From the NCBI RefSeq assembly GCF_002900095.1, contig NZ_LLKN01000002.1, positions 1,984,001-2,048,000 of the forward strand: 64,000 nt of DNA, in the 5' to 3' direction. The translations under genes and the position numbers were made by a program. The notes under the pieces were generated by a model. It saw nothing but the letters and a program-made list of their open reading frames with translations, was not told the DNA's origin and searched no databases. Every line of letters starts with the position of its first letter. The stretch's first letter is position 1. Below, one piece after another: positions 1 through 64,000 of this stretch. The DNA is from Salegentibacter mishustinae (GTDB lineage: Bacteria; Bacteroidota; Bacteroidia; Flavobacteriales; Flavobacteriaceae).

Positions 1-1
1 T

Positions 2-214
2 AGAAACTCAGGTAGCATTTTAAGCGTGGAATATAAAGATTTTAAAAACCTGGGAATTTGGGCCAAGCCGGGAGCGCCTTACGTATGTATTGAACCCTGG
101 CTGGGAATTGCCGATGTTGAAGGCACCGATCAAAACCTAAAAACCAAAGAAGGAATTGAAACACTGGCAGCAGGAAAAGATTTTCAGGCGGCCTATTCAA
201 TTGATATCTCGTAA
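2..214 (+). CDS. Aldose 1-epimerase family protein (LacX-like), C-terminal fragment
   Basis: The reading frame is open from the left window edge to a TAA at 212-214, so the gene begins outside the window. The visible 70 residues contain the stretch GIWAKPGAPYVCIEPW followed by GIAD, which resembles the last beta strands of the galactose-mutarotase fold in the LacX-like branch of the aldose 1-epimerase family. Members of that family interconvert the anomers of sugars or bind sugar phosphates in the cytoplasm. The GTG at 26 is only an internal valine codon. A strong terminator follows 7 bases later. The family assignment rests on the C-terminus only; the substrate cannot be judged. Confidence 0.75.
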   Translation, partial: RNSGSILSVEYKDFKNLGIWAKPGAPYVCIEPWLGIADVEGTDQNLKTKEGIETLAAGKDFQAAYSIDIS

Positions 215-220
215 AAAGAG

Positions 221-247
221 AAAATCCCGCTAATTAGCGGGATTTTT
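221..247 (+). terminator. Rho-independent terminator
   Basis: A stem formed by AATCCCGCTA and TAGCGGGATT with a very short loop, followed by a T run. It ends the epimerase-like gene, and with its leading A run it may also serve the small minus-strand gene that ends at 262. Confidence 0.85.
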
Positions 248-261
248 ATTTAAAACATTTA

Positions 262-369
262 TTAAGTTCTGTTCTTTTTCTTAGCGGCTTTCGCAGCGCG
301 CTTTTCTTTTAAGCTCAAAACTGGCTCTTTTCTAGCCGAGTTTTTTGAGGGTGATTTTTCTTTTGCCAT
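262..369 (-). CDS. Small highly basic protein, 35 aa
   Basis: A 35-codon frame runs from ATG (complement of 367-369) to TAA (complement of 262-264). The product starts MAKEKSPSKNSARKEP and ends in RAAKAAKKKNRT, so about a third of its residues are Lys or Arg. It has no hydrophobic segment and is probably disordered. Short Lys/Ala-rich proteins like this are known in Flavobacteriaceae, but I know of no assigned function; nucleic-acid binding is a guess from charge alone. It is monocistronic and faces the terminator of the gene to its left. It is below the size cut-off of most ORF finders. Confidence 0.65.
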   Translation of the reverse strand: MAKEKSPSKNSARKEPVLSLKEKRAAKAAKKKNRT

Positions 370-591
370 AATCTCTGATTATTTAAAATTAACCTGATAA
401 AGATAGTAAAAGAAAGCATTCAAAATTCATTTTTCATAGCTACAGATTATACTTTTTTATTGAATAAAAATCCTGTCTTTGAAACTAATTACCTGGTTAA
501 GTAGCAAGTAAAAAATTGTGAATATCTATCTCTTGTTTTGTCCTCGAGACTCGTTTTAAATCCTATTTTTGACTCCCTAAAAAATAAAGAT

Positions 592-1116
592 ATGAGCGTA
601 ACTTGGTTTGAATGTAAGGTGAAATACAAAAAAACACACGAAACAGGCGAGCAGAAAATGACTACAGATACCTACCTACTTGATGCAGTATCTTTCACAG
701 AGGCCGAAGCAAGAATTACTGAGGAAATGACGGCTTATACCAGTGAAGACTTTAGAATTATGAATATAAAAGTTGCGAATTTCTCTGAAGTTCATCCTTT
801 TGAGAATTCCGATCGTTGGTTTAAATCAAAAGTTTCTCTGGTGGCTATGGATCAAGAAAGCGGAAAGGAGAAAAAGACAAATATCTACTTGCTTGTTCAG
901 GCCAACGACGTAAAAGAGGCTTTTGAAAATACTACCACGGCAATGGAAGAAACTATGGGAGATTATAATATTCCCTCTATTACTGAATCTCCAATTTTGG
1001 ATGTTTTCCCTTATTTTACCGGTGAGGAAGAACAATTAGAAAAATTTAATGTTCTTGATTCAGATGAAACTCAAAAGGAAGAAGTTTCAGAAGAAACAGA
1101 AGTCCAGGAAGTTTAA
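592..1116 (+). CDS. DUF4494 family protein
   Basis: This 174-residue protein begins MSVTWFECKVKYKKTHETG and contains TYLLDAVSFTEAEARITEEM, the hallmark of the DUF4494 family found almost only in Bacteroidota. The frame is also open further 5' (TTG at 538), but ATG 592 is chosen because homologues begin right at the WFECKVKY motif. The two halves look related to one another (WFECKVKY near residue 5; WFKSKVSLVAMD near residue 75), so it may be an internal duplication of a small beta-rich domain. The last 20 residues are acidic. It is soluble, probably cytoplasmic, with no known role. It has its own terminator at 1149-1180. Confidence 0.85.
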   Translation: MSVTWFECKVKYKKTHETGEQKMTTDTYLLDAVSFTEAEARITEEMTAYTSEDFRIMNIKVANFSEVHPFENSDRWFKSKVSLVAMDQESGKEKKTNIYLLVQANDVKEAFENTTTAMEETMGDYNIPSITESPILDVFPYFTGEEEQLEKFNVLDSDETQKEEVSEETEVQEV

Positions 1117-1148
1117 GAACTTAAAATTATTTCATTTTAATACCATAG

Positions 1149-1180
1149 AAGGGTTTGACTTTAACGTTGAACCCTTTTTT
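1149..1180 (+). terminator. Rho-independent terminator
   Basis: The arms AAGGGTT (1149-1155) and AACCCTT (1169-1175) enclose a loop and are followed by a T run. It lies 32 bases after the DUF4494 stop codon. The rest of 1117-1407 shows no gene. Confidence 0.75.
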
Positions 1181-1407
1181 GTTTGCCATAAATAACTCCA
1201 AAAGCAATACGGTTTTATGCTTAAAGACCGGGAATAGGGCAGAATTGAAAAACTTAATGTAGAAAAAATCCCCAGTTTTTTTTCTGAAGCTTCTAATATA
1301 AGTCTCTTTACAAGCATTTTAATTAGTTGGTACGTGGATTGTTAAGCAACTCACAGGTCTTAAAAGAATAACCTGCTTTTGAGATCAAATTAAAAATAGA
1401 CTTAAAA

Positions 1408-2802
1408 ATGAAAAATAATATAGCTTCAAATCAATCAGTTTCTTCTGCTGAAAAATCTTCTATTAACAATCAAAAGAATAAGTCCAGGGATTTAAGGGGA
1501 ATCATGGTACGTGCCAGTAGCCTGGCTTTACTTTTTGGTGCTGCATATCTCGTATATGTTTTGCAGGGTGATTTTAACCGCTATAATCTTAATGACATGG
1601 ATTCAACCTGGGAATTAGCATTTTTAGCAGTTACTGGTTCTTTACTTCTATTCAGAGCCGGATTCTTCTTCTATAACCTTTACCTCTACCTTAGATATAA
1701 GCCAATTAATTCGGTAAGCAATGAAGAACTACCAACCTGTACGGTAATAGTTCCAGCTTACAATGAAGGAAAACAGGTTTGGGCAACCCTTAAAAGCCTG
1801 GCTAAAAGTGATTATCCCAGTCATAAAATACAACTTCTGGCCATAGATGATGGAAGTAAAGATGACACCTGGGATTGGATGCTAAAGGCTAAAAAGGAGC
1901 TTGGCGATCAATTGAGCATCTACCAGCAACCAGAAAACAAAGGAAAAAGACATGCGCTTTACCGCGGATTCAATTTGAGTACCGGAGAAGTTCTTGTGAC
2001 CGTAGATAGTGATTCTGAGGTTACTAAAGACACCCTGCGTAACCTTGTAAGTCCTTTTGTAGTTAACGAAAAATGCGGTGCCGTAGCAGGAAATATTCGT
2101 GTACTAAACAATGAGAAAAAGGCTATGCTACCTAAGATGCTGGATGTTAGCTTTGTACTTAGTTTCGAATTTATTCGTTCTGCAGAAAGTAGCCTGGAAT
2201 CGGTACTTTGTACCCCTGGTGCGCTTGCAGCTTACAGGAAAAAAGCTGTCTTTGGCTGCCTGGAAGAATGGATTAACCAAACCTTTATGGGCAAGGCTTC
2301 CGATATCGGAGAAGATCGTGCAATGACTAATATGATCCTTAAACAGGGTTATCACGTACTCTTTCAAAGAAATGCCTTCGCTTATACTAACGTACCCGAA
2401 AAATACACCGGACTCTATAAAATGTTTATTAGGTGGGGAAGAAGTAACGTTCGTGAGAATATTGCGATGGCCAAATACGTTTTCACAGATTTCAGGGAAA
2501 GCTCTAAAGCCGGATCTCGACTTCTGTTCATCAATCAGGTATTAAAATTAGTGATGAGTTATCCAACAATCTTGATGATGCTTTTCTTCATCTCTATGGA
2601 TCCAATTTTATTCTTAAGTTCAACCTTATTCAGTATTCTGATATGGTCCAGTTTTCCGGTACTTTTCTATGCGAAGCGATATAATTTATCGGAATCTTTT
2701 TGGGCGTATTCCTATAGTATCCTTTATACCTTTGGGTTATTTTGGATCACTCCATACGCCATTGCCACTGCAAGCAAAAGAGGATGGCTTACCCGTGGAT
2801 AA
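1408..2802 (+). CDS. Membrane glycosyltransferase, family 2 (hyaluronan/chitin synthase-like)
   Basis: A processive-type GT2 enzyme of 464 residues. Two N-terminal membrane helices (about residues 36-52 and 70-95) precede the catalytic domain, which carries the nucleotide-sugar motifs VPAYNEG, AIDDGSKDD and TVDSDSEV, the acceptor-site SDIGEDRAM and an IRWGRS segment that corresponds to the (Q/R)xxRW signature of hyaluronan, chitin and NodC-type synthases. Three or more C-terminal helices form the translocation channel expected for this class. By family it would add hexose units to a growing surface polysaccharide at the inner membrane. The gene stands alone, without polymer-export or modification partners, so the polymer is unknown. 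A terminator follows at 2831. Confidence 0.85.
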   Translation: MKNNIASNQSVSSAEKSSINNQKNKSRDLRGIMVRASSLALLFGAAYLVYVLQGDFNRYNLNDMDSTWELAFLAVTGSLLLFRAGFFFYNLYLYLRYKPINSVSNEELPTCTVIVPAYNEGKQVWATLKSLAKSDYPSHKIQLLAIDDGSKDDTWDWMLKAKKELGDQLSIYQQPENKGKRHALYRGFNLSTGEVLVTVDSDSEVTKDTLRNLVSPFVVNEKCGAVAGNIRVLNNEKKAMLPKMLDVSFVLSFEFIRSAESSLESVLCTPGALAAYRKKAVFGCLEEWINQTFMGKASDIGEDRAMTNMILKQGYHVLFQRNAFAYTNVPEKYTGLYKMFIRWGRSNVRENIAMAKYVFTDFRESSKAGSRLLFINQVLKLVMSYPTILMMLFFISMDPILFLSSTLFSILIWSSFPVLFYAKRYNLSESFWAYSYSILYTFGLFWITPYAIATASKRGWLTRG

Positions 2803-2830
2803 TCATAGAAGATTTATATTAAAATAGAAA

Positions 2831-2860
2831 AAGGGAAGTTTTTAGCTTCCCTTTTTTATT
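2831..2860 (+). terminator. Rho-independent terminator
   Basis: AAGGGAAG (2831-2838) pairs with CTTCCCTT (2845-2852), the loop is TTTTAG-like, and a run of six T follows. It is placed 28 bases after the glycosyltransferase stop. Confidence 0.85.
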
Positions 2861-2942
2861 GTATGTAAAAAGATAAATTCCGAAAAACGAATACTGAATT
2901 TCTATTTTCCAGGAAATATCTTAAAATCTCAAACATGATTTT

Positions 2943-3122
2943 TTATGCTTCTTCCGATTTTTTAATCTGATCAATTTGCTTTAAAACCTCATTTGCTTCA
3001 TACATTTTTTCATCACTTTTACTACGATTAGTAGTGGAGAGTTGATGAGCTTCTTCCAGAAGTTTTTTGTATTTCAATTCCAGTTTTTCAACTTCTGACT
3101 TTTTCTTGAATAATCCGAACAT
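2943..3122 (-). CDS. DUF6435 family small protein
   Basis: The 59-residue product begins MFGLFKKKSEVEKLELKYKK and continues with an EEAHQLSTTNRSKSD segment, the pattern of the small, Lys/Glu-rich DUF6435 proteins. It is predicted to be a short helical hairpin or coiled coil with no membrane segment. The frame extends upstream to further ATG codons (3131 and 3149), but the MFGLFKKK start matches the usual family start. It is divergent from the UvrA-like gene at 3461. Function unknown. Confidence 0.75.
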   Translation of the reverse strand: MFGLFKKKSEVEKLELKYKKLLEEAHQLSTTNRSKSDEKMYEANEVLKQIDQIKKSEEA

Positions 3123-3149
3123 TTTCTTTTTCATATAAATATATGACAA

Positions 3150-3460
3150 ACATAGCTTTACATCGATAAACTATCGTTAATTAACCATTGTTCTATTTAT
3201 CTGGACACTAGAAAAATTTTAAAATTATATGATATTTTTTCGCACTGCGAAGATGAAGGTTTCCTAATAAATTTAGCTTTATTTTTGATTATCACTTTAG
3301 CAGAATTCCCCTAACAGCTAACTCTTGTTAGTTTTGTTTAATGCTGAAAAATTTGAACTCATAAAAGATAAATTTTATGTTTTGTTTTTCTTAAAACTTC
3401 TTTTAGGCCTTAATATCTTTCTATATTTATTTTTTTAAAAAAGAGAAACAATAAGCCTTT
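3150..3460. other. Divergent intergenic region, no gene
   Basis: A 311-bp AT-rich gap between the DUF6435 gene and the double-UvrA gene. A TAGTTTTG at 3329-3336 matches the Bacteroidota -7 consensus TAnnTTTG in the direction of the UvrA-like gene, but no convincing -33 box is seen at the right distance. No further structure was found. Confidence 0.4.
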
Positions 3461-6400
3461 ATGCAGATAATTAATGCCCATCAAAATAATCTCAAAAATA
3501 TTGATTTAAGTATTCCTGAAAATCAATTGATTGTAGTAACGGGTCTATCGGGCTCTGGGAAATCATCCCTGGCAATGGGTGTTATCGCCAATGAAGGTTA
3601 CCGTTATTTTTTAGAGAGTCTCCCTGCTTACAACCAACAAAACAGTCAGTTAATCCCTACTGCTGAAGTAGATGATATAAAAAACCTTCCGCCGGTAATT
3701 AAGGTGGAACAATCTAAACGCTTCCAGTCTATTAATACTACTTTTGGAACGCTCTCTGAGCTTGCTTCTGTATTCAGAATTTTATTTGCCCGCTATTCGG
3801 CTGCTGAAACTATGAGCAAGTCGCTGTTTTCTTTTAATCACCCTAGAGGAGCCTGCGAGGTATGTCGTGGAATTGGAGAAGCGGAATATATTGACCTTGA
3901 CAAATTAGTGGGAGATGAAAATAAGACGCTTAGAGAAGGTGCCATTACCACTACCCTGCCCAATGGCTATATCGTCTATTCCCAGATAACCGTAGAGGAA
4001 TTAAATAAAGTGTGTGAGGCGCACGGTTTTAATGTAGATATACCCTGGAAGGAACTCACAGCAGAGCAACGAGACGTGGTTTTAAACGGAAGTAATCGCC
4101 TCAAAGTATTTTTTGGAAAGCACGGTCTGGAGTCCAGGCTTAGATGGAAAGGAATTAAAGCCAAGCCTCGTGAAGAAGGATACTATAAAGGAATGCTTCC
4201 TATTATGCAGGATATTTTAAGGCGAGATAGAAATCCCAATATCTTAAAATTTGCCAGTTCCAAAATTTGCCCAAGCTGTAAAGGTGCGCGTATTAAAGCA
4301 GAACATTTAAAATATAAATGGAAAGGACTCAATTTTCAAGACTGGATGGAGCTTTCCTTAAGCGAATTATATGCAAAACTGAAGTCTCAGCAATTCACAG
4401 CCGGGGAACAAGTTTTGGTAGATAAGATCTGCACTCAATTATATGACCTGATTAGGCTTGGTATGGAAGAATACCGGCTAAGCACGCCCAGTATGGATAT
4501 TTCCTCTGGCGATGGGCAAAGAATCAAACTGATTAACCAGGTAAATAGTAAGCTGCAAGGTATTTTATATGTATTCGATGAACCTTCCATCGGTTTGTCT
4601 AAAGATTATCAAAAATATTTGCTCCATATTCTAAACCGACTCATTCGCCGGGGAAATACGGTTATGGTGGTGGAGCACGACTTGGATTTTATAAAGTCGG
4701 CAGATTGGATAGTAGAATTAGGCCCGGAAGCAGGGATACACGGAGGCGAAGTGGTTTTTAACGGCCCCATCAATAATTTTCTAAAGTCAAAAGACTTACG
4801 CAGTCCAACTTTAGCGGCATTAAAGGAAGCAGGGTATAACAAAACACCTAAAAACCAACCTAAAAAGGTTTCGGCTGATTCTTTTCAACCCGGCAAAATG
4901 AAGCTGACAGCGGTGAGCCGCAAAACTCCTCGAATTATTGAAAGCATCAGCCAGTTTTGCAAAAAAGAAGATCTAAATCTTCTTACCGTAAACGATCAAC
5001 CTATAGGTAAAACACCCCGAAGCAATCCGGCTACTTATACAGGCTTAGCAGATAAAATAAGGGATCTACTCGCAAAAACTCCTGAAGCGAAAACTTTGAA
5101 TTTATCTAAAGGAGCCTTTTCATTTAATAACAAAACCGGTAGATGTGAAGCCTGTGAAGGGGCCGGCGTGATCACCCTCTCCATGAGTGCACTTGGCAGT
5201 ATCAACCAGGTTTGTCCTACCTGTAATGGCAAACGTTTTAAGCCGGAAGTACTCCGTGTTCATTGGAATGAAAAGAATATTGCAGATCTCTATAATCTAA
5301 GTATTGAAGAAGCGTATGATTTCTTTTCCGAAGAAAAGAAAATCAAAGAAATTCTGTCTTTAATGCTGCAATTAGGACTAGGCTATATCAAACTGGGACA
5401 GCCTTCCAACACCTTATCGGGTGGAGAAGCGCAGCGTATTAAACTCACTAAACATTTCGCCAAAAAATCAAAAAAAACGCTCTTACTACTTGAAGAACCC
5501 AGTATAGGATTGCATCAACAAAATGTGAGTCAGTTGCTGGATGCATTGCACCAACTCAAGCAACAAACCGCGGGCATTATCTGTTTTGAAAACCATTCAC
5601 TTTTTCAATCTCAATGTGATGCCATAGTGGACAATGCGCTAGAAGTTCAACCTATTGAAGTAAAAGAAGAGCCCGTACAGCAAAGAGATAAAATTTCCAT
5701 TCAGGGTGCGCGTACGCATTCTCTAAAAGATCTCAACTTAGACCTGCCCAAGCATCAATTGACGGTAGTCACTGGAATTTCCGGCTCCGGGAAATCTTCA
5801 TTGGTAATTGATACATTGCACGGTTTCGGGCTACAGGAAATGACCAAACAGTTTTCAAGTTATCAGCAATCTAGAGTAGGTGTAAATTTTCAGTTCGATG
5901 TTAATCATATTGAAGGGCTTACCCCTACTATTTGCATTACCCGAAAGCAAAAGAACTATTCTCAGCGTTCAGATATTGCAAAACAAACGGGAATTGATAA
6001 AATTTTGCGCTTTGCTTTTTCCAGAAAGGCGCAGTACGAAGGACAGGAATTATCGGCCAGTCATTTTTCAAACAATCACGAATTAGGAAAATGTGCGGTT
6101 TGTGAAGGCCTTGGTCAGGAACTACTTCCAGATCTCAACAAACTTGTATTAGATGAAAATAAAAGCATTGCTAACGGACTTTTTGCACATAATAAAGTAA
6201 TAGGATATTACGGCGACCCGGCAGGAAAGCATATGGCGATCTTAAAAAAAGTTGGTGAAGAACATGGATTCACTTTGGAAACCCCTTTTAAAGAGCTGAA
6301 CAATTCTCAAAAAGAAATTTTGCTGAACGGAGCAGGTGAAAAAGTATGGAAAACCAATTGGCTTTATAAAACTAAGACGAGGGAAGGTACCCAAGCCTTA

Positions 6401-7957
6401 AGTATGAAGTGGGAAGGGATTTACCACTATTTACAAGACGAATATTTCAAGACCCGGAAAAATAAAAATATAAGTCAGCTAACGGCGCTTTTTTCTCATA
6501 GAGAATGTAGCCATTGTAAGGGAAGTGGATTGAAGCCGGAACGATTGGTTTTTAAAATAGCGGAAAAATCTATTCACGAAATTAAATCAATGGATTTTAA
6601 AGCGCTTGAGCAGTGGCTAACAAAAAAAGCTACCAAGAAAGATGTAGATGGAAAACTACTTGCAAAGCTTGAACCCCATTTAATTAATACTATTCTTAGA
6701 GCGAAGCAACTACACATTGATTACCTGCAACTAAATCGAAAATCGCCAACACTTTCAGGTGGAGAAAATCAAAGGGTAGAGCTTATCAAACAATTAAACA
6801 GCCCGCTTAAAGGCATCACCTATTTGCTAGATGAACCTTCAGCTGGCTTATCAAATGATAATATTCCGGACTTGATTCAAATCCTTAAAGAGCTTATTGA
6901 AAAAGGAAATACTGTTGCGGTCATTGAACACAACAAGGCCATTATACATGAGGCTGACCATATAGTACAGATTGGTCCCAAGGCCGGAAACTTGGGCGGT
7001 TATATCACCTACGAAGGCAGCACTGAAGGTTTATTGCAACAAACCGATTGCCATCCATTTTTGAAAGCTCCTACCCAAGCGGTAAAACTTAAAGAAGGTA
7101 AACAACACATTACAATTAGTAAGCTAGCCAGGCATACTTTGGTAAGAGATTCATTATCCCTGCCTATTGGCGGCATTACTGCACTAACAGGAAAATCTGG
7201 TATTGGGAAAACCACTCTTGTGAAAGACATACTCATTCCCAGCATTGAGACCGGACAGCCGGTGAATTGTAAGAGTATAAATTTTCCAAAAAATTATGCA
7301 GGCGTGCATTATTTTGAGCCGAAAAAACTAAATACTCACGCGGCTACTCTATTGATTTCCTATCTGGATATTTTAAAGGACGTTAGCAAAATATTTGCTA
7401 CTGAAACCGGTTTAAAAGCTAAAGACTTCTCCTATAAAACTAAGAGCAGTCAGTGCCAAAACTGTAAAGGAAAAGGCTATGTGGAGACCAGTCTTGATGT
7501 TGCAGCGAATGCCATTGAAAAATGTGAAGTATGTAAAGGGCAGCGCTATAAGGCGCATATTTTGGCTCATTCGGTTGAAAAGAAAAATATAGCAGAAGTA
7601 CTTGCCCTAAATATTATAGAATTAAAAGAATGGCTGAATAGGCTTACTGTAAATCCTAAAACCCAGGAATTCCTGGATCGGTTAGAGGAAATCGGGTTGG
7701 CGCATCTTAGATTAGACCAGCCGGTGCAATCTCTTTCTTCGGGGGAGAAACAACGACTATTGTTGTTAAATTGGCTGAAAGACAAAGCTAAAGATGTGCT
7801 TTATATTTTAGATGAACCCAGCACAGGACTTCATTATGCCGATATAGATCTTTTATATGCTATACTCAAAAAACTGGGCAAAGCCAATGATATTCTCATT
7901 ATTGATCATAACCCATATTTGCTGGATAAGGTTGGAGTTGGCGTAGTTTTGGAATAA
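3461..7957 (+). CDS. Double-length UvrA-like ATPase (two fused UvrA-type halves)
   Basis: At 1498 residues this is about 1.6 times a normal UvrA (about 940). It consists of two consecutive UvrA-like copies (roughly 1-745 and 746-1498), hence four ABC-type nucleotide-binding modules. Module 1 has Walker A GLSGSGKSS (about residue 28), signature SSGDGQR and FDEPSIGLS. Module 2 has LSGGEAQR and a Glu-for-Asp Walker B (LLEEPSIGLH) but no Walker A; the expected place is followed by the UvrA-typical PIGKTPRSNPATYTG. Module 3 has GISGSGKSS (about 772), LSGGENQR and LDEPSAGLS. Module 4 has GKSGIGKTT (about 1243), LSSGEKQR and LDEPSTGLH. Each module has two CxxC pairs, as in UvrA zinc fingers. The insertions are short, so the UvrB-binding domain appears absent, as in UvrA2/DrrC-type paralogues. 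It is likely a DNA-lesion or drug-tolerance protein rather than the housekeeping UvrA; the role is inferred. Confidence 0.85.
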   Translation: MQIINAHQNNLKNIDLSIPENQLIVVTGLSGSGKSSLAMGVIANEGYRYFLESLPAYNQQNSQLIPTAEVDDIKNLPPVIKVEQSKRFQSINTTFGTLSELASVFRILFARYSAAETMSKSLFSFNHPRGACEVCRGIGEAEYIDLDKLVGDENKTLREGAITTTLPNGYIVYSQITVEELNKVCEAHGFNVDIPWKELTAEQRDVVLNGSNRLKVFFGKHGLESRLRWKGIKAKPREEGYYKGMLPIMQDILRRDRNPNILKFASSKICPSCKGARIKAEHLKYKWKGLNFQDWMELSLSELYAKLKSQQFTAGEQVLVDKICTQLYDLIRLGMEEYRLSTPSMDISSGDGQRIKLINQVNSKLQGILYVFDEPSIGLSKDYQKYLLHILNRLIRRGNTVMVVEHDLDFIKSADWIVELGPEAGIHGGEVVFNGPINNFLKSKDLRSPTLAALKEAGYNKTPKNQPKKVSADSFQPGKMKLTAVSRKTPRIIESISQFCKKEDLNLLTVNDQPIGKTPRSNPATYTGLADKIRDLLAKTPEAKTLNLSKGAFSFNNKTGRCEACEGAGVITLSMSALGSINQVCPTCNGKRFKPEVLRVHWNEKNIADLYNLSIEEAYDFFSEEKKIKEILSLMLQLGLGYIKLGQPSNTLSGGEAQRIKLTKHFAKKSKKTLLLLEEPSIGLHQQNVSQLLDALHQLKQQTAGIICFENHSLFQSQCDAIVDNALEVQPIEVKEEPVQQRDKISIQGARTHSLKDLNLDLPKHQLTVVTGISGSGKSSLVIDTLHGFGLQEMTKQFSSYQQSRVGVNFQFDVNHIEGLTPTICITRKQKNYSQRSDIAKQTGIDKILRFAFSRKAQYEGQELSASHFSNNHELGKCAVCEGLGQELLPDLNKLVLDENKSIANGLFAHNKVIGYYGDPAGKHMAILKKVGEEHGFTLETPFKELNNSQKEILLNGAGEKVWKTNWLYKTKTREGTQALSMKWEGIYHYLQDEYFKTRKNKNISQLTALFSHRECSHCKGSGLKPERLVFKIAEKSIHEIKSMDFKALEQWLTKKATKKDVDGKLLAKLEPHLINTILRAKQLHIDYLQLNRKSPTLSGGENQRVELIKQLNSPLKGITYLLDEPSAGLSNDNIPDLIQILKELIEKGNTVAVIEHNKAIIHEADHIVQIGPKAGNLGGYITYEGSTEGLLQQTDCHPFLKAPTQAVKLKEGKQHITISKLARHTLVRDSLSLPIGGITALTGKSGIGKTTLVKDILIPSIETGQPVNCKSINFPKNYAGVHYFEPKKLNTHAATLLISYLDILKDVSKIFATETGLKAKDFSYKTKSSQCQNCKGKGYVETSLDVAANAIEKCEVCKGQRYKAHILAHSVEKKNIAEVLALNIIELKEWLNRLTVNPKTQEFLDRLEEIGLAHLRLDQPVQSLSSGEKQRLLLLNWLKDKAKDVLYILDEPSTGLHYADIDLLYAILKKLGKANDILIIDHNPYLLDKVGVGVVLE

Positions 7958-7979
7958 ATTTTTTAATTAAGAAAGATTT

Positions 7980-8135
7980 TCATGCTGGTCTTTTAATTCT
8001 TCCAATTATGGCCAGCATTGCTCCTACTCCACCTGAAGCACCATACCAGAAATCGTACGCGTCGGTTTTCAAATAATATCTAGATACAAAGGTAAAAATT
8101 AGCATCGCGATTCCTATTATTCTAATTTTATTCAT
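7980..8135 (-). CDS. Small membrane protein, 51 aa (MNKIRIIG type)
   Basis: A 51-codon frame from ATG (8135) to TGA (7980). The product begins MNKIRIIGIAMLIF, has one or two hydrophobic segments (residues 4-16 and about 32-45, the latter rich in Gly/Ala) and ends with basic residues. The first eight residues match those of the small protein at 8375-8530 except for one Ile/Val change, so the two are probably paralogues. It is the last gene of a minus-strand run that starts with the TlpA-like gene at 10087. Function unknown. Confidence 0.55.
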   Translation of the reverse strand: MNKIRIIGIAMLIFTFVSRYYLKTDAYDFWYGASGGVGAMLAIIGRIKRPA

Positions 8136-8175
8136 CGAATTTAAAGTTTGGTTTTGATTTAGTTAATTTTCGGTT

Positions 8176-8346
8176 TCATTTCTGACCGATTATCGTAAGA
8201 ATCATAGCTACAATAATTAAGATATTTGAAATAATATTCATTATCGAAACTTTCTCGGGTTTATTAAAATTCAGATGAAAAATATTCCATATTAAGAGGC
8301 CTATGCCAGCAAACAAAACAATATAAGCTAAAACCTTTATTACCAT
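8176..8346 (-). CDS. Small membrane protein, 56 aa
   Basis: The 56-codon frame starts at ATG 8346 (MVIKVLAYIVLFAGIGLL) and ends at TGA 8176. Two hydrophobic helices (about 4-21 and 37-53) flank a polar loop NFNKPEKVS, so it is a probable hairpin in the inner membrane. It lies 28 bases after the gene at 8375-8530 and 40 before the one at 7980-8135, on the same strand. Unlike those two it does not begin MNK(I/V)RIIG. Function unknown. Confidence 0.55.
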   Translation of the reverse strand: MVIKVLAYIVLFAGIGLLIWNIFHLNFNKPEKVSIMNIISNILIIVAMILTIIGQK

Positions 8347-8374
8347 ACTTCTACCTTAATTTCTATTTTGCTTC

Positions 8375-8530
8375 TTATTTACTGATTTTCAAACCACCGG
8401 TTAATAGCAAACCAATTCCAAGTCCTACCAGTGTAGCTGCAGCCATCCTTACTATCTCCCATTCCATAAAAAGGAATACAATAATTCCAATTACGAATAT
8501 TACTAAACCAATGATCCTTACTTTATTCAT
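8375..8530 (-). CDS. Small membrane protein, 51 aa (MNKVRIIG type)
   Basis: The 51-codon frame begins MNKVRIIGLVIFVIGIIVF at ATG 8530 and stops at TAA 8375. Two hydrophobic stretches (about 5-21 and 29-46, the second with a glycine-rich GLGIGLLLTGG) suggest a two-helix membrane peptide. It is a paralogue of the gene at 7980-8135 by its start, its length and its glycine-rich second helix. It follows the gene at 8559-8969 by 28 bases. Function unknown. Confidence 0.6.
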   Translation of the reverse strand: MNKVRIIGLVIFVIGIIVFLFMEWEIVRMAAATLVGLGIGLLLTGGLKISK

Positions 8531-8558
8531 AGTTTCTTTTCTGATAAAAATTTATCTG

Positions 8559-8969
8559 CTATATCTGATTGAGCTTTAGATAATGGTTTCGGCCGAAGCT
8601 TATTGGGAAAAGTATATATATTAATACACATGTTGAAAATGTGATCATTATAACATCAGGGATCTCAAAATAGGTGGATAAAATAAGTAGACTTATTTGG
8701 ATTATAATTAAAAACGGCAGAATCCACTTATTTTTACTAAAACCAGTTAATTCAATTTTTGTATTCTCATTCTCTTTAATTTCAAAATCATTCACCTGGC
8801 TCCCGCACCAGTCAATTTTGGCTTTAAGTTTATAATTGCCCGGTTTCAGGTCAAATTCCTTCGATTCGCCATTTTTTATTGCACCGATTTTCTTCCCATC
8901 AAGATATAATCCGATGGCTCTTGCTCGATTAGCCCATTCAGACCTTCTATTTACTATTAATTTGCTCAT
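8559..8969 (-). CDS. Two-helix membrane protein with N-terminal beta domain
   Basis: The 136-residue product has an N-terminal domain (about 1-75) with IGLYLDGKKIGAIKNGESKEF and a DLKPGNYKLKAKIDWCGS segment, resembling PEGA-like or carbohydrate-binding-like beta sandwiches in which a short sugar- or lipid-facing loop follows a GxY. After a polar link come two membrane helices (about 82-98 and 104-125). No signal peptide precedes the beta domain, so it probably faces the cytoplasm. It starts 18 bases after the stop of the TlpA-like gene and appears co-transcribed with it. Function unknown. Confidence 0.7.
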   Translation of the reverse strand: MSKLIVNRRSEWANRARAIGLYLDGKKIGAIKNGESKEFDLKPGNYKLKAKIDWCGSQVNDFEIKENENTKIELTGFSKNKWILPFLIIIQISLLILSTYFEIPDVIMITFSTCVLIYILFPISFGRNHYLKLNQI

Positions 8970-8986
8970 GGATAATTTTAAGTACT

Positions 8987-10087
8987 TTAATTTAATAAAG
9001 TTTCTAATTTTTCTTTTAAGTCAATAAAAGTTTTACCTTCTTTAGAAGCCGAGGCAAATCGCCCAATAATTTTCCCATTTGGATCTATTAAAATATATGC
9101 CGGTATGGGTTTAATGTCAAATTGATATCCTATTGATTCCTTAGAATCGATGTTATTGAAACCTACGAATGTGTGATCCCAATTATTTAGATCATACTTT
9201 TTTACACCTTTTTTCCAGTCATCTTCAGTTTCATCAAAAGATACAAATAGTACTTCCAGGCCCTTATCAGAATATTCATTAATGAGTAACTTTACTTCTG
9301 GAAATTTCGCAATACAGGGTTTACACCAGTCTGCCCAGAAATCAATAAGTAAGTATTTGCCCTTAAAAGAATCAAGTGATAATTTATTTCCTGAAATATC
9401 AACTACATTAAAATCTGGAGCAGCATCATCTACCTTTACAATCATCTTTTTCAAAAAACTATGAATTTTTTTACCATCAAGTGATTGTTTATTATTAGCT
9501 GAAAACGAGCTGAAAATATTCTGTACAGAATCTATAGGAATACTTCTTTGATAGAAATTAAGAAAATATGGACTTAAGCTGGATTCCGGGTTTTCTATGG
9601 CGTAATTCAATTCTATCTTTTGAATTTTTTCATTCCCTGCAATGAGTAAATCATTTGAGTTTGCTGATTTATTATTAGAAACACTATCGAGTTTCAGGCG
9701 TATCGGTTTCGTTTTACTTTTAACTTTCTCGAATTCTTTTTGCGAGTTTGATCCTACTATTTTAATTTCTTTAAAATTATCTTCTTCTACCTGTACCTCT
9801 ATATTTCCCGGTTCAATAAAGAAATACCCAAGATTAGGATCCTCCATTCCTCCAGATTGTATATTGCCAGTTAGAAGAACTTTCTGTACTCCTTCTAAAT
9901 TCCCACTAGCTTGAAATTTATTATTTTCTATTTCCAAAGTGTCACTTATATGTTTCCCATCAATATCAATATATCTTAAAACAAGTTCGTCAGTGTTTTG
10001 ACCTGAAAATTCGCCATTTAGCTTGAAATTTTGAGAAAAACTGATTATTGGAATAAGAAGAAATAGAATTAAATTGGATGCTTTCAT
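8987..10087 (-). CDS. TlpA-family thiol-disulfide oxidoreductase with DUF4369-like N-terminus
   Basis: The 366-residue protein begins with a signal peptide (MKASNLILFLLIPIISFSQ), then a beta-rich domain of the DUF4369 kind (about 20-220), then an AhpC/TSA-thioredoxin domain with the redox motif WCKPC near residue 257 and the cis-proline region PIPAYILI. In Bacteroidota such proteins are periplasmic and reduce or reshuffle disulfides, often during respiratory stress or cytochrome maturation. The start ATG at 10087 is set by the signal peptide. It heads a probable five-gene operon with the four membrane proteins down to 7980. Substrate unknown. Confidence 0.9.
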   Translation of the reverse strand: MKASNLILFLLIPIISFSQNFKLNGEFSGQNTDELVLRYIDIDGKHISDTLEIENNKFQASGNLEGVQKVLLTGNIQSGGMEDPNLGYFFIEPGNIEVQVEEDNFKEIKIVGSNSQKEFEKVKSKTKPIRLKLDSVSNNKSANSNDLLIAGNEKIQKIELNYAIENPESSLSPYFLNFYQRSIPIDSVQNIFSSFSANNKQSLDGKKIHSFLKKMIVKVDDAAPDFNVVDISGNKLSLDSFKGKYLLIDFWADWCKPCIAKFPEVKLLINEYSDKGLEVLFVSFDETEDDWKKGVKKYDLNNWDHTFVGFNNIDSKESIGYQFDIKPIPAYILIDPNGKIIGRFASASKEGKTFIDLKEKLETLLN

Positions 10088-10297
10088 AAGATTTGGATTT
10101 TGTAGGTTTTAAAAAGACTTTACAATTTACATCACCTATAACTTGGGATGAAGCCCGATATGAAATGAATTTAATAAAAAAAGCTTATAAAACTTAAAAT
10201 CACAGGTCAAAAAATTATTTATATTAAGCGATTAACGTTAAAAAAATTGATAAACAACAACAACGACTTTTAGGTTTAGGCTTTTCAATCCCGTTTC

Positions 10298-11965
10298 CTA
10301 AAATTCATTTTCCTCGTTACCTAAAGCTATTTTATCTAAACTTCTTGCATTCTCCATAATTTCTAAAGGATAATCGTATAACTCTAAGATCTTTATAGCA
10401 TTTCCGCTCTTTGGTTTTCCAGGTTTTATTTTATGATCAAAAAATAAGCGTTCATTTTCTATAGTTTCAGAAAAATGATAGAGATCGAAATTTCTATTTC
10501 TTAGCAGATCTGTAAGTTCAAGATCGTGGGTAGAAACCATCACTATATTTTTTTTCTTATTTAAATAGGAAAGGATAGATTTTCCGGCGGCAATTCTTTG
10601 AACCGTATTTGTGCCTTTAAAAAGTTCATCTAAAATAAAAAGACAATTATCTTCTTTTCTAGAGATATCGATCAATTCTTTAATGCGAACAACTTCCTCT
10701 AAATAATAACTTGTATTAGTTAGTAAATCATCTGAAAATCTAATAGAAGAAAAAATTTTGAAAAAAGGAGCTTCAAATTTTGATGCAAAAGAGATATTTA
10801 AAGTCTGGCCAACTAATGCATTAATACTAAAAGTCCTAATAAATGTAGTTTTGCCAGACATATTAGAGCCGGTTAGAAGTAAACTGCTATTATCTAACAT
10901 TAAATCGTTGGGAACGCATTGCTCTATCAGTGGATGATAAATCCCTTTTGCGTTAACTCGCTTTTCGTCTAAAAATTTAGGTTTACAGGAAATAATATCA
11001 TCTGCTCGCAACGATGCACAGGATATAGCCGAATCAATTTCACCAATAAAGATGAAAAGTTTTTTAATTTCAGCTCTATTATTTTTTAAGCTTTTCTGAA
11101 AATTATAAAAAAGAATAGGTTCTAAATTGAAAGTTATTTTAATCATTTCTGATATAAACCAGAAGAAAAGCGTGTACTCATTATCCAACTTTTTCTCCCA
11201 TTCAATAAATCTGATCTTTGATAAAATAGGCTTTGCACTCTTTAAAAAATCCAGGTCTGGAAAAAATGAACTGATTTCTTTTGATGTACTTAGGTTTTTG
11301 GCCACAATATAACTAGCAGCCAACTGCGAAACTCCATTTAAGTAATACTGAACAGAGGATTTATTTTTATAATGAAATACAAGATTGATAAAGAAGATTG
11401 GGACCAGAGCTAAAAACCAGGTGGGATCAAAAAAGCCTAATATAATAGACATTAGTGCACCGGTTGATAGAAAATAGAATAGCCAGATATTCCCCGGTTT
11501 TTCTGACTCTGTAGAGCGAAAAATTTCCTCTAAAAAATATCCTTTATCAGATGCAATTTTCGAAAGTTCAAGCTGGGTTTGAATTCTAAGTTTCATATTC
11601 GAACTAAAAATTCCAGTCAGTTCTTCAAATTGCTTTAATTCAGAAATTGGTTTTATTGTTCTTAATTTGTAGTAAAGATATTGCTGGCCAATTTTAGAGG
11701 TTGTTCTATCAATAAATTTAAAAACCTCATTTAGGTCTAAATCATTCCAGGTGTTGTCAGATATTTTCTGATGAACTTTCTCAGAAGATCCATGATTTTC
11801 AAAAAACCTATTAATCAACTCAAAATTGAAATAAGATTCTGTCTTAGGTTTTCCCCAATTTTCTTTTAAAGTTTGTCTTGTGATTTTAGTTTTTCGCTTT
11901 TTAATTTGAATATCAACAAGATAAACTACAATTAAAACTAAGACCAGACCTAAAATCCAATTCAT
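10298..11965 (-). CDS. Membrane-anchored MutS-like ATPase
   Basis: This 555-residue protein has the MutS ATPase core: P-loop TGSNMSGKTTF (about residue 365), the TSYYLEEVVRIKEL segment, Walker B FILDELFKGTN (about 441) and STHDLELTDL. The N-terminus is a hydrophobic helix (residues 3-20), and a further hydrophobic block lies at about 160-198, which probably forms two helices. The mismatch-recognition and connector domains of true MutS are missing; only the lever/clamp and ATPase parts remain. It therefore belongs to the MutS-related proteins common in Bacteroidota rather than to post-replicative repair MutS. The role is unknown, perhaps DNA handling at the membrane. The gene stands alone, with 110 bases on its 5' side to the next gene. 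Confidence 0.8.
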   Translation of the reverse strand: MNWILGLVLVLIVVYLVDIQIKKRKTKITRQTLKENWGKPKTESYFNFELINRFFENHGSSEKVHQKISDNTWNDLDLNEVFKFIDRTTSKIGQQYLYYKLRTIKPISELKQFEELTGIFSSNMKLRIQTQLELSKIASDKGYFLEEIFRSTESEKPGNIWLFYFLSTGALMSIILGFFDPTWFLALVPIFFINLVFHYKNKSSVQYYLNGVSQLAASYIVAKNLSTSKEISSFFPDLDFLKSAKPILSKIRFIEWEKKLDNEYTLFFWFISEMIKITFNLEPILFYNFQKSLKNNRAEIKKLFIFIGEIDSAISCASLRADDIISCKPKFLDEKRVNAKGIYHPLIEQCVPNDLMLDNSSLLLTGSNMSGKTTFIRTFSINALVGQTLNISFASKFEAPFFKIFSSIRFSDDLLTNTSYYLEEVVRIKELIDISRKEDNCLFILDELFKGTNTVQRIAAGKSILSYLNKKKNIVMVSTHDLELTDLLRNRNFDLYHFSETIENERLFFDHKIKPGKPKSGNAIKILELYDYPLEIMENARSLDKIALGNEENEF

Positions 11966-12076
11966 ATAAGTTTCTTATTCTTCATTATTGATTTAGGGTA
12001 ACTTGTTATACAATCCATTCAATACTTTTTCAGAATTAGGATGAGTTAGCCTAGACTAAGTTAAATTTAGCTAATT

Positions 12077-12529
12077 TTATTCTTCAGCGATGGTAGAGTG
12101 AAGTAGTTGCAACTTCCATCCTTCTTCCGTGAGAATTGCGGTAGCGCTTTCCAGCCAATTTAGTTCCCTCACCACTTTTTCTCCCGATTTAAATTCGGCT
12201 TTGTTATGATAAGCCACCCAGGCCATTTTTCCTTCAATTTTTATTTCTATAAAATCAAAAGAATTAAATCTTATTACTTCTGATTTTTGCTTACTGGCAC
12301 GATCTAAATAATTTCTCATCTTATCCATATCCCAAACCTCCCCGGTTTCCAGTAGGAGAAAATCCTGGGTGCAATAAGTGTCTAATGCCTGCGGATCCAA
12401 ATCAGAAAATATCTTTTGAAAAGAGTTGGAAATAAGTTCTTTGATCTGATCTTCTTTCTTCATTTCTGAATTCTGGCTCATAGCCGTTATTCCTATAAAC
12501 ATTATTAAAAGCTGAAATATTCTCTTCAT
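12077..12529 (-). CDS. Exported NTF2-like (SnoaL/DUF4440-type) protein
   Basis: The 150-residue protein starts with a signal peptide (MKRIFQLLIMFIGITAMSQ) and continues with an NTF2-like fold: a helix SFQKIFSDLDPQALDTYC, then TQDFLLLETGEVWDMDKM, then strands ending in AWVAYHNKAEF and WKLQLLHSTIAEE. This cone-shaped fold binds small hydrophobic ligands or acts as an enzyme, but no catalytic residues can be named here. It would be periplasmic. It is divergent from the membrane-protein/XRE pair at 12694, with 164 bases between. Function unknown. Confidence 0.8.
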   Translation of the reverse strand: MKRIFQLLIMFIGITAMSQNSEMKKEDQIKELISNSFQKIFSDLDPQALDTYCTQDFLLLETGEVWDMDKMRNYLDRASKQKSEVIRFNSFDFIEIKIEGKMAWVAYHNKAEFKSGEKVVRELNWLESATAILTEEGWKLQLLHSTIAEE

Positions 12530-12620
12530 AACTATAGTTTAAATTAAGAACCGTGCTTTCAAATTTATGAAACTAGAATAGTTATTTACTTCTCCTTCAT
12601 CAATTTAATTTGTAAACAAA

Positions 12621-12681
12621 ACTTTACATTTCAATTATTTGGCTATATTTGTAAAGTAAACATTACATAAAGTAAAACTTT
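12621..12681 (+). promoter_or_regulatory. Promoter with overlapping inverted-repeat operators
   Basis: TATATTTG at 12644-12651 fits the Bacteroidota -7 box TAnnTTTG. Around it lie ACTTTAC (12621-12627) and its inverse GTAAAGT (12651-12657), and a 13-bp palindrome with arms AAAGT and ACTTT (12669-12681). The palindrome ends 12 bases before the start codon of the membrane protein. Repressor-operator architecture is inferred: the XRE protein encoded two genes downstream is the obvious candidate to bind here. Confidence 0.55.
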
Positions 12682-12693
12682 AATTACATTAAA

Positions 12694-13086
12694 ATGAAAA
12701 AAGAACGAAAAAAGAATCTTTACACTCTTGCCGTATGGACCTGGAGTTGGGTGGCTACAATGGCACTTGCCACCTTCGGGCCGAAATATATTTGGGACGA
12801 TCACACCGTTTTAACGGTTTTGGCAATTTCAGTGAATTTTGTTCACGGTATCCTTATGATTTTTGCCAACAGGAAATTCTTTAATAATCTAGATGAGTTG
12901 CAACGTAAAATTCATTTAGAATCCCTGGCTTTAACCCTGGGTTTGGCAATTGTGGTGGGACTATCGTATTCTCTTCTAGATGTTACCAACCTTATTAATT
13001 TCGATGCAGATATAAGCAATCTTGTGATATTTATAGGATTAACTTATTTAGTTTTAGTCACCATAAATTCCAGAAGGTACACATGA
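12694..13086 (+). CDS. Four-helix membrane protein coupled to XRE regulator
   Basis: The 130-residue protein has four predicted membrane helices (about 12-28, 37-57, 73-92, 105-123) and the loop NRKFFNNLDELQRKIHLESLA. Such proteins commonly precede a 65-70 residue XRE regulator in Firmicutes and Bacteroidota, and the two are often described as a paired membrane-sensor/repressor unit, but no biochemical role is established. Its last four bases overlap the start of the regulator gene (ATGA), which indicates translational coupling. The upstream operator-like repeats suggest autorepression. Confidence 0.8.
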   Translation: MKKERKKNLYTLAVWTWSWVATMALATFGPKYIWDDHTVLTVLAISVNFVHGILMIFANRKFFNNLDELQRKIHLESLALTLGLAIVVGLSYSLLDVTNLINFDADISNLVIFIGLTYLVLVTINSRRYT

Positions 13087-13280
13087 AAAATAAGTTAAAA
13101 GTGCTTCGGGCTGAGCATAGCTATACACAGGAAGATTTAGCAGAATTTATTGGAGTTTCGCGCCAAACTATTAATGCCATAGAGAAAGGAAAATTTGATC
13201 CTAGTTTACCCACAGCATTTCGGATTTCCAGGATCTTTAAGCTACCGATTGAAGCTATCTTTACGTTTGAAGAAACTTAA
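13083..13280 (+). CDS. XRE-family HTH transcriptional regulator (YozG-like)
   Basis: A 65-residue protein that is only a helix-turn-helix domain: LKVLRAEHSYTQEDLAEFIG, then SRQTINAIEKGKFDPSLP as recognition helix and turn, then PIEAIFTFEE. This is the compact YozG/Cro-like class, which binds DNA as a dimer and usually represses its own operon. The start overlaps the stop of the preceding membrane-protein gene by 4 bases. It is the last chromosomal gene before the island: the att repeat begins 51 bases after its stop, and before integration it would have faced mnmE in convergent orientation. Confidence 0.9.
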   Translation: MKNKLKVLRAEHSYTQEDLAEFIGVSRQTINAIEKGKFDPSLPTAFRISRIFKLPIEAIFTFEET

Positions 13281-13330
13281 ATTGGTAGGTGTAAACTAAT
13301 TTTATAAGTCTGCCTATTCAGTTTTAGTTA

Positions 13331-13350
13331 TTACTTTCCAATACAGAAAT
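13331..13350. repeat. Left attachment site core (att direct repeat)
   Basis: TTACTTTCCAATACAGAAAT is identical to 60325-60344. The bases on either side differ (GTTA and CGTC here against CCAT and TAGA at the right copy), so 20 bp is the full extent of identity. No part of mnmE beyond the repeat is found here, as expected when the island carried a copy of the gene's last codons. Confidence 0.85.
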
Positions 13351-13387
13351 CGTCTTTTCAGGAATTACCTACACTTCCTGTATTTTG

Positions 13388-13405
13388 AGGTACAATCTAG
13401 GTACA
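13388..13405. promoter_or_regulatory. Arm-type integrase binding motifs, left end
   Basis: Two direct copies of AGGTACA start at 13388 and 13399, 11 bp apart, 38 bp inside the left core repeat. The same heptamer pair with the same 11-bp spacing lies near the right end (60184 and 60195). The spacing of one helical turn and presence at both ends suggest binding sites for the integrase's N-terminal arm-binding domain; this is inference. Confidence 0.55.
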
Positions 13406-13544
13406 CACCTATTTCTAACATGTCAAAAAAAGTTAAAAAATGTTAGCAAATAATTAGTCTTTTTTAATTTAACTGATAATTACGTAATTTAATTTCACAG
13501 TAATTTAGTTAAAAAATAGCTTTAGAGTTAATTTATCGGTTATT

Positions 13545-13790
13545 TCACCAGTGAGCTGCTACAATACTTTTACCTAGAAGTTGAGCTCTATAGTTTTTGC
13601 CAGTTAGCTTCAGTAGGGATTTCTTCCAATCAGGATGCCCCGTGGGCATTAGCCGGAGTGGTGCAGATTTTATTGGGGTGGCCTTACCTATTTCCATAAG
13701 GTCAAATAACGAGGCCTTTGAAGCAGCAGAAAGAATTAACCAGGTTAATTCCTCTCCGCCGAATCCATTACATGTTACCTTTAATTTCAT
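13545..13790 (-). CDS. Hypothetical protein, 81 aa
   Basis: An ATG-initiated frame with a balanced amino-acid composition: it begins MKLKVTCNGFGGEELTWLIL and ends KNYRAQLLGKSIVAAHW, with a central TPIKSAPLRLMPTGHPDWKK. The codon pattern and the higher G+C than its surroundings favour this strand over the overlapping plus-strand frame (13597-13800). I do not recognise a family. It lies just inside the left island end and could be a remnant of a larger gene. No clear ribosome-binding site or promoter is visible. Confidence 0.35.
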   Translation of the reverse strand: MKLKVTCNGFGGEELTWLILSAASKASLFDLMEIGKATPIKSAPLRLMPTGHPDWKKSLLKLTGKNYRAQLLGKSIVAAHW

Positions 13791-13800
13791 AGTAAACTAA

Positions 13801-14043
13801 AATGGGGCTGCCTGGCTTTATCTTTTTAAAATTTCTTGATTTGGTTCTTTACTTAATGGATAAGTTTGGACGTATATTATTTTAAATAGCTATTGGTATT
13901 TATTACTTCATACTTTGGGCTTCTTTTTTACCCCATTTCAAAAAATTTAGTATTTGTTGCTCTCATAAGAATAAAGACAGGGTCATCTTGTTCTAATCGG
14001 ATCTGGTTCGCTTGCCTCAGTTATATCTTTACTTTTTTAATCT
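13801..14043. other. AT-rich island-end region, no gene
   Basis: The 243 bp between the hypothetical gene and the decayed regulator carry only short frames with no recognisable product. I see no repeats or terminators. It may be decayed DNA at the island edge. Confidence 0.4.
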
Positions 14044-14181
14044 GCAAAGTAATTTGTATTCCAAGGATATCTGATTTTTAAAAAGATTCCAGGGTAGGAT
14101 TAGCCTGGCCTGTCTCGATCTTAGCATATTGCTTCCGATATCAACCAACTCTTCTAATTGTTTCTGGATAATCCTCATATT
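14044..14181 (-). pseudogene. Decayed XRE-family regulator
   Basis: On the minus strand one frame reads QLEELVDIGSNML and, after a shift of frame, another reads IETGQANPTLESF, then a stop, then KSDILGIQIT. These pieces in order match the recognition-helix and C-terminal part of a typical XRE repressor (pattern: xELVDIGxSxISKIETGQANPTLESLxKISDxLGI). At least one frameshift, a small deletion and one stop codon are needed to explain it. No intact start is seen. It is probably the relic of an island or phage-type regulator. Confidence 0.55.
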
Positions 14182-14348
14182 ATCGAGGCGTTTAAAACAT
14201 TAGGTAGAAACCCCTAAATAATGAAAATCAGTTATTAACAACGATAGATTTAATGAATAACCTTAAAAAAATCCAGAATTTTATCTATTTTTAATTTCTT
14301 AACTCCAAATCACTTTATTGATCTTGACTTTTTCTAATTGATAAAGGT

Positions 14349-17300
14349 TTGATAAAGAAATTCACGAAAGAGGAATCTTTAATAATTGATTATACCAAGA
14401 AAGGTGAGTTAATTGATTTCGAATTAGATTTCAAAAATAATCCAAAGATTGTAATTGACTCAAAGTTTTTAATCAATTTAATACTAGGTTTCCCTTTACC
14501 TAACAAACACGACGATTATAATTCAACCACCATTTATCCTCTAACAAGGAAAGGCCTTAATTTATCTGGAGTTCGGATCAAAGGAGTTTTAAATTTATCT
14601 GTAAGTTTAGGAACGTCTCCACTCCCGCCATTAACTTTTAGAAATTGTATTTTCGAAGGTGATTCTTTGGACTACTATAAAAAAGCAAGTCTAAGACCTA
14701 AGCCTTCATTCTCATCTACACATTGCCATTTTTCAAATCTCAAAATAGAAAATTGCAAAATTGGTTTTTGTGATTTTAAAAATTCAAAATTTCAGAGTGA
14801 CCTTATTATCACTGAATTAAAACCCTTAGTAAAAAATGGTATATGTATGATCGACCTTAGTCGAATTGATGTAAAAGGGATGGTTAGTATCAGTCGTACA
14901 ATTCTAAATCTTGCAGACAGAAGTACGGACCTTAATATTCCATATCGACGTAGCGGTATACCTTCAAATTACGCATTAACTCTTGCCGATTCTAGAATAA
15001 ATAACAGCTTATTTCTAAGACCTTATTTTAGAGTGAAAAATGGTGGGGTAAATCTATGTAACACGATAGTCTGTTCAGATTTTTGGTGTGATGGTTCTCA
15101 AATAAAAGCTAAGAAGAATAATTGGGCACTTTTTTGCCAATCTTTAAAAGTATATGGTACAGTTGGATTTACCGGGCTTCATTTTCAAAATGAGAAGAAA
15201 AATAAAGATTCAGACTTAAATATAATATCTAAGGAAAAAGTTTGTCAGATATGCAAAATTGAAGGAAAAGTTTCCTTCTTGTCTGCTAAACTTGGTGAAG
15301 CATTATTTTCAGGTTGCCAAATTAAAAAACTAAATGAAGATGACCAATTCATTTTTTCAGGTTCAACACTAAACCGTTTAACCATTAATCAATGGGTTTT
15401 TCTAAATCCTACAACAAAAAAAGAGGAATATCATCGATTTGAATCTGAAATGCCATTTATTTTTTCAGAATCAGCTATCAATGGTTCTGTTAAAATTTTA
15501 AATGCAAATCTTCCAGAATCTCTATTTTCAAACAACGTTAAAATTGAAGGAGACCTAAATATTGAAGATATTAAAACCCCTACCATTTCGTTTGCGAACT
15601 CAGAAGTACAAGGTTCAGTAAGTTTGAATGGTACTATTGAGACTTTTGGAGATTTTAGTGGCTTGACTGTCAACGGAGACTTTTCTCTAAGCTCAATATC
15701 ACAACAACTAGTATTGAAAAAATTGAGTAATAAATCGATTAAGATAAATTTAGAGGACACCATAATCCGTGGAAACTTAAAGATCTATCAAATAAAGGTA
15801 TCAGAATATTCCCCTCCAGAATGGACAAAAAAGAATTATTTTTTTCGTAAACGTGAATTAACGTGTTTCCAAAACATCACCTTAATAGAAGGAGTTTTCT
15901 ATGAAAACAAAAATTCGAAAGAAATTTATACTGTCTCATTTCTTGAAAAGAATGCCAAATACATTTATTTGAAAGGAAAAGTACTGGATTTTATTTCAAA
16001 AGATTTCTCTAAAAGCCTTCTTTTAAAAACCGACCAACAAATTAAAGATTACTTAAAGTTTTTTACTGCATTTGTTTGGGGTGAAGAGGGTTCATTTAGA
16101 ATTATAGAATCTAGAGAAGAACTTGCTCAGTGGGTAAGTTTAAATGAATCCTCCACCGAAGAGGAAAAAATGATAAATCAAATAGAGCCTATTGAAAAGT
16201 TACAACAAGACAAAGATTATTTTTATGCTAAAGCAAATGTGCTATATAAAGATACTTTATATGATACTTCTTTTAAAATAAACACCAAAAATGGAAAGAT
16301 TGAAATGCAGAATGACAAACCTAAATTTCGTTTTCAATCTACTAAAGTCTTTTTTGAGGATATATATCGGAAAATTAGACCTGTAGAATTTTTAGATTTT
16401 ACCCATGTGCCACCTCCATTAGGAAAGGCTACCGAATGGAAAATGATTACAGAAACAACTTCAAATTATCATTCTGATATTTTAGAAAAGAACTTCACAT
16501 CTAAAGTGCAAAAACCAATCATTAATTTGCAGGGAACAAAAGCTACTTGGCTTGAAGATAATCAAGGTAAGACTTGGGATGATGTTATTTTAAACTTGAA
16601 CGGATTCAGCTATGAGCATTTCGGTGAATTACCAGAATATTCAAATAAAAGTATCTACCGATCAGAAAATAAAGTAAAAAAACCGAATCTTAGAATATTA
16701 TGGAGGATCATAATTGTGGCAGCCCTTCTATACTTATTTTATATATCATACCTATGGATTTTAATAATTATAATTTTAATAATCACATTATCTATAAAAA
16801 TCTACAAAAAAAGAAAGAATTTTAATTTTAAAAAATCCTTAGAAGATTTCATTAAATGGATTTTTTATAAACCAAAAGAGAAATTACCAAAACTTAAACC
16901 CTTAAAATGGGGAAAATCATATAACCATTACAAATTGCGAAAATTTTGGCTTTTAAAGCAATTTAGTACCTGGCCGCCCAAAAAGGAAGATTATAAGCCA
17001 CAACCATTTGAACAGGCTGCTAAAGTATTTAAGCAAAATGGACAGTACAAAGAATCAATTTATATTCTTATTAGTAAACTTCGAATAGAAAGAGGTTTAT
17101 TTTATCCTTGGTTTCAAGTACCTTTAATGTGGATTTGGGATCATTTCTTTGGTTTTGGCATCAAAACTTGGATAGTATTAAGAACTTTCGTTTTGTTTTT
17201 TTTAATTGGATGGGCTAGTGTAAGTTTAGCTAATTCAGGAAAATTATCTTTTAGTTGGAAAAACTATAATTATAATCTATTGGCTATCGCTGAGCCAGTT

Positions 17301-17630
17301 TTAATAGTTGATGTCAATTCTGTAACTTCTTACGCGACATCATATGAAGAAAATTTTATAAAAGTTAGAGAAACTGCTATTCCAACTTTAGAGGGAAATT
17401 TTGCAAGGGTTATACCTTGTGGAAATAATGTTGAACCTTCACTATATGCGTTAGATGTGTTTGTACCTCTCTTAGATTTAAAACAAGACACAGAATGTAA
17501 AATTTCTGGTGAGCCAACTGCCTTACCTTGGAGAATAGCCAAAGCTTTATATGCACTATTAGGATGGATAATAACTTCTGTTCTTATACTTACCTTAAGC
17601 GGATATTTAAAACGTGAAGTCGAAAAATAA
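14349..17630 (+). CDS. Giant beta-helix-like membrane protein of the 'membrane-associated oxidoreductase' type
   Basis: The 1093-residue protein has a long N-terminal part (about 40-480) with repeats such as LTRKGLNLSGVRIKGVLNL and FSNLKIENCKIGFCDFKNSKF, which resemble pentapeptide-like right-handed beta-helix coils. Next come a mixed region (480-770), a hydrophobic block (about 780-815), a basic stretch, and a C-terminal part with EQAAKVFKQNGQYKESIYIL and two or more helices (about 937-960 and 1062-1085). Large proteins with repeats and this C-terminal pattern are annotated in other phyla as membrane-associated oxidoreductases, although no redox motif is visible. The start is a TTG at 14349 after AAAGG; there is no ATG between it and the upstream stop. 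Its place in the defence block makes an anti-phage or envelope role possible, but unproven. Confidence 0.6.
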   Translation: MIKKFTKEESLIIDYTKKGELIDFELDFKNNPKIVIDSKFLINLILGFPLPNKHDDYNSTTIYPLTRKGLNLSGVRIKGVLNLSVSLGTSPLPPLTFRNCIFEGDSLDYYKKASLRPKPSFSSTHCHFSNLKIENCKIGFCDFKNSKFQSDLIITELKPLVKNGICMIDLSRIDVKGMVSISRTILNLADRSTDLNIPYRRSGIPSNYALTLADSRINNSLFLRPYFRVKNGGVNLCNTIVCSDFWCDGSQIKAKKNNWALFCQSLKVYGTVGFTGLHFQNEKKNKDSDLNIISKEKVCQICKIEGKVSFLSAKLGEALFSGCQIKKLNEDDQFIFSGSTLNRLTINQWVFLNPTTKKEEYHRFESEMPFIFSESAINGSVKILNANLPESLFSNNVKIEGDLNIEDIKTPTISFANSEVQGSVSLNGTIETFGDFSGLTVNGDFSLSSISQQLVLKKLSNKSIKINLEDTIIRGNLKIYQIKVSEYSPPEWTKKNYFFRKRELTCFQNITLIEGVFYENKNSKEIYTVSFLEKNAKYIYLKGKVLDFISKDFSKSLLLKTDQQIKDYLKFFTAFVWGEEGSFRIIESREELAQWVSLNESSTEEEKMINQIEPIEKLQQDKDYFYAKANVLYKDTLYDTSFKINTKNGKIEMQNDKPKFRFQSTKVFFEDIYRKIRPVEFLDFTHVPPPLGKATEWKMITETTSNYHSDILEKNFTSKVQKPIINLQGTKATWLEDNQGKTWDDVILNLNGFSYEHFGELPEYSNKSIYRSENKVKKPNLRILWRIIIVAALLYLFYISYLWILIIIILIITLSIKIYKKRKNFNFKKSLEDFIKWIFYKPKEKLPKLKPLKWGKSYNHYKLRKFWLLKQFSTWPPKKEDYKPQPFEQAAKVFKQNGQYKESIYILISKLRIERGLFYPWFQVPLMWIWDHFFGFGIKTWIVLRTFVLFFLIGWASVSLANSGKLSFSWKNYNYNLLAIAEPVLIVDVNSVTSYATSYEENFIKVRETAIPTLEGNFARVIPCGNNVEPSLYALDVFVPLLDLKQDTECKISGEPTALPWRIAKALYALLGWIITSVLILTLSGYLKREVEK

Positions 17631-17766
17631 AAATTTTGAAAATAAAATTAAACTCGAATCTTAGAGGGAAGGCCCACCCTTCGATTTATTGACAATATTG
17701 AAAGAAATCTCATTGCATTTGGACTTATACAGCTCTCAATAAGTTTTTGTCTTTTATTCACCCAAA

Positions 17767-18978
17767 CTATGAATACCACTCCAAAATCTCCTTCCCAATC
17801 TCTGCATTTAATTTGCCATTTTCAATTATGTTTAACCGTCCCACAGCACATTGGTGATCCCTTGCTTTAAAATTCTTAAAATCGGGGACAATGGTTTTAG
17901 TGGCAGGATAGAGTAACATCGATTGTACAGACTCCCAGTAATCATTGTAAACGTACATCTGACGGAGATCCTGGGTAGAAGGTTTGAAATTTTGAATGTT
18001 TTTCCATTTCGTATCGATCACATAAAACTGGTCTTTCTTTTTAACGACGATATCCGGACGGATAGTTATTCCCTGCCAGAACTCTTTAGAGCTTTGTCCA
18101 TACACTTCTGTATCCTCCAACTTCAAAGCTTCTTTCTTCATCTTCACCAACACATATTCTTCCCAAAGGCTATTCATATCAAAAAGCAATGCGAGCATTT
18201 TTTCATCTCCGGAAGATATGTTTGGTGCGTAATGTAAAATAATAAATCTGGCAATTTCTAGAGCAGTTTTATAAGGCTGTGATTTCCTATCAAGTTTTAA
18301 TTTCTTAAAAGTATCTGCATCAATTTTAGAGGATGAAACCTCTGGAAAATTTAATTGTATTGATTTACATTTCGAATACAGATAAGAACCTTTTGAAAAA
18401 TGTTCTATAATGTCAAGAGCATAGGAAAGAATTTGATGGATCTGATGATCATAATCGTATACCTGATGTGTGCTATAAAAGCGCTCTTTATGGATTAGAT
18501 TTTTCTGAAGGTGGGCTGCAAATTCTAATTTGCCTTTAAGTGCTTTTACATTTCCTGTTTTTCGGCGATATTGCTTTATCAAACCCTGTCTTACCAGAAG
18601 ATCAACCTCAGTTAGATACCACTCAAAATAAATCTCTAGTAAATGAATTTTCTGTTTGGAAACATTAGCTTCACCAACTTTTTGAACTTTGAGATTTTTG
18701 GTAGCTTTCAACATATCCATTAAAACATCCCGCCATAATTTTGGGTTATCATTGTTTGTTGAATCTATCTTCGGAAGAATTTCCACCGTCAATCCATCTA
18801 CTTCAATAACACCTACATAGTTTTTAAATTTGATGCCGTTATAGCGCAAGTCAAAGTAGCAATCATCATGTAGAGCATTTAGTTTTGAAAAAGCTTTTAA
18901 ATGTTTTTGTTTAAATGCTCCGCCAACTTTTTTGAACTCATGCTCATAAACTTGTATTATGTTATTTGCTTTCTTCAC
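17767..18978 (-). CDS. mcrC: McrC-family restriction endonuclease subunit
   Basis: The 403-residue protein has the McrC layout: an N-terminal beta/alpha part (FKNYVGVIEVDGLTVEILPK, DVLMDMLKATKN) that binds the McrB ring, and a C-terminal PD-(D/E)XK nuclease with RPDIVVKKKDQFYVIDTKWK at about residues 306-325. In McrBC, GTP hydrolysis by McrB translocates DNA between modified recognition sites and McrC cuts both strands. The start overlaps the end of mcrB by 17 bases, so the two are translated together. It is the most distal gene of the minus-strand defence run. The modification recognised cannot be read from the sequence. Confidence 0.9.
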   Translation of the reverse strand: MKKANNIIQVYEHEFKKVGGAFKQKHLKAFSKLNALHDDCYFDLRYNGIKFKNYVGVIEVDGLTVEILPKIDSTNNDNPKLWRDVLMDMLKATKNLKVQKVGEANVSKQKIHLLEIYFEWYLTEVDLLVRQGLIKQYRRKTGNVKALKGKLEFAAHLQKNLIHKERFYSTHQVYDYDHQIHQILSYALDIIEHFSKGSYLYSKCKSIQLNFPEVSSSKIDADTFKKLKLDRKSQPYKTALEIARFIILHYAPNISSGDEKMLALLFDMNSLWEEYVLVKMKKEALKLEDTEVYGQSSKEFWQGITIRPDIVVKKKDQFYVIDTKWKNIQNFKPSTQDLRQMYVYNDYWESVQSMLLYPATKTIVPDFKNFKARDHQCAVGRLNIIENGKLNAEIGKEILEWYS

Positions 18979-21685
18979 TTTTCTTATTTAAAAGTATATG
19001 TACAGCATTCTCAATATCATTAACGTTTTTTAGTTTATAAGATTCTACAATCTCAGGTGCCTCTATACCTGGGTAAGCAAATGTAATATCTGATTTCTTT
19101 TTCTCAACAAAACCTTCTCCTAATACCAAAGCTATTTTCTCGTAGTCGTTATAAAAATATTCCTGTAACAAGGGTATTACCTTATTTTCAAAAGCATGCT
19201 TTAAGGCTTCTGCAACTCCTGATTCAATATTGATAAAATAGGAATGACCAATAGTGTGGTCCCGATCCACCAGCGCCTCAATTCTTTCATTAATAGTTGT
19301 TAGAACTTCCTTTAGATTAAAACCGTTAAAAATGATATCTTTTAAAAGTTCAGGTTTAGGAATCATCTCTTCAAATGCGAATCTTCGGCGTAAAGCTGTA
19401 TCCAACGCCTCTACGCTTCGATCTGCTGTATTCATTGTTCCAATTATATAAACATTGGGTGGTACCGTAAATTGCTCTTTAGAATACGGCAATTCAACAC
19501 TGATTTCTTCTTCTCTACTCATCCGTTTGTCGGGTTCCAGAAGTGTAATTAACTCCCCAAAAATACCTGAAACATTTCCTCTGTTTATTTCGTCTATCAC
19601 CAAAACATAGTTTCTGAGATTTTCCCGATTGGAGGGAGTATTTTCATCTGGAAATTCAGAATGATAGGATTTTAATTTATTTAAAATCCCTGGATAATAG
19701 ATTCCGACTCCTGTAGATCTAATTTCTTTACGGTTATAATATGCGTCACGCAGTGTAGAAATACTTAAACTATGACCTGTACCACCACTAGCTTTCTCAA
19801 ATTGAATAGAGCTCTCAGTAAAACCTATAATTTTATAATCTTTACCCTGAGTTTTTAGCGGGAAGCTTATATTTTCATTTTCTTCCCATTCCTCTTTTAA
19901 CTTTGCAAAAGCTTCATCGAAAGATAACCCATTGGCCTGCCCTTTATTAAATTCAAGCCAGTTGTTTTTGGCTTTTTCGCACAACTTTTTAAAAACACCG
20001 GGTGCAACATCATATATTACTTTTTTATCTTCCGTAGTATTAGGCTTTATACCTTCCACAAAATCTTCATATCCGAATGATTGATGAAAAGTTGTAAACA
20101 CTATTTGCCCATTTTCAAACAGTCGATCATATTCTAAAACTATCGATTTTCTTTTTTCCATTTCATTAGAACCACTCGCTGAAAAGTCTGGATTTACAAT
20201 GTAGACAGCTAAAGATTTGGTTTTGTAAGTCTTTCCAGTTCCCGGAGGGCCGTATAATATCTGGTTTAATGGATAATTAAATTTATTTTCTGTAAAATCA
20301 ATGACTCTATTCTCTGAGACTTCTCCATTTCGAGTAAACTCCACATCGTAATAAGGCTTGAATAGCGTTTTATTCGCTTCCGATAAATCAGTTATCTCTA
20401 CAAACGTCGTATTACCACTTGGCATCCAGGAACGCGTATCCTCTTTTAAATCCCTAGTATGATTTTGTAGCGGTGATTTAACCTTTTCTAGTTGTCTTGC
20501 TATATAACCTTCCTCATCAATTAACTTCTCGAGGGGTTCATCTAATTTTTCATAGCCAGATTTAATCTGATACAAGCCATCAAGCTTATCTTTACCATAG
20601 GTTACATATACGTAATCACCAACCTCTGCTTCTTTTTTAAAACGATCTCCCTGGCTAAGGCCTGTCTGTTCATGCATTACGCCAATAGAACGAAATAGAA
20701 TCTCATTTACGATTTTTTTGTCCCTAAATTTTTTACTCTTGTAAAAAGTTCCCATTGATAATTTATATAATTTATGGGAATTAAGATTAATCTGCTTTAT
20801 ATCCTTAAACCAATTTTCAATAATTTCATCTTTATAAATGACCTCTTTTAAAGCGTTATTTGTGGTAGAGGCCTCCTGGTTCCAATTTTTGAATTTTGTT
20901 GTTGAGGAATATTCGTATTCAGCCTTCGTACAGGCAATAAAATCATCTAAAAAATCAGGAGTGAGATTTCTAAAAGTGTTAAGATATAAACGAACTAGCG
21001 CATGTTTCTTGTTATTAGCTTCGGCAAAATTAGAGACTTTAAAAACTGGTAAACTTGATTCGTTTTTTTGAAAATATTCTTCGCTAAGAATAAAACCCCA
21101 TGTAGTTTTACCTTCCTGATTTTTAAAAGTAAATATTGGTTTCATTCCAATTAATAACATTGCCTCATTTTCACGGGTTATTGCAGCTCTAAATTTTTCG
21201 TGGTCGATGTTTAAGTCACGAATAACAATACTCGCAAATAATAACCAGTCCTGAAAACTATGTTTGTCTTCTAAATCATTATAGAATTGTTTTAACTTTT
21301 TTTTCTCTTCCTGGGTATATCTCATATTTGATAATGTCTTTGAAAACTTTTCGTCTAAAAATTTAAAGTAATTTTTCCGCCCTAAAATTGCTCTGGGAAT
21401 TCCATTGCTATTTTGCTTATCATATCTATAAAACTCACGGTTTCTAAGCCTTCCCTCTTTATGTGTAATATTATTTATAATAAAAGACTTTAGCTTCTCC
21501 ACTTCTACTTTAGAAACCTGAAAAAGTTCCCGAGATGGGAAAAAAGCATCTATTTCTTCTAACTTGGATATGACTGAATCCTTATTATCTCCCAAATAAT
21601 TTTTATAAGAATTAGGGGCCTTATGAATTAACCAATTAGCGAATTGAGTTTTAATGTTTTTTACTAGATTAGTAGATTCTTCCAT
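18962..21685 (-). CDS. mcrB: McrB-family GTPase subunit of McrBC-type restriction system
   Basis: The 907-residue protein has a large N-terminal half (1-460) with a probable DNA- or modification-binding region, including FKKEAEVGDYVYVTYGK, which resembles an EVE/PUA-like module. The C-terminal AAA+ motor has Walker A LYGPPGTGKTYK (about 478), Walker B VLVIDEINRGN (about 698), the McrB hallmark MNTADRS (about 750) and the arginine finger LDTALRRRF. It forms the hexameric motor that activates McrC. It is much longer than E. coli McrB (459 residues), and the extra N-terminal sequence presumably sets specificity. The HNH gene ends 138 bases upstream on the same strand. Confidence 0.9.
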   Translation of the reverse strand: MEESTNLVKNIKTQFANWLIHKAPNSYKNYLGDNKDSVISKLEEIDAFFPSRELFQVSKVEVEKLKSFIINNITHKEGRLRNREFYRYDKQNSNGIPRAILGRKNYFKFLDEKFSKTLSNMRYTQEEKKKLKQFYNDLEDKHSFQDWLLFASIVIRDLNIDHEKFRAAITRENEAMLLIGMKPIFTFKNQEGKTTWGFILSEEYFQKNESSLPVFKVSNFAEANNKKHALVRLYLNTFRNLTPDFLDDFIACTKAEYEYSSTTKFKNWNQEASTTNNALKEVIYKDEIIENWFKDIKQINLNSHKLYKLSMGTFYKSKKFRDKKIVNEILFRSIGVMHEQTGLSQGDRFKKEAEVGDYVYVTYGKDKLDGLYQIKSGYEKLDEPLEKLIDEEGYIARQLEKVKSPLQNHTRDLKEDTRSWMPSGNTTFVEITDLSEANKTLFKPYYDVEFTRNGEVSENRVIDFTENKFNYPLNQILYGPPGTGKTYKTKSLAVYIVNPDFSASGSNEMEKRKSIVLEYDRLFENGQIVFTTFHQSFGYEDFVEGIKPNTTEDKKVIYDVAPGVFKKLCEKAKNNWLEFNKGQANGLSFDEAFAKLKEEWEENENISFPLKTQGKDYKIIGFTESSIQFEKASGGTGHSLSISTLRDAYYNRKEIRSTGVGIYYPGILNKLKSYHSEFPDENTPSNRENLRNYVLVIDEINRGNVSGIFGELITLLEPDKRMSREEEISVELPYSKEQFTVPPNVYIIGTMNTADRSVEALDTALRRRFAFEEMIPKPELLKDIIFNGFNLKEVLTTINERIEALVDRDHTIGHSYFINIESGVAEALKHAFENKVIPLLQEYFYNDYEKIALVLGEGFVEKKKSDITFAYPGIEAPEIVESYKLKNVNDIENAVHILLNKKSEESK

Positions 21686-21823
21686 TGTTGCTAATTATTA
21701 ATAAGATGTTTTTATTTTTAAAATACTAAAAAAGGTAATAGATAAACCTGTTAAAAACTTTCCGTTTTATTTTGAGTAGTCTACATATCCACATAACAAA
21801 AACCAGTCTTTTTTTTAACTTTC

Positions 21824-22849
21824 CTATTTTATATTTAATAACTCCTTAATTATATCATGCTTAAATTTACTTAAAGGTCTTTTATGATAGTTATCTCGTT
21901 CGGTTTCGATGCCAAATATCAATCTATATTTCTCCGCCTCTGACATTACTAAATTTCCTTTTTTGAATGTTTTATTAAAAAGTATATCTAGATAATTTTG
22001 GGAATACTTATATCTTAAATCTATTAAATCCTGTAGTTCCCTTGATGCATGTCCTTTGTACAAAAGTTCGGTTTGCAATTCATCAGCAGTCCTTTTTATT
22101 TTGGGGTTGAAGGGAGATTGTTTTATTTGTATTATGTTTTCTCGAAGAGATTTTTTGAAGAAGCTGAATTGAAAAAGATCTGATATTTCTTCATCCACAT
22201 ACGGATGAAAATGATCTTTTAAATTAAGTGGATTCTCTCCTTTTATAGATGACCCATTGCAAATTGAACAAGATGGAATTAAATTATAGAAAGATAACGC
22301 CAATAGTGGATAAGTCCCTTTTGGAAACCAATGACCAAATTGCGGAACCATTCCACTATTTTCACCATTCTTCTTTAAGGTGAAAATATATTGTCGATTA
22401 CAGTATGTACACGTATCCCTGCTAAGCTTAGTAGCAAGGGTATAATTCTGTTTAGTTTTTAAAAACCATTTAGTATAACCTGATTCAACAAATAAGGACT
22501 TTGCTTCATCATTAAATTTTTTTAGTTTCTCAAAGTATTTCTGGGTATTCTTTTCTATTCCTTTTGTATAATCTTTCACTAAAGAGCAATTGATATCAAA
22601 AATTTTCTTAGGATCTCCTTGTATTAAACCAGCAACTATTGAATCATTATTAAGTAATTCCCTAAAGTTTTCATCCAATCCTCCTTTCTTCTGCATTTTA
22701 GAATTGCAAAATTCACATTCTGAATTCAAACATTTGTGCCCATTAGGATTCCTTTTGGTTCTCCGACCTTTAACTTTTATCTTTAGCCAGCATATTACTT
22801 TAGGACTGTACTCCTCTAATGATTTTTTTTGGCTACCTAGATATATCAT
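21824..22849 (-). CDS. HNH endonuclease partner of Septu-like (PtuB-like) system
   Basis: The 341-residue protein has four Cys-pair segments, including CNSECEFC near residue 45 and an HNH core: TCTYCNRQYIF (about 148), FGHWFPKGTYPLLALSFYNL (about 173) and CSICNG (about 197). The last two are typical of HNH nucleases that accompany AAA/ABC-type ATPases in Septu and retron-Eco7-like systems; the usual Asp-His is Gly-His here, with the catalytic His kept. Its ATG overlaps the TGA of the ATPase gene (22846-22849), so the pair would be co-translated. Because the ATPase gene is split by an IS, this nuclease is probably orphaned or poorly expressed. Confidence 0.75.
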   Translation of the reverse strand: MIYLGSQKKSLEEYSPKVICWLKIKVKGRRTKRNPNGHKCLNSECEFCNSKMQKKGGLDENFRELLNNDSIVAGLIQGDPKKIFDINCSLVKDYTKGIEKNTQKYFEKLKKFNDEAKSLFVESGYTKWFLKTKQNYTLATKLSRDTCTYCNRQYIFTLKKNGENSGMVPQFGHWFPKGTYPLLALSFYNLIPSCSICNGSSIKGENPLNLKDHFHPYVDEEISDLFQFSFFKKSLRENIIQIKQSPFNPKIKRTADELQTELLYKGHASRELQDLIDLRYKYSQNYLDILFNKTFKKGNLVMSEAEKYRLIFGIETERDNYHKRPLSKFKHDIIKELLNIK

Positions 22850-24659
22850 TCTACTTCAAAATTAATTTCCAAACCCATTTGTTCTGCCATTTTTTTAAGT
22901 CTATTCTTTTTATCCTGTTCATTCAGTTCTTTCTCAAAAATACTAAAGAACATATCCTCTAGTTTTTGGCGCAAAAGAGGTTCATCAATTAAAGAAATGA
23001 TCTTCTTATGTTTTTCTTTTTTTTCTACGTCTCGATCCTTATCATTTAACCAGCCTATAGTTTCTTCAATTTTATTTTTTGCAAAATCACCCATTAAACC
23101 GTCTTCAATAAAAAATGAGTCGGATAAAAGATCTGTTATGTTAGCTCCAAAGGACCTAGTTAGGTTACTATTTTGACTAGGCGTGTAAAGTTCTGACGGA
23201 CCGTTATTAGATTTTTTTAAATAAATTATATTCTCCTTGGCTAAGTCAGTCAAAGTCAAAGGATCGTGTGTGCTAAATATTATCTGGATTTCATTTTGTT
23301 TAAATTCTTGCCTTTCTGTTTTGGGAAGATTAGCTTTAAATATTTCGGGAAGTAATTTTCTAATCGCATTAACAAACTTCTTTTGCCACAAAGGGTGAAA
23401 ACCTATAGTAGCTTCATCCAAAAGTATTATCTGATATCTATTTTCCTGAAACGCATCTAAATCATGAAAGTAGGCCAACAAATCAAGTAAAATTTCTTCC
23501 CCTTGCGACAAGGAATAGTTTGGTTGAATAGTAAAAATTTCTATATACTTAAAGCCTTTAAAATCGGAGGTCCAAGATCTATAGTTCTTCTCTAAATTCA
23601 CCTTTAAATTAAAAAAATCTTTCTTTAATAAGTTATCTAATGATTCCTTATTAATAATGTTATTCTCTGGAAGCATTGAAAGCAGCTTTAAACCATCTTG
23701 AATAAATGCCGTTGCAGTAGTTTCCTTCTTCTTTGTTTTCCTTAATATTTCTTCTCTGAGTTTCGTAATTAGAAAAGTAATGCTAGAAAAATCTTTTATT
23801 TTAATTTTAGAAAGTAACTCTTCCTCTATCTGATATGAATGGCCATTTTCCTCGATTATTGAAATGATCCGAGACATTATGTAAATTTTTTCTCCAACTA
23901 AACAACGAAAGTCATCTTTATAAAGATTATCATATTCAGATAAGAAATTGATTCTTTCTTTATACTTTCCATTCTTAATCTTTTCTTGTAGATCTACTTC
24001 TTCAATTTTCTGCGTTTTTTCATTTAATATAAAGGTGTTATATAAGAATAATTCTGCTTGAAATAAATCATAATCAGTAATTAAGTTTGATGAAATCATT
24101 AAAGTTTGGTAAAATGGTAAATCGGGGTAAACTAATTTCAAATTTTTTACAATTTCACCATTTGACATTAACCTTAAACCACGTTCCAACTTGGAAATAT
24201 AATAATTACTTATCCTGTCATCTTTATATTCTTGATGATTTAGAAAAGGATTAAAAAAACTCGTAGGATTATAATAGGTGAAAATTGGACCTTTAAGATT
24301 ATTCCATATATTATAACCATAGTGATTACTAGTTTCTAATTTCCCTTTCTTAATACTGGCTATTTCTTTTTCAAATTTTAATTTGTGCCAAGTATTTTGA
24401 GGCTTAGAGAGGGACCTATTTAAAGTAATTATGACCTCATCATTGTTTTCGTAAATCAAAATGATATTAGGATTAGACATTAATTCATGAAAAATTGAAG
24501 TCTTTCCAACTCCATTCGCACCAACAATTGCAGTAATTAAACCTATTTTATCTCCATAGAAGTCATCAATATAGTTTCTATTAATTGTCCTTTTGTAAGC
24601 TACCCTTAAAAACGAACTGTTTAAAAGTATAATATATTTTATAACTTTAAACAGTAATT

Positions 24660-24926
24660 ATGAAGAAGAGTAGATATTCACCACAGCAAATCGCAAAGAT
24701 TTTAAAGGAATTCGATAACGGAAAAACAGCTGCAGAGATCAGCCGTGAATATGGCATTAGTACAGCGGCATTCTACAAATGGCGGGAACGTTATGGCGGG
24801 ATGAACGGCAAAGAGCTTAAACGCCTGAAGGACCTTGAAGAAGAGAACCGAAGGCTGAAGCAGATGTATGCCAACCTATCCCTGGATCATCAAATGGCCA
24901 AAGAAATCATCGAAAAAAAGCTTTAA
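24660..24926 (+). CDS. IS3-family transposase OrfA
   Basis: The 88-residue protein has the helix-turn-helix of HTH_Tnp_1: [20 protein letters not shown], then [20 protein letters not shown], followed by a leucine-zipper-like [18 protein letters not shown]. OrfA binds the IS ends and helps to regulate transposition. Near its 3' end the heptamer A-AAA-AAG (24914-24920) would allow ribosomes to slip -1 into the orfB frame, giving the OrfAB transposase, as in many IS3 elements. The start ATG is 66 bases inside the left IS end. Confidence 0.9.
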
Positions 24927-24961
24927 AGCCCTGCCGTAAAAGAACCATTGCCAAAGAGCTC

Positions 24962-25792
24962 TTGCATTACGGTATTAGCAGGGCGTGCCGTGTTTTAAAT
25001 ATGAGCAAAAGCGTTTTTTATTACCAGCCAATTCCTAAGGACGATACAGCTATCGAAGCGGCTTTACAAGAGAAAGCCAAAGAACATAGCGAAGAAGGCT
25101 TCTGGATGGCTTACGATCGATTAAGGAGTGAAGGCAAGCCCTGGAATCATAAGCGGGTGTACCGGGTCTATAAACAGCTTGGTTTAAGTTTGAGACGAAA
25201 GGTAAAAAAGCGGTTACCCGCCAGGGTTAAAGAACCCCTGGAGGCTCCCATAGCTCCTAATCGTAGCTGGAGTATTGATTTTGTAACGGATGTTTTAGAA
25301 AATAAAAAGCGCTTCCGTGGCTTAACGGTAATTGATGATTACAACCGAGAAGCATTGCATATAGAAATTGATTTTTCACTACCCAGCAAACGTGTCGTCT
25401 GGGTATTGAACCATTTGATTAATCGCAGAGGAAAACCTCAAAAAATAAGAATGGATAATGGTCCTGAATTTGTTGCTAAGATCGCTTCAGAATGGAGCCA
25501 GATGCAAGAGATCGACTTTCAGTATATCCAACCAGGGAAACCAACCCAGAATGCTTTTATAGAACGATTCAATGGAACCTATCGAAGAGGCGTTCTCAAT
25601 AAATACCTCTTTGAAGATCTAAATCAGGTAAGGGAACAAACCGAGACCTGGATGGAAGATTACAACAATGTAAGACCACATAATGCACTGGGAAAAATGG
25701 CCCCCGTAGCATACGCAAAAACTCATTCTCCTGGCGGTACCGCCAGGAGAATGAAAAATGATATTTTTGGACAATCAAGCAGTTCTAATTAG
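24962..25792 (+). CDS. IS3-family transposase OrfB (DDE integrase domain)
   Basis: The product has HTH_21 ([22 protein letters not shown]) and an rve integrase core with the DDE residues in [18 protein letters not shown] and [13 protein letters not shown], then [12 protein letters not shown]. The first start in this frame is a TTG at 24962, but the frame is open back through the slippery site, so the protein is most likely made as an OrfAB fusion starting at 24660. It looks complete and could be active. It ends 12 bases before the right end of the IS. Confidence 0.9.
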
Positions 25793-25957
25793 GGGAAGCT
25801 TACACTTTCGACCTTATATTTTCCATTATTTTCATTGATTTCATAAAAATATTTACCCCCACAGTTCAAGGTGTTATCTGGAATTAATCGATGTTTTGGG
25901 ATTTTAAATGCTGCAAGAATCATATTTAATCAGTTGATTTTTATTATTGAAAAACAC

Positions 25958-26593
25958 CTATCTCTCCACGTCCACATTAAAAATTGGAAACAAATCAGCA
26001 ACCATTTTATCTTCTATATAAAATCGGTTCACCGCATTATTAACTGCCTCACTATCCTCCAGTTCCAACCAGGAGATTGCAATGTGTTTTTTAATATATT
26101 GGAGAGAGTGATTTTGAAATATTCGTTCTAAACCTATTCTTAGCTGACTTACCGTATTAGGCTTTTTTTCAAAAGAAAAAGGTTCATTTGTGCGATGTTT
26201 ACCGTTTACATCTGTCCAGATGTTTTCAGTCGTGTAACGTAAATGCCCGGAGATTCTTTGCTTTAAATTGGTAGTTTTTCCAACATACAAACAAATCCGC
26301 TCATTGCAGGTAGCAGCTTGTAACCAGGCTTCACAAATCTGAACAGGTATAAGATCTTTTCGGTTGGATGGCCCCTTTAATTTATAACGCTGTTCGTTAA
26401 TTTCCTTTTTTAATACCGTAGTATCACCTACCCACCAAAAGGCGTAAACACCAGCTTTTTTAGCTAACTCCGCAAAATCCTTTTTACCATTTCTCTCTAA
26501 AAGTTCTTTTACAAAGATTGGCGAAACGCCCTCCAATTTCTCCACTGATTCGGTAATTACTTTTTTATCAAAAACGGCTGGACCTGAATGCAT
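25958..26593 (-). CDS. GIY-YIG nuclease-like protein linked to type I R-M operon
   Basis: The 211-residue protein has an N-terminal helical part (PAVFDKKVITESVEKLEGVS, a helix-hairpin-helix-like PIFVKELLERNGKKDFAEL) and a GIY-YIG-like core: GVYAFWWVG, then ICLYVGKTTNLKQRISGHL with the conserved Arg and His, and a possible metal-binding Glu in LRIGLERIF. The ATG at 26593 is used; the TTG three bases upstream is also possible. It starts 3 bases after the hsdS stop and so is the last gene of the R-M operon before the split ATPase. It may be a nuclease that assists restriction or an independent defence gene. Its function is inferred from the fold. Confidence 0.7.
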   Translation of the reverse strand: MHSGPAVFDKKVITESVEKLEGVSPIFVKELLERNGKKDFAELAKKAGVYAFWWVGDTTVLKKEINEQRYKLKGPSNRKDLIPVQICEAWLQAATCNERICLYVGKTTNLKQRISGHLRYTTENIWTDVNGKHRTNEPFSFEKKPNTVSQLRIGLERIFQNHSLQYIKKHIAISWLELEDSEAVNNAVNRFYIEDKMVADLFPIFNVDVER

Positions 26594-26596
26594 CAA

Positions 26597-28144
26597 TTAT
26601 TCTTTATAAGTTTCTTTCTCTTCTGCAACTTTTAGCTGATTTTCCTGATCTAAAGTATACTCTTTACCGAAATCCTTAATTGACTTTCTTCGCCCAGAAG
26701 CTTTTTTAAGTAAACTTTCTGCCTTCAATCCTTCAATTTCCCTCAACAACTCCCTGGCATCTCCATCACTCGCTAGTTGCGGCACCAATTCTCCTTTAAA
26801 AGCTTTATGCAAAATAGCCTGAGGTAATTGTTCAATTTTAGCTTTTAAAAGCTCATATTTCTCCTGGATTTTATCGGCTTTTTCAAAAAGGGTTTCTACA
26901 CGATTAACAATTTCTTGTTGTTCTTCAATTTCAATATCTGGAATTTTCAGGTTTTTAATTTTTTTTGCATTCAAATTGGGCTGGGTAATTGCAGTAGAAT
27001 TTAGCCCCATTTCTTTTTGAAGTTGGGGAGATATTAAAGAATAGTAAACGAAATCGGTTAAAGCATTTTCATTAAATCGAAATCTTATCAGGTAGGCACT
27101 AGGTATTATAATCTCCGATCCAAAATATCGGGCCATTTTTCCGATGCTTCCCGTTCTCGTGATAAGTAAATCCCCTGTTTTGACCCTATATAATTCTAAC
27201 TTATTAGGATCAGTAATTTCTACTTTGGGTATATTCTCGCTTATAACTATTTGTCCAGAATCGGACATATCCGTAGTTCTTACGGTCCTATAACCAGTAT
27301 TTGAGTATGCGGTTTTATTGAAACGAGGACCGTAAAAAGAACTCTCGCAATATTTAGATAACTCTGTGAAACCCCATTCAAAATTTCTCCCCTCTCTCCA
27401 CCCCTCCGTCAACTTCCCAGTTACAGCTTGAGCTAGAACCTGCTGACGAAAGTTTTGTAAAAGCTGCGGGATTTTAGCTAAACTGGCTTTGATTTTATCT
27501 GATCTCGAAAATAAATTATCCAGCTTGGCAACTATCCGCTCCTGCTCGGCTAAAGGAGGAAGAGGAATTCTATATTTTCTAACATTATTAACATTCAGGT
27601 TTTTCAACCCTGAACCAATTGCTCCAGTATGGGCTTGAGTCCTACCATAGTAACTGTTTAAATAAGCAACTAAAAAATCCGAATTAATTAATTCATGTAT
27701 TGGTTTAATTAAAGTAAGACTTACATAAATTGCAAAATCAAACTCAAAAGGCACTTTTGCCGCTTCACCACAATTTCCAACCCTTGTATAAAGTACGTCC
27801 TCCAGTTCAGGTTTACCTCCAACTGTCAATTTAGAAAACTGTTCTTTTGATATATATTTAATTTTATTCAAATTTGCTTTAAATGGTCTTGCGTTCTGAG
27901 CGGAAAGAAAAGGTATTCCCTCATCAACATACCTTGGTTTCTTCGCAACGCCACACGTGACCAACCAAGTCACGTCCATGATATTTACGTTAAGCCAATT
28001 TTCAGGCAAACTAAAATCGAAATCAAAGAACCAATCTGTATTCCTAAATTTTTCTCTTAACTTCTTTTTAGAATTTGATTTTTCTCTATTGATTGCTTCG
28101 ATAAATTGTAGCTTTAGATCAGCATATGGTAATTCCTTAGTCAT
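26597..28144 (-). CDS. hsdS: Type I restriction-modification specificity subunit HsdS
   Basis: The 515-residue protein has two target-recognition domains. The first ends in VRKYRIPLPPLAEQERIVAKLDNL and leads into the first long conserved helix. The second ends in KNLKIPDIEIEEQQEIVNRVETL, followed by the second helix and ILHKAFKGELVPQ. Each domain reads one half of a bipartite DNA site. Two HsdM and two HsdR subunits assemble on it. The start overlaps the hsdM stop (TAATG at 28144). There are no inverted partial hsdS copies in the window, so no sign of phase variation by recombination. The DNA sequence recognised cannot be predicted here. Confidence 0.95.
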   Translation of the reverse strand: MTKELPYADLKLQFIEAINREKSNSKKKLREKFRNTDWFFDFDFSLPENWLNVNIMDVTWLVTCGVAKKPRYVDEGIPFLSAQNARPFKANLNKIKYISKEQFSKLTVGGKPELEDVLYTRVGNCGEAAKVPFEFDFAIYVSLTLIKPIHELINSDFLVAYLNSYYGRTQAHTGAIGSGLKNLNVNNVRKYRIPLPPLAEQERIVAKLDNLFSRSDKIKASLAKIPQLLQNFRQQVLAQAVTGKLTEGWREGRNFEWGFTELSKYCESSFYGPRFNKTAYSNTGYRTVRTTDMSDSGQIVISENIPKVEITDPNKLELYRVKTGDLLITRTGSIGKMARYFGSEIIIPSAYLIRFRFNENALTDFVYYSLISPQLQKEMGLNSTAITQPNLNAKKIKNLKIPDIEIEEQQEIVNRVETLFEKADKIQEKYELLKAKIEQLPQAILHKAFKGELVPQLASDGDARELLREIEGLKAESLLKKASGRRKSIKDFGKEYTLDQENQLKVAEEKETYKE

Positions 28145-29604
28145 TATTTCAACTCCTTTATCATCGCGTTTAACTCTGCAGTAATGCTATTTAATTCAGC
28201 CAAAGCTTCTTCGGCAATCTCAATAGGTTCTCCTAAATCTTCTCCATTACTAATACTTTCATCTGCAATTAAGCCTAAATCCAGGCTATCATCCTTTTTG
28301 GCGATTTCTTCCCTGCTTATAAATTTCCAGCGCTCATCTTTAATTTGCTTTCTTTTTTCATCGCTAATATTGCCATCATAATCTGCTTCCACATTTTCTA
28401 CAGAAATCCCACCTGTATAAGCTTTTACGAAATCTTCAAATGCTGTCTCGGTGAAAGGGGTGCGTTTTCCGTAATTGGGAACATTGGTTCGCATATCATA
28501 AAACCATACTCTTTTGGTATTTTCAATTTCCGTAGTGCTTCTGGTAAAAAACAACACATTGGTTTTTACACCTGCTGCATAAAAAATTCCGGTAGGTAAA
28601 CGAAGAATGGTATGCAAGTCACATTTATCCATCAGGTCACGACGAATACGTTGGCCGTCTCCATCTTCAAATAAAACATTATCGGGCAATACCACCGCAG
28701 CACGGGCTTTCCCATCTCTCTTTAAACTACGATAAATATGCTGTAGAAAATTGAGTTGCTTGTTGCTGGTGGGAAAAGTAAAATCGTCCCGGGAAGGCCG
28801 CTCCCCACCTTTCTTAGTACCGAAAGGCGGGTTTGCCAATACGCCATCATAATTTTTTAAACCTTTACCAAATTCAGTTAAAGTATCCGCATAATAAATT
28901 TTGCTTTCCAAACCGTGCAACCTGGCGTTCATCAAAGCCAGACGGTGTGCATCACCAACCAGTTCAACTCCACTAAAAGCTTCTTCCTCCTGGAATTTCC
29001 GTTCCTTTTCTGAAAGCTTATAATAATTATCATTTTTATCTCTCAGATACTGGTTTGCAGAGATCATAAAACCAAACGTACCGGCCGCGGGATCGTTCCA
29101 ACGTTCTCCCAGTTTCGGCACCAAAAGATCAACCATTACGTTGATGAGAGGCCTGGGCGTAAAGTACTGCCCGGCACCACTTTTCTTTTCACCGGCATTC
29201 TTTTCCAACAGGCTTTCGTAAATATCACCCATCGTATCCCGGTCATCTTCCTCATACCAGTCTATCTTATCAATAGCCTGCACAAGCGTATCAAAATTCA
29301 CGGGTTTTTTTAAGCTGGTAGATGCATTGGTGTATATCTCTTTTATACTTTCACTTGTGGAGGAATTACTAATTTCCGCAAGAAATTTGCGGTAGCGGAC
29401 AAAAGCTTCATTGTTATCATCTTCATCAACAAAACTGCGCCATCTGTATTTATCTGGGATATGCTCCTCAAATCCTTTTACTTCAGATAACTTCAGAAAA
29501 AGTATATAAGTTAATTCGTTTAGATATTGGTGATAGGTAACTCCGTCATCTCGTAAAACATTACAAAGTCCCCATAATTTTTGTGCTATTTGGTCTGCGC
29601 TCAT
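28144..29604 (-). CDS. hsdM: Type I restriction-modification methyltransferase subunit HsdM
   Basis: The 486-residue protein has the HsdM N-terminal helical domain (WGLCNVLRDDGVTYHQYLNEL) and an N6-adenine methyltransferase domain with GAGQYFTPRPLIN, the AdoMet motif DPAAGTFGF (about 167) and the catalytic NPPF (about 258). It methylates adenine at the type I site to protect the host and takes part in restriction with HsdR and HsdS. The gene is 20 bases downstream of hsdR and overlaps hsdS by one base. The order R-M-S is not the commonest but is known. Confidence 0.95.
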   Translation of the reverse strand: MSADQIAQKLWGLCNVLRDDGVTYHQYLNELTYILFLKLSEVKGFEEHIPDKYRWRSFVDEDDNNEAFVRYRKFLAEISNSSTSESIKEIYTNASTSLKKPVNFDTLVQAIDKIDWYEEDDRDTMGDIYESLLEKNAGEKKSGAGQYFTPRPLINVMVDLLVPKLGERWNDPAAGTFGFMISANQYLRDKNDNYYKLSEKERKFQEEEAFSGVELVGDAHRLALMNARLHGLESKIYYADTLTEFGKGLKNYDGVLANPPFGTKKGGERPSRDDFTFPTSNKQLNFLQHIYRSLKRDGKARAAVVLPDNVLFEDGDGQRIRRDLMDKCDLHTILRLPTGIFYAAGVKTNVLFFTRSTTEIENTKRVWFYDMRTNVPNYGKRTPFTETAFEDFVKAYTGGISVENVEADYDGNISDEKRKQIKDERWKFISREEIAKKDDSLDLGLIADESISNGEDLGEPIEIAEEALAELNSITAELNAMIKELK

Positions 29605-29624
29605 TCGTCTATTCTCAATTTATT

Positions 29625-32600
29625 TTAAGATGCTGAATATAGATTTTCATTCAACATTTTCAGGATGTCATCCAGGTTATTTTCAAAAATTTTATCCAGG
29701 CGTTTATAGCCTCCATCCCTCTTAAAAGGATCTTCATTCAGGTCTTCTTTTGTTAAAACAGTTTCTTTGAGCAACTGTGCCTCAAAACGCTCAATCCATT
29801 TAAGTTGAATTTTATTCCAATCTTTTAAACTTCTTATTTTTTCGATGGCATTCCTAATCCGCTGTTCGTGGCTCACCAAATGTGTATCCAGAGCCATAGT
29901 CCGAATAAAAGAAATAATGTCGGCCGCTATTTCTTCATTTTTAGCAGATTTCCAGGCAGTGCTTAGGGTTTTTGCATTATAGCCTTCCTGATCCAAAGCA
30001 AGTTTTAATTCCTTAAGCGACTTCCTGTCCAACTCTGAAGGTTTGGTACAAATAATATCCAAAGCAGTGAGTTTATTACGGTTTTGCTGAATAAAACTTC
30101 TAAAGCTTTCTATATAATCCTCTGGCTTTTTGGCTCTACCGTAACCTCGTTCTACTCCAAGCACCTCATCAGGATGCTCCGAAACCAATTGTCTCCTCGG
30201 AATAAAAATTTTCTTATCCAGGAAGCTCCAGAGATTTTTATATTCACTGGCTACTCTTTTGGCTTGTGCGCCTTCTGTAGCTTTTAAAACTTTGATTAAT
30301 TCTTCCGGATCTTTACCATCAGTCTGATACATAAATTCCTCTATCCGGTATTCTTCCAGATCTTTCTTTTTTCGTTGAATTTTAGCGATAATCTGCTGAA
30401 GTTGCTTTTCAGCACGTTCCGGTTTTTCAATAACTTCCAACTCTTCAACTAATTGCTGAAATGATGTAGCGGGATTAGACACTGTTTTCATTTGGGTATA
30501 ATCCTCTAAAGCTTCATAAACTCTTACAGTATCATAGATTCTGAAAAACTGCTTATCGATTTCAGGGCAAAGCCTGGTGGCTCTTCCCAACATTTGCTCA
30601 AATAGAATCCGGGACCGTACCCTACGCATAAAAACGATATTAGTTATGTGCGGTACATCTATTCCCGTAGTTAATAGATCAACAGTTACTCCTATATTGG
30701 GATATTTCTCATTTTTAAAGCGCTTGGTGAGATCCTCAGGATCATAAGTATTGCCCGTAATCTTTTTTATAGATCCTTCCGGCACATCAACTCCAATCGC
30801 TTCAAATTCCTCAAAAAGCATTCTTACAATAGTATCGGCGTGAGAATCCCTCACGGCAAAAATCAAGGTTTTTTCATCTCCTTCGGGATCCAGTTCCTGA
30901 ACCAATTGTTTAATTACCTCCCGGTTAAAAGATTCGGTGATCACCCCTTTATTAAACTGCTCAATTTCTACTTTCAGTTCATCTTCCAGTTCAGCCAGTT
31001 CTTCTATTTCATTGGTTTCAGGATTGTAAACTTTTGGCCGCTCTCCTTTTTTCCACAGAATTCCTTCCTCACTTAATCTTGTTTTAATAATAAAAGGTGG
31101 TTCGTGATCTACAAGATATCCATCAATGACAGCCTCCCTATAGGAATAACTATGAACGGGTTTTCCAAATATTTTTTTGGTATGAAGTGCAGGCGTAGCA
31201 GTAAGACCAATAATATGTGCATTAAAGTATTCAATTACACGTTTATACTGTCCTACGTAATCCTGCTCATTTTTAAAGTAAAAATCGTCTTCGTCTATTT
31301 CCTTGTCCAAATTATATCCGCGGTGTGCTTCATCTATAATTATGCAATCATAAGTATCTATAGGCAATGGATCATTTTCATTGTAGAATAATCGCTTCAC
31401 CAAACTTTGAACGGTAGCAAAATGCAGCCTGGTAGTATCTTCAGGAATATTCTGGTTCAGATCTTCTACCTGATAAACTTCGGCAAAGGTATTTACGTTT
31501 TCAATTTTATTATCCTTGAAACCACCTAGAGCCTGGTTTGCCAGTAAACGCCTATCGGTTAAGAATAAAATTCGCTTAAACCGGTTTGATTTGATAAAGC
31601 GATAAGCCAGTCCCTGAATGGTTCGCGTCTTACCTGTTCCAGTAGCCATTACTAACAACGCCCTTTTATCATCAGGACTTTTGATAATCTTATTTTCAAT
31701 AGCCTTGATGGCATCAATTTGATAATATCTTAATCCAAGACCATTCGGGTTTTTCAAATATTCATAATCACTCTTTTCCAGCTTTTGATTGGCCTTTTCT
31801 ACATCCCGATCAAATAGTTCTTTTAACCCTTCAGGTGAAAACCAACCCAGTAAAGCATTTGAATGATTGCGGTGGTTACGAACATCTAAAAACCAAATAC
31901 CACTTTTTGTTTTAAGTTGTTCTAAATATGGTCTCCCGTTGGTAGAAAAAAGAAACGGCACGTGATGTTCCTCCCATTTTCCAAGAAAATTACAGATTCC
32001 ATTTGGCTCAATGCTTTTAGCGTATCGCTTTGACTGATATAAATCGGTAGAAATATCTGAAGCATATTTCTTAGCCTCTACAATTCCATACAAATCCTCT
32101 CCAATAAAAAGTGCATAATCTGCCCATTTTGAACCACAGGGCCATTCAGCAATTGCTATGTTTTTACCCTTTTCAGGTACGGTTTTATTCTTTTTATAAT
32201 TGAAAGTTTCTGTATCACACTCCCATCCTGATTCTCGAAGTTTTTCGTCAATAAGGTCACGGGTTTCCGCTTCTGTTTTGGTCAGATTGTTAGCTACTAC
32301 TTTAGACCTTTCCTTTCGTTCTTCTACTACATTCTCTGAAGCATTTAAAGAGGCTATCTTTTCTTCATAATTGACAACCTTTTTTGAAAGTAGTTTTAAT
32401 TCTTCCTCTAGTTTTTCAACAGATTTTTGTTCTTCGTTAGAAGGTAATTTATATTCCTCTGTTTCCAGATAATCATTTTCATATGTTTCATAGAACCACC
32501 TTGCTAATTGGTAAGATTTTTTTAAAACGAAAAATGCCTCCCGGTTTGACCTTTCTCCTTGATGGCTCGCTTTGTTTCCAGATATTCGTATAGTATGCAG

Positions 32601-32846
32601 AATATCTTTTATAATCTCAGGAATTATATTAGAACAGAATAACTGTTTTATTCTTTCCATCTGGTTTCCCTCAAAACCATCCAGCCCTTCAAATTCCCAA
32701 ACAAGTTTTGAAATTTTTTCTGAAAATAATCGAGCTTTCGCTAAAGAAGAACTTGGGTCAATATGTATTAGCTTCTCAGCAAGTTCAGCAACTTTATAAA
32801 GTTCAGGATACGTAGGTTCGAGGAAAGAAAATTTAGAGTTATTCAT
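29625..32846 (-). CDS. hsdR: Type I restriction enzyme motor/nuclease subunit HsdR
   Basis: The 1073-residue protein has a DUF4145-like N-terminus (about 10-110), a coiled coil (about 135-175), the HSDR_N nuclease core (WADYALF…GIVEAKK, about 235-260), superfamily-2 helicase motifs MATGTGKTRT, DEAHRGYN, LTATPA, TTGIDVP and MLGRATR, and an EcoEI-type C-terminal domain. It translocates DNA and cuts away from the site. ATG 32846 is preferred over the upstream TTG at 32864 because it has a well-placed AAGGAG. It follows the zinc-ribbon nuclease-like gene by 4 bases. The architecture resembles the EcoEI branch. Confidence 0.95.
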   Translation of the reverse strand: MNNSKFSFLEPTYPELYKVAELAEKLIHIDPSSSLAKARLFSEKISKLVWEFEGLDGFEGNQMERIKQLFCSNIIPEIIKDILHTIRISGNKASHQGERSNREAFFVLKKSYQLARWFYETYENDYLETEEYKLPSNEEQKSVEKLEEELKLLSKKVVNYEEKIASLNASENVVEERKERSKVVANNLTKTEAETRDLIDEKLRESGWECDTETFNYKKNKTVPEKGKNIAIAEWPCGSKWADYALFIGEDLYGIVEAKKYASDISTDLYQSKRYAKSIEPNGICNFLGKWEEHHVPFLFSTNGRPYLEQLKTKSGIWFLDVRNHRNHSNALLGWFSPEGLKELFDRDVEKANQKLEKSDYEYLKNPNGLGLRYYQIDAIKAIENKIIKSPDDKRALLVMATGTGKTRTIQGLAYRFIKSNRFKRILFLTDRRLLANQALGGFKDNKIENVNTFAEVYQVEDLNQNIPEDTTRLHFATVQSLVKRLFYNENDPLPIDTYDCIIIDEAHRGYNLDKEIDEDDFYFKNEQDYVGQYKRVIEYFNAHIIGLTATPALHTKKIFGKPVHSYSYREAVIDGYLVDHEPPFIIKTRLSEEGILWKKGERPKVYNPETNEIEELAELEDELKVEIEQFNKGVITESFNREVIKQLVQELDPEGDEKTLIFAVRDSHADTIVRMLFEEFEAIGVDVPEGSIKKITGNTYDPEDLTKRFKNEKYPNIGVTVDLLTTGIDVPHITNIVFMRRVRSRILFEQMLGRATRLCPEIDKQFFRIYDTVRVYEALEDYTQMKTVSNPATSFQQLVEELEVIEKPERAEKQLQQIIAKIQRKKKDLEEYRIEEFMYQTDGKDPEELIKVLKATEGAQAKRVASEYKNLWSFLDKKIFIPRRQLVSEHPDEVLGVERGYGRAKKPEDYIESFRSFIQQNRNKLTALDIICTKPSELDRKSLKELKLALDQEGYNAKTLSTAWKSAKNEEIAADIISFIRTMALDTHLVSHEQRIRNAIEKIRSLKDWNKIQLKWIERFEAQLLKETVLTKEDLNEDPFKRDGGYKRLDKIFENNLDDILKMLNENLYSAS

Positions 32847-32850
32847 AAGT

Positions 32851-33468
32851 CTATACTCCTTCAAAAAATTGTACTGCGAATTGACAGAAATCTATAATAA
32901 CCTCCTTATCAAGATCAAACTCCTTTCTACTACCTAAATAATTTTTGGTTTTTGGAGTAATTTCTTTTCCCGCTATTAATTCTTCAACTGTAATACATTT
33001 TATATGTTTCTTTGAGACAAGAATTATAAATGCATTTTGATATGGATAATTCTCTGGTAGGTTTTTAAGCTTAAATTCACCGCTTGCTCTAAATTTTACT
33101 TCTATAAAATATACCGCTTTCTTGTTTGGATTTTGGATAACGAAATCAGGCATCCTTCTAATATCATCTGCCACATCAGTTCTTACCCCTTTTAAAAGGT
33201 CCATAATTCCGGGAATAGTATTCTCCATTCCGTATCTAAAAACATTATAATTTAAGCTTAGAAAAAGTTCCTGAATTAAGGTTTCCGCTATTCTTCCTTT
33301 AATCATGTTATAGCGGTAATTTCGGTCTTTATCGGAAAGCCCGGTTTTAGTCTCTCGGGGTTCTTCTTCTAAAACTGCTACTTCATTGCTATCATCGCTC
33401 TTATAACAACCATAACATAGACCTCCATTAAATTTAGTGTAGGATCCACATTGAATACATTCTGCCAT
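32851..33468 (-). CDS. Zinc-ribbon PD-(D/E)XK nuclease-like protein, first gene of R-M operon
   Basis: The 205-residue protein begins with a four-cysteine zinc ribbon (MAECIQCGS then GGLCYGCYK), a disordered acidic link, and a domain with a restriction-nuclease-like core: IKGRIAETLIQELFLSLNYN, MPDFVIQNPNK (Asp) and AVYFIEVKFR (Glu-x-Lys). That spacing is the PD-(D/E)XK signature. Its stop lies 4 bases before the hsdR start, so it is in the operon. It may add a second nuclease or a sensor to the type I system, or it may be an independent DNA-end or Holliday-type enzyme. I do not recognise a named family, and the catalytic reading is inference. Confidence 0.65.
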   Translation of the reverse strand: MAECIQCGSYTKFNGGLCYGCYKSDDSNEVAVLEEEPRETKTGLSDKDRNYRYNMIKGRIAETLIQELFLSLNYNVFRYGMENTIPGIMDLLKGVRTDVADDIRRMPDFVIQNPNKKAVYFIEVKFRASGEFKLKNLPENYPYQNAFIILVSKKHIKCITVEELIAGKEITPKTKNYLGSRKEFDLDKEVIIDFCQFAVQFFEGV

Positions 33469-33655
33469 TAAAAAATTGGTAATTTGGGTTAATTAGCTAA
33501 CTGCGGTAGGGCGCAAATGAATTGAACGTAAATATAGAAAAATCTTAGAGAAACGTTAAGGAAAGGATGTTCCATTTTTTTGCTCCCAAAAACTGCCATT
33601 TTCTATCTCTTCTAAAATTAAAGAGATTTCAGTAAATTGTTACAAATACAAAACC

Positions 33656-34276
33656 ATGTGCTACCGTACCAAATTAAACTCTAAACTCAGCGAAATAGAG
33701 CGTAGCCTTGAAGCTCGATTTATTGACCCAGATGAATATAAGCCACAACTGGAAATTAATGCTTTTACTTTTTCAAAAACGTCGGTAATTTCCGATGAAA
33801 ATCAAGGTGAAATCCAAATGTTTAATTGGGGTTTAATTCCGTTTTGGGCCAAGGATGACAAGATTAAGAAGATGACCCTAAACGCTAAGATTGAAACCAT
33901 AGCTGAAAAACCTTCTTTTCGGAATTCAGTAAAAAAACGTTGTCTAATTATAGCTGATGGTTACTATGAATGGCAATGGAAAGATCCTAAAGCAAAAGAA
34001 AAACAGAAATATTTAATTACTCCTACAGATCAGGAGATTTTTGCCTTCGCAGGTATTTACTCTACCTGGATAAATCCGGAAACCGATGAAACCTTAAACA
34101 CTTATTCTATCGTAACCACCGAAGCAAATGAATTAATGGCTGAAATTCATAACAACAAAAAAAGAATGCCGGTAGTATTAAAAAAACAGGATCATCAATC
34201 TTGGCTCAATGGCACCGATCATTCAAACTTCGCATTTCCTTATGAAGTACCTTTAATTGCAACTGCGGTTGAGTAA
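33656..34276 (+). CDS. SRAP/HMCES-family protein (YedK-like)
   Basis: The 206-residue protein starts MCYRTKL: after removal of Met the Cys becomes the N-terminal nucleophile, as in YedK/HMCES. Other conserved sites are the LNAKIET segment (Asn; NARxET in relatives), ADGYYEWQ (Glu) and EIHNNKKRMPVVL (His). By family it crosslinks to abasic sites in single-stranded DNA and protects them at replication forks. It is divergent from the R-M operon (187 bases between) and convergent with the lipoprotein gene. SRAP genes are often found on mobile DNA; in this position it could protect single-stranded DNA during transfer or help survive self-restriction, which is inference. Confidence 0.9.
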   Translation: MCYRTKLNSKLSEIERSLEARFIDPDEYKPQLEINAFTFSKTSVISDENQGEIQMFNWGLIPFWAKDDKIKKMTLNAKIETIAEKPSFRNSVKKRCLIIADGYYEWQWKDPKAKEKQKYLITPTDQEIFAFAGIYSTWINPETDETLNTYSIVTTEANELMAEIHNNKKRMPVVLKKQDHQSWLNGTDHSNFAFPYEVPLIATAVE

Positions 34277-34288
34277 ATAATTGGTTAT

Positions 34289-34777
34289 TCAACTCTCTTC
34301 AGATAATAAATTATTTAAACAGCGTGTTATTGCTATTCGAATATCATCCGCTTCTGTCTCCCCACGACCTTCAGCAGTACAGGATGAAATTAAGACATTA
34401 GAATCCGATGAAATAAATTGAATTGTAACCTCTATTGTGTAGCTACCTAGGCCTGTATTCCTTCTACCACTTTCACCATAGTTAACTATTAAAGTTTCAT
34501 TAGCCAACTCACTTTTTAATTCTGGGATTAAAATAAATCCATCTTTAACTAATATCCCCGAAATAACATCCCTTGGATTTACGCTTTTGCTTGTTGAATA
34601 ATATTGACCATTGACTGATGCGCCGGAGCTTGAAGTCAAGCTACTTGTTTGAGAAATAAAAATGTACTTGTAAGCACTAATGGATTTATTTTTAATTGAT
34701 GTCACGGGTTGTAATGGAGCACAGCTACTTAAAATGATACTTGAAATTAAAAAAATTAACAGTCTTATTTTTTTCAT
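34289..34777 (-). CDS. Hypothetical lipoprotein
   Basis: The 162-residue protein has a lipoprotein signal peptide with lipobox ILSSC (Cys about 19) and mature sequence rich in Ser. The motifs KYIFISQTSSLTSSSG, NPRDVISGILVKDGFILIP and ADDIRIAITRCLNNLL suggest a small alpha/beta lipoprotein, perhaps like DUF4136-type or CsgG-associated proteins, but no family is certain. It would be anchored in the outer membrane. It lies between the SRAP gene and the mobilization region and has no clear partner. Confidence 0.7.
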   Translation of the reverse strand: MKKIRLLIFLISSIILSSCAPLQPVTSIKNKSISAYKYIFISQTSSLTSSSGASVNGQYYSTSKSVNPRDVISGILVKDGFILIPELKSELANETLIVNYGESGRRNTGLGSYTIEVTIQFISSDSNVLISSCTAEGRGETEADDIRIAITRCLNNLLSEES

Positions 34778-35252
34778 TTTCTTAATGTTTTAATAAGAAT
34801 TGCTGTATGTAGCTATAATTGGCGATATAAATTTAAAAATCAATAGTTTAACTATTTTCCTAGAGTTTCTAAAATACTACTTTTTTAGCAAAAACCTTTA
34901 TAACAACCAATCAGATTTGGAAGTTCCTAAAACTAGTTTATTCGAAATACCCTGCCCCATAATCTACCATAATCTGCGCTGGATCCTCTGCTGTTTTTAT
35001 AGCGTACGGGAAGTTAAGCGTAAAGTAAAAACAGCAGGGGGCGCAACCTATTTAATTTTATAAAACCAGTAAATTTCTGCCTGTTTTCAGGGTCTTTCAA
35101 GCCATTTACTGGTAATCTCCTCGCTTTGCACCAACTATTTAAAAAATTGCACTAAACTTTACTAAATTTTTGCCGCAAATTTCAACGGTTTTACTGAGGG
35201 TTACAGGGCATTTGCCGCAATTTTACTAATTTTTACACCAGGGCATTTGTCA
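34778..35252. other. Non-coding region next to mobilization genes, with short repeats
   Basis: No convincing gene is seen in these 475 bp. They contain the 12-bp inverted repeat listed separately, a 9-bp inverted repeat (CCAGTAAAT at 35066, ATTTACTGG at 35104), and direct repeats of TTTGCCGCAA (35169 and 35211) and CAGGGCATTTG (35204 and 35239). Such a density of short repeats downstream of a relaxase operon suggests a transfer or replication site. Confidence 0.4.
34988..35037. repeat. Long-spaced inverted repeat
   Basis: CTGCTGTTTTTA (34988-34999) is the exact inverse of TAAAAACAGCAG (35026-35037), with 26 bases between that include AGCGTA and AAGCGTAA. It could be a second transfer-related structure or a regulatory hairpin. 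It has no T run, so it is not a standard terminator. Confidence 0.5.
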
Positions 35253-35711
35253 TTACAAACCCTGGTATCCACCCTGTATCCACTCGCAGTATGCCTGGTG
35301 GATTTTCGGATACGCTGCAAAATAATCTTCATATTGGGTATTCTGAGATTCCATAATCGTTCGGTAAACTTCAAAATTGTCTTCTACCTTTTCTTTGGAG
35401 GTATAACCAAAATACCCCACGAAGCCTAAAGCAATAATTCCCGATATTCCGAAAAGAATCAGCAGATAATTGGGTATGATCCTGGCGCGCTTTAATTTCC
35501 GGTCTATCTCCTTTAGTATTTCATCTGTTTTTCCCTTTTCTATTTCCTGTTTTTGCAGGAATGTGTTCAGGTTCTTTTCCAATGCTTCCGTACTAATGGG
35601 GATGCTCATCTTTTCTAACTGTTCCGAGAGCTTTTGAAGCTCCAGCACTGCCGTTTTGAAATCCTTCATTTCATCGGCCATCAGTTCCATAATCTCATCT
35701 AGTTTTTTCAT
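35253..35711 (-). CDS. Mobilization-associated membrane protein (DUF6730-like)
   Basis: The 152-residue protein has a long N-terminal coiled coil (about 1-75, with AVLELQKLSEQLEKM and EILKEIDRKLKRARI), one membrane helix (about 79-100, LLILFGISGIIALGFVGYFGY) and a C-terminal soluble tail. Small coiled-coil plus membrane proteins occur beside relaxase genes in flavobacterial mobilizable elements and may help dock the relaxosome to a helper transfer system. ATG 35711 is preferred to the GTG three bases upstream. It starts 12 bases after the relaxase stop. The family name is a tentative recollection. Confidence 0.65.
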   Translation of the reverse strand: MKKLDEIMELMADEMKDFKTAVLELQKLSEQLEKMSIPISTEALEKNLNTFLQKQEIEKGKTDEILKEIDRKLKRARIIPNYLLILFGISGIIALGFVGYFGYTSKEKVEDNFEVYRTIMESQNTQYEDYFAAYPKIHQAYCEWIQGGYQGL

Positions 35712-35722
35712 CACTTAAAGTT

Positions 35723-36595
35723 TTAATATCCCATACCTATTCCGGTATCTCTTATAATTTTTATTGTTCCTTTTAAAATCTCTTTAGCTATTTTGGTTGA
35801 AAGGTTGCTGCTTAGTTGCACTGTCTTATCCAATACCTGGAAGGTTTTAGGTACTTCTTTTAGCCTTGTGAAACTTTTGTTTTGGGCGATCTGGGGAATT
35901 AATCTATTCCCACTCATCGACCGGTCCACTTCACTCGCTTTTAGATTTACTCCTTTGTATTCCACCCGGAACCCCTGTAGTTGATTGGCTTTATTGATGG
36001 TGGGAATCACTTCAACCTTTTGGGCTTTCATCTTACTGATATATTCATCTAGCGATTTTGGTCTGGACTGAAGTACGCGATCATGTATATTTTTAATTTC
36101 TTGTCGCAAGTGCTTTAATTCGTGTAGTTTTTCCTTTTGTACTTCCCGAACCCTAGTAAGTCCTAATTCTTTAGCAACATTATCTGCGGCTATCTGGCTT
36201 CGTTTTCCGATAAAGCTGTCATTGTAAGCTTTGCCATCAAAACCAATCCTGTTGGTATAGATATGAACGTGAGTATGCGCCTTATCCCGGTGTACAAACC
36301 CAATGGATTGATTGTTTTGCAGGTTCATTTCCTTTAAAAACTTCTTGGCAATCTCTTCCAGATCTGTTTTACTCAGATCCTGTCCATCTTCGATCGTCGG
36401 GCTTACGATAAAGCTTAAGGTATTATTAATACAGCGTTCATTTTGCGACTGGATAATCCTAAACTCTTCGGCTATTTCCGCTGGAGTATCTCCGGCCACG
36501 TGTTCTCTAAGCACAACTTCAGCATCTTTCTCCTGGTTCCAGCCATAGGAGATGGAAACCCTGGTGCCAGAAACGCTATGCCCCTTCCCAATCAT
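35723..36595 (-). CDS. Relaxase (MobA/VirD2-type, MOBP-like)
   Basis: The 290-residue protein has the relaxase layout: an N-terminal part with YGWNQEKDAEVVLREH, a central helix-strand region, and the metal-binding three-His motif HTHVHIY at about residues 108-114 followed by NRIGFDGKAYND. By family it nicks one strand at oriT through a tyrosine and stays bound to the 5' end. The C-terminal 130 residues are basic. Its start overlaps the end of the MobC-like gene by ATGA. No VirB/Tra genes are present, so the element would be mobilized in trans. Confidence 0.9.
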   Translation of the reverse strand: MIGKGHSVSGTRVSISYGWNQEKDAEVVLREHVAGDTPAEIAEEFRIIQSQNERCINNTLSFIVSPTIEDGQDLSKTDLEEIAKKFLKEMNLQNNQSIGFVHRDKAHTHVHIYTNRIGFDGKAYNDSFIGKRSQIAADNVAKELGLTRVREVQKEKLHELKHLRQEIKNIHDRVLQSRPKSLDEYISKMKAQKVEVIPTINKANQLQGFRVEYKGVNLKASEVDRSMSGNRLIPQIAQNKSFTRLKEVPKTFQVLDKTVQLSSNLSTKIAKEILKGTIKIIRDTGIGMGY

Positions 36596-36888
36596 TTTTT
36601 AAAGTTTTTTAAGTGATTCCTGATTTCTCTGGCAAGATCTTCCACTTCCCTGGCCAACTTCGGATCCCGTTTTTTAAACATATTTCCAATACGGGTAAAG
36701 TTATTCTTGTACTGTACCAGCATTTGGTAGGTTTCTACTTGTTCCGGGGTAATTCGTTCTACGATATCTTTATCAAAGGCCGTGGCTCTTATATATTCTG
36801 AAAGGGAAATTCCTGCCCTGGCCGCTCTTCTTTGAAGCAGCTTCTTCTCGTAGATCGAGCAGCGAACCTGGATGTATTCCCTTTTCAT
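36592..36888 (-). CDS. MobC-like relaxosome accessory protein
   Basis: The 98-residue protein begins with a ribbon-helix-helix-like segment (YIQVRCSIYEKKLLQRRAAR then ISLSEYIRATAFD) and ends with MLVQYKNNFTRIGNMFKKRD and a basic helix, the pattern of MobC/MbpC accessory proteins. These bind near oriT, help melt the nic region and recruit the relaxase. It overlaps the relaxase gene by four bases. The oriT-like hairpin lies 36 bases upstream of its start, where such proteins are expected to bind. Confidence 0.85.
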   Translation of the reverse strand: MKREYIQVRCSIYEKKLLQRRAARAGISLSEYIRATAFDKDIVERITPEQVETYQMLVQYKNNFTRIGNMFKKRDPKLAREVEDLAREIRNHLKNFKK

Positions 36889-36923
36889 TTTTTCGTTTTA
36901 AAATCTTTGCAACCATCGGGCGC

Positions 36924-36960
36924 AAAGCAAGATTGTCATTACAATGACACATCTTGCTTT
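36924..36960. promoter_or_regulatory. Candidate oriT hairpin
   Basis: An almost perfect 37-bp inverted repeat: AAAGCAAGAT (36924-36933) pairs with ATCTTGCTTT (36951-36960), and the inner arms TGTCATT and AATGACA pair around a 2-base loop, with a single unpaired C. It is upstream of the mobC-relaxase operon, the usual place for oriT in Bacteroidota mobilizable elements. It could also be an operator or terminator, though there is no adjoining T run on the coding side beyond the arm itself. The nic site is not identified. Confidence 0.55.
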
Positions 36961-37012
36961 TCCCTTTCAACTGAAATTCTCCGATAGGGGTTCCCTATTT
37001 ACCAAAGCCTCA

Positions 37013-37882
37013 TTATTTTAAAGTCAGGGATTTTTCAGCTTTCAATTTTTCATTTAGATCTATATAGTCACAGTAGGAATTGCTGCAATCAGTCACATTC
37101 TGAAACTGATTTAAAAGCGAGCCAGCTGCTTTTTTACCTGCCGGATCATTATCCAGATAAAGCAGGGCCTTTTCATATTTAGGGATGAGCATTTTTATCC
37201 TTTCCAAAAAAGCCAGGGAGTTTAAAATGATGCAATCTGAATTTTGTACTAAGTCTTCATCAATAGTAGCCAGGGAAAGAAAATCAAACATCCCCTCCGT
37301 GATGATTAACTGCTTAGATTGTCTTTCAAAAAATGAAAAGGTTTTTGGTCTACTGGAAGTTTTAAAGTATTTATTTCTAAGTTCCCAGCCTCTTTTATAA
37401 TTTTCAAGGCCAAGTGCAAAAAACCGTTTTCCTCTACAGCGATACCAAACCTGCGTGCAGTATTTTCTACCAATCTCATATGGTATATTGCGTGAATGCA
37501 GATAATCAATTAATGCTTTCAGGTGAATAATTTGAACGTCCAGGATACTAATTTCTGGTTCCTTAGAAATAGGTTCAATATTCGGCGGGCTAAAAGAAAG
37601 AGAGCTCATATCGTTCTTTAAAAATTCCAGGGTTTCCCTTACAGACCAGGATTTCATAAGCATAATGAGATCAATAGTATTCCCTCCTGTTCCTAACCCG
37701 AAGTCAAACCATAAATTTTTAATCAAAGAGACGCTAAAAGAGGCTTGCGTTTCTGACCGCAGGGGACTCAGAAACCAAGCTTCTTTTTCCGTTGTCCTGG
37801 TGGGAAAGTGCCCTAATTTTGCAAGCGTTTTTACGATGCAAATATTACGGGCACTTTTACACGATAAGTTATTTAAGTTCAT
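37013..37882 (-). CDS. Toprim-domain primase-like protein
   Basis: The 289-residue protein has an N-terminal region like the CHC2 primase domain (AWFLSPLRSETQASFSV, NLWFDFGLGTGGNTIDL) but without the usual cysteines and histidine, and a Toprim domain with LIITEGMFDFLSL (about 190) and LLYLDNDPAGKKAAG (about 240), which hold the metal-binding Glu and Asp-x-Asp. Such proteins occur in Bacteroidota mobilizable islands, where they prime complementary-strand synthesis. It lies between the mobilization genes and the VapE-like gene on the same strand. Confidence 0.85.
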   Translation of the reverse strand: MNLNNLSCKSARNICIVKTLAKLGHFPTRTTEKEAWFLSPLRSETQASFSVSLIKNLWFDFGLGTGGNTIDLIMLMKSWSVRETLEFLKNDMSSLSFSPPNIEPISKEPEISILDVQIIHLKALIDYLHSRNIPYEIGRKYCTQVWYRCRGKRFFALGLENYKRGWELRNKYFKTSSRPKTFSFFERQSKQLIITEGMFDFLSLATIDEDLVQNSDCIILNSLAFLERIKMLIPKYEKALLYLDNDPAGKKAAGSLLNQFQNVTDCSNSYCDYIDLNEKLKAEKSLTLK

Positions 37883-37900
37883 TTTTTGATTTTTTAGTTA

Positions 37901-38077
37901 CCTATTTACCCAAGGCTTATAAACACTGGGTTTTAATTCTTTTTTTGCTGTTTTTCCTATCTACCATAATTACCCTGAGAGTAGATAGGGTAGATAGTTT
38001 TTGATATCTATTTACCCAGTGAAACTCCCTTTGTTTATAGCCTCTTCAGGGCTTTTGGGTAATTAGGGTAAATAGAT
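37901..38077. repeat. Iteron-like TATTTACCC repeats between primase and helicase genes
   Basis: Copies of CTATTTACCC or its inverse occur at 37902-37911, 38008-38017 and 38066-38075 (GGGTAAATAG), with a related GGGTAGATAG at 37988-37997; a further CTATTTACC is at 36993. Two copies form an exact 12-bp inverted repeat, ATCTATTTACCC (38006-38017) and GGGTAAATAGAT (38066-38077). The 199-bp gap has no gene. This arrangement beside a primase and a helicase gene resembles a replication origin or an autoregulatory site. Confidence 0.5.
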
Positions 38078-38081
38078 TTTA

Positions 38082-39263
38082 TTAAAATTCTAAAGGAGAG
38101 GTCTTGAACCTTTGTTTGATCAGATAACCATAACTCCCATTTTGAGATGATTTTACCCTTTCATAATTCTGAGCTTTTAGAGCTCTTCCCATATAGTACA
38201 TGTTCAATCGCGGATTGATACAATTTAGCGCTAGCACTATATCTGAGGCCGTTTTAAAGTCGGCGGGATCTGAACTCTTGCGATAGTATTTACAGAGCAG
38301 TTCTTCTTCCATACTGGCTTCCCGGTAAGTCTTGTTCCTTTCTTCATTTGCAATGATATCCTCCAGGGTCATTTCCGGGTTAAATTGTTCATCTACATAG
38401 GCTAAATAATAAGCCTGAGCCCATACTTTGTCTATATCTACTTCCCGGGAGTAAGCGAAATCAATCTTACCAATAAGCTCAAAACATAGCCAACGCACAG
38501 AACCGGTTTCATCATTAAGAAAGGTGGCTCTGTTTGTAGATCCTATAAAACTGCAGATCCTTCGCAGGTTTGAGTTTTTACGATCATAAGGCAGCCTTTC
38601 ATTGATCATCGTTTTTGAGAAATAAGCTTTAAGCGCATTTATTTCTTTTCTGGCCAGCACAGATAATTCATCCAGATTGATGATAAAATTTCTGATAAGC
38701 TGAATCCTGGCGTCTTTATCTGTGGTCATATCTTCAGCAAAATACTTTGATAAAGCCGGTGGACAGAGAAACCTGCACCAGGTTGATTTTCCAGAGTTTT
38801 GTTCTGAATGCACTAAAACCAAACATTGCTTATTGAAGTAATTTTCATCCAATGTACCCTTAACTGTTCGCACCAGCCATTTTCTGAAATGATAAAGAAA
38901 TTGTTCAGGTTCTTTAGCCGGAAGGTAGGAAGCGAGTGTTCTTATATGATCTCCACCAACCCATTTTGGAAGCTTATCAAAGTATTCCGCAATGGGGTTA
39001 AATCTGGGAATTAGATTAGACCGTAAATAGATGTCCAGTTTACCCGGATTAATCTCAATGTTCGATTTCGCTAATTCTATAAGTAGAGAATTCACTTCAA
39101 AATCTTCCCAGATATTGGACTCCTTAATCCGTATCTGAAACTCGTGAGATATTTCATTAAACCTGATATCATATTTATCAGAAACATACTCCTCCACGGC
39201 ATCATAGATCGTTTTTTTCTTCTGCTCAGCAACCTGATAGAGTTTGGATTCAAATTTCTTCAT
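38082..39263 (-). CDS. VapE/VirE-family helicase-like ATPase
   Basis: The 393-residue protein has the virulence-associated-E domain: PKWVGGDHIRTLASYLPA, P-loop VHSEQNSGKSTW (about 156), Walker B FIINLDELSVL (about 195), IGSTNRATFLNDETGSVRW and a C-terminal winged-helix-like tail. These SF3-like ATPases act with a primase in the replication of phage satellites and mobile islands. It is 199 bases upstream of the primase gene and 11 bases downstream of the HTH gene, in a conserved order HTH-VapE-primase-MobC-relaxase known from Bacteroidota islands. Confidence 0.85.
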   Translation of the reverse strand: MKKFESKLYQVAEQKKKTIYDAVEEYVSDKYDIRFNEISHEFQIRIKESNIWEDFEVNSLLIELAKSNIEINPGKLDIYLRSNLIPRFNPIAEYFDKLPKWVGGDHIRTLASYLPAKEPEQFLYHFRKWLVRTVKGTLDENYFNKQCLVLVHSEQNSGKSTWCRFLCPPALSKYFAEDMTTDKDARIQLIRNFIINLDELSVLARKEINALKAYFSKTMINERLPYDRKNSNLRRICSFIGSTNRATFLNDETGSVRWLCFELIGKIDFAYSREVDIDKVWAQAYYLAYVDEQFNPEMTLEDIIANEERNKTYREASMEEELLCKYYRKSSDPADFKTASDIVLALNCINPRLNMYYMGRALKAQNYERVKSSQNGSYGYLIKQRFKTSPLEF

Positions 39264-39274
39264 AACCCAAGGCT

Positions 39275-39562
39275 TTAAAACCTTTTATTTCTAAAGGTAT
39301 ATTCCACTGCTCCTCTCTTAATTTCATCTTTAGAAGAATGACTATTATTAAGTAGCCAGTTATCCAGTTTTTCACGTGAGAAAAAGATTAATTTACCTTT
39401 GGGTTTAGAAAATGGAATTTCTCCCCTGGCGGTAAGTTTGTACATATAACTTCTTGAAATTCCTGTATAATCACAGGCCTGGTCAAAAGTCAATACGGCT
39501 TTTTGAGCGCGGACTAATTTCTCTATACGGTCCAGTTGCTCTAACATTTTTAGTTCGTTCAT
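39275..39562 (-). CDS. Excisionase-type helix-turn-helix protein
   Basis: The 95-residue protein from ATG 39562 has an N-terminal coiled coil (MLEQLDRIEKLVRAQKAV), then a MerR/HTH_17 domain: LTFDQACDYTGISRSYMYKL, then GEIPFSKPKGKLIFFSREKLDNW. This winged HTH is shared by excisionases and by regulators of Bacteroidota islands. An upstream in-frame start at 39625 exists but adds an atypical leader. It is the first gene of the replication/mobilization run. It probably controls excision or the replication genes; the palindromes at 39658 and 39891 are candidate targets. Confidence 0.85.
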   Translation of the reverse strand: MNELKMLEQLDRIEKLVRAQKAVLTFDQACDYTGISRSYMYKLTARGEIPFSKPKGKLIFFSREKLDNWLLNNSHSSKDEIKRGAVEYTFRNKRF

Positions 39563-39657
39563 TTTTGAAAAATTTAAGATAGAAAATGAACAAAAGCGCT
39601 TTTGTAATTCGAATTCTGGAACCAAAACTAAGATGGGAAATAATAGGATGTGTATGC

Positions 39658-39678
39658 TTTACATACCACGTATGTAAA
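39658..39678. promoter_or_regulatory. Palindrome upstream of HTH gene
   Basis: TTTACATAC (39658-39666) and GTATGTAAA (39670-39678) form a perfect 9-bp inverted repeat around CAC. It is 96 bases upstream of the excisionase-type HTH gene start. It is probably an operator. Confidence 0.5.
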
Positions 39679-39890
39679 ATACCAGGTTAGGTATACAATA
39701 GGGTTAATAAGGAAAAGTAGGAATTAAAAGTTATATGTAAGCACATATAAAATGGACAAGATTCTGCATATTATATGTCCATGCATACAATCCTGCAGTA
39801 ATTAAATTTACACAGACAGATAAATTTGGTTCTCCATTACATTCTATTGAAAAATTGTGCTAAAGTATATGTCTGTTCAAACATCTAGCC

Positions 39891-39909
39891 TGTTCACGAT
39901 TCGTGAACA
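39891..39909. promoter_or_regulatory. Palindrome TGTTCACGA-T-TCGTGAACA
   Basis: A perfect 9-bp inverted repeat around a single T. A half-site CTGTTCA also lies at 39873-39879. It sits in the 483-bp divergent gap between the HTH gene and the lipoprotein gene at 40046. A homodimeric repressor or activator site is likely; the binding protein is unknown. The rest of this gap holds no gene. Confidence 0.55.
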
Positions 39910-39988
39910 TTAAAAAACCTGAACAAAAATTTAACCAGTGTAAGATAAATGACAAACCTTCAAACTAATTAAGAATACATCGTTTTTC

Positions 39989-40006
39989 AAACTAATAAAT
40001 TAGTTT
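39989..40006. promoter_or_regulatory. Palindrome just upstream of the EreA/ChaN-like lipoprotein gene
   Basis: AAACTAAT (39989-39996) and ATTAGTTT (39999-40006) form a perfect inverted repeat around AA, 39 bases before the start codon at 40046. A further CAAACTAATT stands at 39961. TATATTGC follows at 40008-40015, where a -7 box would be expected, so this may be an operator over the promoter. Confidence 0.45.
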
Positions 40007-40045
40007 TATATTGCCAACTACCGAAATACTTAGCTTTTAAAGTTT

Positions 40046-41683
40046 ATGAAAAAATCATTTCTTTTTTTATTCATCATATTTCTTTTAGTTTCCTGTCAAC
40101 CATATCATCCTTTAAGTAAACATAATTACTATAATCGAAGTAGACTATATAATGAACCACTGGAGCTTCAAGTGCAATACTTCGGTGATATTCAATTAAA
40201 ATCTTTAAGCGACCTACCCTCCAGGGAAATCAAACGAAAAATTAAAGACGTTGAAGACGTAAAGGCTAAGGATCTATTAGCTTACGGCACCACTAATGTA
40301 AACCCGGAATACGAGGTCTTCCTATTTATCAAGGAAAATATCAGGAAAGTCAACGCGGGTAAAGGAACTTTGATTTCTAAAGATACTATATCCAGATCGG
40401 TACTTTTTAAAAAAGAAAATCCAGATCAAACGGCTTATTTATATATCAAGGCGAAAAACAACAATAATAGTTTAAACTCCCTCGTGAACGATGGAGAATC
40501 TATCATAAATTCGCATTCAACCGGTAAGGAAGGAAAAGAAAAGCTCACTTATAATAAAGTTTTCAATGCAGTCAAAAATTCCCCCAATTACCTAAAGGTA
40601 AGAAAGGAATTAAATACTGCGCCTGTAGAAGAAAGTGATGCCAATGAGTGGATGCAATTCCAGTACCTGGCTACCATAAATTCCCTTTTCTCAAACAATG
40701 ATACGTATAAGGGGCAAATCGAAAATTTCGAGAAAAATCGAAGAGAACAATTAAAACCAATCCTAGATACCCTATTGCAAAACTCAGAGATCATAATAAA
40801 TAAAGAAGTTACCGATGAAATTTCCGAATTAGCCAAAACTAAAAGGGTGGTGATGCTTAATGAAAATCACTGGTATCCAAAACATAGATTATTCGCAATA
40901 TTATTATTGAAAAAATTAAAAAAGAGTGGTTATACGCATTTGGCATTAGAAGCACTTTTCCCAAACCAGGATCAAAAAATAAACGAAAGAGGATATCCTA
41001 CTTTTAGTTCAGGGTATTATATAAGAGAACCCAATTTTGGTAAGCTAATTCGTAAGGCTAAAGAATTGGGTTTTGTAATCATTGGCTATGAGAATGAAAA
41101 TCAGGAGATCAACAGGGAACTAGGCCAGGCTCAAAACCTTCAAAAAATCCTGGAAGAGCATCCGAATTATAAAATCTTTGTCTATGCCGGGCTGGATCAT
41201 ATTCTTGAAGAAGAAACCAAATCCGGTAAACGAATGGCTGTGTATTTTAAAGAACTTACAGGAATTGACCCGCTAACTATTAACCAGGCTGATATGGTAG
41301 GAAACACTCAAAATGAATTGAATTTGATACCTCAAAACCTGGTAAACTCCTTTGAGAAACTAGATAAGGCAGTTGATTTTTTTGTGATCAATAACCTAAA
41401 ATTTAGTTCTCAAGACAGCATAGTCGGGGAAAATAACACTCAGAAACTCACCATTAAATCACATCGATTTGAGGAACTAAATGCTGAAGAAGTACTCATA
41501 AAAATATATAAGGAATCTGAATATGACATCTATAAAAGTGGAAGTATTCCAGTACGAGCAACTTTAAAAAAACCGTCTGACAAATCGATAAGTTTTAAGC
41601 TACCACCAGGAAACTATACTATTCATTTTAGCTCTTTAGAAAATGATAACATCATTATATTTAATAAAACTATTGATTTTTAG
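40046..41683 (+). CDS. Lipoprotein with EreA/ChaN-like (TIKI superfamily) domain
   Basis: The 545-residue protein has a lipoprotein signal (LVSCQ, Cys about 17), an unfamiliar N-terminal half (20-260), and a C-terminal domain with KTKRVVMLNENHWYPKHRLF, THLALEALF, IIGYENENQE and IFVYAGLDHILEE. The E/N-x-H repeats are characteristic of the EreA/ChaN-like fold, whose members include erythromycin esterases, haem-binding ChaN and TIKI-type proteases. It would sit in the outer membrane or periplasm. It is convergent with the nutrient locus and preceded by palindromes. It could be a hydrolase or metalloprotease; the substrate is unknown. Confidence 0.65.
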   Translation: MKKSFLFLFIIFLLVSCQPYHPLSKHNYYNRSRLYNEPLELQVQYFGDIQLKSLSDLPSREIKRKIKDVEDVKAKDLLAYGTTNVNPEYEVFLFIKENIRKVNAGKGTLISKDTISRSVLFKKENPDQTAYLYIKAKNNNNSLNSLVNDGESIINSHSTGKEGKEKLTYNKVFNAVKNSPNYLKVRKELNTAPVEESDANEWMQFQYLATINSLFSNNDTYKGQIENFEKNRREQLKPILDTLLQNSEIIINKEVTDEISELAKTKRVVMLNENHWYPKHRLFAILLLKKLKKSGYTHLALEALFPNQDQKINERGYPTFSSGYYIREPNFGKLIRKAKELGFVIIGYENENQEINRELGQAQNLQKILEEHPNYKIFVYAGLDHILEEETKSGKRMAVYFKELTGIDPLTINQADMVGNTQNELNLIPQNLVNSFEKLDKAVDFFVINNLKFSSQDSIVGENNTQKLTIKSHRFEELNAEEVLIKIYKESEYDIYKSGSIPVRATLKKPSDKSISFKLPPGNYTIHFSSLENDNIIIFNKTIDF

Positions 41684-41735
41684 TAGATTACCTAAATTTT
41701 ATCTCAGCTCTTTAGGCTATAATAATTAGCTCAGT

Positions 41736-42980
41736 CTAGAATTTTCTATGTAAAGAGAAGGGTTCAAGTTTTATGCTAGGTTCTTTCTCCGAAATTAACT
41801 GACTCACTAATTTTCCGGTTATAGGACCTAAGCTCCACCCAATCATTGCATGCCCAGTAGCAATAGTTATATTTTGGTATCTATGGGATTTCCCTATATA
41901 TGGTAAACCATCAGGAGAAACAGGCCGCAGCCCCGACCTTACGTTTTTCATCTCTTTATCTGTTATATTTACATCTTTGTAATAAGTTTGGGCTGCTTTT
42001 TTTATAGCTGAAACTCTTTCTGATCGTATAATTTCATTTTGGCCTGAGAATTCCATAGTGCCAGCAAACCTGGTAAAACCATCCATAGGTGTAACCGCAA
42101 CTTTTACTTCGGTTAAGATTGTAGGAATACTAATTTTATTTGCGGTAAAAGAGTCTATACTATAGCCTTTTCCTCCCTGCAAAGTTAAATTAAGACCAAG
42201 CTTTTTAGCCAAATTAGAACTCCAGCTTCCCGCAGACAATACAAATTCATCACCATCATAAAATGATTTAGAAGTTCGAATACCCAAAATTTTATTATCC
42301 TCGGTTTTAATTTCTGTAACCTCTTCTTCCGTATTAATTTCCACCCCCAGCTTCAGTAAATATTCATAGAAGTTTTTCATAAAATGATTGGGAGTGGTAT
42401 GTGAATTATTTATATAGTGTACCGCGCCAGCTATTTTATCTGAAAGGGAAGGTTGTAAATCCAGGATTTCATCACGTGATAAAAAATTTACATTAACACC
42501 TTCATTTTCTATTTTCTTACCTTTCTCTATTTCTTCTTTTTCACATTTTCGGGAAGCAAAAACAGACAGTAGGCCTTTTTTATCGTAGTGAGGTTGAAAT
42601 TCAACTAAATCCAGTAATTCTTCGTATAGCCGTTGACTTTCCGAAAGAAGTTCCTTTAGAACGGGAATTGACCTTTCTACGCGAAATTTTGTAGACGATT
42701 TTCTAAATTTCCACGCCCAGTTAAAGAATTCTGGGTCCCATCTTGGTTTAATATAAAATGGACTGGATTTATTCCACATCATCTTTAGCCCTTTGTTTAT
42801 CATTCCTGGAGAGGCTAATGAAAGGATATGACTGGGTGCTATAAATCCTGCGTTAATATTTGAAGCTCCTTTGGTGAGATCTCCTTTCTCTATAACAGTA
42901 ACTGAATAGCCTTCTTTTTTAAGGTAGTAGGCAGAGCATAGCCCTATAATTCCACCTCCTATTACTATTACTCTTTTCAT
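41736..42980 (-). CDS. FAD-dependent D-amino-acid dehydrogenase (DadA-like)
   Basis: The 414-residue DAO-family protein starts with the Rossmann motif VIVIGGGIIGLCSAYYL, followed by GASNINAGFIAPS and a C-terminal MRSGLRPVSPDGLPYIG-like segment (NVRSGLRPVSPDG) and ATGHAMIGWSLGPITG. DadA-type enzymes oxidize D-amino acids to keto acids and pass electrons to quinone on the inner membrane. It is the last gene of the nutrient operon, 34 bases after the gamma-glutamyltransferase stop, which suits a role in using D-amino acids released by the preceding enzymes. Hydroxyproline epimerase-linked dehydrogenases are close relatives, so the exact substrate is open. Confidence 0.8.
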   Translation of the reverse strand: MKRVIVIGGGIIGLCSAYYLKKEGYSVTVIEKGDLTKGASNINAGFIAPSHILSLASPGMINKGLKMMWNKSSPFYIKPRWDPEFFNWAWKFRKSSTKFRVERSIPVLKELLSESQRLYEELLDLVEFQPHYDKKGLLSVFASRKCEKEEIEKGKKIENEGVNVNFLSRDEILDLQPSLSDKIAGAVHYINNSHTTPNHFMKNFYEYLLKLGVEINTEEEVTEIKTEDNKILGIRTSKSFYDGDEFVLSAGSWSSNLAKKLGLNLTLQGGKGYSIDSFTANKISIPTILTEVKVAVTPMDGFTRFAGTMEFSGQNEIIRSERVSAIKKAAQTYYKDVNITDKEMKNVRSGLRPVSPDGLPYIGKSHRYQNITIATGHAMIGWSLGPITGKLVSQLISEKEPSIKLEPFSLHRKF

Positions 42981-43014
42981 TTTAACCGCTTTAGCTGATA
43001 TAAATTACTAAAAT

Positions 43015-44742
43015 TTATTCCAATCCCATAGCCCAATCATCACCTCGTGGATCAGCTGCGCCCTCATAGCTACCGTCGGGATTCACCAAAATAGCATCGA
43101 CTTTTCCTATGGAGCCTCGAGTTTTAACTTTATGTCCCATTTTCTTCAATTCTTCAATTACTTCCTGATCTATGGCATTTTTTTCCATATAAATTTGATC
43201 CGGTTTCCATTGATGATGAAATCTTTTTTCGGAAACCGCTTCAGTCATGCTCATCCCGTGGTCAATAACATTTAATATAGTTTGATAAACAGAGGTAATA
43301 ATCGTAGATCCTCCTGGTGTACCTACTACCATAAATAATTCCCCATCCTTTTCAATTAATGTTGGCGTCATAGCACTAAGCATTCGTTTCCCGGGCTGAA
43401 TGGAATTTGCGGCACCGCCTAAAAGGCCGTATTTATTTGGAACACCGGGTTTACTGCTAAAATCGTCCATTTCATTGTTCATTAGAAAACCAGCACCTTC
43501 CACAAAAACTTTAGATCCGTAAGCTGAATTAATGGTAGTTGTAAGTGAAACTGCATTGCCCTGGCCGTCAATTATTGAGTAATGGGTGGTCTCCTCACTT
43601 TCAGCAATATTGTCAAGTTCCATTGCTCTTATTTCCTGGCTGGAAGTTGCTTGAGATAAATCGATTTCCCCTGCCCGCTCTTCAATATAATCATCGGCTA
43701 AAAGTTCATCTATTGGAACATCCCAGAAATCTGAATCTCCCAGGTGTTTGGCCCTATCTGCATAGACTCTTCTTTCTGCTTCAGTCATTATATGAATAGT
43801 CTTAGCCGATTTAGAGCCGTACTTAGAAATTGGAAAGTGTTCTGATATTTTGAGTAATTGTACCAACGCTATTCCTCCACTGCTTGAAGGTGCCATACTG
43901 TAAATTTTGTGCCCGCTATAATTTCCTTTAACAGGTTTTCTCCAGGTAGATTTATAGTTCTTCAAATCTTCAAGCTCTATAATCCCATTTCCTGCCTTCA
44001 TTTCGGCCACAAGGAGCTCAGCTGTTTTTCCTTCATAAAATCCGGCCCTACCATTATTTTTTATACGTTTTAGGGTAGCTGCGAGATCTTTTTGAACTAA
44101 AAGATCACCTTCTTTCCACTCGGTTTTCTTTATTAGTTTGACCGTCCTGGGATTTCGGTTATTCTCTAAAAAAACCTTTTTATAATTATTATAATTTCTA
44201 GCCTGGTGTGCGGTAATTTTAAATCCTTTGTTCGCTAATTTAATAGCCGGTGTAATCAACTCTTCAAAAGAAAGTGTACCGAAACGCTCGTGTGCGGTAA
44301 ACATTCCATCAACCGAGCCAGGTACACCCGAAGCTTTTTGTCCATAAAGGCTTTGTCCTTCAATTACATTGCCTTCCTCATCCAGATACATATCTTCGTG
44401 AGCTGCAGCTGGTGCCATTTCCCGAAAATCCAGTGATGAAATTTCGCCGGAATTTTCTCTATACATTAAAAAACCTCCTCCTCCAAGATTTCCAGCTGAG
44501 GGATAAACCACTGCGAGAGCAAAGTGAACACCGACCATAGCATCTATGGCATTCCCGCCTTTTTTTAGTATTTCATATCCTACTCTGGTAGCTTCCGGAT
44601 GTGCGCTCACAATCATTCCGTTTTTAGCAAAGGCTGTTTTTCCGGAATTGGAAGTTTCGGTAAATACTTTGGTAGCATCTGCACAGCCCAGAAGACAAAC
44701 AGAAATTAAAATATGAACTAGAATTCTTGAGTAAACTTTCAT
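43015..44742 (-). CDS. ggt: Gamma-glutamyltransferase, lipoprotein type
   Basis: The 575-residue precursor has a lipoprotein signal (VCLLGC, Cys about 20), the N-terminal GGNAIDAMVGVHFALAVVYP and GGGGFLMY, and the autoprocessing site TTHYSIIDGQGNAVSLTTTIN, where the second Thr (about 387) becomes the nucleophile of the small subunit. GGT cleaves or transfers gamma-glutamyl groups, for example from glutathione or poly-gamma-glutamate, outside the inner membrane. Length is normal for the family. A 100-base gap separates it from the deacylase gene upstream, with no terminator seen. Confidence 0.9.
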   Translation of the reverse strand: MKVYSRILVHILISVCLLGCADATKVFTETSNSGKTAFAKNGMIVSAHPEATRVGYEILKKGGNAIDAMVGVHFALAVVYPSAGNLGGGGFLMYRENSGEISSLDFREMAPAAAHEDMYLDEEGNVIEGQSLYGQKASGVPGSVDGMFTAHERFGTLSFEELITPAIKLANKGFKITAHQARNYNNYKKVFLENNRNPRTVKLIKKTEWKEGDLLVQKDLAATLKRIKNNGRAGFYEGKTAELLVAEMKAGNGIIELEDLKNYKSTWRKPVKGNYSGHKIYSMAPSSSGGIALVQLLKISEHFPISKYGSKSAKTIHIMTEAERRVYADRAKHLGDSDFWDVPIDELLADDYIEERAGEIDLSQATSSQEIRAMELDNIAESEETTHYSIIDGQGNAVSLTTTINSAYGSKVFVEGAGFLMNNEMDDFSSKPGVPNKYGLLGGAANSIQPGKRMLSAMTPTLIEKDGELFMVVGTPGGSTIITSVYQTILNVIDHGMSMTEAVSEKRFHHQWKPDQIYMEKNAIDQEVIEELKKMGHKVKTRGSIGKVDAILVNPDGSYEGAADPRGDDWAMGLE

Positions 44743-44842
44743 TAGAAAAATGAATTTTTGATTATTGACGTTTCTTATTCCCTGTGCAGAGTAATTTATT
44801 TCAAAACCTTATTAAAATTATAGGTACGAGTTCCTACTTAAA

Positions 44843-46429
44843 TTAAGGTTTTGTATTTTGATGTTTCAGTGCTTTACCAGCCAATTTATTAGCAAATTCT
44901 CCATTTCGTAAAACAATTTCACCATTTACAATTACCAAATTCATTCCTGTGGCTAACTTTGAAGGATCCTCAAAAGTAGCGTGATCTTTCACTTCATCAG
45001 GATCAAATAAGATCAAATCGGCAAAATTACCTTCTTCGATTTTCCCTCTTTTTTCAAAACCAAATGTTTCCGCTACAAGGACTGACTGGTTGTGCAGTAG
45101 AAAAGGCAAATCTATAATACCATCTTCTTTATAATATTTTCTCATTTTTGTTGAAAACGAGCCGTATTTCCTAGGATGGCCAGGAGTTCCATCTGATCCG
45201 GTCATTACCCATTCCTGTTGCATAAATGAATTTAAATCTTCATCGGTCATATTATAGCTCACTACCCTAATTTCACCATCTGCTTTAAGCGCCTTTATCA
45301 CAGTTTCAGTAGGAGTTATATCCCAGTTTGAAGCAATTTCCTTTAGGGAAAGTCCGTTTAACTTTTCGTCCTCCGCAGAAGAGAAAATAAGTGTTTCGGG
45401 GCCTCCTCGTCGCCTGATATTTTCTTTGATTCCAGCTTTTAGACTGTCTTGAAGTGTTGCGTCATTAAAACGTTCTATCAAACTTTCATAACCACCCTCT
45501 TCTGCCCATCTCGGGATTACCGCTGCGATAAGGTTGGTACGCGAAGCTGGGTACGGATATTGGTTTGCGGTTACTATTAGTCCTTTTTCCTGGGCTTCTT
45601 CAACCATTTTAATAACCTCGGCACTCTTTCCCCAAACATCTTTCCCAAGGGCTTTAATATGGGAAATATGAACAGGAATATCCGATTTTTCGGCAATCTC
45701 CAGTATTTCTTCAACAGATTTTATTAAGCCTATGGTATAGCTGCTTTCATCGCGCATATGCGTGTCGTAAATTCCTCCATATTTCGATGCCACTTTAGAA
45801 AGCTCGATAATCTCTTCGGTTTCTGAATAACTTCCAGGGGAATAAAAAAGCCCGGTAGAAATACCAAAAGCACCGTCTTTCATAGCCTGAGCCACGAGAT
45901 CTTTCATTTGTTTCAAGTCATCGGCATTTGGCTGCACATCCTTTAATCCCAAAACTTCTTTACGAACAGAACCATGACCTACTAAAAGCGCGGCATTGGT
46001 GCCAATACCGTTACTTTGCCACTCATCTAGCTTTTCCCCAATCGGAATTGAGCTGGAACCATCGTTTCCGGTTACAATGGTGGTAACGCCCTGCATTAAA
46101 TAAGGCAAATTGGCTTTACGATCTTCACGGGAAAGATCATAGGTTAAATGTGTATGCGGATCTATAAATCCCGGTGAAAGGATTTTTCCATCAGCTTCAA
46201 TAATATTTGTGGTCTTAAAATTCTGGGAAGCGGCATCGCCCAAAAAAACGATTTTATCATCTTTAACTCCAACATCAAGGTTTTTAAAACCGGTTTCTTT
46301 ATCTATAAAAACTCTGGAACCGGTAATTAAATAGTCTGGCTCCGTAATTTGAGCATTTGCACAACTACTTATTACAATAAACAACGCAGCCAATATTAAA
46401 AAACTGCTCAATCTAATTTCTTTCTTCAT
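44843..46429 (-). CDS. N-acyl-D-amino-acid deacylase (D-aminoacylase), lipoprotein type
   Basis: The 528-residue amidohydrolase has a lipoprotein-type signal (VISSC, Cys about 23), the metal-binding GFIDPHTHLTYDL, the family segment IPVHISHIKALGKDVWG and GSDGTPGHPRKYGSF. These are signature stretches of D-aminoacylases, which remove acyl groups from N-acyl-D-amino acids or act on related dipeptides. It begins directly after the racemase stop (no gap). Its export is consistent with work in the periplasm on material brought in by SusC/SusD. Confidence 0.85.
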   Translation of the reverse strand: MKKEIRLSSFLILAALFIVISSCANAQITEPDYLITGSRVFIDKETGFKNLDVGVKDDKIVFLGDAASQNFKTTNIIEADGKILSPGFIDPHTHLTYDLSREDRKANLPYLMQGVTTIVTGNDGSSSIPIGEKLDEWQSNGIGTNAALLVGHGSVRKEVLGLKDVQPNADDLKQMKDLVAQAMKDGAFGISTGLFYSPGSYSETEEIIELSKVASKYGGIYDTHMRDESSYTIGLIKSVEEILEIAEKSDIPVHISHIKALGKDVWGKSAEVIKMVEEAQEKGLIVTANQYPYPASRTNLIAAVIPRWAEEGGYESLIERFNDATLQDSLKAGIKENIRRRGGPETLIFSSAEDEKLNGLSLKEIASNWDITPTETVIKALKADGEIRVVSYNMTDEDLNSFMQQEWVMTGSDGTPGHPRKYGSFSTKMRKYYKEDGIIDLPFLLHNQSVLVAETFGFEKRGKIEEGNFADLILFDPDEVKDHATFEDPSKLATGMNLVIVNGEIVLRNGEFANKLAGKALKHQNTKP

Positions 46430-47983
46430 TTAATCTATTCTTGCTGATTCTTCTAGGTATTCGGTTTTGGGATTGGAACGCGTAAATTCTTCCACCAGTT
46501 TATAGGTTTCCGGTATTGAATTTTTAAAACGATCCAGAGTTTCTTCTGAAATATTATTTTTGCTAAAAGGCACTACTTTAACATATTCCTGAATTTCACC
46601 CTCGGTTCTTCCGTATTTATACTCGTAAGGAAATCTCCCGTTATCGTCCAACTGAACATTTTCATTTTCGGTATTAGGAACGCTTATAAAAAATTCGCTG
46701 TTCATCATATCCCCGGAAGGATTGAAAAGGTTTTTCTGCTTCATATACACATACAACTCCTCGGCAACATTAACAGCGGGATCTACAATAGCAATATCTT
46801 CTGCCATAAAATCACGATAGATATATTCGCCATCTTTCTGATAGTTATAAAGTTCATCCAACACCTGATTGATTTCTGCGGTTAAATAAGGATAATGCGT
46901 ACAGCCCAATACAATAGCTTTTAAGGGCTTTGGATTATTGGCGTTTCTTATTTTTTCCAATAAACTCACCACATGGTAACGCACATAATTTTCAGAATCG
47001 TTAATCTGAAGAATTTGGCAATCATCAGTATCTTTATTATCACATAGCATTTTACCGTGATCAAAATCAAAATTGTAGATATCCATTAAAGTTTTGTCAA
47101 TCTCGAATTTTTCATCATTTAGAGAAGGTCCCCGATAATCTTCCCGGGGCTTTTCCAGATCTTTATTTATAAAATCAGGTTCTTCATCTACTGCTTCAGC
47201 TATTCCGTGGCCACCCTGGTTAAAAACCTGGATTTCCCCGATATAGCCCAATTCATCTTTCACCTTTAACAACGTATTTTCATAACCTTTGGAAGCAATG
47301 GTACCCACCGTGGCCATTACGCCAATAGAGCCATTTTCATCCTTTCTCAGGGTAGCAAGAGTTCCGCGTGCACCTGCATCTATTACACCAATTACTTTTA
47401 ATTCAATTCCCGTTTTATCAATAAATTCCCTAATAAATTCACTCCCGTAAGCGGTAGCGGTATTACAAGCAATTACAATTGATTTAACCGATTGCTTATC
47501 CTTTTGAAAAACAGTATCCCTGGCTTCTCGATAATATTTATCTGAAAGCAGGAACTGGGTATCTTTAAGGATATGTTCTATCAATAAATCGGTTTTTTCT
47601 TCGCTGGAATAATTGCCGTAGGGCATATTGGCCTGATCTGCCAAATAGATAAATTTCTCTGAAGTAAAATCGGGCGCACCATCGCTCCCTTTTTCCTGAT
47701 TTTGATTATTGTAACTATCAAAATTAACCAGCGCATCCAATACCGTCAATCCGCCTGTACCAGAATCAAAAACCCCAATGGGTAAACTATTATCCATCTC
47801 AGGATAATCTTCAAAATTTACGTGGTAAAATGAATCTTCTTCCTCTAAAATAGTGGAAACAATTGCCCGGTCTTTTTCTTCGGAATTTTCATTTTTTGCA
47901 AGGTCTTTTTTACCGGAATCTTTACAAGAAAGCCCAAAGAATACCAGGAAAACTAATAAATACTGACTTTTAAAATTTTTCAT
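46430..47983 (-). CDS. Extracytoplasmic glutamate-racemase-like lipoprotein
   Basis: The 517-residue protein starts with a lipoprotein signal (MKNFKSQYLLVFLVF, then GLSC). The mature part has the whole Asp/Glu racemase pattern: LPIGVFDSGTGGLTVL, ADQANMPYGNY, the first catalytic Cys in VIACNTATAYG, and the second in VLGCTHYPYL. A typical MurI has about 265 residues; here an insertion of roughly 90 residues precedes the second half (PDFINKDLEKP to YHVVSLLEKI) and a 120-residue tail follows. ATG 47983 is chosen because the signal peptide starts there; upstream starts lengthen it to 535. It would interconvert D- and L-glutamate outside the cytoplasm, which is unusual. Confidence 0.85.
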   Translation of the reverse strand: MKNFKSQYLLVFLVFFGLSCKDSGKKDLAKNENSEEKDRAIVSTILEEEDSFYHVNFEDYPEMDNSLPIGVFDSGTGGLTVLDALVNFDSYNNQNQEKGSDGAPDFTSEKFIYLADQANMPYGNYSSEEKTDLLIEHILKDTQFLLSDKYYREARDTVFQKDKQSVKSIVIACNTATAYGSEFIREFIDKTGIELKVIGVIDAGARGTLATLRKDENGSIGVMATVGTIASKGYENTLLKVKDELGYIGEIQVFNQGGHGIAEAVDEEPDFINKDLEKPREDYRGPSLNDEKFEIDKTLMDIYNFDFDHGKMLCDNKDTDDCQILQINDSENYVRYHVVSLLEKIRNANNPKPLKAIVLGCTHYPYLTAEINQVLDELYNYQKDGEYIYRDFMAEDIAIVDPAVNVAEELYVYMKQKNLFNPSGDMMNSEFFISVPNTENENVQLDDNGRFPYEYKYGRTEGEIQEYVKVVPFSKNNISEETLDRFKNSIPETYKLVEEFTRSNPKTEYLEESARID

Positions 47984-48069
47984 TATAAATGTTTTAAAAA
48001 AGCAGAGCCTGACCATGAAGAACGAATTTGCTATCACCTAAGTCTTCAAGCCAGACTCCATTTAATTGG

Positions 48070-49716
48070 CTAATTTGCTGTCTTCATTTCAAAAATAACA
48101 GAACCGGAAGTCTCAGTAGCTAATTGATTGATTTTAAAGACGATCAAGGTACCATCTTCAACTTCGAAGAAAATCACATCATCTTGTTTAACTCTCCGTA
48201 TTCTGTCCCCAGGACCATTTTCGTTTTCAACATAACCTGGCATATCTTCTACTTCTGCCAAAGCGTTTTGGTATGCTTCACTAAGTTCCTCTTCTGAAGA
48301 AAGCCCTTCAAAAAGAGCAGCTGTATCAGAATTACCGATATTTACAAACTGGCCATCATTTTTAGTATCCCAGCCTTCATAAACAGCAGTTTCAATATCA
48401 GAACCAAAATATTGTAAACCACTACTTGCAGGCGCCAGGAAATTAACTCCTGTACTGGCACCTACCAGCATTATGAAATTAACATCTGCTTGGTTAGTTG
48501 TAGCGTCTTCAAGACTGTAAACCGTCTGGTTAGCAATGTTAAAATAGCTTCCTACACTACTATTATCCTGGCCTCCCATTTCTATTTCAGGGAAATAAGC
48601 AAGCTCCCCTCCTTCATTATCATCATCATCATCTTCTCCTTCTCCCGGATCAACAGGTTCTACATCAGGATCGGCTGCGGTTTTCATTTCAAATTCTACC
48701 ATTCCAGCTGTATCTGGCAGTATTGAGGTTATTTTCAATACGGCTATGGTACCACTTTCTGTTTTAAAGAAAATAATATCTCCAACATTTACTCTTCTAA
48801 CCCTATCTCCAGGTCCGTTCTCATTTTCAACATAACCGGGCATACTGGTTACATTAGCCTGGGCTTCTTCAAAGGCAGAAATAATATCTGCTGAAAATTC
48901 TAAATTATTAAAAATAGCTTCGGCATCATCAAGATTACCAATATTCACAAATTCGCCATCATTTTTAATATCCCAGCCATCATATACAGCATCGCTAATT
49001 TCTGATCCGAAATATTGGAAACCACTACTTGCCGGTGCAAGAAAATTAATACCGGTAGAAGCTCCTACAAGCATACCCAGGTCAATTCTTTCCTGATTGC
49101 TGCTCGCTTCTGGAAGTGTATAATCTGTAGCTTCTTCTATATTGAAGAAACTTCCAATATCTGAATTATCCTGACCACCAAGGGCTAGTTGTGTATAATA
49201 GATGATATCATTTATTTCCTGAATTGGATCTTCTTCTGGAGCTTCCTTTTCTACCTCCAGGACCATAGCTTCGGAAACTTCATTTTCTTCCTGCTCTACC
49301 ACGAAATCCAGGGTAATCTTATCTTTATCCTGGCGCTCCTCAGCTACGTGATATTCAAATTCGATAGTTTCGGTATCTTCTCCGCTCAAATCGCGGCGAT
49401 ATTCTGGAAGTTCTGTTCTTTCTTGTACTACAACACCCTCAGATATTATTTTTTCGTACACCGAGAAACCGGTAGCCACTTTTTGACCTTTATTGATCTT
49501 TACAGTAAATTGATGTGTGGAATCGGGTGCGGTATTAAAGCTTTGACCAAAATATTCAGGATCAAAACTTATTTGAGCATCCTGCCTGGCAGTATCTTCT
49601 TCTATATCCTCAAGATCATCATCAGATGAACAGGAAGAGGCTAAAAAACCTACTGTCATTAAGCAAAGAAGAATATAGCCTAATGAGCGCTGAATGTTTA
49701 TATATTTTTTTTCCAT
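48070..49716 (-). CDS. Surface lipoprotein with two tandem 165-residue repeats
   Basis: The 548-residue protein has a lipobox (ASSCS, Cys about 29) and a Ser/Asp-rich tether, a first beta domain (about 45-160), then two homologous repeats (about 177-346 and 377-548) joined by an acidic link with a run of Asp. The repeats share GGQDNSxxGSxFNI, MLVGASTGxNFLAPASSGxQYFGS, YxGWDxKNDGxFVNIGN, MPGYVENENGPGDRxRRV and FEMKTA. Export as a surface lipoprotein next to SusD suggests a SusE/F-like binding protein. I do not recognise the repeat family. Confidence 0.7.
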   Translation of the reverse strand: MEKKYINIQRSLGYILLCLMTVGFLASSCSSDDDLEDIEEDTARQDAQISFDPEYFGQSFNTAPDSTHQFTVKINKGQKVATGFSVYEKIISEGVVVQERTELPEYRRDLSGEDTETIEFEYHVAEERQDKDKITLDFVVEQEENEVSEAMVLEVEKEAPEEDPIQEINDIIYYTQLALGGQDNSDIGSFFNIEEATDYTLPEASSNQERIDLGMLVGASTGINFLAPASSGFQYFGSEISDAVYDGWDIKNDGEFVNIGNLDDAEAIFNNLEFSADIISAFEEAQANVTSMPGYVENENGPGDRVRRVNVGDIIFFKTESGTIAVLKITSILPDTAGMVEFEMKTAADPDVEPVDPGEGEDDDDDNEGGELAYFPEIEMGGQDNSSVGSYFNIANQTVYSLEDATTNQADVNFIMLVGASTGVNFLAPASSGLQYFGSDIETAVYEGWDTKNDGQFVNIGNSDTAALFEGLSSEEELSEAYQNALAEVEDMPGYVENENGPGDRIRRVKQDDVIFFEVEDGTLIVFKINQLATETSGSVIFEMKTAN

Positions 49717-49746
49717 TGTTTTAATTTTAAGTGAAAAGAATTACTT

Positions 49747-50874
49747 CTACTCCTCCAGTGAAGCGAGGATATAGTCTTCTACTAAACTGGCGATATCGGT
49801 GAAATGATCTCCCGGCGTACTTCCCTGACTTAAAGAAGTAAGTACTACAATAAGATCCAGTTCCGGAATTGTCATCATATATTGCCCACCGTGGCCAATA
49901 GCGGAGTAGGTGCTGTACTGGTTAGCTTTTACCAGCCACCACAAATAACCGTAACCTTCAATTTCAAAAGGTCTTGAAATGCCCTGTGGTTCCACTTGAA
50001 ATTTTATACTTTCTTCTATCCAGTCTTCTGGAACAATACGTTGATCTTTATAAATCCCGCCGTTGCTAACCATTATGCCTATTTTGGCTAAATCGTAAGG
50101 TTTAACATATACATTATTACCCCCTTCGTTGTATCCCTGTGGATCGGTTTCCCAACGGGTTACTTCTATATCCATAGGTTCATAAAGGTATTTTTGCGCA
50201 AATTCTAGAGAACTCATTCCCGTAGCTTCGGTAAGAATAGCTGATAACAAATGGGTATCTCCTGTACTATAGGCATACCATTCACCTGGATCGGCTTCCA
50301 TTGGTAATTCCAGCGCGTGGCGCAACCAATCATCACTATTTGTCCAGGCGGAATAATTATCCAGACTTGTAGACTCCAGGCCTGAAGTCATCGTCATAAG
50401 ATGTTCTATCGTAATCTCCTTTTTTCGGGGATCCATCTCATCGTTGTATATCTCCGGTACGTAATCGTATAAAGTTTCATCTATACTTTCTATAAAACCT
50501 TCTTCAATAGCAATTCCAATTAAAAGATTAAGTATACTTTTTGATGATGATTTAAGGTTACTTGCCTGTCCTTCAGAAAAATTATTGTAATAATTTTCGA
50601 AAACCAGAGTATCATTTTTTATTACAAGTAGGCTATGTAAACGCCCCATTAGGGCAGCACGGCTGTCTACTTCTCTAAATTTTTCGGGATTAAAACCCAA
50701 ATCTTCCGGTTCTGCTTCTGGAATGTCAAAAGACACTTCCTCATCGGGATTAGGATCCGGAACCTGACTTCCATTATCATCTGTATTATTTTCATCACCA
50801 GAACAGGAAACCGCACTCACTAAAAATGTAAGCACTACAATAAACTGTTGTAACATTATCTTATTTTTTTTCAT
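49747..50874 (-). CDS. Serine hydrolase, beta-lactamase/DD-peptidase fold, lipoprotein
   Basis: The 375-residue protein has a lipoprotein signal (SAVSCSG, Cys about 24), an acidic tether, and a class-C beta-lactamase-like domain: nucleophile motif SSSKSILNLLIG (Ser-x-x-Lys, about 105), WYAYSTGDTHLL in place of Tyr-x-Asn (Tyr-Ser-Thr), and GHGGQYMM as the third motif. The family includes D-aminopeptidases, DD-carboxypeptidases, 6-aminohexanoate-dimer hydrolases and esterases. In this locus hydrolysis of a D-residue-containing peptide or amide is likely. It lies 30 bases from both neighbours. Confidence 0.8.
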   Translation of the reverse strand: MKKNKIMLQQFIVVLTFLVSAVSCSGDENNTDDNGSQVPDPNPDEEVSFDIPEAEPEDLGFNPEKFREVDSRAALMGRLHSLLVIKNDTLVFENYYNNFSEGQASNLKSSSKSILNLLIGIAIEEGFIESIDETLYDYVPEIYNDEMDPRKKEITIEHLMTMTSGLESTSLDNYSAWTNSDDWLRHALELPMEADPGEWYAYSTGDTHLLSAILTEATGMSSLEFAQKYLYEPMDIEVTRWETDPQGYNEGGNNVYVKPYDLAKIGIMVSNGGIYKDQRIVPEDWIEESIKFQVEPQGISRPFEIEGYGYLWWLVKANQYSTYSAIGHGGQYMMTIPELDLIVVLTSLSQGSTPGDHFTDIASLVEDYILASLEE

Positions 50875-50904
50875 TTTAATAAATTTTAAATGGCTCTAGA
50901 GCTA

Positions 50905-51387
50905 TTACTCAACTTCAAAATCGATCACACCACCATCACGCCCTTGTGGAACACCGGTAGGACTCTCTCTCACCTCATCTAAAGTTGCGGTAAGGCCGTT
51001 TACATTTCTAACAACTACCTGGAACTCGAACTCGGTTCCGCTAGGTACATCGGGCACGGTATAATTAATTAAAAGGGAATCGGTTCTGCTTAGCTCAGAA
51101 TAAGCTTCCTCATATGGGAAAACTCTTAAATCGTCCAGTTCGGGATGCCCATCTACCTGAGCAAAGAAGTCGACCTGTTCTATAGAATCATTAGACCAGT
51201 ATCTTAGATCTAAAGTAATTTCTGAACCTGAGGAATAGTCTTCGTCAGACGTAGTGAAACTTGCAATTATAGGGGTACTTCTTCCGGTTTCCTCGACATT
51301 TTCTTCAAGCCAAAGATCATCGCTATAACAAGAGATAGCTGTGATGGCAATAAGGCCTGACAATAGTATTTTTGCTATATTTTTCAT
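50905..51387 (-). CDS. Small hypothetical surface lipoprotein
   Basis: The 160-residue protein has a lipobox (AITAISCYS, Cys about 20) and a mature part predicted as a single Ig-like beta sandwich (SFTTSDEDYSSGSEITLDL, EFEFQVVVRNVNGLTATL). It lies 11 bases downstream of susD and is clearly in the operon. Small lipoproteins after susCD often bind the glycan or peptide substrate. Function unknown. Confidence 0.7.
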   Translation of the reverse strand: MKNIAKILLSGLIAITAISCYSDDLWLEENVEETGRSTPIIASFTTSDEDYSSGSEITLDLRYWSNDSIEQVDFFAQVDGHPELDDLRVFPYEEAYSELSRTDSLLINYTVPDVPSGTEFEFQVVVRNVNGLTATLDEVRESPTGVPQGRDGGVIDFEVE

Positions 51388-51398
51388 AATTATTTATT

Positions 51399-52883
51399 TT
51401 ATTGATCCCACCATAACCTGGTAGATACGTCCTTTGTTGCTTCTTGTACATTTACATCATTTCGACTATATTCAGAATCCGGGTATCTCACCCTTCTTAC
51501 CCACCGACCTTCAAGAAACGGATTGTGCGCCACTGGGAGTTCAAGATCTTTGTATACGTTGTCGTTATAATCGTAGCGACGCATATCAGTCCAAACTTCG
51601 GGATGGAGAAACATAGCAAGGTATTTCTCTTTCATAATTAGATCCAAACTAAGGTTGTCTGCTTCTACCGCAATACTAGCATCCGAAAGGTATAAATTAG
51701 CATTAGCTGAACTCACACCTACTTTATCCATATTAGCTTCAATTCCTTCCAGGTAAGCCTGGTAAGCTTCCTCGGTAGCTCCTTCGCTTCTGGCATCCCC
51801 GCCATTAAGTAAAAATCTTGCTTCTGCCTCGATAAACTTATGTTCTGCATAAGTCACCATTTCAATAGGCGAAGTCTGGGAAGTATAGTAACTGTCTTCG
51901 GCAAAACGCGCATTGGCATTACCTTTCCCGGCACCATTGATACCACCAATAAGGGGTTCTCCTTCTGCTTCGTTGAAAGCAATGATATCCAAACGTGGAT
52001 CATTATCCAGTTCTGCACTGCCATATGGATAACTGGAACCATCCATATATTCTACAATCTGTTCAGAAACAATAAGGTTGGAGTTTCCTGTCTGACCTGC
52101 CAACACTACCCCAGCATACCAGGGGTTAAAGGTTCTGGTAGAGTAATCCAGTCCAAAATCATCGGCATTACTTTCCATTCCATGCTCCAAGGCATCCAAA
52201 GCATTTTGCGCAGCATCAACGGTACCTTTTTTAGTTAAATGAATAGCGTAGCGGGCTTTTAAGGTATAAGCCAATTTTATCCACTTAGAGATATCTCCTC
52301 CATAAACAAGATCTTCTTCACCAGGTTGATAAATAGTATTGTCTTCCATTTCAAGGTCCGCAATAGCGTCATCCAGTAAACCGGGAATTTGCGCATAAAT
52401 ATAGCTTTGGTCATTATAGGAAGGACTAAAATTTTCTTCCTCCATTAAAGCTTCATCAAAAGGAATGGCTCCCCAATGGTCTGTAGCAATCCCTATGTTC
52501 ATTACCCTTAATACTTTTGCAATTCCACGGTAATGATAAGCTTCAGCTTCTGTTGCTTTATCAATAATGGTTTTTGCAGAAGTTAGCCCGTCTAGGTAAA
52601 TATTTACCCAGGCCGATGTAAGCGAAAGTTCATTTTGATTACTTGGTCCATTATTACCTACTGAAGAGGACTGTTGTGTATACTGACTCGTATAATAGGC
52701 AATGTTGAAATAAGTGTCTGCTAGGTAGTAAATAGAAGTTGGTAAAATGACTTCCATTTCTACTTCTTCTTCACTTATCTTATTAGGATCATCGTTTGCA
52801 TCCAAAAAATCTTCGCATCCAGTAGCTAGTAGTAAAATACTGAATATGAGAAGATATTGATATTTAAATTTTGTTTTTATCAT
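51399..52883 (-). CDS. SusD/RagB-family nutrient-binding lipoprotein (SusD-like_2)
   Basis: The 494-residue protein has a lipobox (LLATGC, Cys about 23) followed by EDFLDANDDPNKI, typical of the SusD-like_2 branch, and a TPR-rich fold with SAKTIIDKATEAEAYHYRGIAKV, YTLKARYAIHLTKKG and VTYAEHKFIEAEARFLLNGG. It forms the lid over the SusC barrel and captures the substrate at the cell surface. Eleven bases separate it from susC. The SusD-like_2 group is often found with peptide or unknown substrates rather than with starch. Confidence 0.9.
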   Translation of the reverse strand: MIKTKFKYQYLLIFSILLLATGCEDFLDANDDPNKISEEEVEMEVILPTSIYYLADTYFNIAYYTSQYTQQSSSVGNNGPSNQNELSLTSAWVNIYLDGLTSAKTIIDKATEAEAYHYRGIAKVLRVMNIGIATDHWGAIPFDEALMEEENFSPSYNDQSYIYAQIPGLLDDAIADLEMEDNTIYQPGEEDLVYGGDISKWIKLAYTLKARYAIHLTKKGTVDAAQNALDALEHGMESNADDFGLDYSTRTFNPWYAGVVLAGQTGNSNLIVSEQIVEYMDGSSYPYGSAELDNDPRLDIIAFNEAEGEPLIGGINGAGKGNANARFAEDSYYTSQTSPIEMVTYAEHKFIEAEARFLLNGGDARSEGATEEAYQAYLEGIEANMDKVGVSSANANLYLSDASIAVEADNLSLDLIMKEKYLAMFLHPEVWTDMRRYDYNDNVYKDLELPVAHNPFLEGRWVRRVRYPDSEYSRNDVNVQEATKDVSTRLWWDQ

Positions 52884-52894
52884 CCTGTTAATTT

Positions 52895-55800
52895 TTAGAA
52901 ATTAAGACTAAGCCCAAATATTACACTTCTGGTATTTGGGATGCTATATCCCGTTAATCCAAAAGCATTACTTCCAGCACTGTAGGTTGTTCCTTCCGGA
53001 TCATAACCTTCGAAAGGTGTAATAAGCAATAGGTTATTCCCTGTGGCACTAAAGGTTACTCCACTAAAAAAAGTTCTGTCCAAAATTGATTTTGGTAAGC
53101 GGTAAGAGAGTGAGGCGCTTCTTAATCTTACCCAGGAAGCGTCCTGCATGAGAAGTTCTGAAGCAGCATTATAACGCGATAGCCTATAATAATCCTGATC
53201 TAAAATCACAGGTTGTGTATTAGGCTGTCCATCAGACGTCACCCCATCGAAAATCACTTCCTTATATCGTTGATTTGTTGCTGTAATGGTTCCAAATTCC
53301 CAATCGTTAATTCGACTTTCATCATAAGCATCCCCTCCTTGTTTAACTTCAACTAGAAAAGAAAAATTGAAATTCTTATAAGAAAAAGAGTTTGTTATTC
53401 CACCTGTCCAGTCCGGCATAGCTGAACCAACATATTTTAAAGAGTCTCTGTCTACATTTGGAAATCCAGCGTCATCTATCAGTAATTCGCCATCATCCGT
53501 ACGTTCATAGCCATAACCATATAAATCTCCCGGAGAACCCCCTTCGAGAACCCGACTAGTTACACCTTCAGCAGAACTTTGAAATTCGATAACTTCTAAA
53601 CCTTCTGGTAAACTTAGTACCTCACTTCTAATCCTAGACCAGTTTACGGTTACGTCCCACGAAAAATCTTTAGTTTGAATAGGTTTGAAATCTATTAAAG
53701 CTTCAATACCGGTACTTTCAATTTCTCCTGCATTGGTAGTAAACCTTGAAAGGCCACTTGGATTACTCACAGGAAAAGAAACAATTTGATTTTCACTGGC
53801 CTGTTGGAAATAGGTAAGGTCTACTCCTATTTTATTACCCCAAAACCTCAAATCTGTACCAAATTCATAAGAGGTGGTCGTTTCAGGCTTTAAATTTAAG
53901 TCTCCCGCTGAATTTGATTTTTTAAATCCTCCAATTCCATTTAAGGGGAAACCAGGAGTTCCTTCAAAATATTGGCCTACTACATAAGGGGAAGCATCTT
54001 TACCTACCTTAGCCCAGGATGCTCTTAATTTACCATAACTAAGAAAGTCATCCCGTTGTGCGCCCAAGGTTTCAGTAAAAATATATCCCATATTAACCGA
54101 AGGATAAAAGAAAGACCTGTTGTCCTTTGGAAGAGTAGATGCCCAGTCATTTCTTGCAGTTACATTTAAAAACAAGGTTTCCTTATAATTTAACTTTGCA
54201 TCAGCAAAAACACCTACTAGCCTTCTGGTGTAAGCGTTTTTATTTGTAAATAAGTTAGTGGTATTACTTAGGTCTTTAAAATCTGGAAGATTAAAACCTT
54301 CCCCTCTAGTATTTAACCTGTCGTAATTTATATCGGTAACCTGATTACCTAACGTTAAGGAACCTGAGAAATCAGAATTGAATTCCTTTTGGAGAGTTAC
54401 AAGAAAGTTTGAGTTAATTTCCTTATAGTTAATGTTCTCCTCTATCATAAATCCGTTTACCGGGATAGCTACTTTAATATCGTTGGCAGCAAATCTAACT
54501 CGACTGTCGTTATAATAATCCATACCGATTTTATAATCTACCGTCATCCACTTAAAAGGAGTATAGTTGAAACCTACAGCTCCAATAATCCTATTAACAT
54601 CATCTTCAAAAGTGCTGTTCTCGGCAAGGTACAAAGGGTTATTTATAACTCCATTAGTATAATCCTTTTCAGAGCCATCAGGCATCACATGATCATTCAC
54701 ATCTATAGTTGGCGACCATCTTCTAAGGTTACTTACCACAGATTTGTCACCCCCGTTTGGACGGCTACCTCCGGAATTCGTGTAATTAGCACTTCCAGAT
54801 ACTTTAAAATTCTCAGCTAAAGTAGTTTCTCCGCTTATTTTTATAGTTGTTCTTTTATAATTAGTATTAGGAACAATTCCCTCCTGATCCATATGGGAAA
54901 CTGAAGTATAAAAATTGGTTTTGCTATTTCCGCCAGATATACTTGCATAATTATTGAACCTCAAGCCAGTCTTGTAAAATTCTTCGTGAGGATTGGCCGG
55001 GTTATCCAAAGGCCCATTAGGCGGACCCCAGGTATAATAACCATAGGAATAGCCAAAACGACTATCGGGATCTTCAAAAGCCCTGGCGCGACCTCTCCAT
55101 CCTTCACGATAGGTCATCTGAATATCCGGTGTTTTGCTTACCTCTTCAAACGCTATGGTACTTTTAACCCTAATCTGTGTTTTACCTTCTTTTCCTTTTT
55201 TAGTGGTTATAATCACCGCGCCGTTTGCCGCTCGAAGTCCATATAACGCGGTAGCGGAAGGACCTTTTAAGATAGAAATTGACTCAATATCCTCGGGATT
55301 AATATCAGCCGCACGGTTGGTAAATGAATATTGCTCGTTACTTCCGGATGCTGCTGAACCTTCGCTAGGCAATACACTCCCCGAAGTTGTTGAGTTGGAA
55401 ATAGGCATTCCATCTACTACAAATAATGGTTGGTTATCGCCTGATGGACTAAGAGAAGTAATACCCCTTATTATAATATTGGAACCAGCTCCTGCTGCCC
55501 CACTCGAGCTATTAATTGAAACCCCGGCAACCTTTCCCCTAAGTGCATTAACCAGGTTTGGTTCTTCTGTACGGGCGATTTCTTCGCCTGAGACTTCCTG
55601 TACGGCATAACCTAAGGCTTTTTTCTCTTGTTTTATTCCAAAAGAAGTTACTACTACTTCATTTAAAGATTCAGAGGTGGTTCCTAAGGTAACATCTACA
55701 GTTTCCCTTCCCTCCAATGGAATTTCTTTGGTTTCGTAACCAACAAATGAAAAAACCAAAACTGCATTACTTTGAGAAACCTGCAAGGAATAATTTCCTT

Positions 55801-56362
55801 CCATATTAGTGACAGTCCCATTTGAAGTTCCTTTTTCTATTACAGTAACCCCTGGAATTGGTAAACCATCTTCATCTTCAACATACCCCTTTACTTCTAT
55901 ATCCTGTAACACGGAAGCCTGAGTTGCATTCAGTCTTTCTAAATTTTGTTTATTTGTTTCTGATGGTGTATTCCTATTTGAATTATTTCGAAGAGTTTTC
56001 CTAAGTGGATTATTGGGGGAATAAATAACAAAGTTATCTTTCTCTAATTTTTGAATATCGAGATTGACATTCCTAAGAATTTCTCTAAGTGATTTTTCAA
56101 GCTGTCCCTTCTCAAGCTTTACTTCATCTAAAGCAATTAACTGATTTTCTACCAGATTACTATCATAATTAAAATGAACTTCCAGTTCTTTGGAAATCTC
56201 GCTTAAGAGTTTCTTTAGGGAAATCTTCCCGGAGGACTTTCCTGTTTTTTCCTGAAGAGGTTGCACTGAAGCCAGCTGCTCCTGAGAGCTTACCGGATGA
56301 GTATATATGAATATACCCATGATCATCGTGACAGCCAGTAAAGGTTGTACAATTTTCAACAT
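52895..56362 (-). CDS. SusC/RagA-family TonB-dependent transporter with STN signalling domain
   Basis: The 1155-residue protein has a signal peptide (MLKIVQPLLAVTMIMGIFIYTHP), an STN domain (about 45-110: KISLKKLLSEISKELEVHFN), a carboxypeptidase-like domain (about 155-235: VKGYVEDEDGLPIPGV), a plug with LNEVVVTSFGIKQEKKALGY and the usual NALRGKVAGVSI, and a 22-strand barrel that ends in Phe (FGLSLNF). The STN domain contacts FecR and signals substrate presence. It would import oligomers through TonB. The lack of glycoside hydrolases nearby points away from a carbohydrate. It lies 18 bases after fecR. Confidence 0.95.
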   Translation of the reverse strand: MLKIVQPLLAVTMIMGIFIYTHPVSSQEQLASVQPLQEKTGKSSGKISLKKLLSEISKELEVHFNYDSNLVENQLIALDEVKLEKGQLEKSLREILRNVNLDIQKLEKDNFVIYSPNNPLRKTLRNNSNRNTPSETNKQNLERLNATQASVLQDIEVKGYVEDEDGLPIPGVTVIEKGTSNGTVTNMEGNYSLQVSQSNAVLVFSFVGYETKEIPLEGRETVDVTLGTTSESLNEVVVTSFGIKQEKKALGYAVQEVSGEEIARTEEPNLVNALRGKVAGVSINSSSGAAGAGSNIIIRGITSLSPSGDNQPLFVVDGMPISNSTTSGSVLPSEGSAASGSNEQYSFTNRAADINPEDIESISILKGPSATALYGLRAANGAVIITTKKGKEGKTQIRVKSTIAFEEVSKTPDIQMTYREGWRGRARAFEDPDSRFGYSYGYYTWGPPNGPLDNPANPHEEFYKTGLRFNNYASISGGNSKTNFYTSVSHMDQEGIVPNTNYKRTTIKISGETTLAENFKVSGSANYTNSGGSRPNGGDKSVVSNLRRWSPTIDVNDHVMPDGSEKDYTNGVINNPLYLAENSTFEDDVNRIIGAVGFNYTPFKWMTVDYKIGMDYYNDSRVRFAANDIKVAIPVNGFMIEENINYKEINSNFLVTLQKEFNSDFSGSLTLGNQVTDINYDRLNTRGEGFNLPDFKDLSNTTNLFTNKNAYTRRLVGVFADAKLNYKETLFLNVTARNDWASTLPKDNRSFFYPSVNMGYIFTETLGAQRDDFLSYGKLRASWAKVGKDASPYVVGQYFEGTPGFPLNGIGGFKKSNSAGDLNLKPETTTSYEFGTDLRFWGNKIGVDLTYFQQASENQIVSFPVSNPSGLSRFTTNAGEIESTGIEALIDFKPIQTKDFSWDVTVNWSRIRSEVLSLPEGLEVIEFQSSAEGVTSRVLEGGSPGDLYGYGYERTDDGELLIDDAGFPNVDRDSLKYVGSAMPDWTGGITNSFSYKNFNFSFLVEVKQGGDAYDESRINDWEFGTITATNQRYKEVIFDGVTSDGQPNTQPVILDQDYYRLSRYNAASELLMQDASWVRLRSASLSYRLPKSILDRTFFSGVTFSATGNNLLLITPFEGYDPEGTTYSAGSNAFGLTGYSIPNTRSVIFGLSLNF

Positions 56363-56380
56363 GTTTTAGCTAGTTTTTAG

Positions 56381-57409
56381 TTACTTTCGGAAAATTATTT
56401 TCCCATCTTTATTAGTAACATCTATATCAAATGAAAGTTCCAGGGTTCTAAGAAATTCTTCAATATTCCCGGTTTTAATAACTCCCGTAAACTTACGTTG
56501 CATAAGTTTTGGGTCTTCAAAAACCACTTCCAATCCAAAGTTATCTTCAAGAACGTACTTTATCTCACCTAGTTCTGTAGCTTCAAAAATCATCAAATCA
56601 TCTACCCAACTTGCGTATTTACGGGTATTAACTTTCGATTTCTTTAGCACCTTATCTTTGGTAGAAACCTCGGCATGTTCACCAGGTTCAAGAATTAGGG
56701 GAGCTGCACTCTTATCCAGCTTGTTCTCTAATTTAACCTTACCGGTTAACAGGGTCACTTTTGTTTTCCCTCTACGCTCACCAACATTAAAGGACGTTCC
56801 TAAAACTTCTACATTTAAGTTTCCAGAATGAACCAGGAAAGTTTTGCGTACATTGTTTTCCCCACGGGTTTTGACCACCTCAAAGAAAGCTTCACCTTCC
56901 AACCATACTTCCCTAATATTTACCCCACTCCAATCTTTGGCATAGGATATTTCAGAGTTAGCATTAAGGATAACTGAAGAACCATCTGGCAACATCATTT
57001 CCCGCTTTTCAGCAAAATCTGTACTTATAGTAGTTCGCTGAAAATTGTTTAAAAAGAAATAACTTAGAAATGCGATAATAGCAAAGCTTGCTGCAATCCC
57101 GGTATAGCGGAGAATACTTCTTCGTTTTATACCTTTTGGCTGCTGATCTCCACTTTTTAAAGAATCTATCCTAGAGTTAATTTTTTCCAGAAGTTTTTCT
57201 TTTTGAAATGGATTTAATACTACCTCATCTTGAAACTCCAGAGACTTTATAATTTTAATAGCTTTATCAACCTCTTTTTGTTTTTGAGGATTTTCAGCCA
57301 GAAACTTTCTCCAGAATACTGCGGATTTTTTATCATCAGACAATACCCAGTTTAAAAAGGAATCATCTGAAATAAAATCGGTAGCATTATAGCTTTGATA
57401 CTTCTCCAT
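56381..57409 (-). CDS. FecR-family anti-sigma factor (DUF4974 C-terminus)
   Basis: The 342-residue protein has an N-terminal cytoplasmic anti-sigma segment (DFISDDSFLNWVLSDDKKS), one membrane helix (about 100-118, YTGIAASFAIIAFLSYFF), the periplasmic FecR domain (MMLPDGSSVILNANSEISYAKDW) and a DUF4974/STN-like end (FGLEVVFEDPKLM, LELSFDIDVTNKDGKIIF). It holds the sigma factor inactive until SusC binds substrate. ATG 57409 (MEKYQSYNATDF) is preferred to the longer frame at 57448. Confidence 0.9.
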   Translation of the reverse strand: MEKYQSYNATDFISDDSFLNWVLSDDKKSAVFWRKFLAENPQKQKEVDKAIKIIKSLEFQDEVVLNPFQKEKLLEKINSRIDSLKSGDQQPKGIKRRSILRYTGIAASFAIIAFLSYFFLNNFQRTTISTDFAEKREMMLPDGSSVILNANSEISYAKDWSGVNIREVWLEGEAFFEVVKTRGENNVRKTFLVHSGNLNVEVLGTSFNVGERRGKTKVTLLTGKVKLENKLDKSAAPLILEPGEHAEVSTKDKVLKKSKVNTRKYASWVDDLMIFEATELGEIKYVLEDNFGLEVVFEDPKLMQRKFTGVIKTGNIEEFLRTLELSFDIDVTNKDGKIIFRK

Positions 57410-57509
57410 TTGATTTAAATGTTTAGATGAAAAACGCGCGAAATTCAACTAGTTTGTTACCAGTAAATGCACATATTTGAGATTTTACCCCATTTTTTTC
57501 ACAAAAGTT

Positions 57510-58082
57510 TTAGAAAAACATAAAAATAAACACAAAATTGCCTCTAAGTCTTTCTATAGCGCGGGATAGGAGTTTATAAGTAGCTTTTACACTAAGATCC
57601 ATTACTTCCGCGATTTCAGAGAATTCTAGTTTAGCGTAAAAACGTAAGTAAACAATTTCTTTCTGTCTATTAGTCAGCTTATTAAGACTTTGGTGGATTT
57701 TTTTTATGGTAGCTTCATCTAAATTCTCGGTGGCAGGTTCGGTTTTAAGCTTTTGGGCAATTGCTGATTCAGAAAAGTCATATTGAAATCCAAATTTTTG
57801 AGATTTCTTTAAATTTCTAAATATCCTTCGTTTTAAAGATTTAAATAAATAAAATTTAATGGAAGTAGTATCCTTTATTTTGTGTCGTTTTTCCCAAATA
57901 GTAATAAAAACTTCTTGAATACTGTCTTCTACAAGGCCATGGTCGGAAGTTATCTTTGCACCATAGCTATAAAGCACATCAATATTTCTGTGGTAAACTT
58001 CATTCAGGGCGGAACGTTCACCACTACACAATAAACTCCACAGCTCTGAATCTGAAAAACCTAAGTAATTTTCCTTACCCAT
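57510..58082 (-). CDS. ECF RNA polymerase sigma factor (FecI-like)
   Basis: The 190-residue protein has sigma region 2 (ALNEVYHRNIDVLYSYGAKI, VEDSIQEVFITIWEKRHKI) and region 4 (LTNRQKEIVYLRFYAKLEFSEIAEVMDLSVKATYKLLSRAIERL). It is the Bacteroidota group paired with FecR and STN-type SusC. It is the first gene of the locus and would drive transcription of the susCD operon when freed. The TAAATTTG 42 bases upstream fits a housekeeping -7 box. Confidence 0.95.
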   Translation of the reverse strand: MGKENYLGFSDSELWSLLCSGERSALNEVYHRNIDVLYSYGAKITSDHGLVEDSIQEVFITIWEKRHKIKDTTSIKFYLFKSLKRRIFRNLKKSQKFGFQYDFSESAIAQKLKTEPATENLDEATIKKIHQSLNKLTNRQKEIVYLRFYAKLEFSEIAEVMDLSVKATYKLLSRAIERLRGNFVFIFMFF

Positions 58083-58123
58083 CTAAGATGACTCCTATCT
58101 TTTTAAAATATCTCTATAATTCC

Positions 58124-58131
58124 CAAATTTA
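58124..58131 (-). promoter_or_regulatory. Possible -7 promoter box of the sigma-factor gene
   Basis: The complement reads TAAATTTG, a fit to TAnnTTTG, 42 bases before the sigma start codon. No good -33 box is at the usual distance, so the support is weak. Confidence 0.35.
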
Positions 58132-58249
58132 ACAAGTGTTTCCAGTAAAATGACATTAAGTCCACATTTATTTCAACAATTTTAATTTCGCTTAAAAAAA
58201 GCTATTGGGAAATTTAAAAATGAAGTAGTTTCATGGATTCGATTAATTT

Positions 58250-58969
58250 TCACCTCAGATCCTGAAATATTTTATTCAAAGCTTGATTATTTTTTGAATA
58301 CGGTGTACGAGTATGAGCATTTTTCAAGGTATTGTATTTATACTTTTTTCCATTAGCCCTCAACACTAGGTCGGAAGTAATAAATAGGTTCTTAATAGTC
58401 ATCGTGTTCTTAGGAAATGTTTGCGAAAGAAATTCATAAAATTCACGAGAGCTAGGACCATCCATATTAAAATGGATTTTTGAATTATGAGCGTCCCAAT
58501 CTTTAGATAATACATTCCTGAAATCCAGCAAGCTTGTTTTCTCAATATTTAAAAGATCATACTTCATTAAATTATGATACAACTTTTGAGCTTGATCTTC
58601 TGATATTTTTAAATTAAAATTTTTGTTCTTTTTTAGGGAGCCAGCGGACTTTTGGCTTTGTATACTATTTTTAAATTTATCGGTCCAGGGAAGAATGGAA
58701 AGAAAAAAGCCGGCTAAAAAAACAAGAAAACTTATTGCTAGGACTATAAGTGTATCTGATTCAATAGTATACCGCGAATAAAACGCAAGATGCATAACTC
58801 CCAAACCCATCCCCATAAAAAGGATCCTTGGTTTTTCAATTTTTGTATTCCATAAAATTCTTTCATTCATCATATAAGCCCAAAACATTTTACCATAGTG
58901 TAAAATAAGCCTTCCATAAATATAGATGAAGCCAAGGGTGGTCAGGTATTTGAATAAATCAAAACTCAT
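58250..58969 (-). CDS. Membrane protein next to integrase, unknown function
   Basis: The 239-residue protein has four predicted membrane helices in the first half (about 9-24, 28-36 weak, 48-64 and 74-93, the last FLVFLAGFFLSILPW) and a soluble C-terminal half (120-239) with KISEDQAQKLYHNLMKYDLL and GPSSREFYEFLSQTF. Its start overlaps the end of the integrase gene by 11 bases, so the two are probably co-expressed. I do not recognise the family. The link to the integrase suggests a role in the island's excision or maintenance, or in superinfection exclusion, all inferred from position. Confidence 0.7.
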   Translation of the reverse strand: MSFDLFKYLTTLGFIYIYGRLILHYGKMFWAYMMNERILWNTKIEKPRILFMGMGLGVMHLAFYSRYTIESDTLIVLAISFLVFLAGFFLSILPWTDKFKNSIQSQKSAGSLKKNKNFNLKISEDQAQKLYHNLMKYDLLNIEKTSLLDFRNVLSKDWDAHNSKIHFNMDGPSSREFYEFLSQTFPKNTMTIKNLFITSDLVLRANGKKYKYNTLKNAHTRTPYSKNNQALNKIFQDLR

Positions 58970-60101
58970 AATCCATTTCGAGTTCAGGAATTAAATTAGC
59001 TGCTTCCTTCTTTTTCTTATCCACTATTTTGGCATATACTTGTGTAGTTCTTATTTCTTTATGTCCTAAGACTTTTGAAACCGTATAAATATCAGCTCCG
59101 TACTCTAATAGTAATACTGCGTGCGTATGCCTAGCGCTATGAAAAGTTATATGTTTAGTAATACCCGCCCGCATACACCATCTAAGTATTTCTGCATTAA
59201 AATGGGCACCATATTTTAACCCTTGAAACACACGGTCATTTTCCCTTTTCCGTTTTCCAATAATTTGTCTCGCCTGATCAGATATATATTGATATTCCTG
59301 TCCCGAAGTCTTCTTTTGTTTAAAAATTAGCCGTGAACCTTCCTCTTCATCTCTAACTTCAAGCCAGGTAAGTTTGTTAATATCGCTCCACCTTAGGCCG
59401 GTTAAACAACTAAACATAAAAGCATTCTTAAGAACTTGATGTTTACAATAAGCTTTAGCCATAGCCTGCAATTCATCTTGCGTAAGGTATTCTCTGGTTG
59501 TTTCTTCCTGTGCAAAACCTTTTACAGTAGTAGCGAAGTTTCTTCTGGTATAACCATCGTCAAAAGCCTGACGTAATGCGGCTTTAAATTTATTATAATA
59601 GGTATATTTAGAGTTCTGTGATAACAGCGTTTTAGATTTCGTTTTTGCTTTTTTACTCAAAAACTTTTTAAATCCTATAACGAAATCTTCATCAATGTCT
59701 TCAAAGGATATTTTCTTCTTTCCTATGTAGGCCTCTATATGATTTTGGGCCGCATCCCAATTATCATAATTTCCTTTACTTTCATATCGTTCCTCCTTTA
59801 ATTTATCATAGTAGGTAATAAATAAAAGTTTGTTCTTGCTTTTATCTTTAATACCATATTTTCCCTGAGCATACTCTGCTCTTCTGATAGATAATATCTG
59901 TTCTGCCCTTTCAAGAGTTTCTTTATTTTCTCTCTTTTCAGAAGAAGTTTGAGGTGAAATAATCAGGTATTCTTTGAGATATTCAAACTCCCTATGACCC
60001 TTCGTTTTTCCGTTTTCATCTAAACTCGATCCTTTATAGTAATCAAGATAAAGACTGTATTTCCCGGAGGCTAATTTCTTTTTTCTAAGCTTTATTTTCA
60101 T
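58959..60101 (-). CDS. int: Tyrosine recombinase/integrase of the island
   Basis: The 380-residue protein has an arm-binding N-terminus (MKIKLRKKKLASGKYSLYLD), a SAM-like core-binding domain (ENIDEDFVIGFKKFLSKK-like, about 145-220) and the catalytic domain with Arg in CLTGLRWSDINKL, the His-x-x-Arg of HSARHTH, His in GHKEIRTTQ and the nucleophile Tyr in TQVYAK. By family it joins att sites by strand exchange. ATG 60101 is taken; an in-frame ATG at 60131 adds ten odd residues. It reads away from the right att core, 223 bases distant, with arm-type motifs in between. Confidence 0.95.
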   Translation of the reverse strand: MKIKLRKKKLASGKYSLYLDYYKGSSLDENGKTKGHREFEYLKEYLIISPQTSSEKRENKETLERAEQILSIRRAEYAQGKYGIKDKSKNKLLFITYYDKLKEERYESKGNYDNWDAAQNHIEAYIGKKKISFEDIDEDFVIGFKKFLSKKAKTKSKTLLSQNSKYTYYNKFKAALRQAFDDGYTRRNFATTVKGFAQEETTREYLTQDELQAMAKAYCKHQVLKNAFMFSCLTGLRWSDINKLTWLEVRDEEEGSRLIFKQKKTSGQEYQYISDQARQIIGKRKRENDRVFQGLKYGAHFNAEILRWCMRAGITKHITFHSARHTHAVLLLEYGADIYTVSKVLGHKEIRTTQVYAKIVDKKKKEAANLIPELEMDYEF

Positions 60102-60143
60102 AACCACCTTATTTCCATAAAGATAGATCAAAAATTGATACCG

Positions 60144-60201
60144 AGGTACAAATTTTGTACCCCGTTAGTAATATTTAACATCGAGGTACAAACGAGGTAC
60201 A
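60144..60201. promoter_or_regulatory. Arm-type integrase binding motifs, right end
   Basis: AGGTACA occurs at 60144, 60184 and 60195, and the inverse form TGTACCC at 60156. The last two direct copies are 11 bp apart, the same spacing as the pair inside the left end. They lie between the integrase gene and the core repeat, where arm sites and integrase autoregulation are expected. Confidence 0.55.
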
Positions 60202-60278
60202 AAAAAGGTCTAAAATGATATTATTAAAGTAAAAATGAGAATACTTTGGAAGAGCTCGTATCCATTAATTTCGTTGGG

Positions 60279-60308
60279 TTTTGATGTCATTTGATATCAT
60301 TTGATATC
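60279..60308. repeat. Three tandem 10-bp repeats beside the right att core
   Basis: The units are TTTTGATGTC, ATTTGATATC and ATTTGATATC, one helical turn each, and the last runs into AAAT to make the palindrome TTTGATATCAAA (60300-60311). They end 16 bases before the core repeat. There is no counterpart at the left end, which suggests a directional site such as an excisionase or second integrase site. Confidence 0.5.
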
Positions 60309-60324
60309 AAATTTAATTACCCAT

Positions 60325-60344
60325 TTACTTTCCAATACAGAAAT
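60325..60344. repeat. Right attachment site core, 3' end of mnmE
   Basis: The same 20 bases as 13331-13350. Read on the minus strand they encode Phe-Cys-Ile-Gly-Lys-stop, the conserved C-terminus of MnmE with its catalytic Cys. The integrase therefore uses a highly conserved protein-coding end as its target, and the gene is rebuilt exactly on integration. Confidence 0.85.
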
Positions 60345-61761
60345 TAGAAAATATATTCCCCAGTAATTCATCATTGGTAACCTGCCCGGTAATCTCACCG
60401 AAATATTCTAAAGCTTCGCGAATATCTATCGCTAACAAGTCGCCCGAAAGGTCGGTATTTAAGCCTTCTTCTACTTTGTTGATTTCTTCCAGGGCTTTTA
60501 GCAGCGCATTGTAATGACGGCTATTTGTTACAATGGTATTATTGTTTCTCAAAGCGCCGGTGTTTACAAACTCCAGTAATTTTTCTTTAAGTTCCTCTAC
60601 ACCAACTCCGGTTTTAGCCGATAATAATTGTAAACTGGTGCCCGAAATAGTACCCAGGCTCTCTTTCAATTTTAATAAAGAATCTTCAGAAAGCTGGTCT
60701 ATTTTGTTGGGAACAATGATTAAAGGTTTCTGAGGAAATTGATTTTTAATTTTCTCAATTTCAACTATTAACTGGGCTAAACTTATTTTTCCCTGGGAAG
60801 AATTATCTTCAGATAACTCATCGAACCTAGAGGTATCAAACAAATACATAACTACTTGTGCCTGACCTATCTTTTCAAAAGTTCGCTTTATTCCGATGCT
60901 TTCCACCTCATCTTCCGTCTCTCTTATTCCGGCGGTATCAATGAACCTGAATCCAACACCACCAATACTCATTTCGTCCTCAATGGAATCCCGAGTGGTT
61001 CCGGCTACCTCAGAAACAATAGCGCGCTCCTCGTTTAAAAGTGAATTCAGTAAAGTAGATTTACCTACGTTAGGTTCCCCCACTATTGCCACAGGAATTC
61101 CATTTTTAAGCACGTTCCCGGTGGCAAAAGAATCTATTAAACGTTTTAATACCTGCTGAATCCTCGCTACCAATTCCTTAAATTGATCGCGATTAGCGAA
61201 CTCCACATCTTCTTCAGAAAAGTCTAATTCTAATTCAATTAAAGATGCAAAATCTAATAATTCCTGGCGTAATCTATGAATTTCATTAGAAAATCCGCCG
61301 CGCATTTGTTGCATCGCCATTTGGTGTGAAGCCTGGTTTTCAGAAGAAATTAGATCAGCTACAGCTTCTGCCTGACTAAGATCCATTTTTCCATTTAGAA
61401 AAGCACGCATGGTGAATTCGCCGGCTTCTGCAGAGCGACAACCTTTTCTAATCATTAACTGGATAATCTCCTGCTGAATATATGGACTTCCGTGACAGGA
61501 AATTTCTACCGTTTCTTCGCCGGTATACGATTTAGGCGCTCTAAATATTGAAATTAAAACCTCATCTAAGGTACGATCATCGTCCATTAGATTTCCTAAA
61601 TGTAAAGTATGGCTGGGCTGTTTGCTTAGCTTTTTTTTACTCTTTGCCTTAAAAAGCGGTGAAACAATATTAAATGCTTCAGGGCCGGAAACCCTAATAA
61701 TAGCAATGGCACCTGCACCAGATGGTGTGGCAAGCGCTACAATAGTGTCGTTTAATTTCAT
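60325..61761 (-). CDS. mnmE: tRNA modification GTPase MnmE
   Basis: The 478-residue protein begins MKLNDTIVALATPSGAGAIA and has the tetrahydrofolate-binding N-domain (about 1-120), a helical domain with KMDLSQAEAVADLI and GFSNEIHRLRQ, a G domain with GEPNVGKST, DTAGIRE and NKID, and the C-terminal FCIGK with the catalytic Cys. With MnmG it places the 5-carboxymethylaminomethyl-type group on U34 of several tRNAs. ATG 61761 is taken; the frame runs on into a REP-like sequence that codes for a spurious leader. The island ends exactly at its stop codon. Confidence 0.97.
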   Translation of the reverse strand: MKLNDTIVALATPSGAGAIAIIRVSGPEAFNIVSPLFKAKSKKKLSKQPSHTLHLGNLMDDDRTLDEVLISIFRAPKSYTGEETVEISCHGSPYIQQEIIQLMIRKGCRSAEAGEFTMRAFLNGKMDLSQAEAVADLISSENQASHQMAMQQMRGGFSNEIHRLRQELLDFASLIELELDFSEEDVEFANRDQFKELVARIQQVLKRLIDSFATGNVLKNGIPVAIVGEPNVGKSTLLNSLLNEERAIVSEVAGTTRDSIEDEMSIGGVGFRFIDTAGIRETEDEVESIGIKRTFEKIGQAQVVMYLFDTSRFDELSEDNSSQGKISLAQLIVEIEKIKNQFPQKPLIIVPNKIDQLSEDSLLKLKESLGTISGTSLQLLSAKTGVGVEELKEKLLEFVNTGALRNNNTIVTNSRHYNALLKALEEINKVEEGLNTDLSGDLLAIDIREALEYFGEITGQVTNDELLGNIFSNFCIGK

Positions 61762-61775
61762 AGTGCAAAGATAAG

Positions 61776-61807
61776 CCTCCCCCCAGCCCCCTCCAAAAGA
61801 GGGGGAG
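61776..61807. repeat. REP-like GC-rich hairpin upstream of mnmE
   Basis: CCCCCTC (61787-61793) pairs with GAGGGGG (61799-61805) around CAAAA, with a preceding CTCCCCCC. Short C/G-rich hairpins of this form are scattered in flavobacterial genomes. The position between divergent mnmE and DUF4870 genes suggests a mobile repeat rather than a terminator. Confidence 0.6.
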
Positions 61808-61891
61808 AAAAATTGCATCTTTTAAAAATTGTAACAAAGTATTAAAAAACCCGTCTATTAATAAAGAGACATCACATCAATCAAAGAAAAA

Positions 61892-62230
61892 ATGAGAGAA
61901 GACAACCAAATGCTCGTTATTACCCACTTAAGTCAGTTACTGGATTTAGTTACCGGAATTGGCGGCTTTATAATTCCGCTAATCTTGTGGCTTACCCAAA
62001 AAGATAAAGTTGCCGGAATGGACTTTCACGGAAAAATGATCATCAATTTCCAAATAAGTATGTTTATATACAGCTTATTATGTATTCCGCTAATCTTTTT
62101 ATTCGGACTTGGGATAATCGCTCTTATTGGTATTGCTGTTATTATGCTTATTCTACCAATAGTGAATGCCATTAAAGTAAGCAACGGGGAGATCCCGAAT
62201 TATCCTTTAACCATAGAGATTATAAAGTAG
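61892..62230 (+). CDS. DUF4870 membrane protein
   Basis: The 112-residue protein has the DUF4870 pattern: MLVITHLSQLLDLVTGIGGFIIPLILWLTQKDK, then FHGKMIINFQISM, and two further helices with LFGLGIIALIGIAVI. It has three to four membrane segments. DUF4870 proteins (Tic20-like) are widespread and of unknown function. It is a single gene followed by a bidirectional terminator. Confidence 0.9.
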   Translation: MREDNQMLVITHLSQLLDLVTGIGGFIIPLILWLTQKDKVAGMDFHGKMIINFQISMFIYSLLCIPLIFLFGLGIIALIGIAVIMLILPIVNAIKVSNGEIPNYPLTIEIIK

Positions 62231-62253
62231 ACCAGAAACATTATTCAGAATAA

Positions 62254-62279
62254 AAAAAGCAGCCAAAAGGCTGCTTTTT
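62254..62279. terminator. Bidirectional terminator between DUF4870 gene and dnaN
   Basis: AAAAAGCAGCC (62254-62264) and GGCTGCTTTTT (62269-62279) pair around AAAA. It has A and T runs at either side and thus serves both convergent genes. Confidence 0.9.
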
Positions 62280-62308
62280 ACTATAAACTAAATTCTATTT
62301 ACTCAATA

Positions 62309-63427
62309 CTAGTTGTTGAGCATTACCGGCATAACCAGCATTGTAATTTTTTCTCCCGGGTCTAACCCATCTACAGGAGTTAAAATTCCAGCCCGGTTCG
62401 GCAGACTCATTTCCAGTTGAACTTCATCTGAAGTTAAATTATTCAACATTTCTGTAAGAAAACGAGAATTAAAACCAATTTGCATATCGTCTCCCTGGTA
62501 AGAACAGGTTAAACGCTCTTCGGCTTTATTACTGTAATCTACATCTTCTGCAGAAATATTTAATTCGGCACCGGCGATTTTTAATCTTACCTGGTGCGTA
62601 GTTTTATTAGAGAAAATAGAAACCCTACGAACTGAACTCAAAAACTGGTTGCGCTCAATAGTTAATTTATTCGGATTTTCTTTTGGAATTACCGCTTCGT
62701 AATTAGGATATTTCCCGTCTATTAAACGACAAACTAATTGCGTATCATCAAAAGTGAATTTCGCATTAGAATCGTTGTATTCTATAAGCACTTCACTTTC
62801 GCTACCGGCCAAAATCCCCTTTAAAAGGTTTAGTGGCTTTTTGGGCATAATAAAGTCTGAAGCCTGAGAAGCAGTAACATCTTCACGCTGATACTTTACT
62901 AATTTATGTGCATCAGTCGCTACAAAAGTTAAACCTTCAGTAGTAAATTGAAAGAAAACCCCGCTCATTACCGGACGAAGATCGTCGTTTCCTGAAGCAA
63001 AAATGGTTTTGCTAATCGCGGTAGCTAAAATATCACCTTCTAAAACAGTGCTGCTAGGATCTTCCAATTCCACAGGATTTGGAAACTCCTCCCCATCGGC
63101 ATAAGCAAGTGCGTATTTACCGTGATTAGAGCTTAATTCTATAGTGTTGTTATCTTCAGCAACAAAAGTTAAGGGCTGCTCCGGGAAGGTTTTTAGCGTA
63201 TCTAAAAGCAATTTTGCAGGAACCGCTATTTTTCCTTCGGAATCTGATTCTACCTTAAGTTTAGCAGACATTGTAGTTTCAAGATCTGAGGCAGAAACAG
63301 TAAGCTCGTCCTGCTTAAGATCGAATAAAAAGTTGTCTAAAATTGGAAGGGTGTTGGTGTTGTTAATAACCCCACCCAATATCTGAAGCTGTTTCAGCAA
63401 ATAACTGCTGGATACAATAAATTTCAT
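62309..63427 (-). CDS. dnaN: DNA polymerase III subunit beta (sliding clamp)
   Basis: The 372-residue protein has the three-fold clamp domains: MKFIVSSSYLLKQLQILGGV, TVSASDLETTMSAKL, DDLRPVMSGVFFQF, FVATDAHKLVKY, CRLIDGKYPNYEAVIP and the C-terminal LVMPVML-type end. It forms a dimeric ring that tethers polymerases and repair enzymes to DNA. It is not next to dnaA here, which is common in Bacteroidota. Length is normal. Confidence 0.97.
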   Translation of the reverse strand: MKFIVSSSYLLKQLQILGGVINNTNTLPILDNFLFDLKQDELTVSASDLETTMSAKLKVESDSEGKIAVPAKLLLDTLKTFPEQPLTFVAEDNNTIELSSNHGKYALAYADGEEFPNPVELEDPSSTVLEGDILATAISKTIFASGNDDLRPVMSGVFFQFTTEGLTFVATDAHKLVKYQREDVTASQASDFIMPKKPLNLLKGILAGSESEVLIEYNDSNAKFTFDDTQLVCRLIDGKYPNYEAVIPKENPNKLTIERNQFLSSVRRVSIFSNKTTHQVRLKIAGAELNISAEDVDYSNKAEERLTCSYQGDDMQIGFNSRFLTEMLNNLTSDEVQLEMSLPNRAGILTPVDGLDPGEKITMLVMPVMLNN

Positions 63428-63626
63428 CGGCTTTGTGATTAATTAGAAATCATTACAAATATATTTTAATCTGTTAAAAATAAAGCTTGTGCCGACGAGT
63501 TTTTATTAACATCAAAAACAAAAATTTATGAAGCAAACTACTATAAAACAGACACTTACAACGAATAATCTTTTTAAGATTGTTAATATGTTGATTTTAT
63601 TTCCTGAAAATTGAAGTCTAAGAAAG

Positions 63627-63998
63627 CTATTTTAGGTATTTCCTTTTTCTGAAATAATTAAATCCGAAAGCGAAAAGTCCCAGGATAACTAAAGGAAGAA
63701 CAATATTAATCATCTGCCATTTTTCTCGCTCATCAGCAGTTTTTCGATCGTCCAGGAATGCGATATTTATTTCCTTGCTGCGAATATCTATAAGTCCGCT
63801 GTCATCAAGCATATAATTTACAGCATTTAGTAAAAATTCTTTATTTCCATAAGTATTCCCCGTGTAGCGTTCAAGCCCCAGTTCTAAAGGCTTTCCGCGC
63901 TGTACTTCATTTTTAATCACATCTCCATCTGAAATTACCAGCATTTTGGTTTCTTCACTTTGGTCTAAAGGCTTTTCAATTTCAAATGGTTTGATCCT
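63627..63998 (-). CDS. gldG: GldG, gliding-motility ABC transporter component, C-terminal fragment
   Basis: The frame is open from the right window edge to TAG (complement of 63627-63629), so the start lies outside. The visible 123 residues have KMLVISDGDVIKNEV, NTYGNKEFLLNAVNYMLDD and the C-terminal membrane helix INIVLPLVILGLFAFGFNYFRKRKYLK-like (about the last 25). This is the end of the GldG substrate-binding-like protein, which works with GldA and GldF in Bacteroidota gliding motility. The 199 bases between it and dnaN hold no gene. Confidence 0.85.
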   Translation of the reverse strand, partial: RIKPFEIEKPLDQSEETKMLVISDGDVIKNEVQRGKPLELGLERYTGNTYGNKEFLLNAVNYMLDDSGLIDIRSKEINIAFLDDRKTADEREKWQMINIVLPLVILGLFAFGFNYFRKRKYLK

Positions 63999-64000
63999 AT

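What the first reader, a model, noticed from the sequence alone, without database searches (positions are those of the whole stretch)
13331..60344. A 47-kb mobilizable island integrated into the conserved 3' end of mnmE
A perfect 20-bp direct repeat brackets a block that contains an integrase at one end and mobilization and replication genes in the middle. The right copy encodes the catalytic FCIGK-stop of MnmE, so integration rebuilds the gene. Known facts: tyrosine integrases often use conserved gene 3' ends. The new element here is a non-tRNA, protein-coding target chosen at the invariant catalytic C-terminus, and a cargo that joins a nutrient locus to a defence block.
Basis: partly seen in the sequence, partly recalled or inferred. 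Interest (0 to 1): 0.85.

Follow-up and report, generated by a model that had tools for sequence, protein, structure and literature searches.

The report
Mobile island inserted at mnmE's end
A 47-kb mobile DNA island carrying phage-defence and nutrient genes sits in the last codons of a tRNA-modification gene, and relatives of its integrase occupy that same spot in many Bacteroidota; the target itself was already known from Salmonella-type islands.

Summary
Confirmed: window 13331-60344 is an integrated, probably mobilizable element in a Salegentibacter-type genome. Its 20-bp repeat occurs exactly twice in the genome. One relative, G007, shows the predicted empty site. Both ends carry paired arm-like repeats. 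The backbone (tyrosine integrase, HTH, VapE-like, Toprim, NikA-like, relaxase) recurs at mnmE in sibling species with other cargo.

Not supported: the target as a novelty. The last 18 bp of thdF/trmE/mnmE is the known attB of SGI1, and trmE's 3' end is called a known hot spot.

What looks new is the extent in Bacteroidota. Of 80 fetched integrase relatives, 74 have MnmE directly upstream, 1 has a cut mnmE end, and 5 lie further downstream of mnmE. In 20 of 24 genomes a second att core lies 9-61 kb downstream. In 148 evenly drawn phylum genomes, 6 of the 8 best matches (own included) and 0 of the 9 weaker ones are beside mnmE. Eight literature searches showed no report of this family.

Transfer is inferred: no TraG in the island, two elsewhere in the genome.

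The parts
13331..13350 (+). attL core (20 bp); original 3' end of the host site, left flank side
   Evidence: Exact copy of 60325-60344; only two exact copies in the genome; empty site in G007
13387..13405 (+). paired arm-like sites GAGGTACAA / AGGTACA, 11 bp apart, at +57 and +68 from the start of the core
   Evidence: Same positions in left ends of G005 and G014 (contig C67); variant first site in G010, G012, G008; absent at the assumed left ends of G004 and G001
14349..17630 (+). 1093-aa pentapeptide-like protein, cargo, function unknown
   Evidence: Pfam Pentapeptide_3 E=2e-4, below its cut-off
17767..18978 (-). McrC-like, type IV restriction
   Evidence: Pfam McrBC 201.8 bits
18962..21685 (-). 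McrB-like AAA protein
   Evidence: Pfam AAA_5 58 bits
21824..22849 (-). PDC-M62B candidate defence protein (Septu PtuB-like, weaker)
   Evidence: PADLOC PDC-M62B 151 bits
22846..24480 (-). PDC-M62A candidate defence ATPase (PtuA-like, weaker)
   Evidence: PADLOC PDC-M62A 158 bits
24660..25792 (+). IS3-type insertion sequence, two ORFs
   Evidence: Read from the translations; not run against a family library
25958..26596 (-). GIY-YIG protein beside the type I RM genes
   Evidence: Pfam GIY-YIG at its cut-off; 92% identical in G004
26597..28144 (-). HsdS, type I specificity subunit
   Evidence: Pfam and PADLOC; only 44% identical in G004
28144..29604 (-). HsdM
   Evidence: PADLOC MTase_I 659.5 bits; 97% in G004
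29625..32864 (-). HsdR
   Evidence: Pfam EcoEI_R_C, ResIII; 96% in G004
32851..33468 (-). 205-aa protein travelling with the RM cassette
   Evidence: 98% in G004; weak DpnII-like match below cut-off
33656..34276 (+). SRAP (HMCES/YedK) family protein
   Evidence: Pfam SRAP 184.3 bits
35253..35714 (-). DUF6730 protein beside the relaxase
   Evidence: Pfam
35723..36595 (-). MobA/VirD2-type relaxase
   Evidence: Pfam Relaxase 102.9 bits; NCBIfam MbpB 89.4 bits, below its cut-off of 400
36592..36888 (-). NikA-like MobC accessory protein
   Evidence: Pfam NikA-like 69 bits
37013..37882 (-). Toprim primase-like protein
   Evidence: Pfam Toprim_2, Zn_ribbon_DnaG
38082..39263 (-). VapE-like helicase/ATPase
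   Evidence: Pfam VapE-like_dom 117.8 bits
39275..39565 (-). HTH_17 protein, possible excisionase or regulator
   Evidence: Pfam HTH_17 49 bits; 54-99% conserved in siblings and relatives
41736..58082 (-). nutrient locus: D-amino-acid dehydrogenase-like DAO, gamma-glutamyltransferase, D-aminoacylase, glutamate-racemase-like lipoprotein, 548-aa lipoprotein, beta-lactamase-fold hydrolase, SusD, SusC, FecR, sigma factor
   Evidence: Pfam, NCBIfam, PDB; the sigma factor and lipoprotein signals are read from the translations
58250..58969 (-). 239-aa membrane-anchored protein overlapping the integrase gene by 11 bp
   Evidence: No Pfam or NCBIfam match; found beside int in siblings; no PDB fold match at E<=0.001
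58959..60101 (-). tyrosine integrase, 380 aa; R237, H321, R324, H347, Y356 invariant in 15 diverse relatives
   Evidence: Pfam, alignment A2; naming these the catalytic residues is recalled
60143..60204 (+). arm-like sites GAGGTACAA at 60143, 60183 and 60194 (the last two 11 bp apart)
   Evidence: 4 of the 5 GAGGTACAA copies in the window lie in the first 200 or last 214 bp of the element
60325..60344 (+). attR core; encodes the FCIGK-stop end of MnmE on the - strand
60325..61761 (-). mnmE, host target gene, reading frame kept
   Evidence: ORF list; orthologues in 15 of 15 genus genomes

Best explanation
This is an integrative and mobilizable element. Its tyrosine integrase recombines an attP core with the last 20 bp of mnmE. 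Because the element's core also encodes ...FCIGK-stop, mnmE is rebuilt at attR and the old gene end is displaced to attL. Shown here: att repeats, an empty site in a relative, arm-like repeats at both ends, a shared backbone with changed cargo in sibling species, and an integrase lineage found mostly at mnmE across Bacteroidota. Inferred: strand exchange within the AT(C/T)GG of the core, excision aided by the HTH_17 protein, nicking by the relaxase, and transfer through a resident CTnDOT-type conjugation system. The cargo is swappable: here McrBC, a PDC-M62 pair, a type I RM system and a gamma-glutamyl/D-amino-acid uptake locus.
For: Two exact cores in the genome. Empty site in G007. Clade integrase 214-237 bp from mnmE in 8 of the 14 other genus genomes, 6 without stops and 2 broken. 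Conserved backbone, other cargo. Arm-like pairs. 74 of 80 relatives with MnmE directly upstream, 1 cut mnmE end, 5 further downstream. Second core in 20 of 24 genomes; reversed-pattern controls of the same call (49 hits in 24 genomes) imply about 0.3 (my arithmetic). Hybrid att sites in G005, G010, G014. Relaxase. TraG over cut-off in 11 of 15 genus genomes, two in this one, none in the island.
Against: No excision or transfer was observed. GC content does not mark the island. The empty site rests on one genome. The two cores here are identical, so the crossover cannot be placed in this copy. In 2 of the 8 best phylum matches the integrase is not beside mnmE. A family fragment lies away from mnmE in G011 (C11). 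The distal ends of G001 and G004 lack the arm-like repeats.
Confidence: 0.92

Rival explanations
1. A former mobile element, now fixed: it entered by integrase but no longer moves, and persists as a defence and nutrient island.
For: Integrases are broken in G004 and G001 and absent in G008, which keeps the mob block; the window copy holds an IS3-type insertion.
Against: In the window copy the integrase, relaxase, primase and VapE-like frames are open, both cores are identical and the arm-like repeats are intact.
Confidence: 0.25
2. A defective prophage or phage satellite rather than an IME.
For: VapE-like and primase genes also occur in phage satellites (recalled); two gut contigs deposited as phage records encode relatives, one of them beside mnmE.
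Against: A relaxase and a NikA-like protein are present; none of the 30 island proteins scanned with Pfam gave a capsid, portal, terminase or tail family. The gut record with mnmE is a chromosomal junction, not a virion genome.
Confidence: 0.04
3. The repeat is chance or an artefact and the block is ordinary chromosomal DNA.
For: GC is near that of the flanks.
Against: Only two exact copies genome-wide, the G007 empty site and the recurring distal cores.
Confidence: 0.01

Closest known systems
SGI1 and SGI1-related elements (SGI1, PGI1, PGI2, AGI1), Gammaproteobacteria
   Same: Tyrosine integrase; attB is the last 18 bp of thdF/trmE/mnmE; direct repeats; tandem arrays at the site; mobilizable, about 40 kb with changing cargo (passages of PMC2297512 and PMC9035990).
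   Different: Mobilization module differs: SGI1 uses MpsA/MpsB (abstract of PMC9299015 in the listing), here a MobA/VirD2-type relaxase with a NikA-like partner. SGI1 uses IncA/C helpers; none was tested here. Sequence kinship of the integrases was not tested.
Bacteroides mobilizable elements NBU1/NBU2, Tn4555, Tn4399
   Same: Bacteroidota; own MOBP-type relaxase, no mating pore; mobilized by CTnDOT-like ICEs (passages of PMC5704250). Primase beside mob genes as in NBU1 (recalled).
   Different: NBU1 uses a tRNA-Leu site (recalled). Relaxase here reaches 89 bits on MbpB against a cut-off of 400.
Riemerella anatipestifer 10K and 50K genomic islands (Flavobacteriales)
   Same: Integrase-driven islands in the same order with direct repeats.
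   Different: Inserted at or downstream of tRNA genes (passages of PMC6764341 and PMC9745183).
dusA-targeting integrase family
   Same: An integrase lineage tied to one conserved tRNA-modification gene in many bacteria (abstract of PMC4482086 in the listing).
   Different: The 5' end of dusA, another gene and another phylogenetic range.

Membership tests
Integrative and mobilizable element (IME) | Integrase and flanking att repeats at a specific site | tested here: met
Integrative and mobilizable element (IME) | Own relaxase but no complete conjugation system | tested here: met
   Relaxase and NikA-like; no T4SS family in the 30 island proteins scanned; no TraG in the island. The sigma factor, the IS ORFs and a 162-aa ORF were not scanned.
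Integrative and mobilizable element (IME) | Found integrated and absent at the same site in relatives | tested here: met
   Empty site in G007; other elements at the site in siblings
Integrative and mobilizable element (IME) | Excises, circularizes and is mobilized in trans | not testable with these tools
   Needs culture work; candidate helper TraG genes are present
SGI1 family | Integration at the 3' end of trmE/mnmE | tested here: met
   literature passages
SGI1 family | SGI1-type mobilization module (MpsA/MpsB) | tested here: inconclusive
   No MpsA/MpsB model was searched; the module found is a MobA/VirD2-type relaxase with a NikA-like protein
SGI1 family | SGI1-type integrase homology | not tested
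SGI1 family | Dependence on IncA/IncC helper plasmids | not testable with these tools
NBU-type Bacteroides mobilizable element | Relaxase in the curated MbpB/NBU-type families | tested here: not met
   MbpB 89.4 bits against a cut-off of 400; related but outside the curated family
NBU-type Bacteroides mobilizable element | tRNA-Leu 3' end as target (recalled) | tested here: not met
   Target is mnmE; no tRNA gene in the window

The most novel reading that the evidence does not exclude
Bacteroidota hold an old lineage of tyrosine integrases that has kept one attachment site, the near-invariant FCIGK-stop codons of mnmE, across Flavobacteriaceae, Crocinitomicaceae-type and Cytophagales bacteria, Dysgonomonas and gut contigs. 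The mobile elements it serves use this nearly universal site as a docking port and shuttle interchangeable cargo, from BREX, Dnd and restriction systems to SusC/D nutrient loci, often accreting in tandem. Together with SGI1 this would make the mnmE end a target reached independently in two phyla.
Probability: 0.65. Interest if true: 0.62.

Novelty: new variant of a known kind. Interest (0 to 1): 0.5.

Why it matters
If it holds, one conserved protein-coding site explains where many Bacteroidota park defence systems and SusC/D nutrient loci, and gives a simple way to find such islands: read downstream of mnmE. In the 74 relatives with mnmE upstream, the core varies almost only at wobble positions, which suggests why the element can cross genera. 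The integrase and attP would be candidate tools for site-specific integration in poorly tractable Bacteroidota. The docking site would also make the question of how defence and nutrient loci spread among marine Flavobacteriia directly testable.

Tried and rejected
Chance repeat: rejected. tRNA target: none in the window. Novel target: rejected on literature. Compositional foreignness: not seen. Helper search with PF07863: no hit anywhere, controls included, so uninformative; TIGR03783 was used instead. 239-aa protein: AlphaFold model with pLDDT 82 and pTM 0.50, 28 PDB matches at E<=10 and none at E<=0.001; function left open. SGI1 integrase for comparison: I took E. coli mnmE and searched E. 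coli genomes; 5374 of 5426 had a match and 4602 had a place covering at least 80% of the query. Of the 60 rows listed, 9 stop at the end of mnmE; the 4 opened held a single extra gene and no integrase, so this was dropped. Literature: 8 searches showed no Bacteroidota mnmE element in the rows listed; this covers open-access papers only, and large island databases such as TIGER/Islander may list such islands unnamed. Rows left out: L158 from alignment A2 because its stretch held a stop; L123, L146, L147 and L187 from the tree because under 330 aa. The tree is a quick one with long-branch warnings and near-copies.
Full report
The observation. On the minus strand the right copy is the end of mnmE, FCIGK-stop. 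The window lies in a genome whose genus-mates have the contig lengths of Salegentibacter flavus, S. sediminis, S. lacus, S. agarivorans and Salegentibacter sp. 24, so I take the genus as Salegentibacter.

Empty site and siblings. Among 15 held genus genomes, 15 have mnmE. A full-length or nearly full-length integrase of the same clade (79-91% identity) stands 214-237 bp from the mnmE end in 8 of the 14 others; in G004 it has stops and in G001 it is in pieces. Clade fragments also lie 35-53 kb downstream of mnmE in G012 and, away from mnmE, on contig C11 of G011. In G007 the window's left flank runs directly into mnmE through the core: the predicted empty site, seen in one genome. G008 keeps the mobilization block and a left end but no clade integrase, and G009 keeps only a piece of the 239-aa gene. 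G002, G006 and G013 showed no island gene in the stretches fetched.

Anatomy of the element. Next to attR comes the integrase, overlapped by a 239-aa membrane-anchored protein of unknown function. The middle holds HTH_17, VapE-like, Toprim, NikA-like, relaxase and DUF6730 genes. This set recurs in sibling islands at 46-99% identity while the rest changes: BREX genes (BrxC, PglX, PglZ) in G014, DndF/DndG in G005, a GH32 locus with SusC/SusD in G010, and in G004 the same type I RM cassette at 92-98% identity but with an HsdS only 44% identical. GAGGTACAA occurs five times in the window, four of them within the first 200 or last 214 bp of the element; AGGTAC pairs stand 11 bp apart at both ends. 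The left pair sits at +57/+68 in G005 and G014 too, with a variant first site in G010, G012 and G008, but is missing at the ends I assumed for G004 and G001. This is the layout expected of arm-type integrase sites; binding was not tested.

Where the crossover lies. In G005 and G014 attR reads TGCATCGG then CAAATAA, while attL reads TGTAT(C/T)GG then AAAGTAA; the empty G007 site reads TGCATCGGAAAGTAA. The simplest reading is a switch within AT(C/T)GG, the codons of Ile and Gly, so that the element supplies the last codons of mnmE. G010 agrees. The attL of G014 lies on another contig and is assigned by its end sequence, so this is inference. In the window both cores are identical and say nothing on the point.

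Reach of the integrase family. A scan of 84,980 species genomes returned the best 80 of 105 relatives. MnmE is directly upstream in 74 of 80. L104 begins inside an mnmE end, and L101, L115, L123 and L146 have a core-like copy upstream, with 2 to 5 mismatches. For L101, L115, L125 and L146 mnmE lies about 10-41 kb upstream on the same contig and strand, with another integrase beside it, and L123 is the second unit of the G012 array. L125 has no recognizable core. Organisms include Flavobacteriaceae, Cryomorphaceae/Crocinitomicaceae MAGs, Dyadobacter and Dysgonomonas; a human gut contig also has mnmE followed by a relative. In 24 of the 80 genomes, chosen for long contigs, I looked for a second core downstream of mnmE: 20 of 24 have one on the same contig and strand, 9-61 kb away; L107, L126, L161 and L162 do not. 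Controls with the reversed pattern gave 49 hits in the 24 genomes (about 106 Mb), which I work out as about 0.3 expected.

A less biased sample. favours close kin, so I searched 148 evenly drawn phylum genomes with a profile of 15 diverse members. There were 17 matches in 16 genomes. Of the 8 at 302 bits or more, 6 (own included) are beside mnmE; L186 and L187 are not, and in both genomes mnmE lies on another contig. L187 follows what reads like the end of dnaK (my reading). Of the 9 at 283 bits or less, none is beside mnmE within the flank held. On a quick tree of 96 integrases the mnmE label needs 3 changes against 9.7 in shuffles, none of 500 as low; near-copies and long branches limit this. 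So the target is a property of this lineage, with exceptions.

Cargo of the window copy. The defence block holds McrBC, a PDC-M62 A/B pair and a type I RM system. The nutrient locus combines a sigma/FecR pair, SusC/SusD, gamma-glutamyltransferase, a D-aminoacylase whose PDB relatives include N-acyl-D-glutamate deacylase, a glutamate-racemase-like protein with both cysteine motifs but below the curated cut-off, and a D-amino-acid dehydrogenase-like enzyme. I read it as uptake and breakdown of gamma-glutamyl or D-glutamate-rich polymers such as poly-gamma-glutamate or peptidoglycan peptides; that is inference.

Mobility. The island has a relaxase but no TraG; two TraG genes of the Bacteroidetes conjugation type are elsewhere in the genome, and 11 of 15 genus genomes have at least one. 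Transfer through such a helper is likely but unshown.

Known and new. SGI1 integrates into the last 18 bp of thdF (passages of PMC2297512), a review table lists SGI1 and MGIVchHai6 at the 3' end of trmE (passages of PMC5704250), and PMC9035990 calls the site a known hot spot with several unrelated islands and tandem arrays (passages). A Bacteroidota lineage devoted to the same site did not appear in eight full-text searches of an open-access library. I rate it a new variant of a known kind, of moderate interest.

Noticed in passing
window 41736-58082: SusC/D locus with gamma-glutamyltransferase, D-aminoacylase, a glutamate-racemase-like lipoprotein and a D-amino-acid dehydrogenase-like enzyme: looks like use of gamma-glutamyl or D-glutamate polymers. 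An exported racemase of this fold would be unusual (recalled).
   Followed up: partly
G012 mnmE region, oriented 29460-32360 (L066/L065): A second unit downstream in the G012 array holds a related racemase (63%) and D-aminoacylase (39%), so such loci travel more than once.
   Followed up: no
window 58250-58969: 239-aa membrane-anchored protein overlapping the integrase gene by 11 bp; conserved beside int in close relatives, no known family or PDB fold match.
   Followed up: partly
window 25958-33468 and G004 (L080): Type I RM cassette with GIY-YIG and 205-aa neighbours at 92-98% identity but HsdS at 44%: specificity swapped within an otherwise shared cassette.
   Followed up: no
window 3461-13280: The uvrA-like/XRE flank is in another order and orientation in G005, G008, G009 and G001, a rearrangement next to the hot spot.
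   Followed up: no
G018 contig C6 (Salinimicrobium terrae), L179: mnmE is read in two overlapping frames: a frameshift or an assembly error, beside a tandem array at the site.
   Followed up: no
L187 (G040): A family integrase (39% identity) lies just downstream of what reads like the dnaK 3' end, not mnmE: a possible change of target.
   Followed up: partly
E. coli genomes, mnmE-tnaC interval: 772 of 5374 matched genomes have no place covering 80% of the mnmE-end query; the 4 opened have one extra gene right after mnmE and no integrase.
   Followed up: partly
L205 (MT837961.1): A record deposited as phage from human faeces is an mnmE-integrase junction with a family member at 46% identity.
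   Followed up: partly
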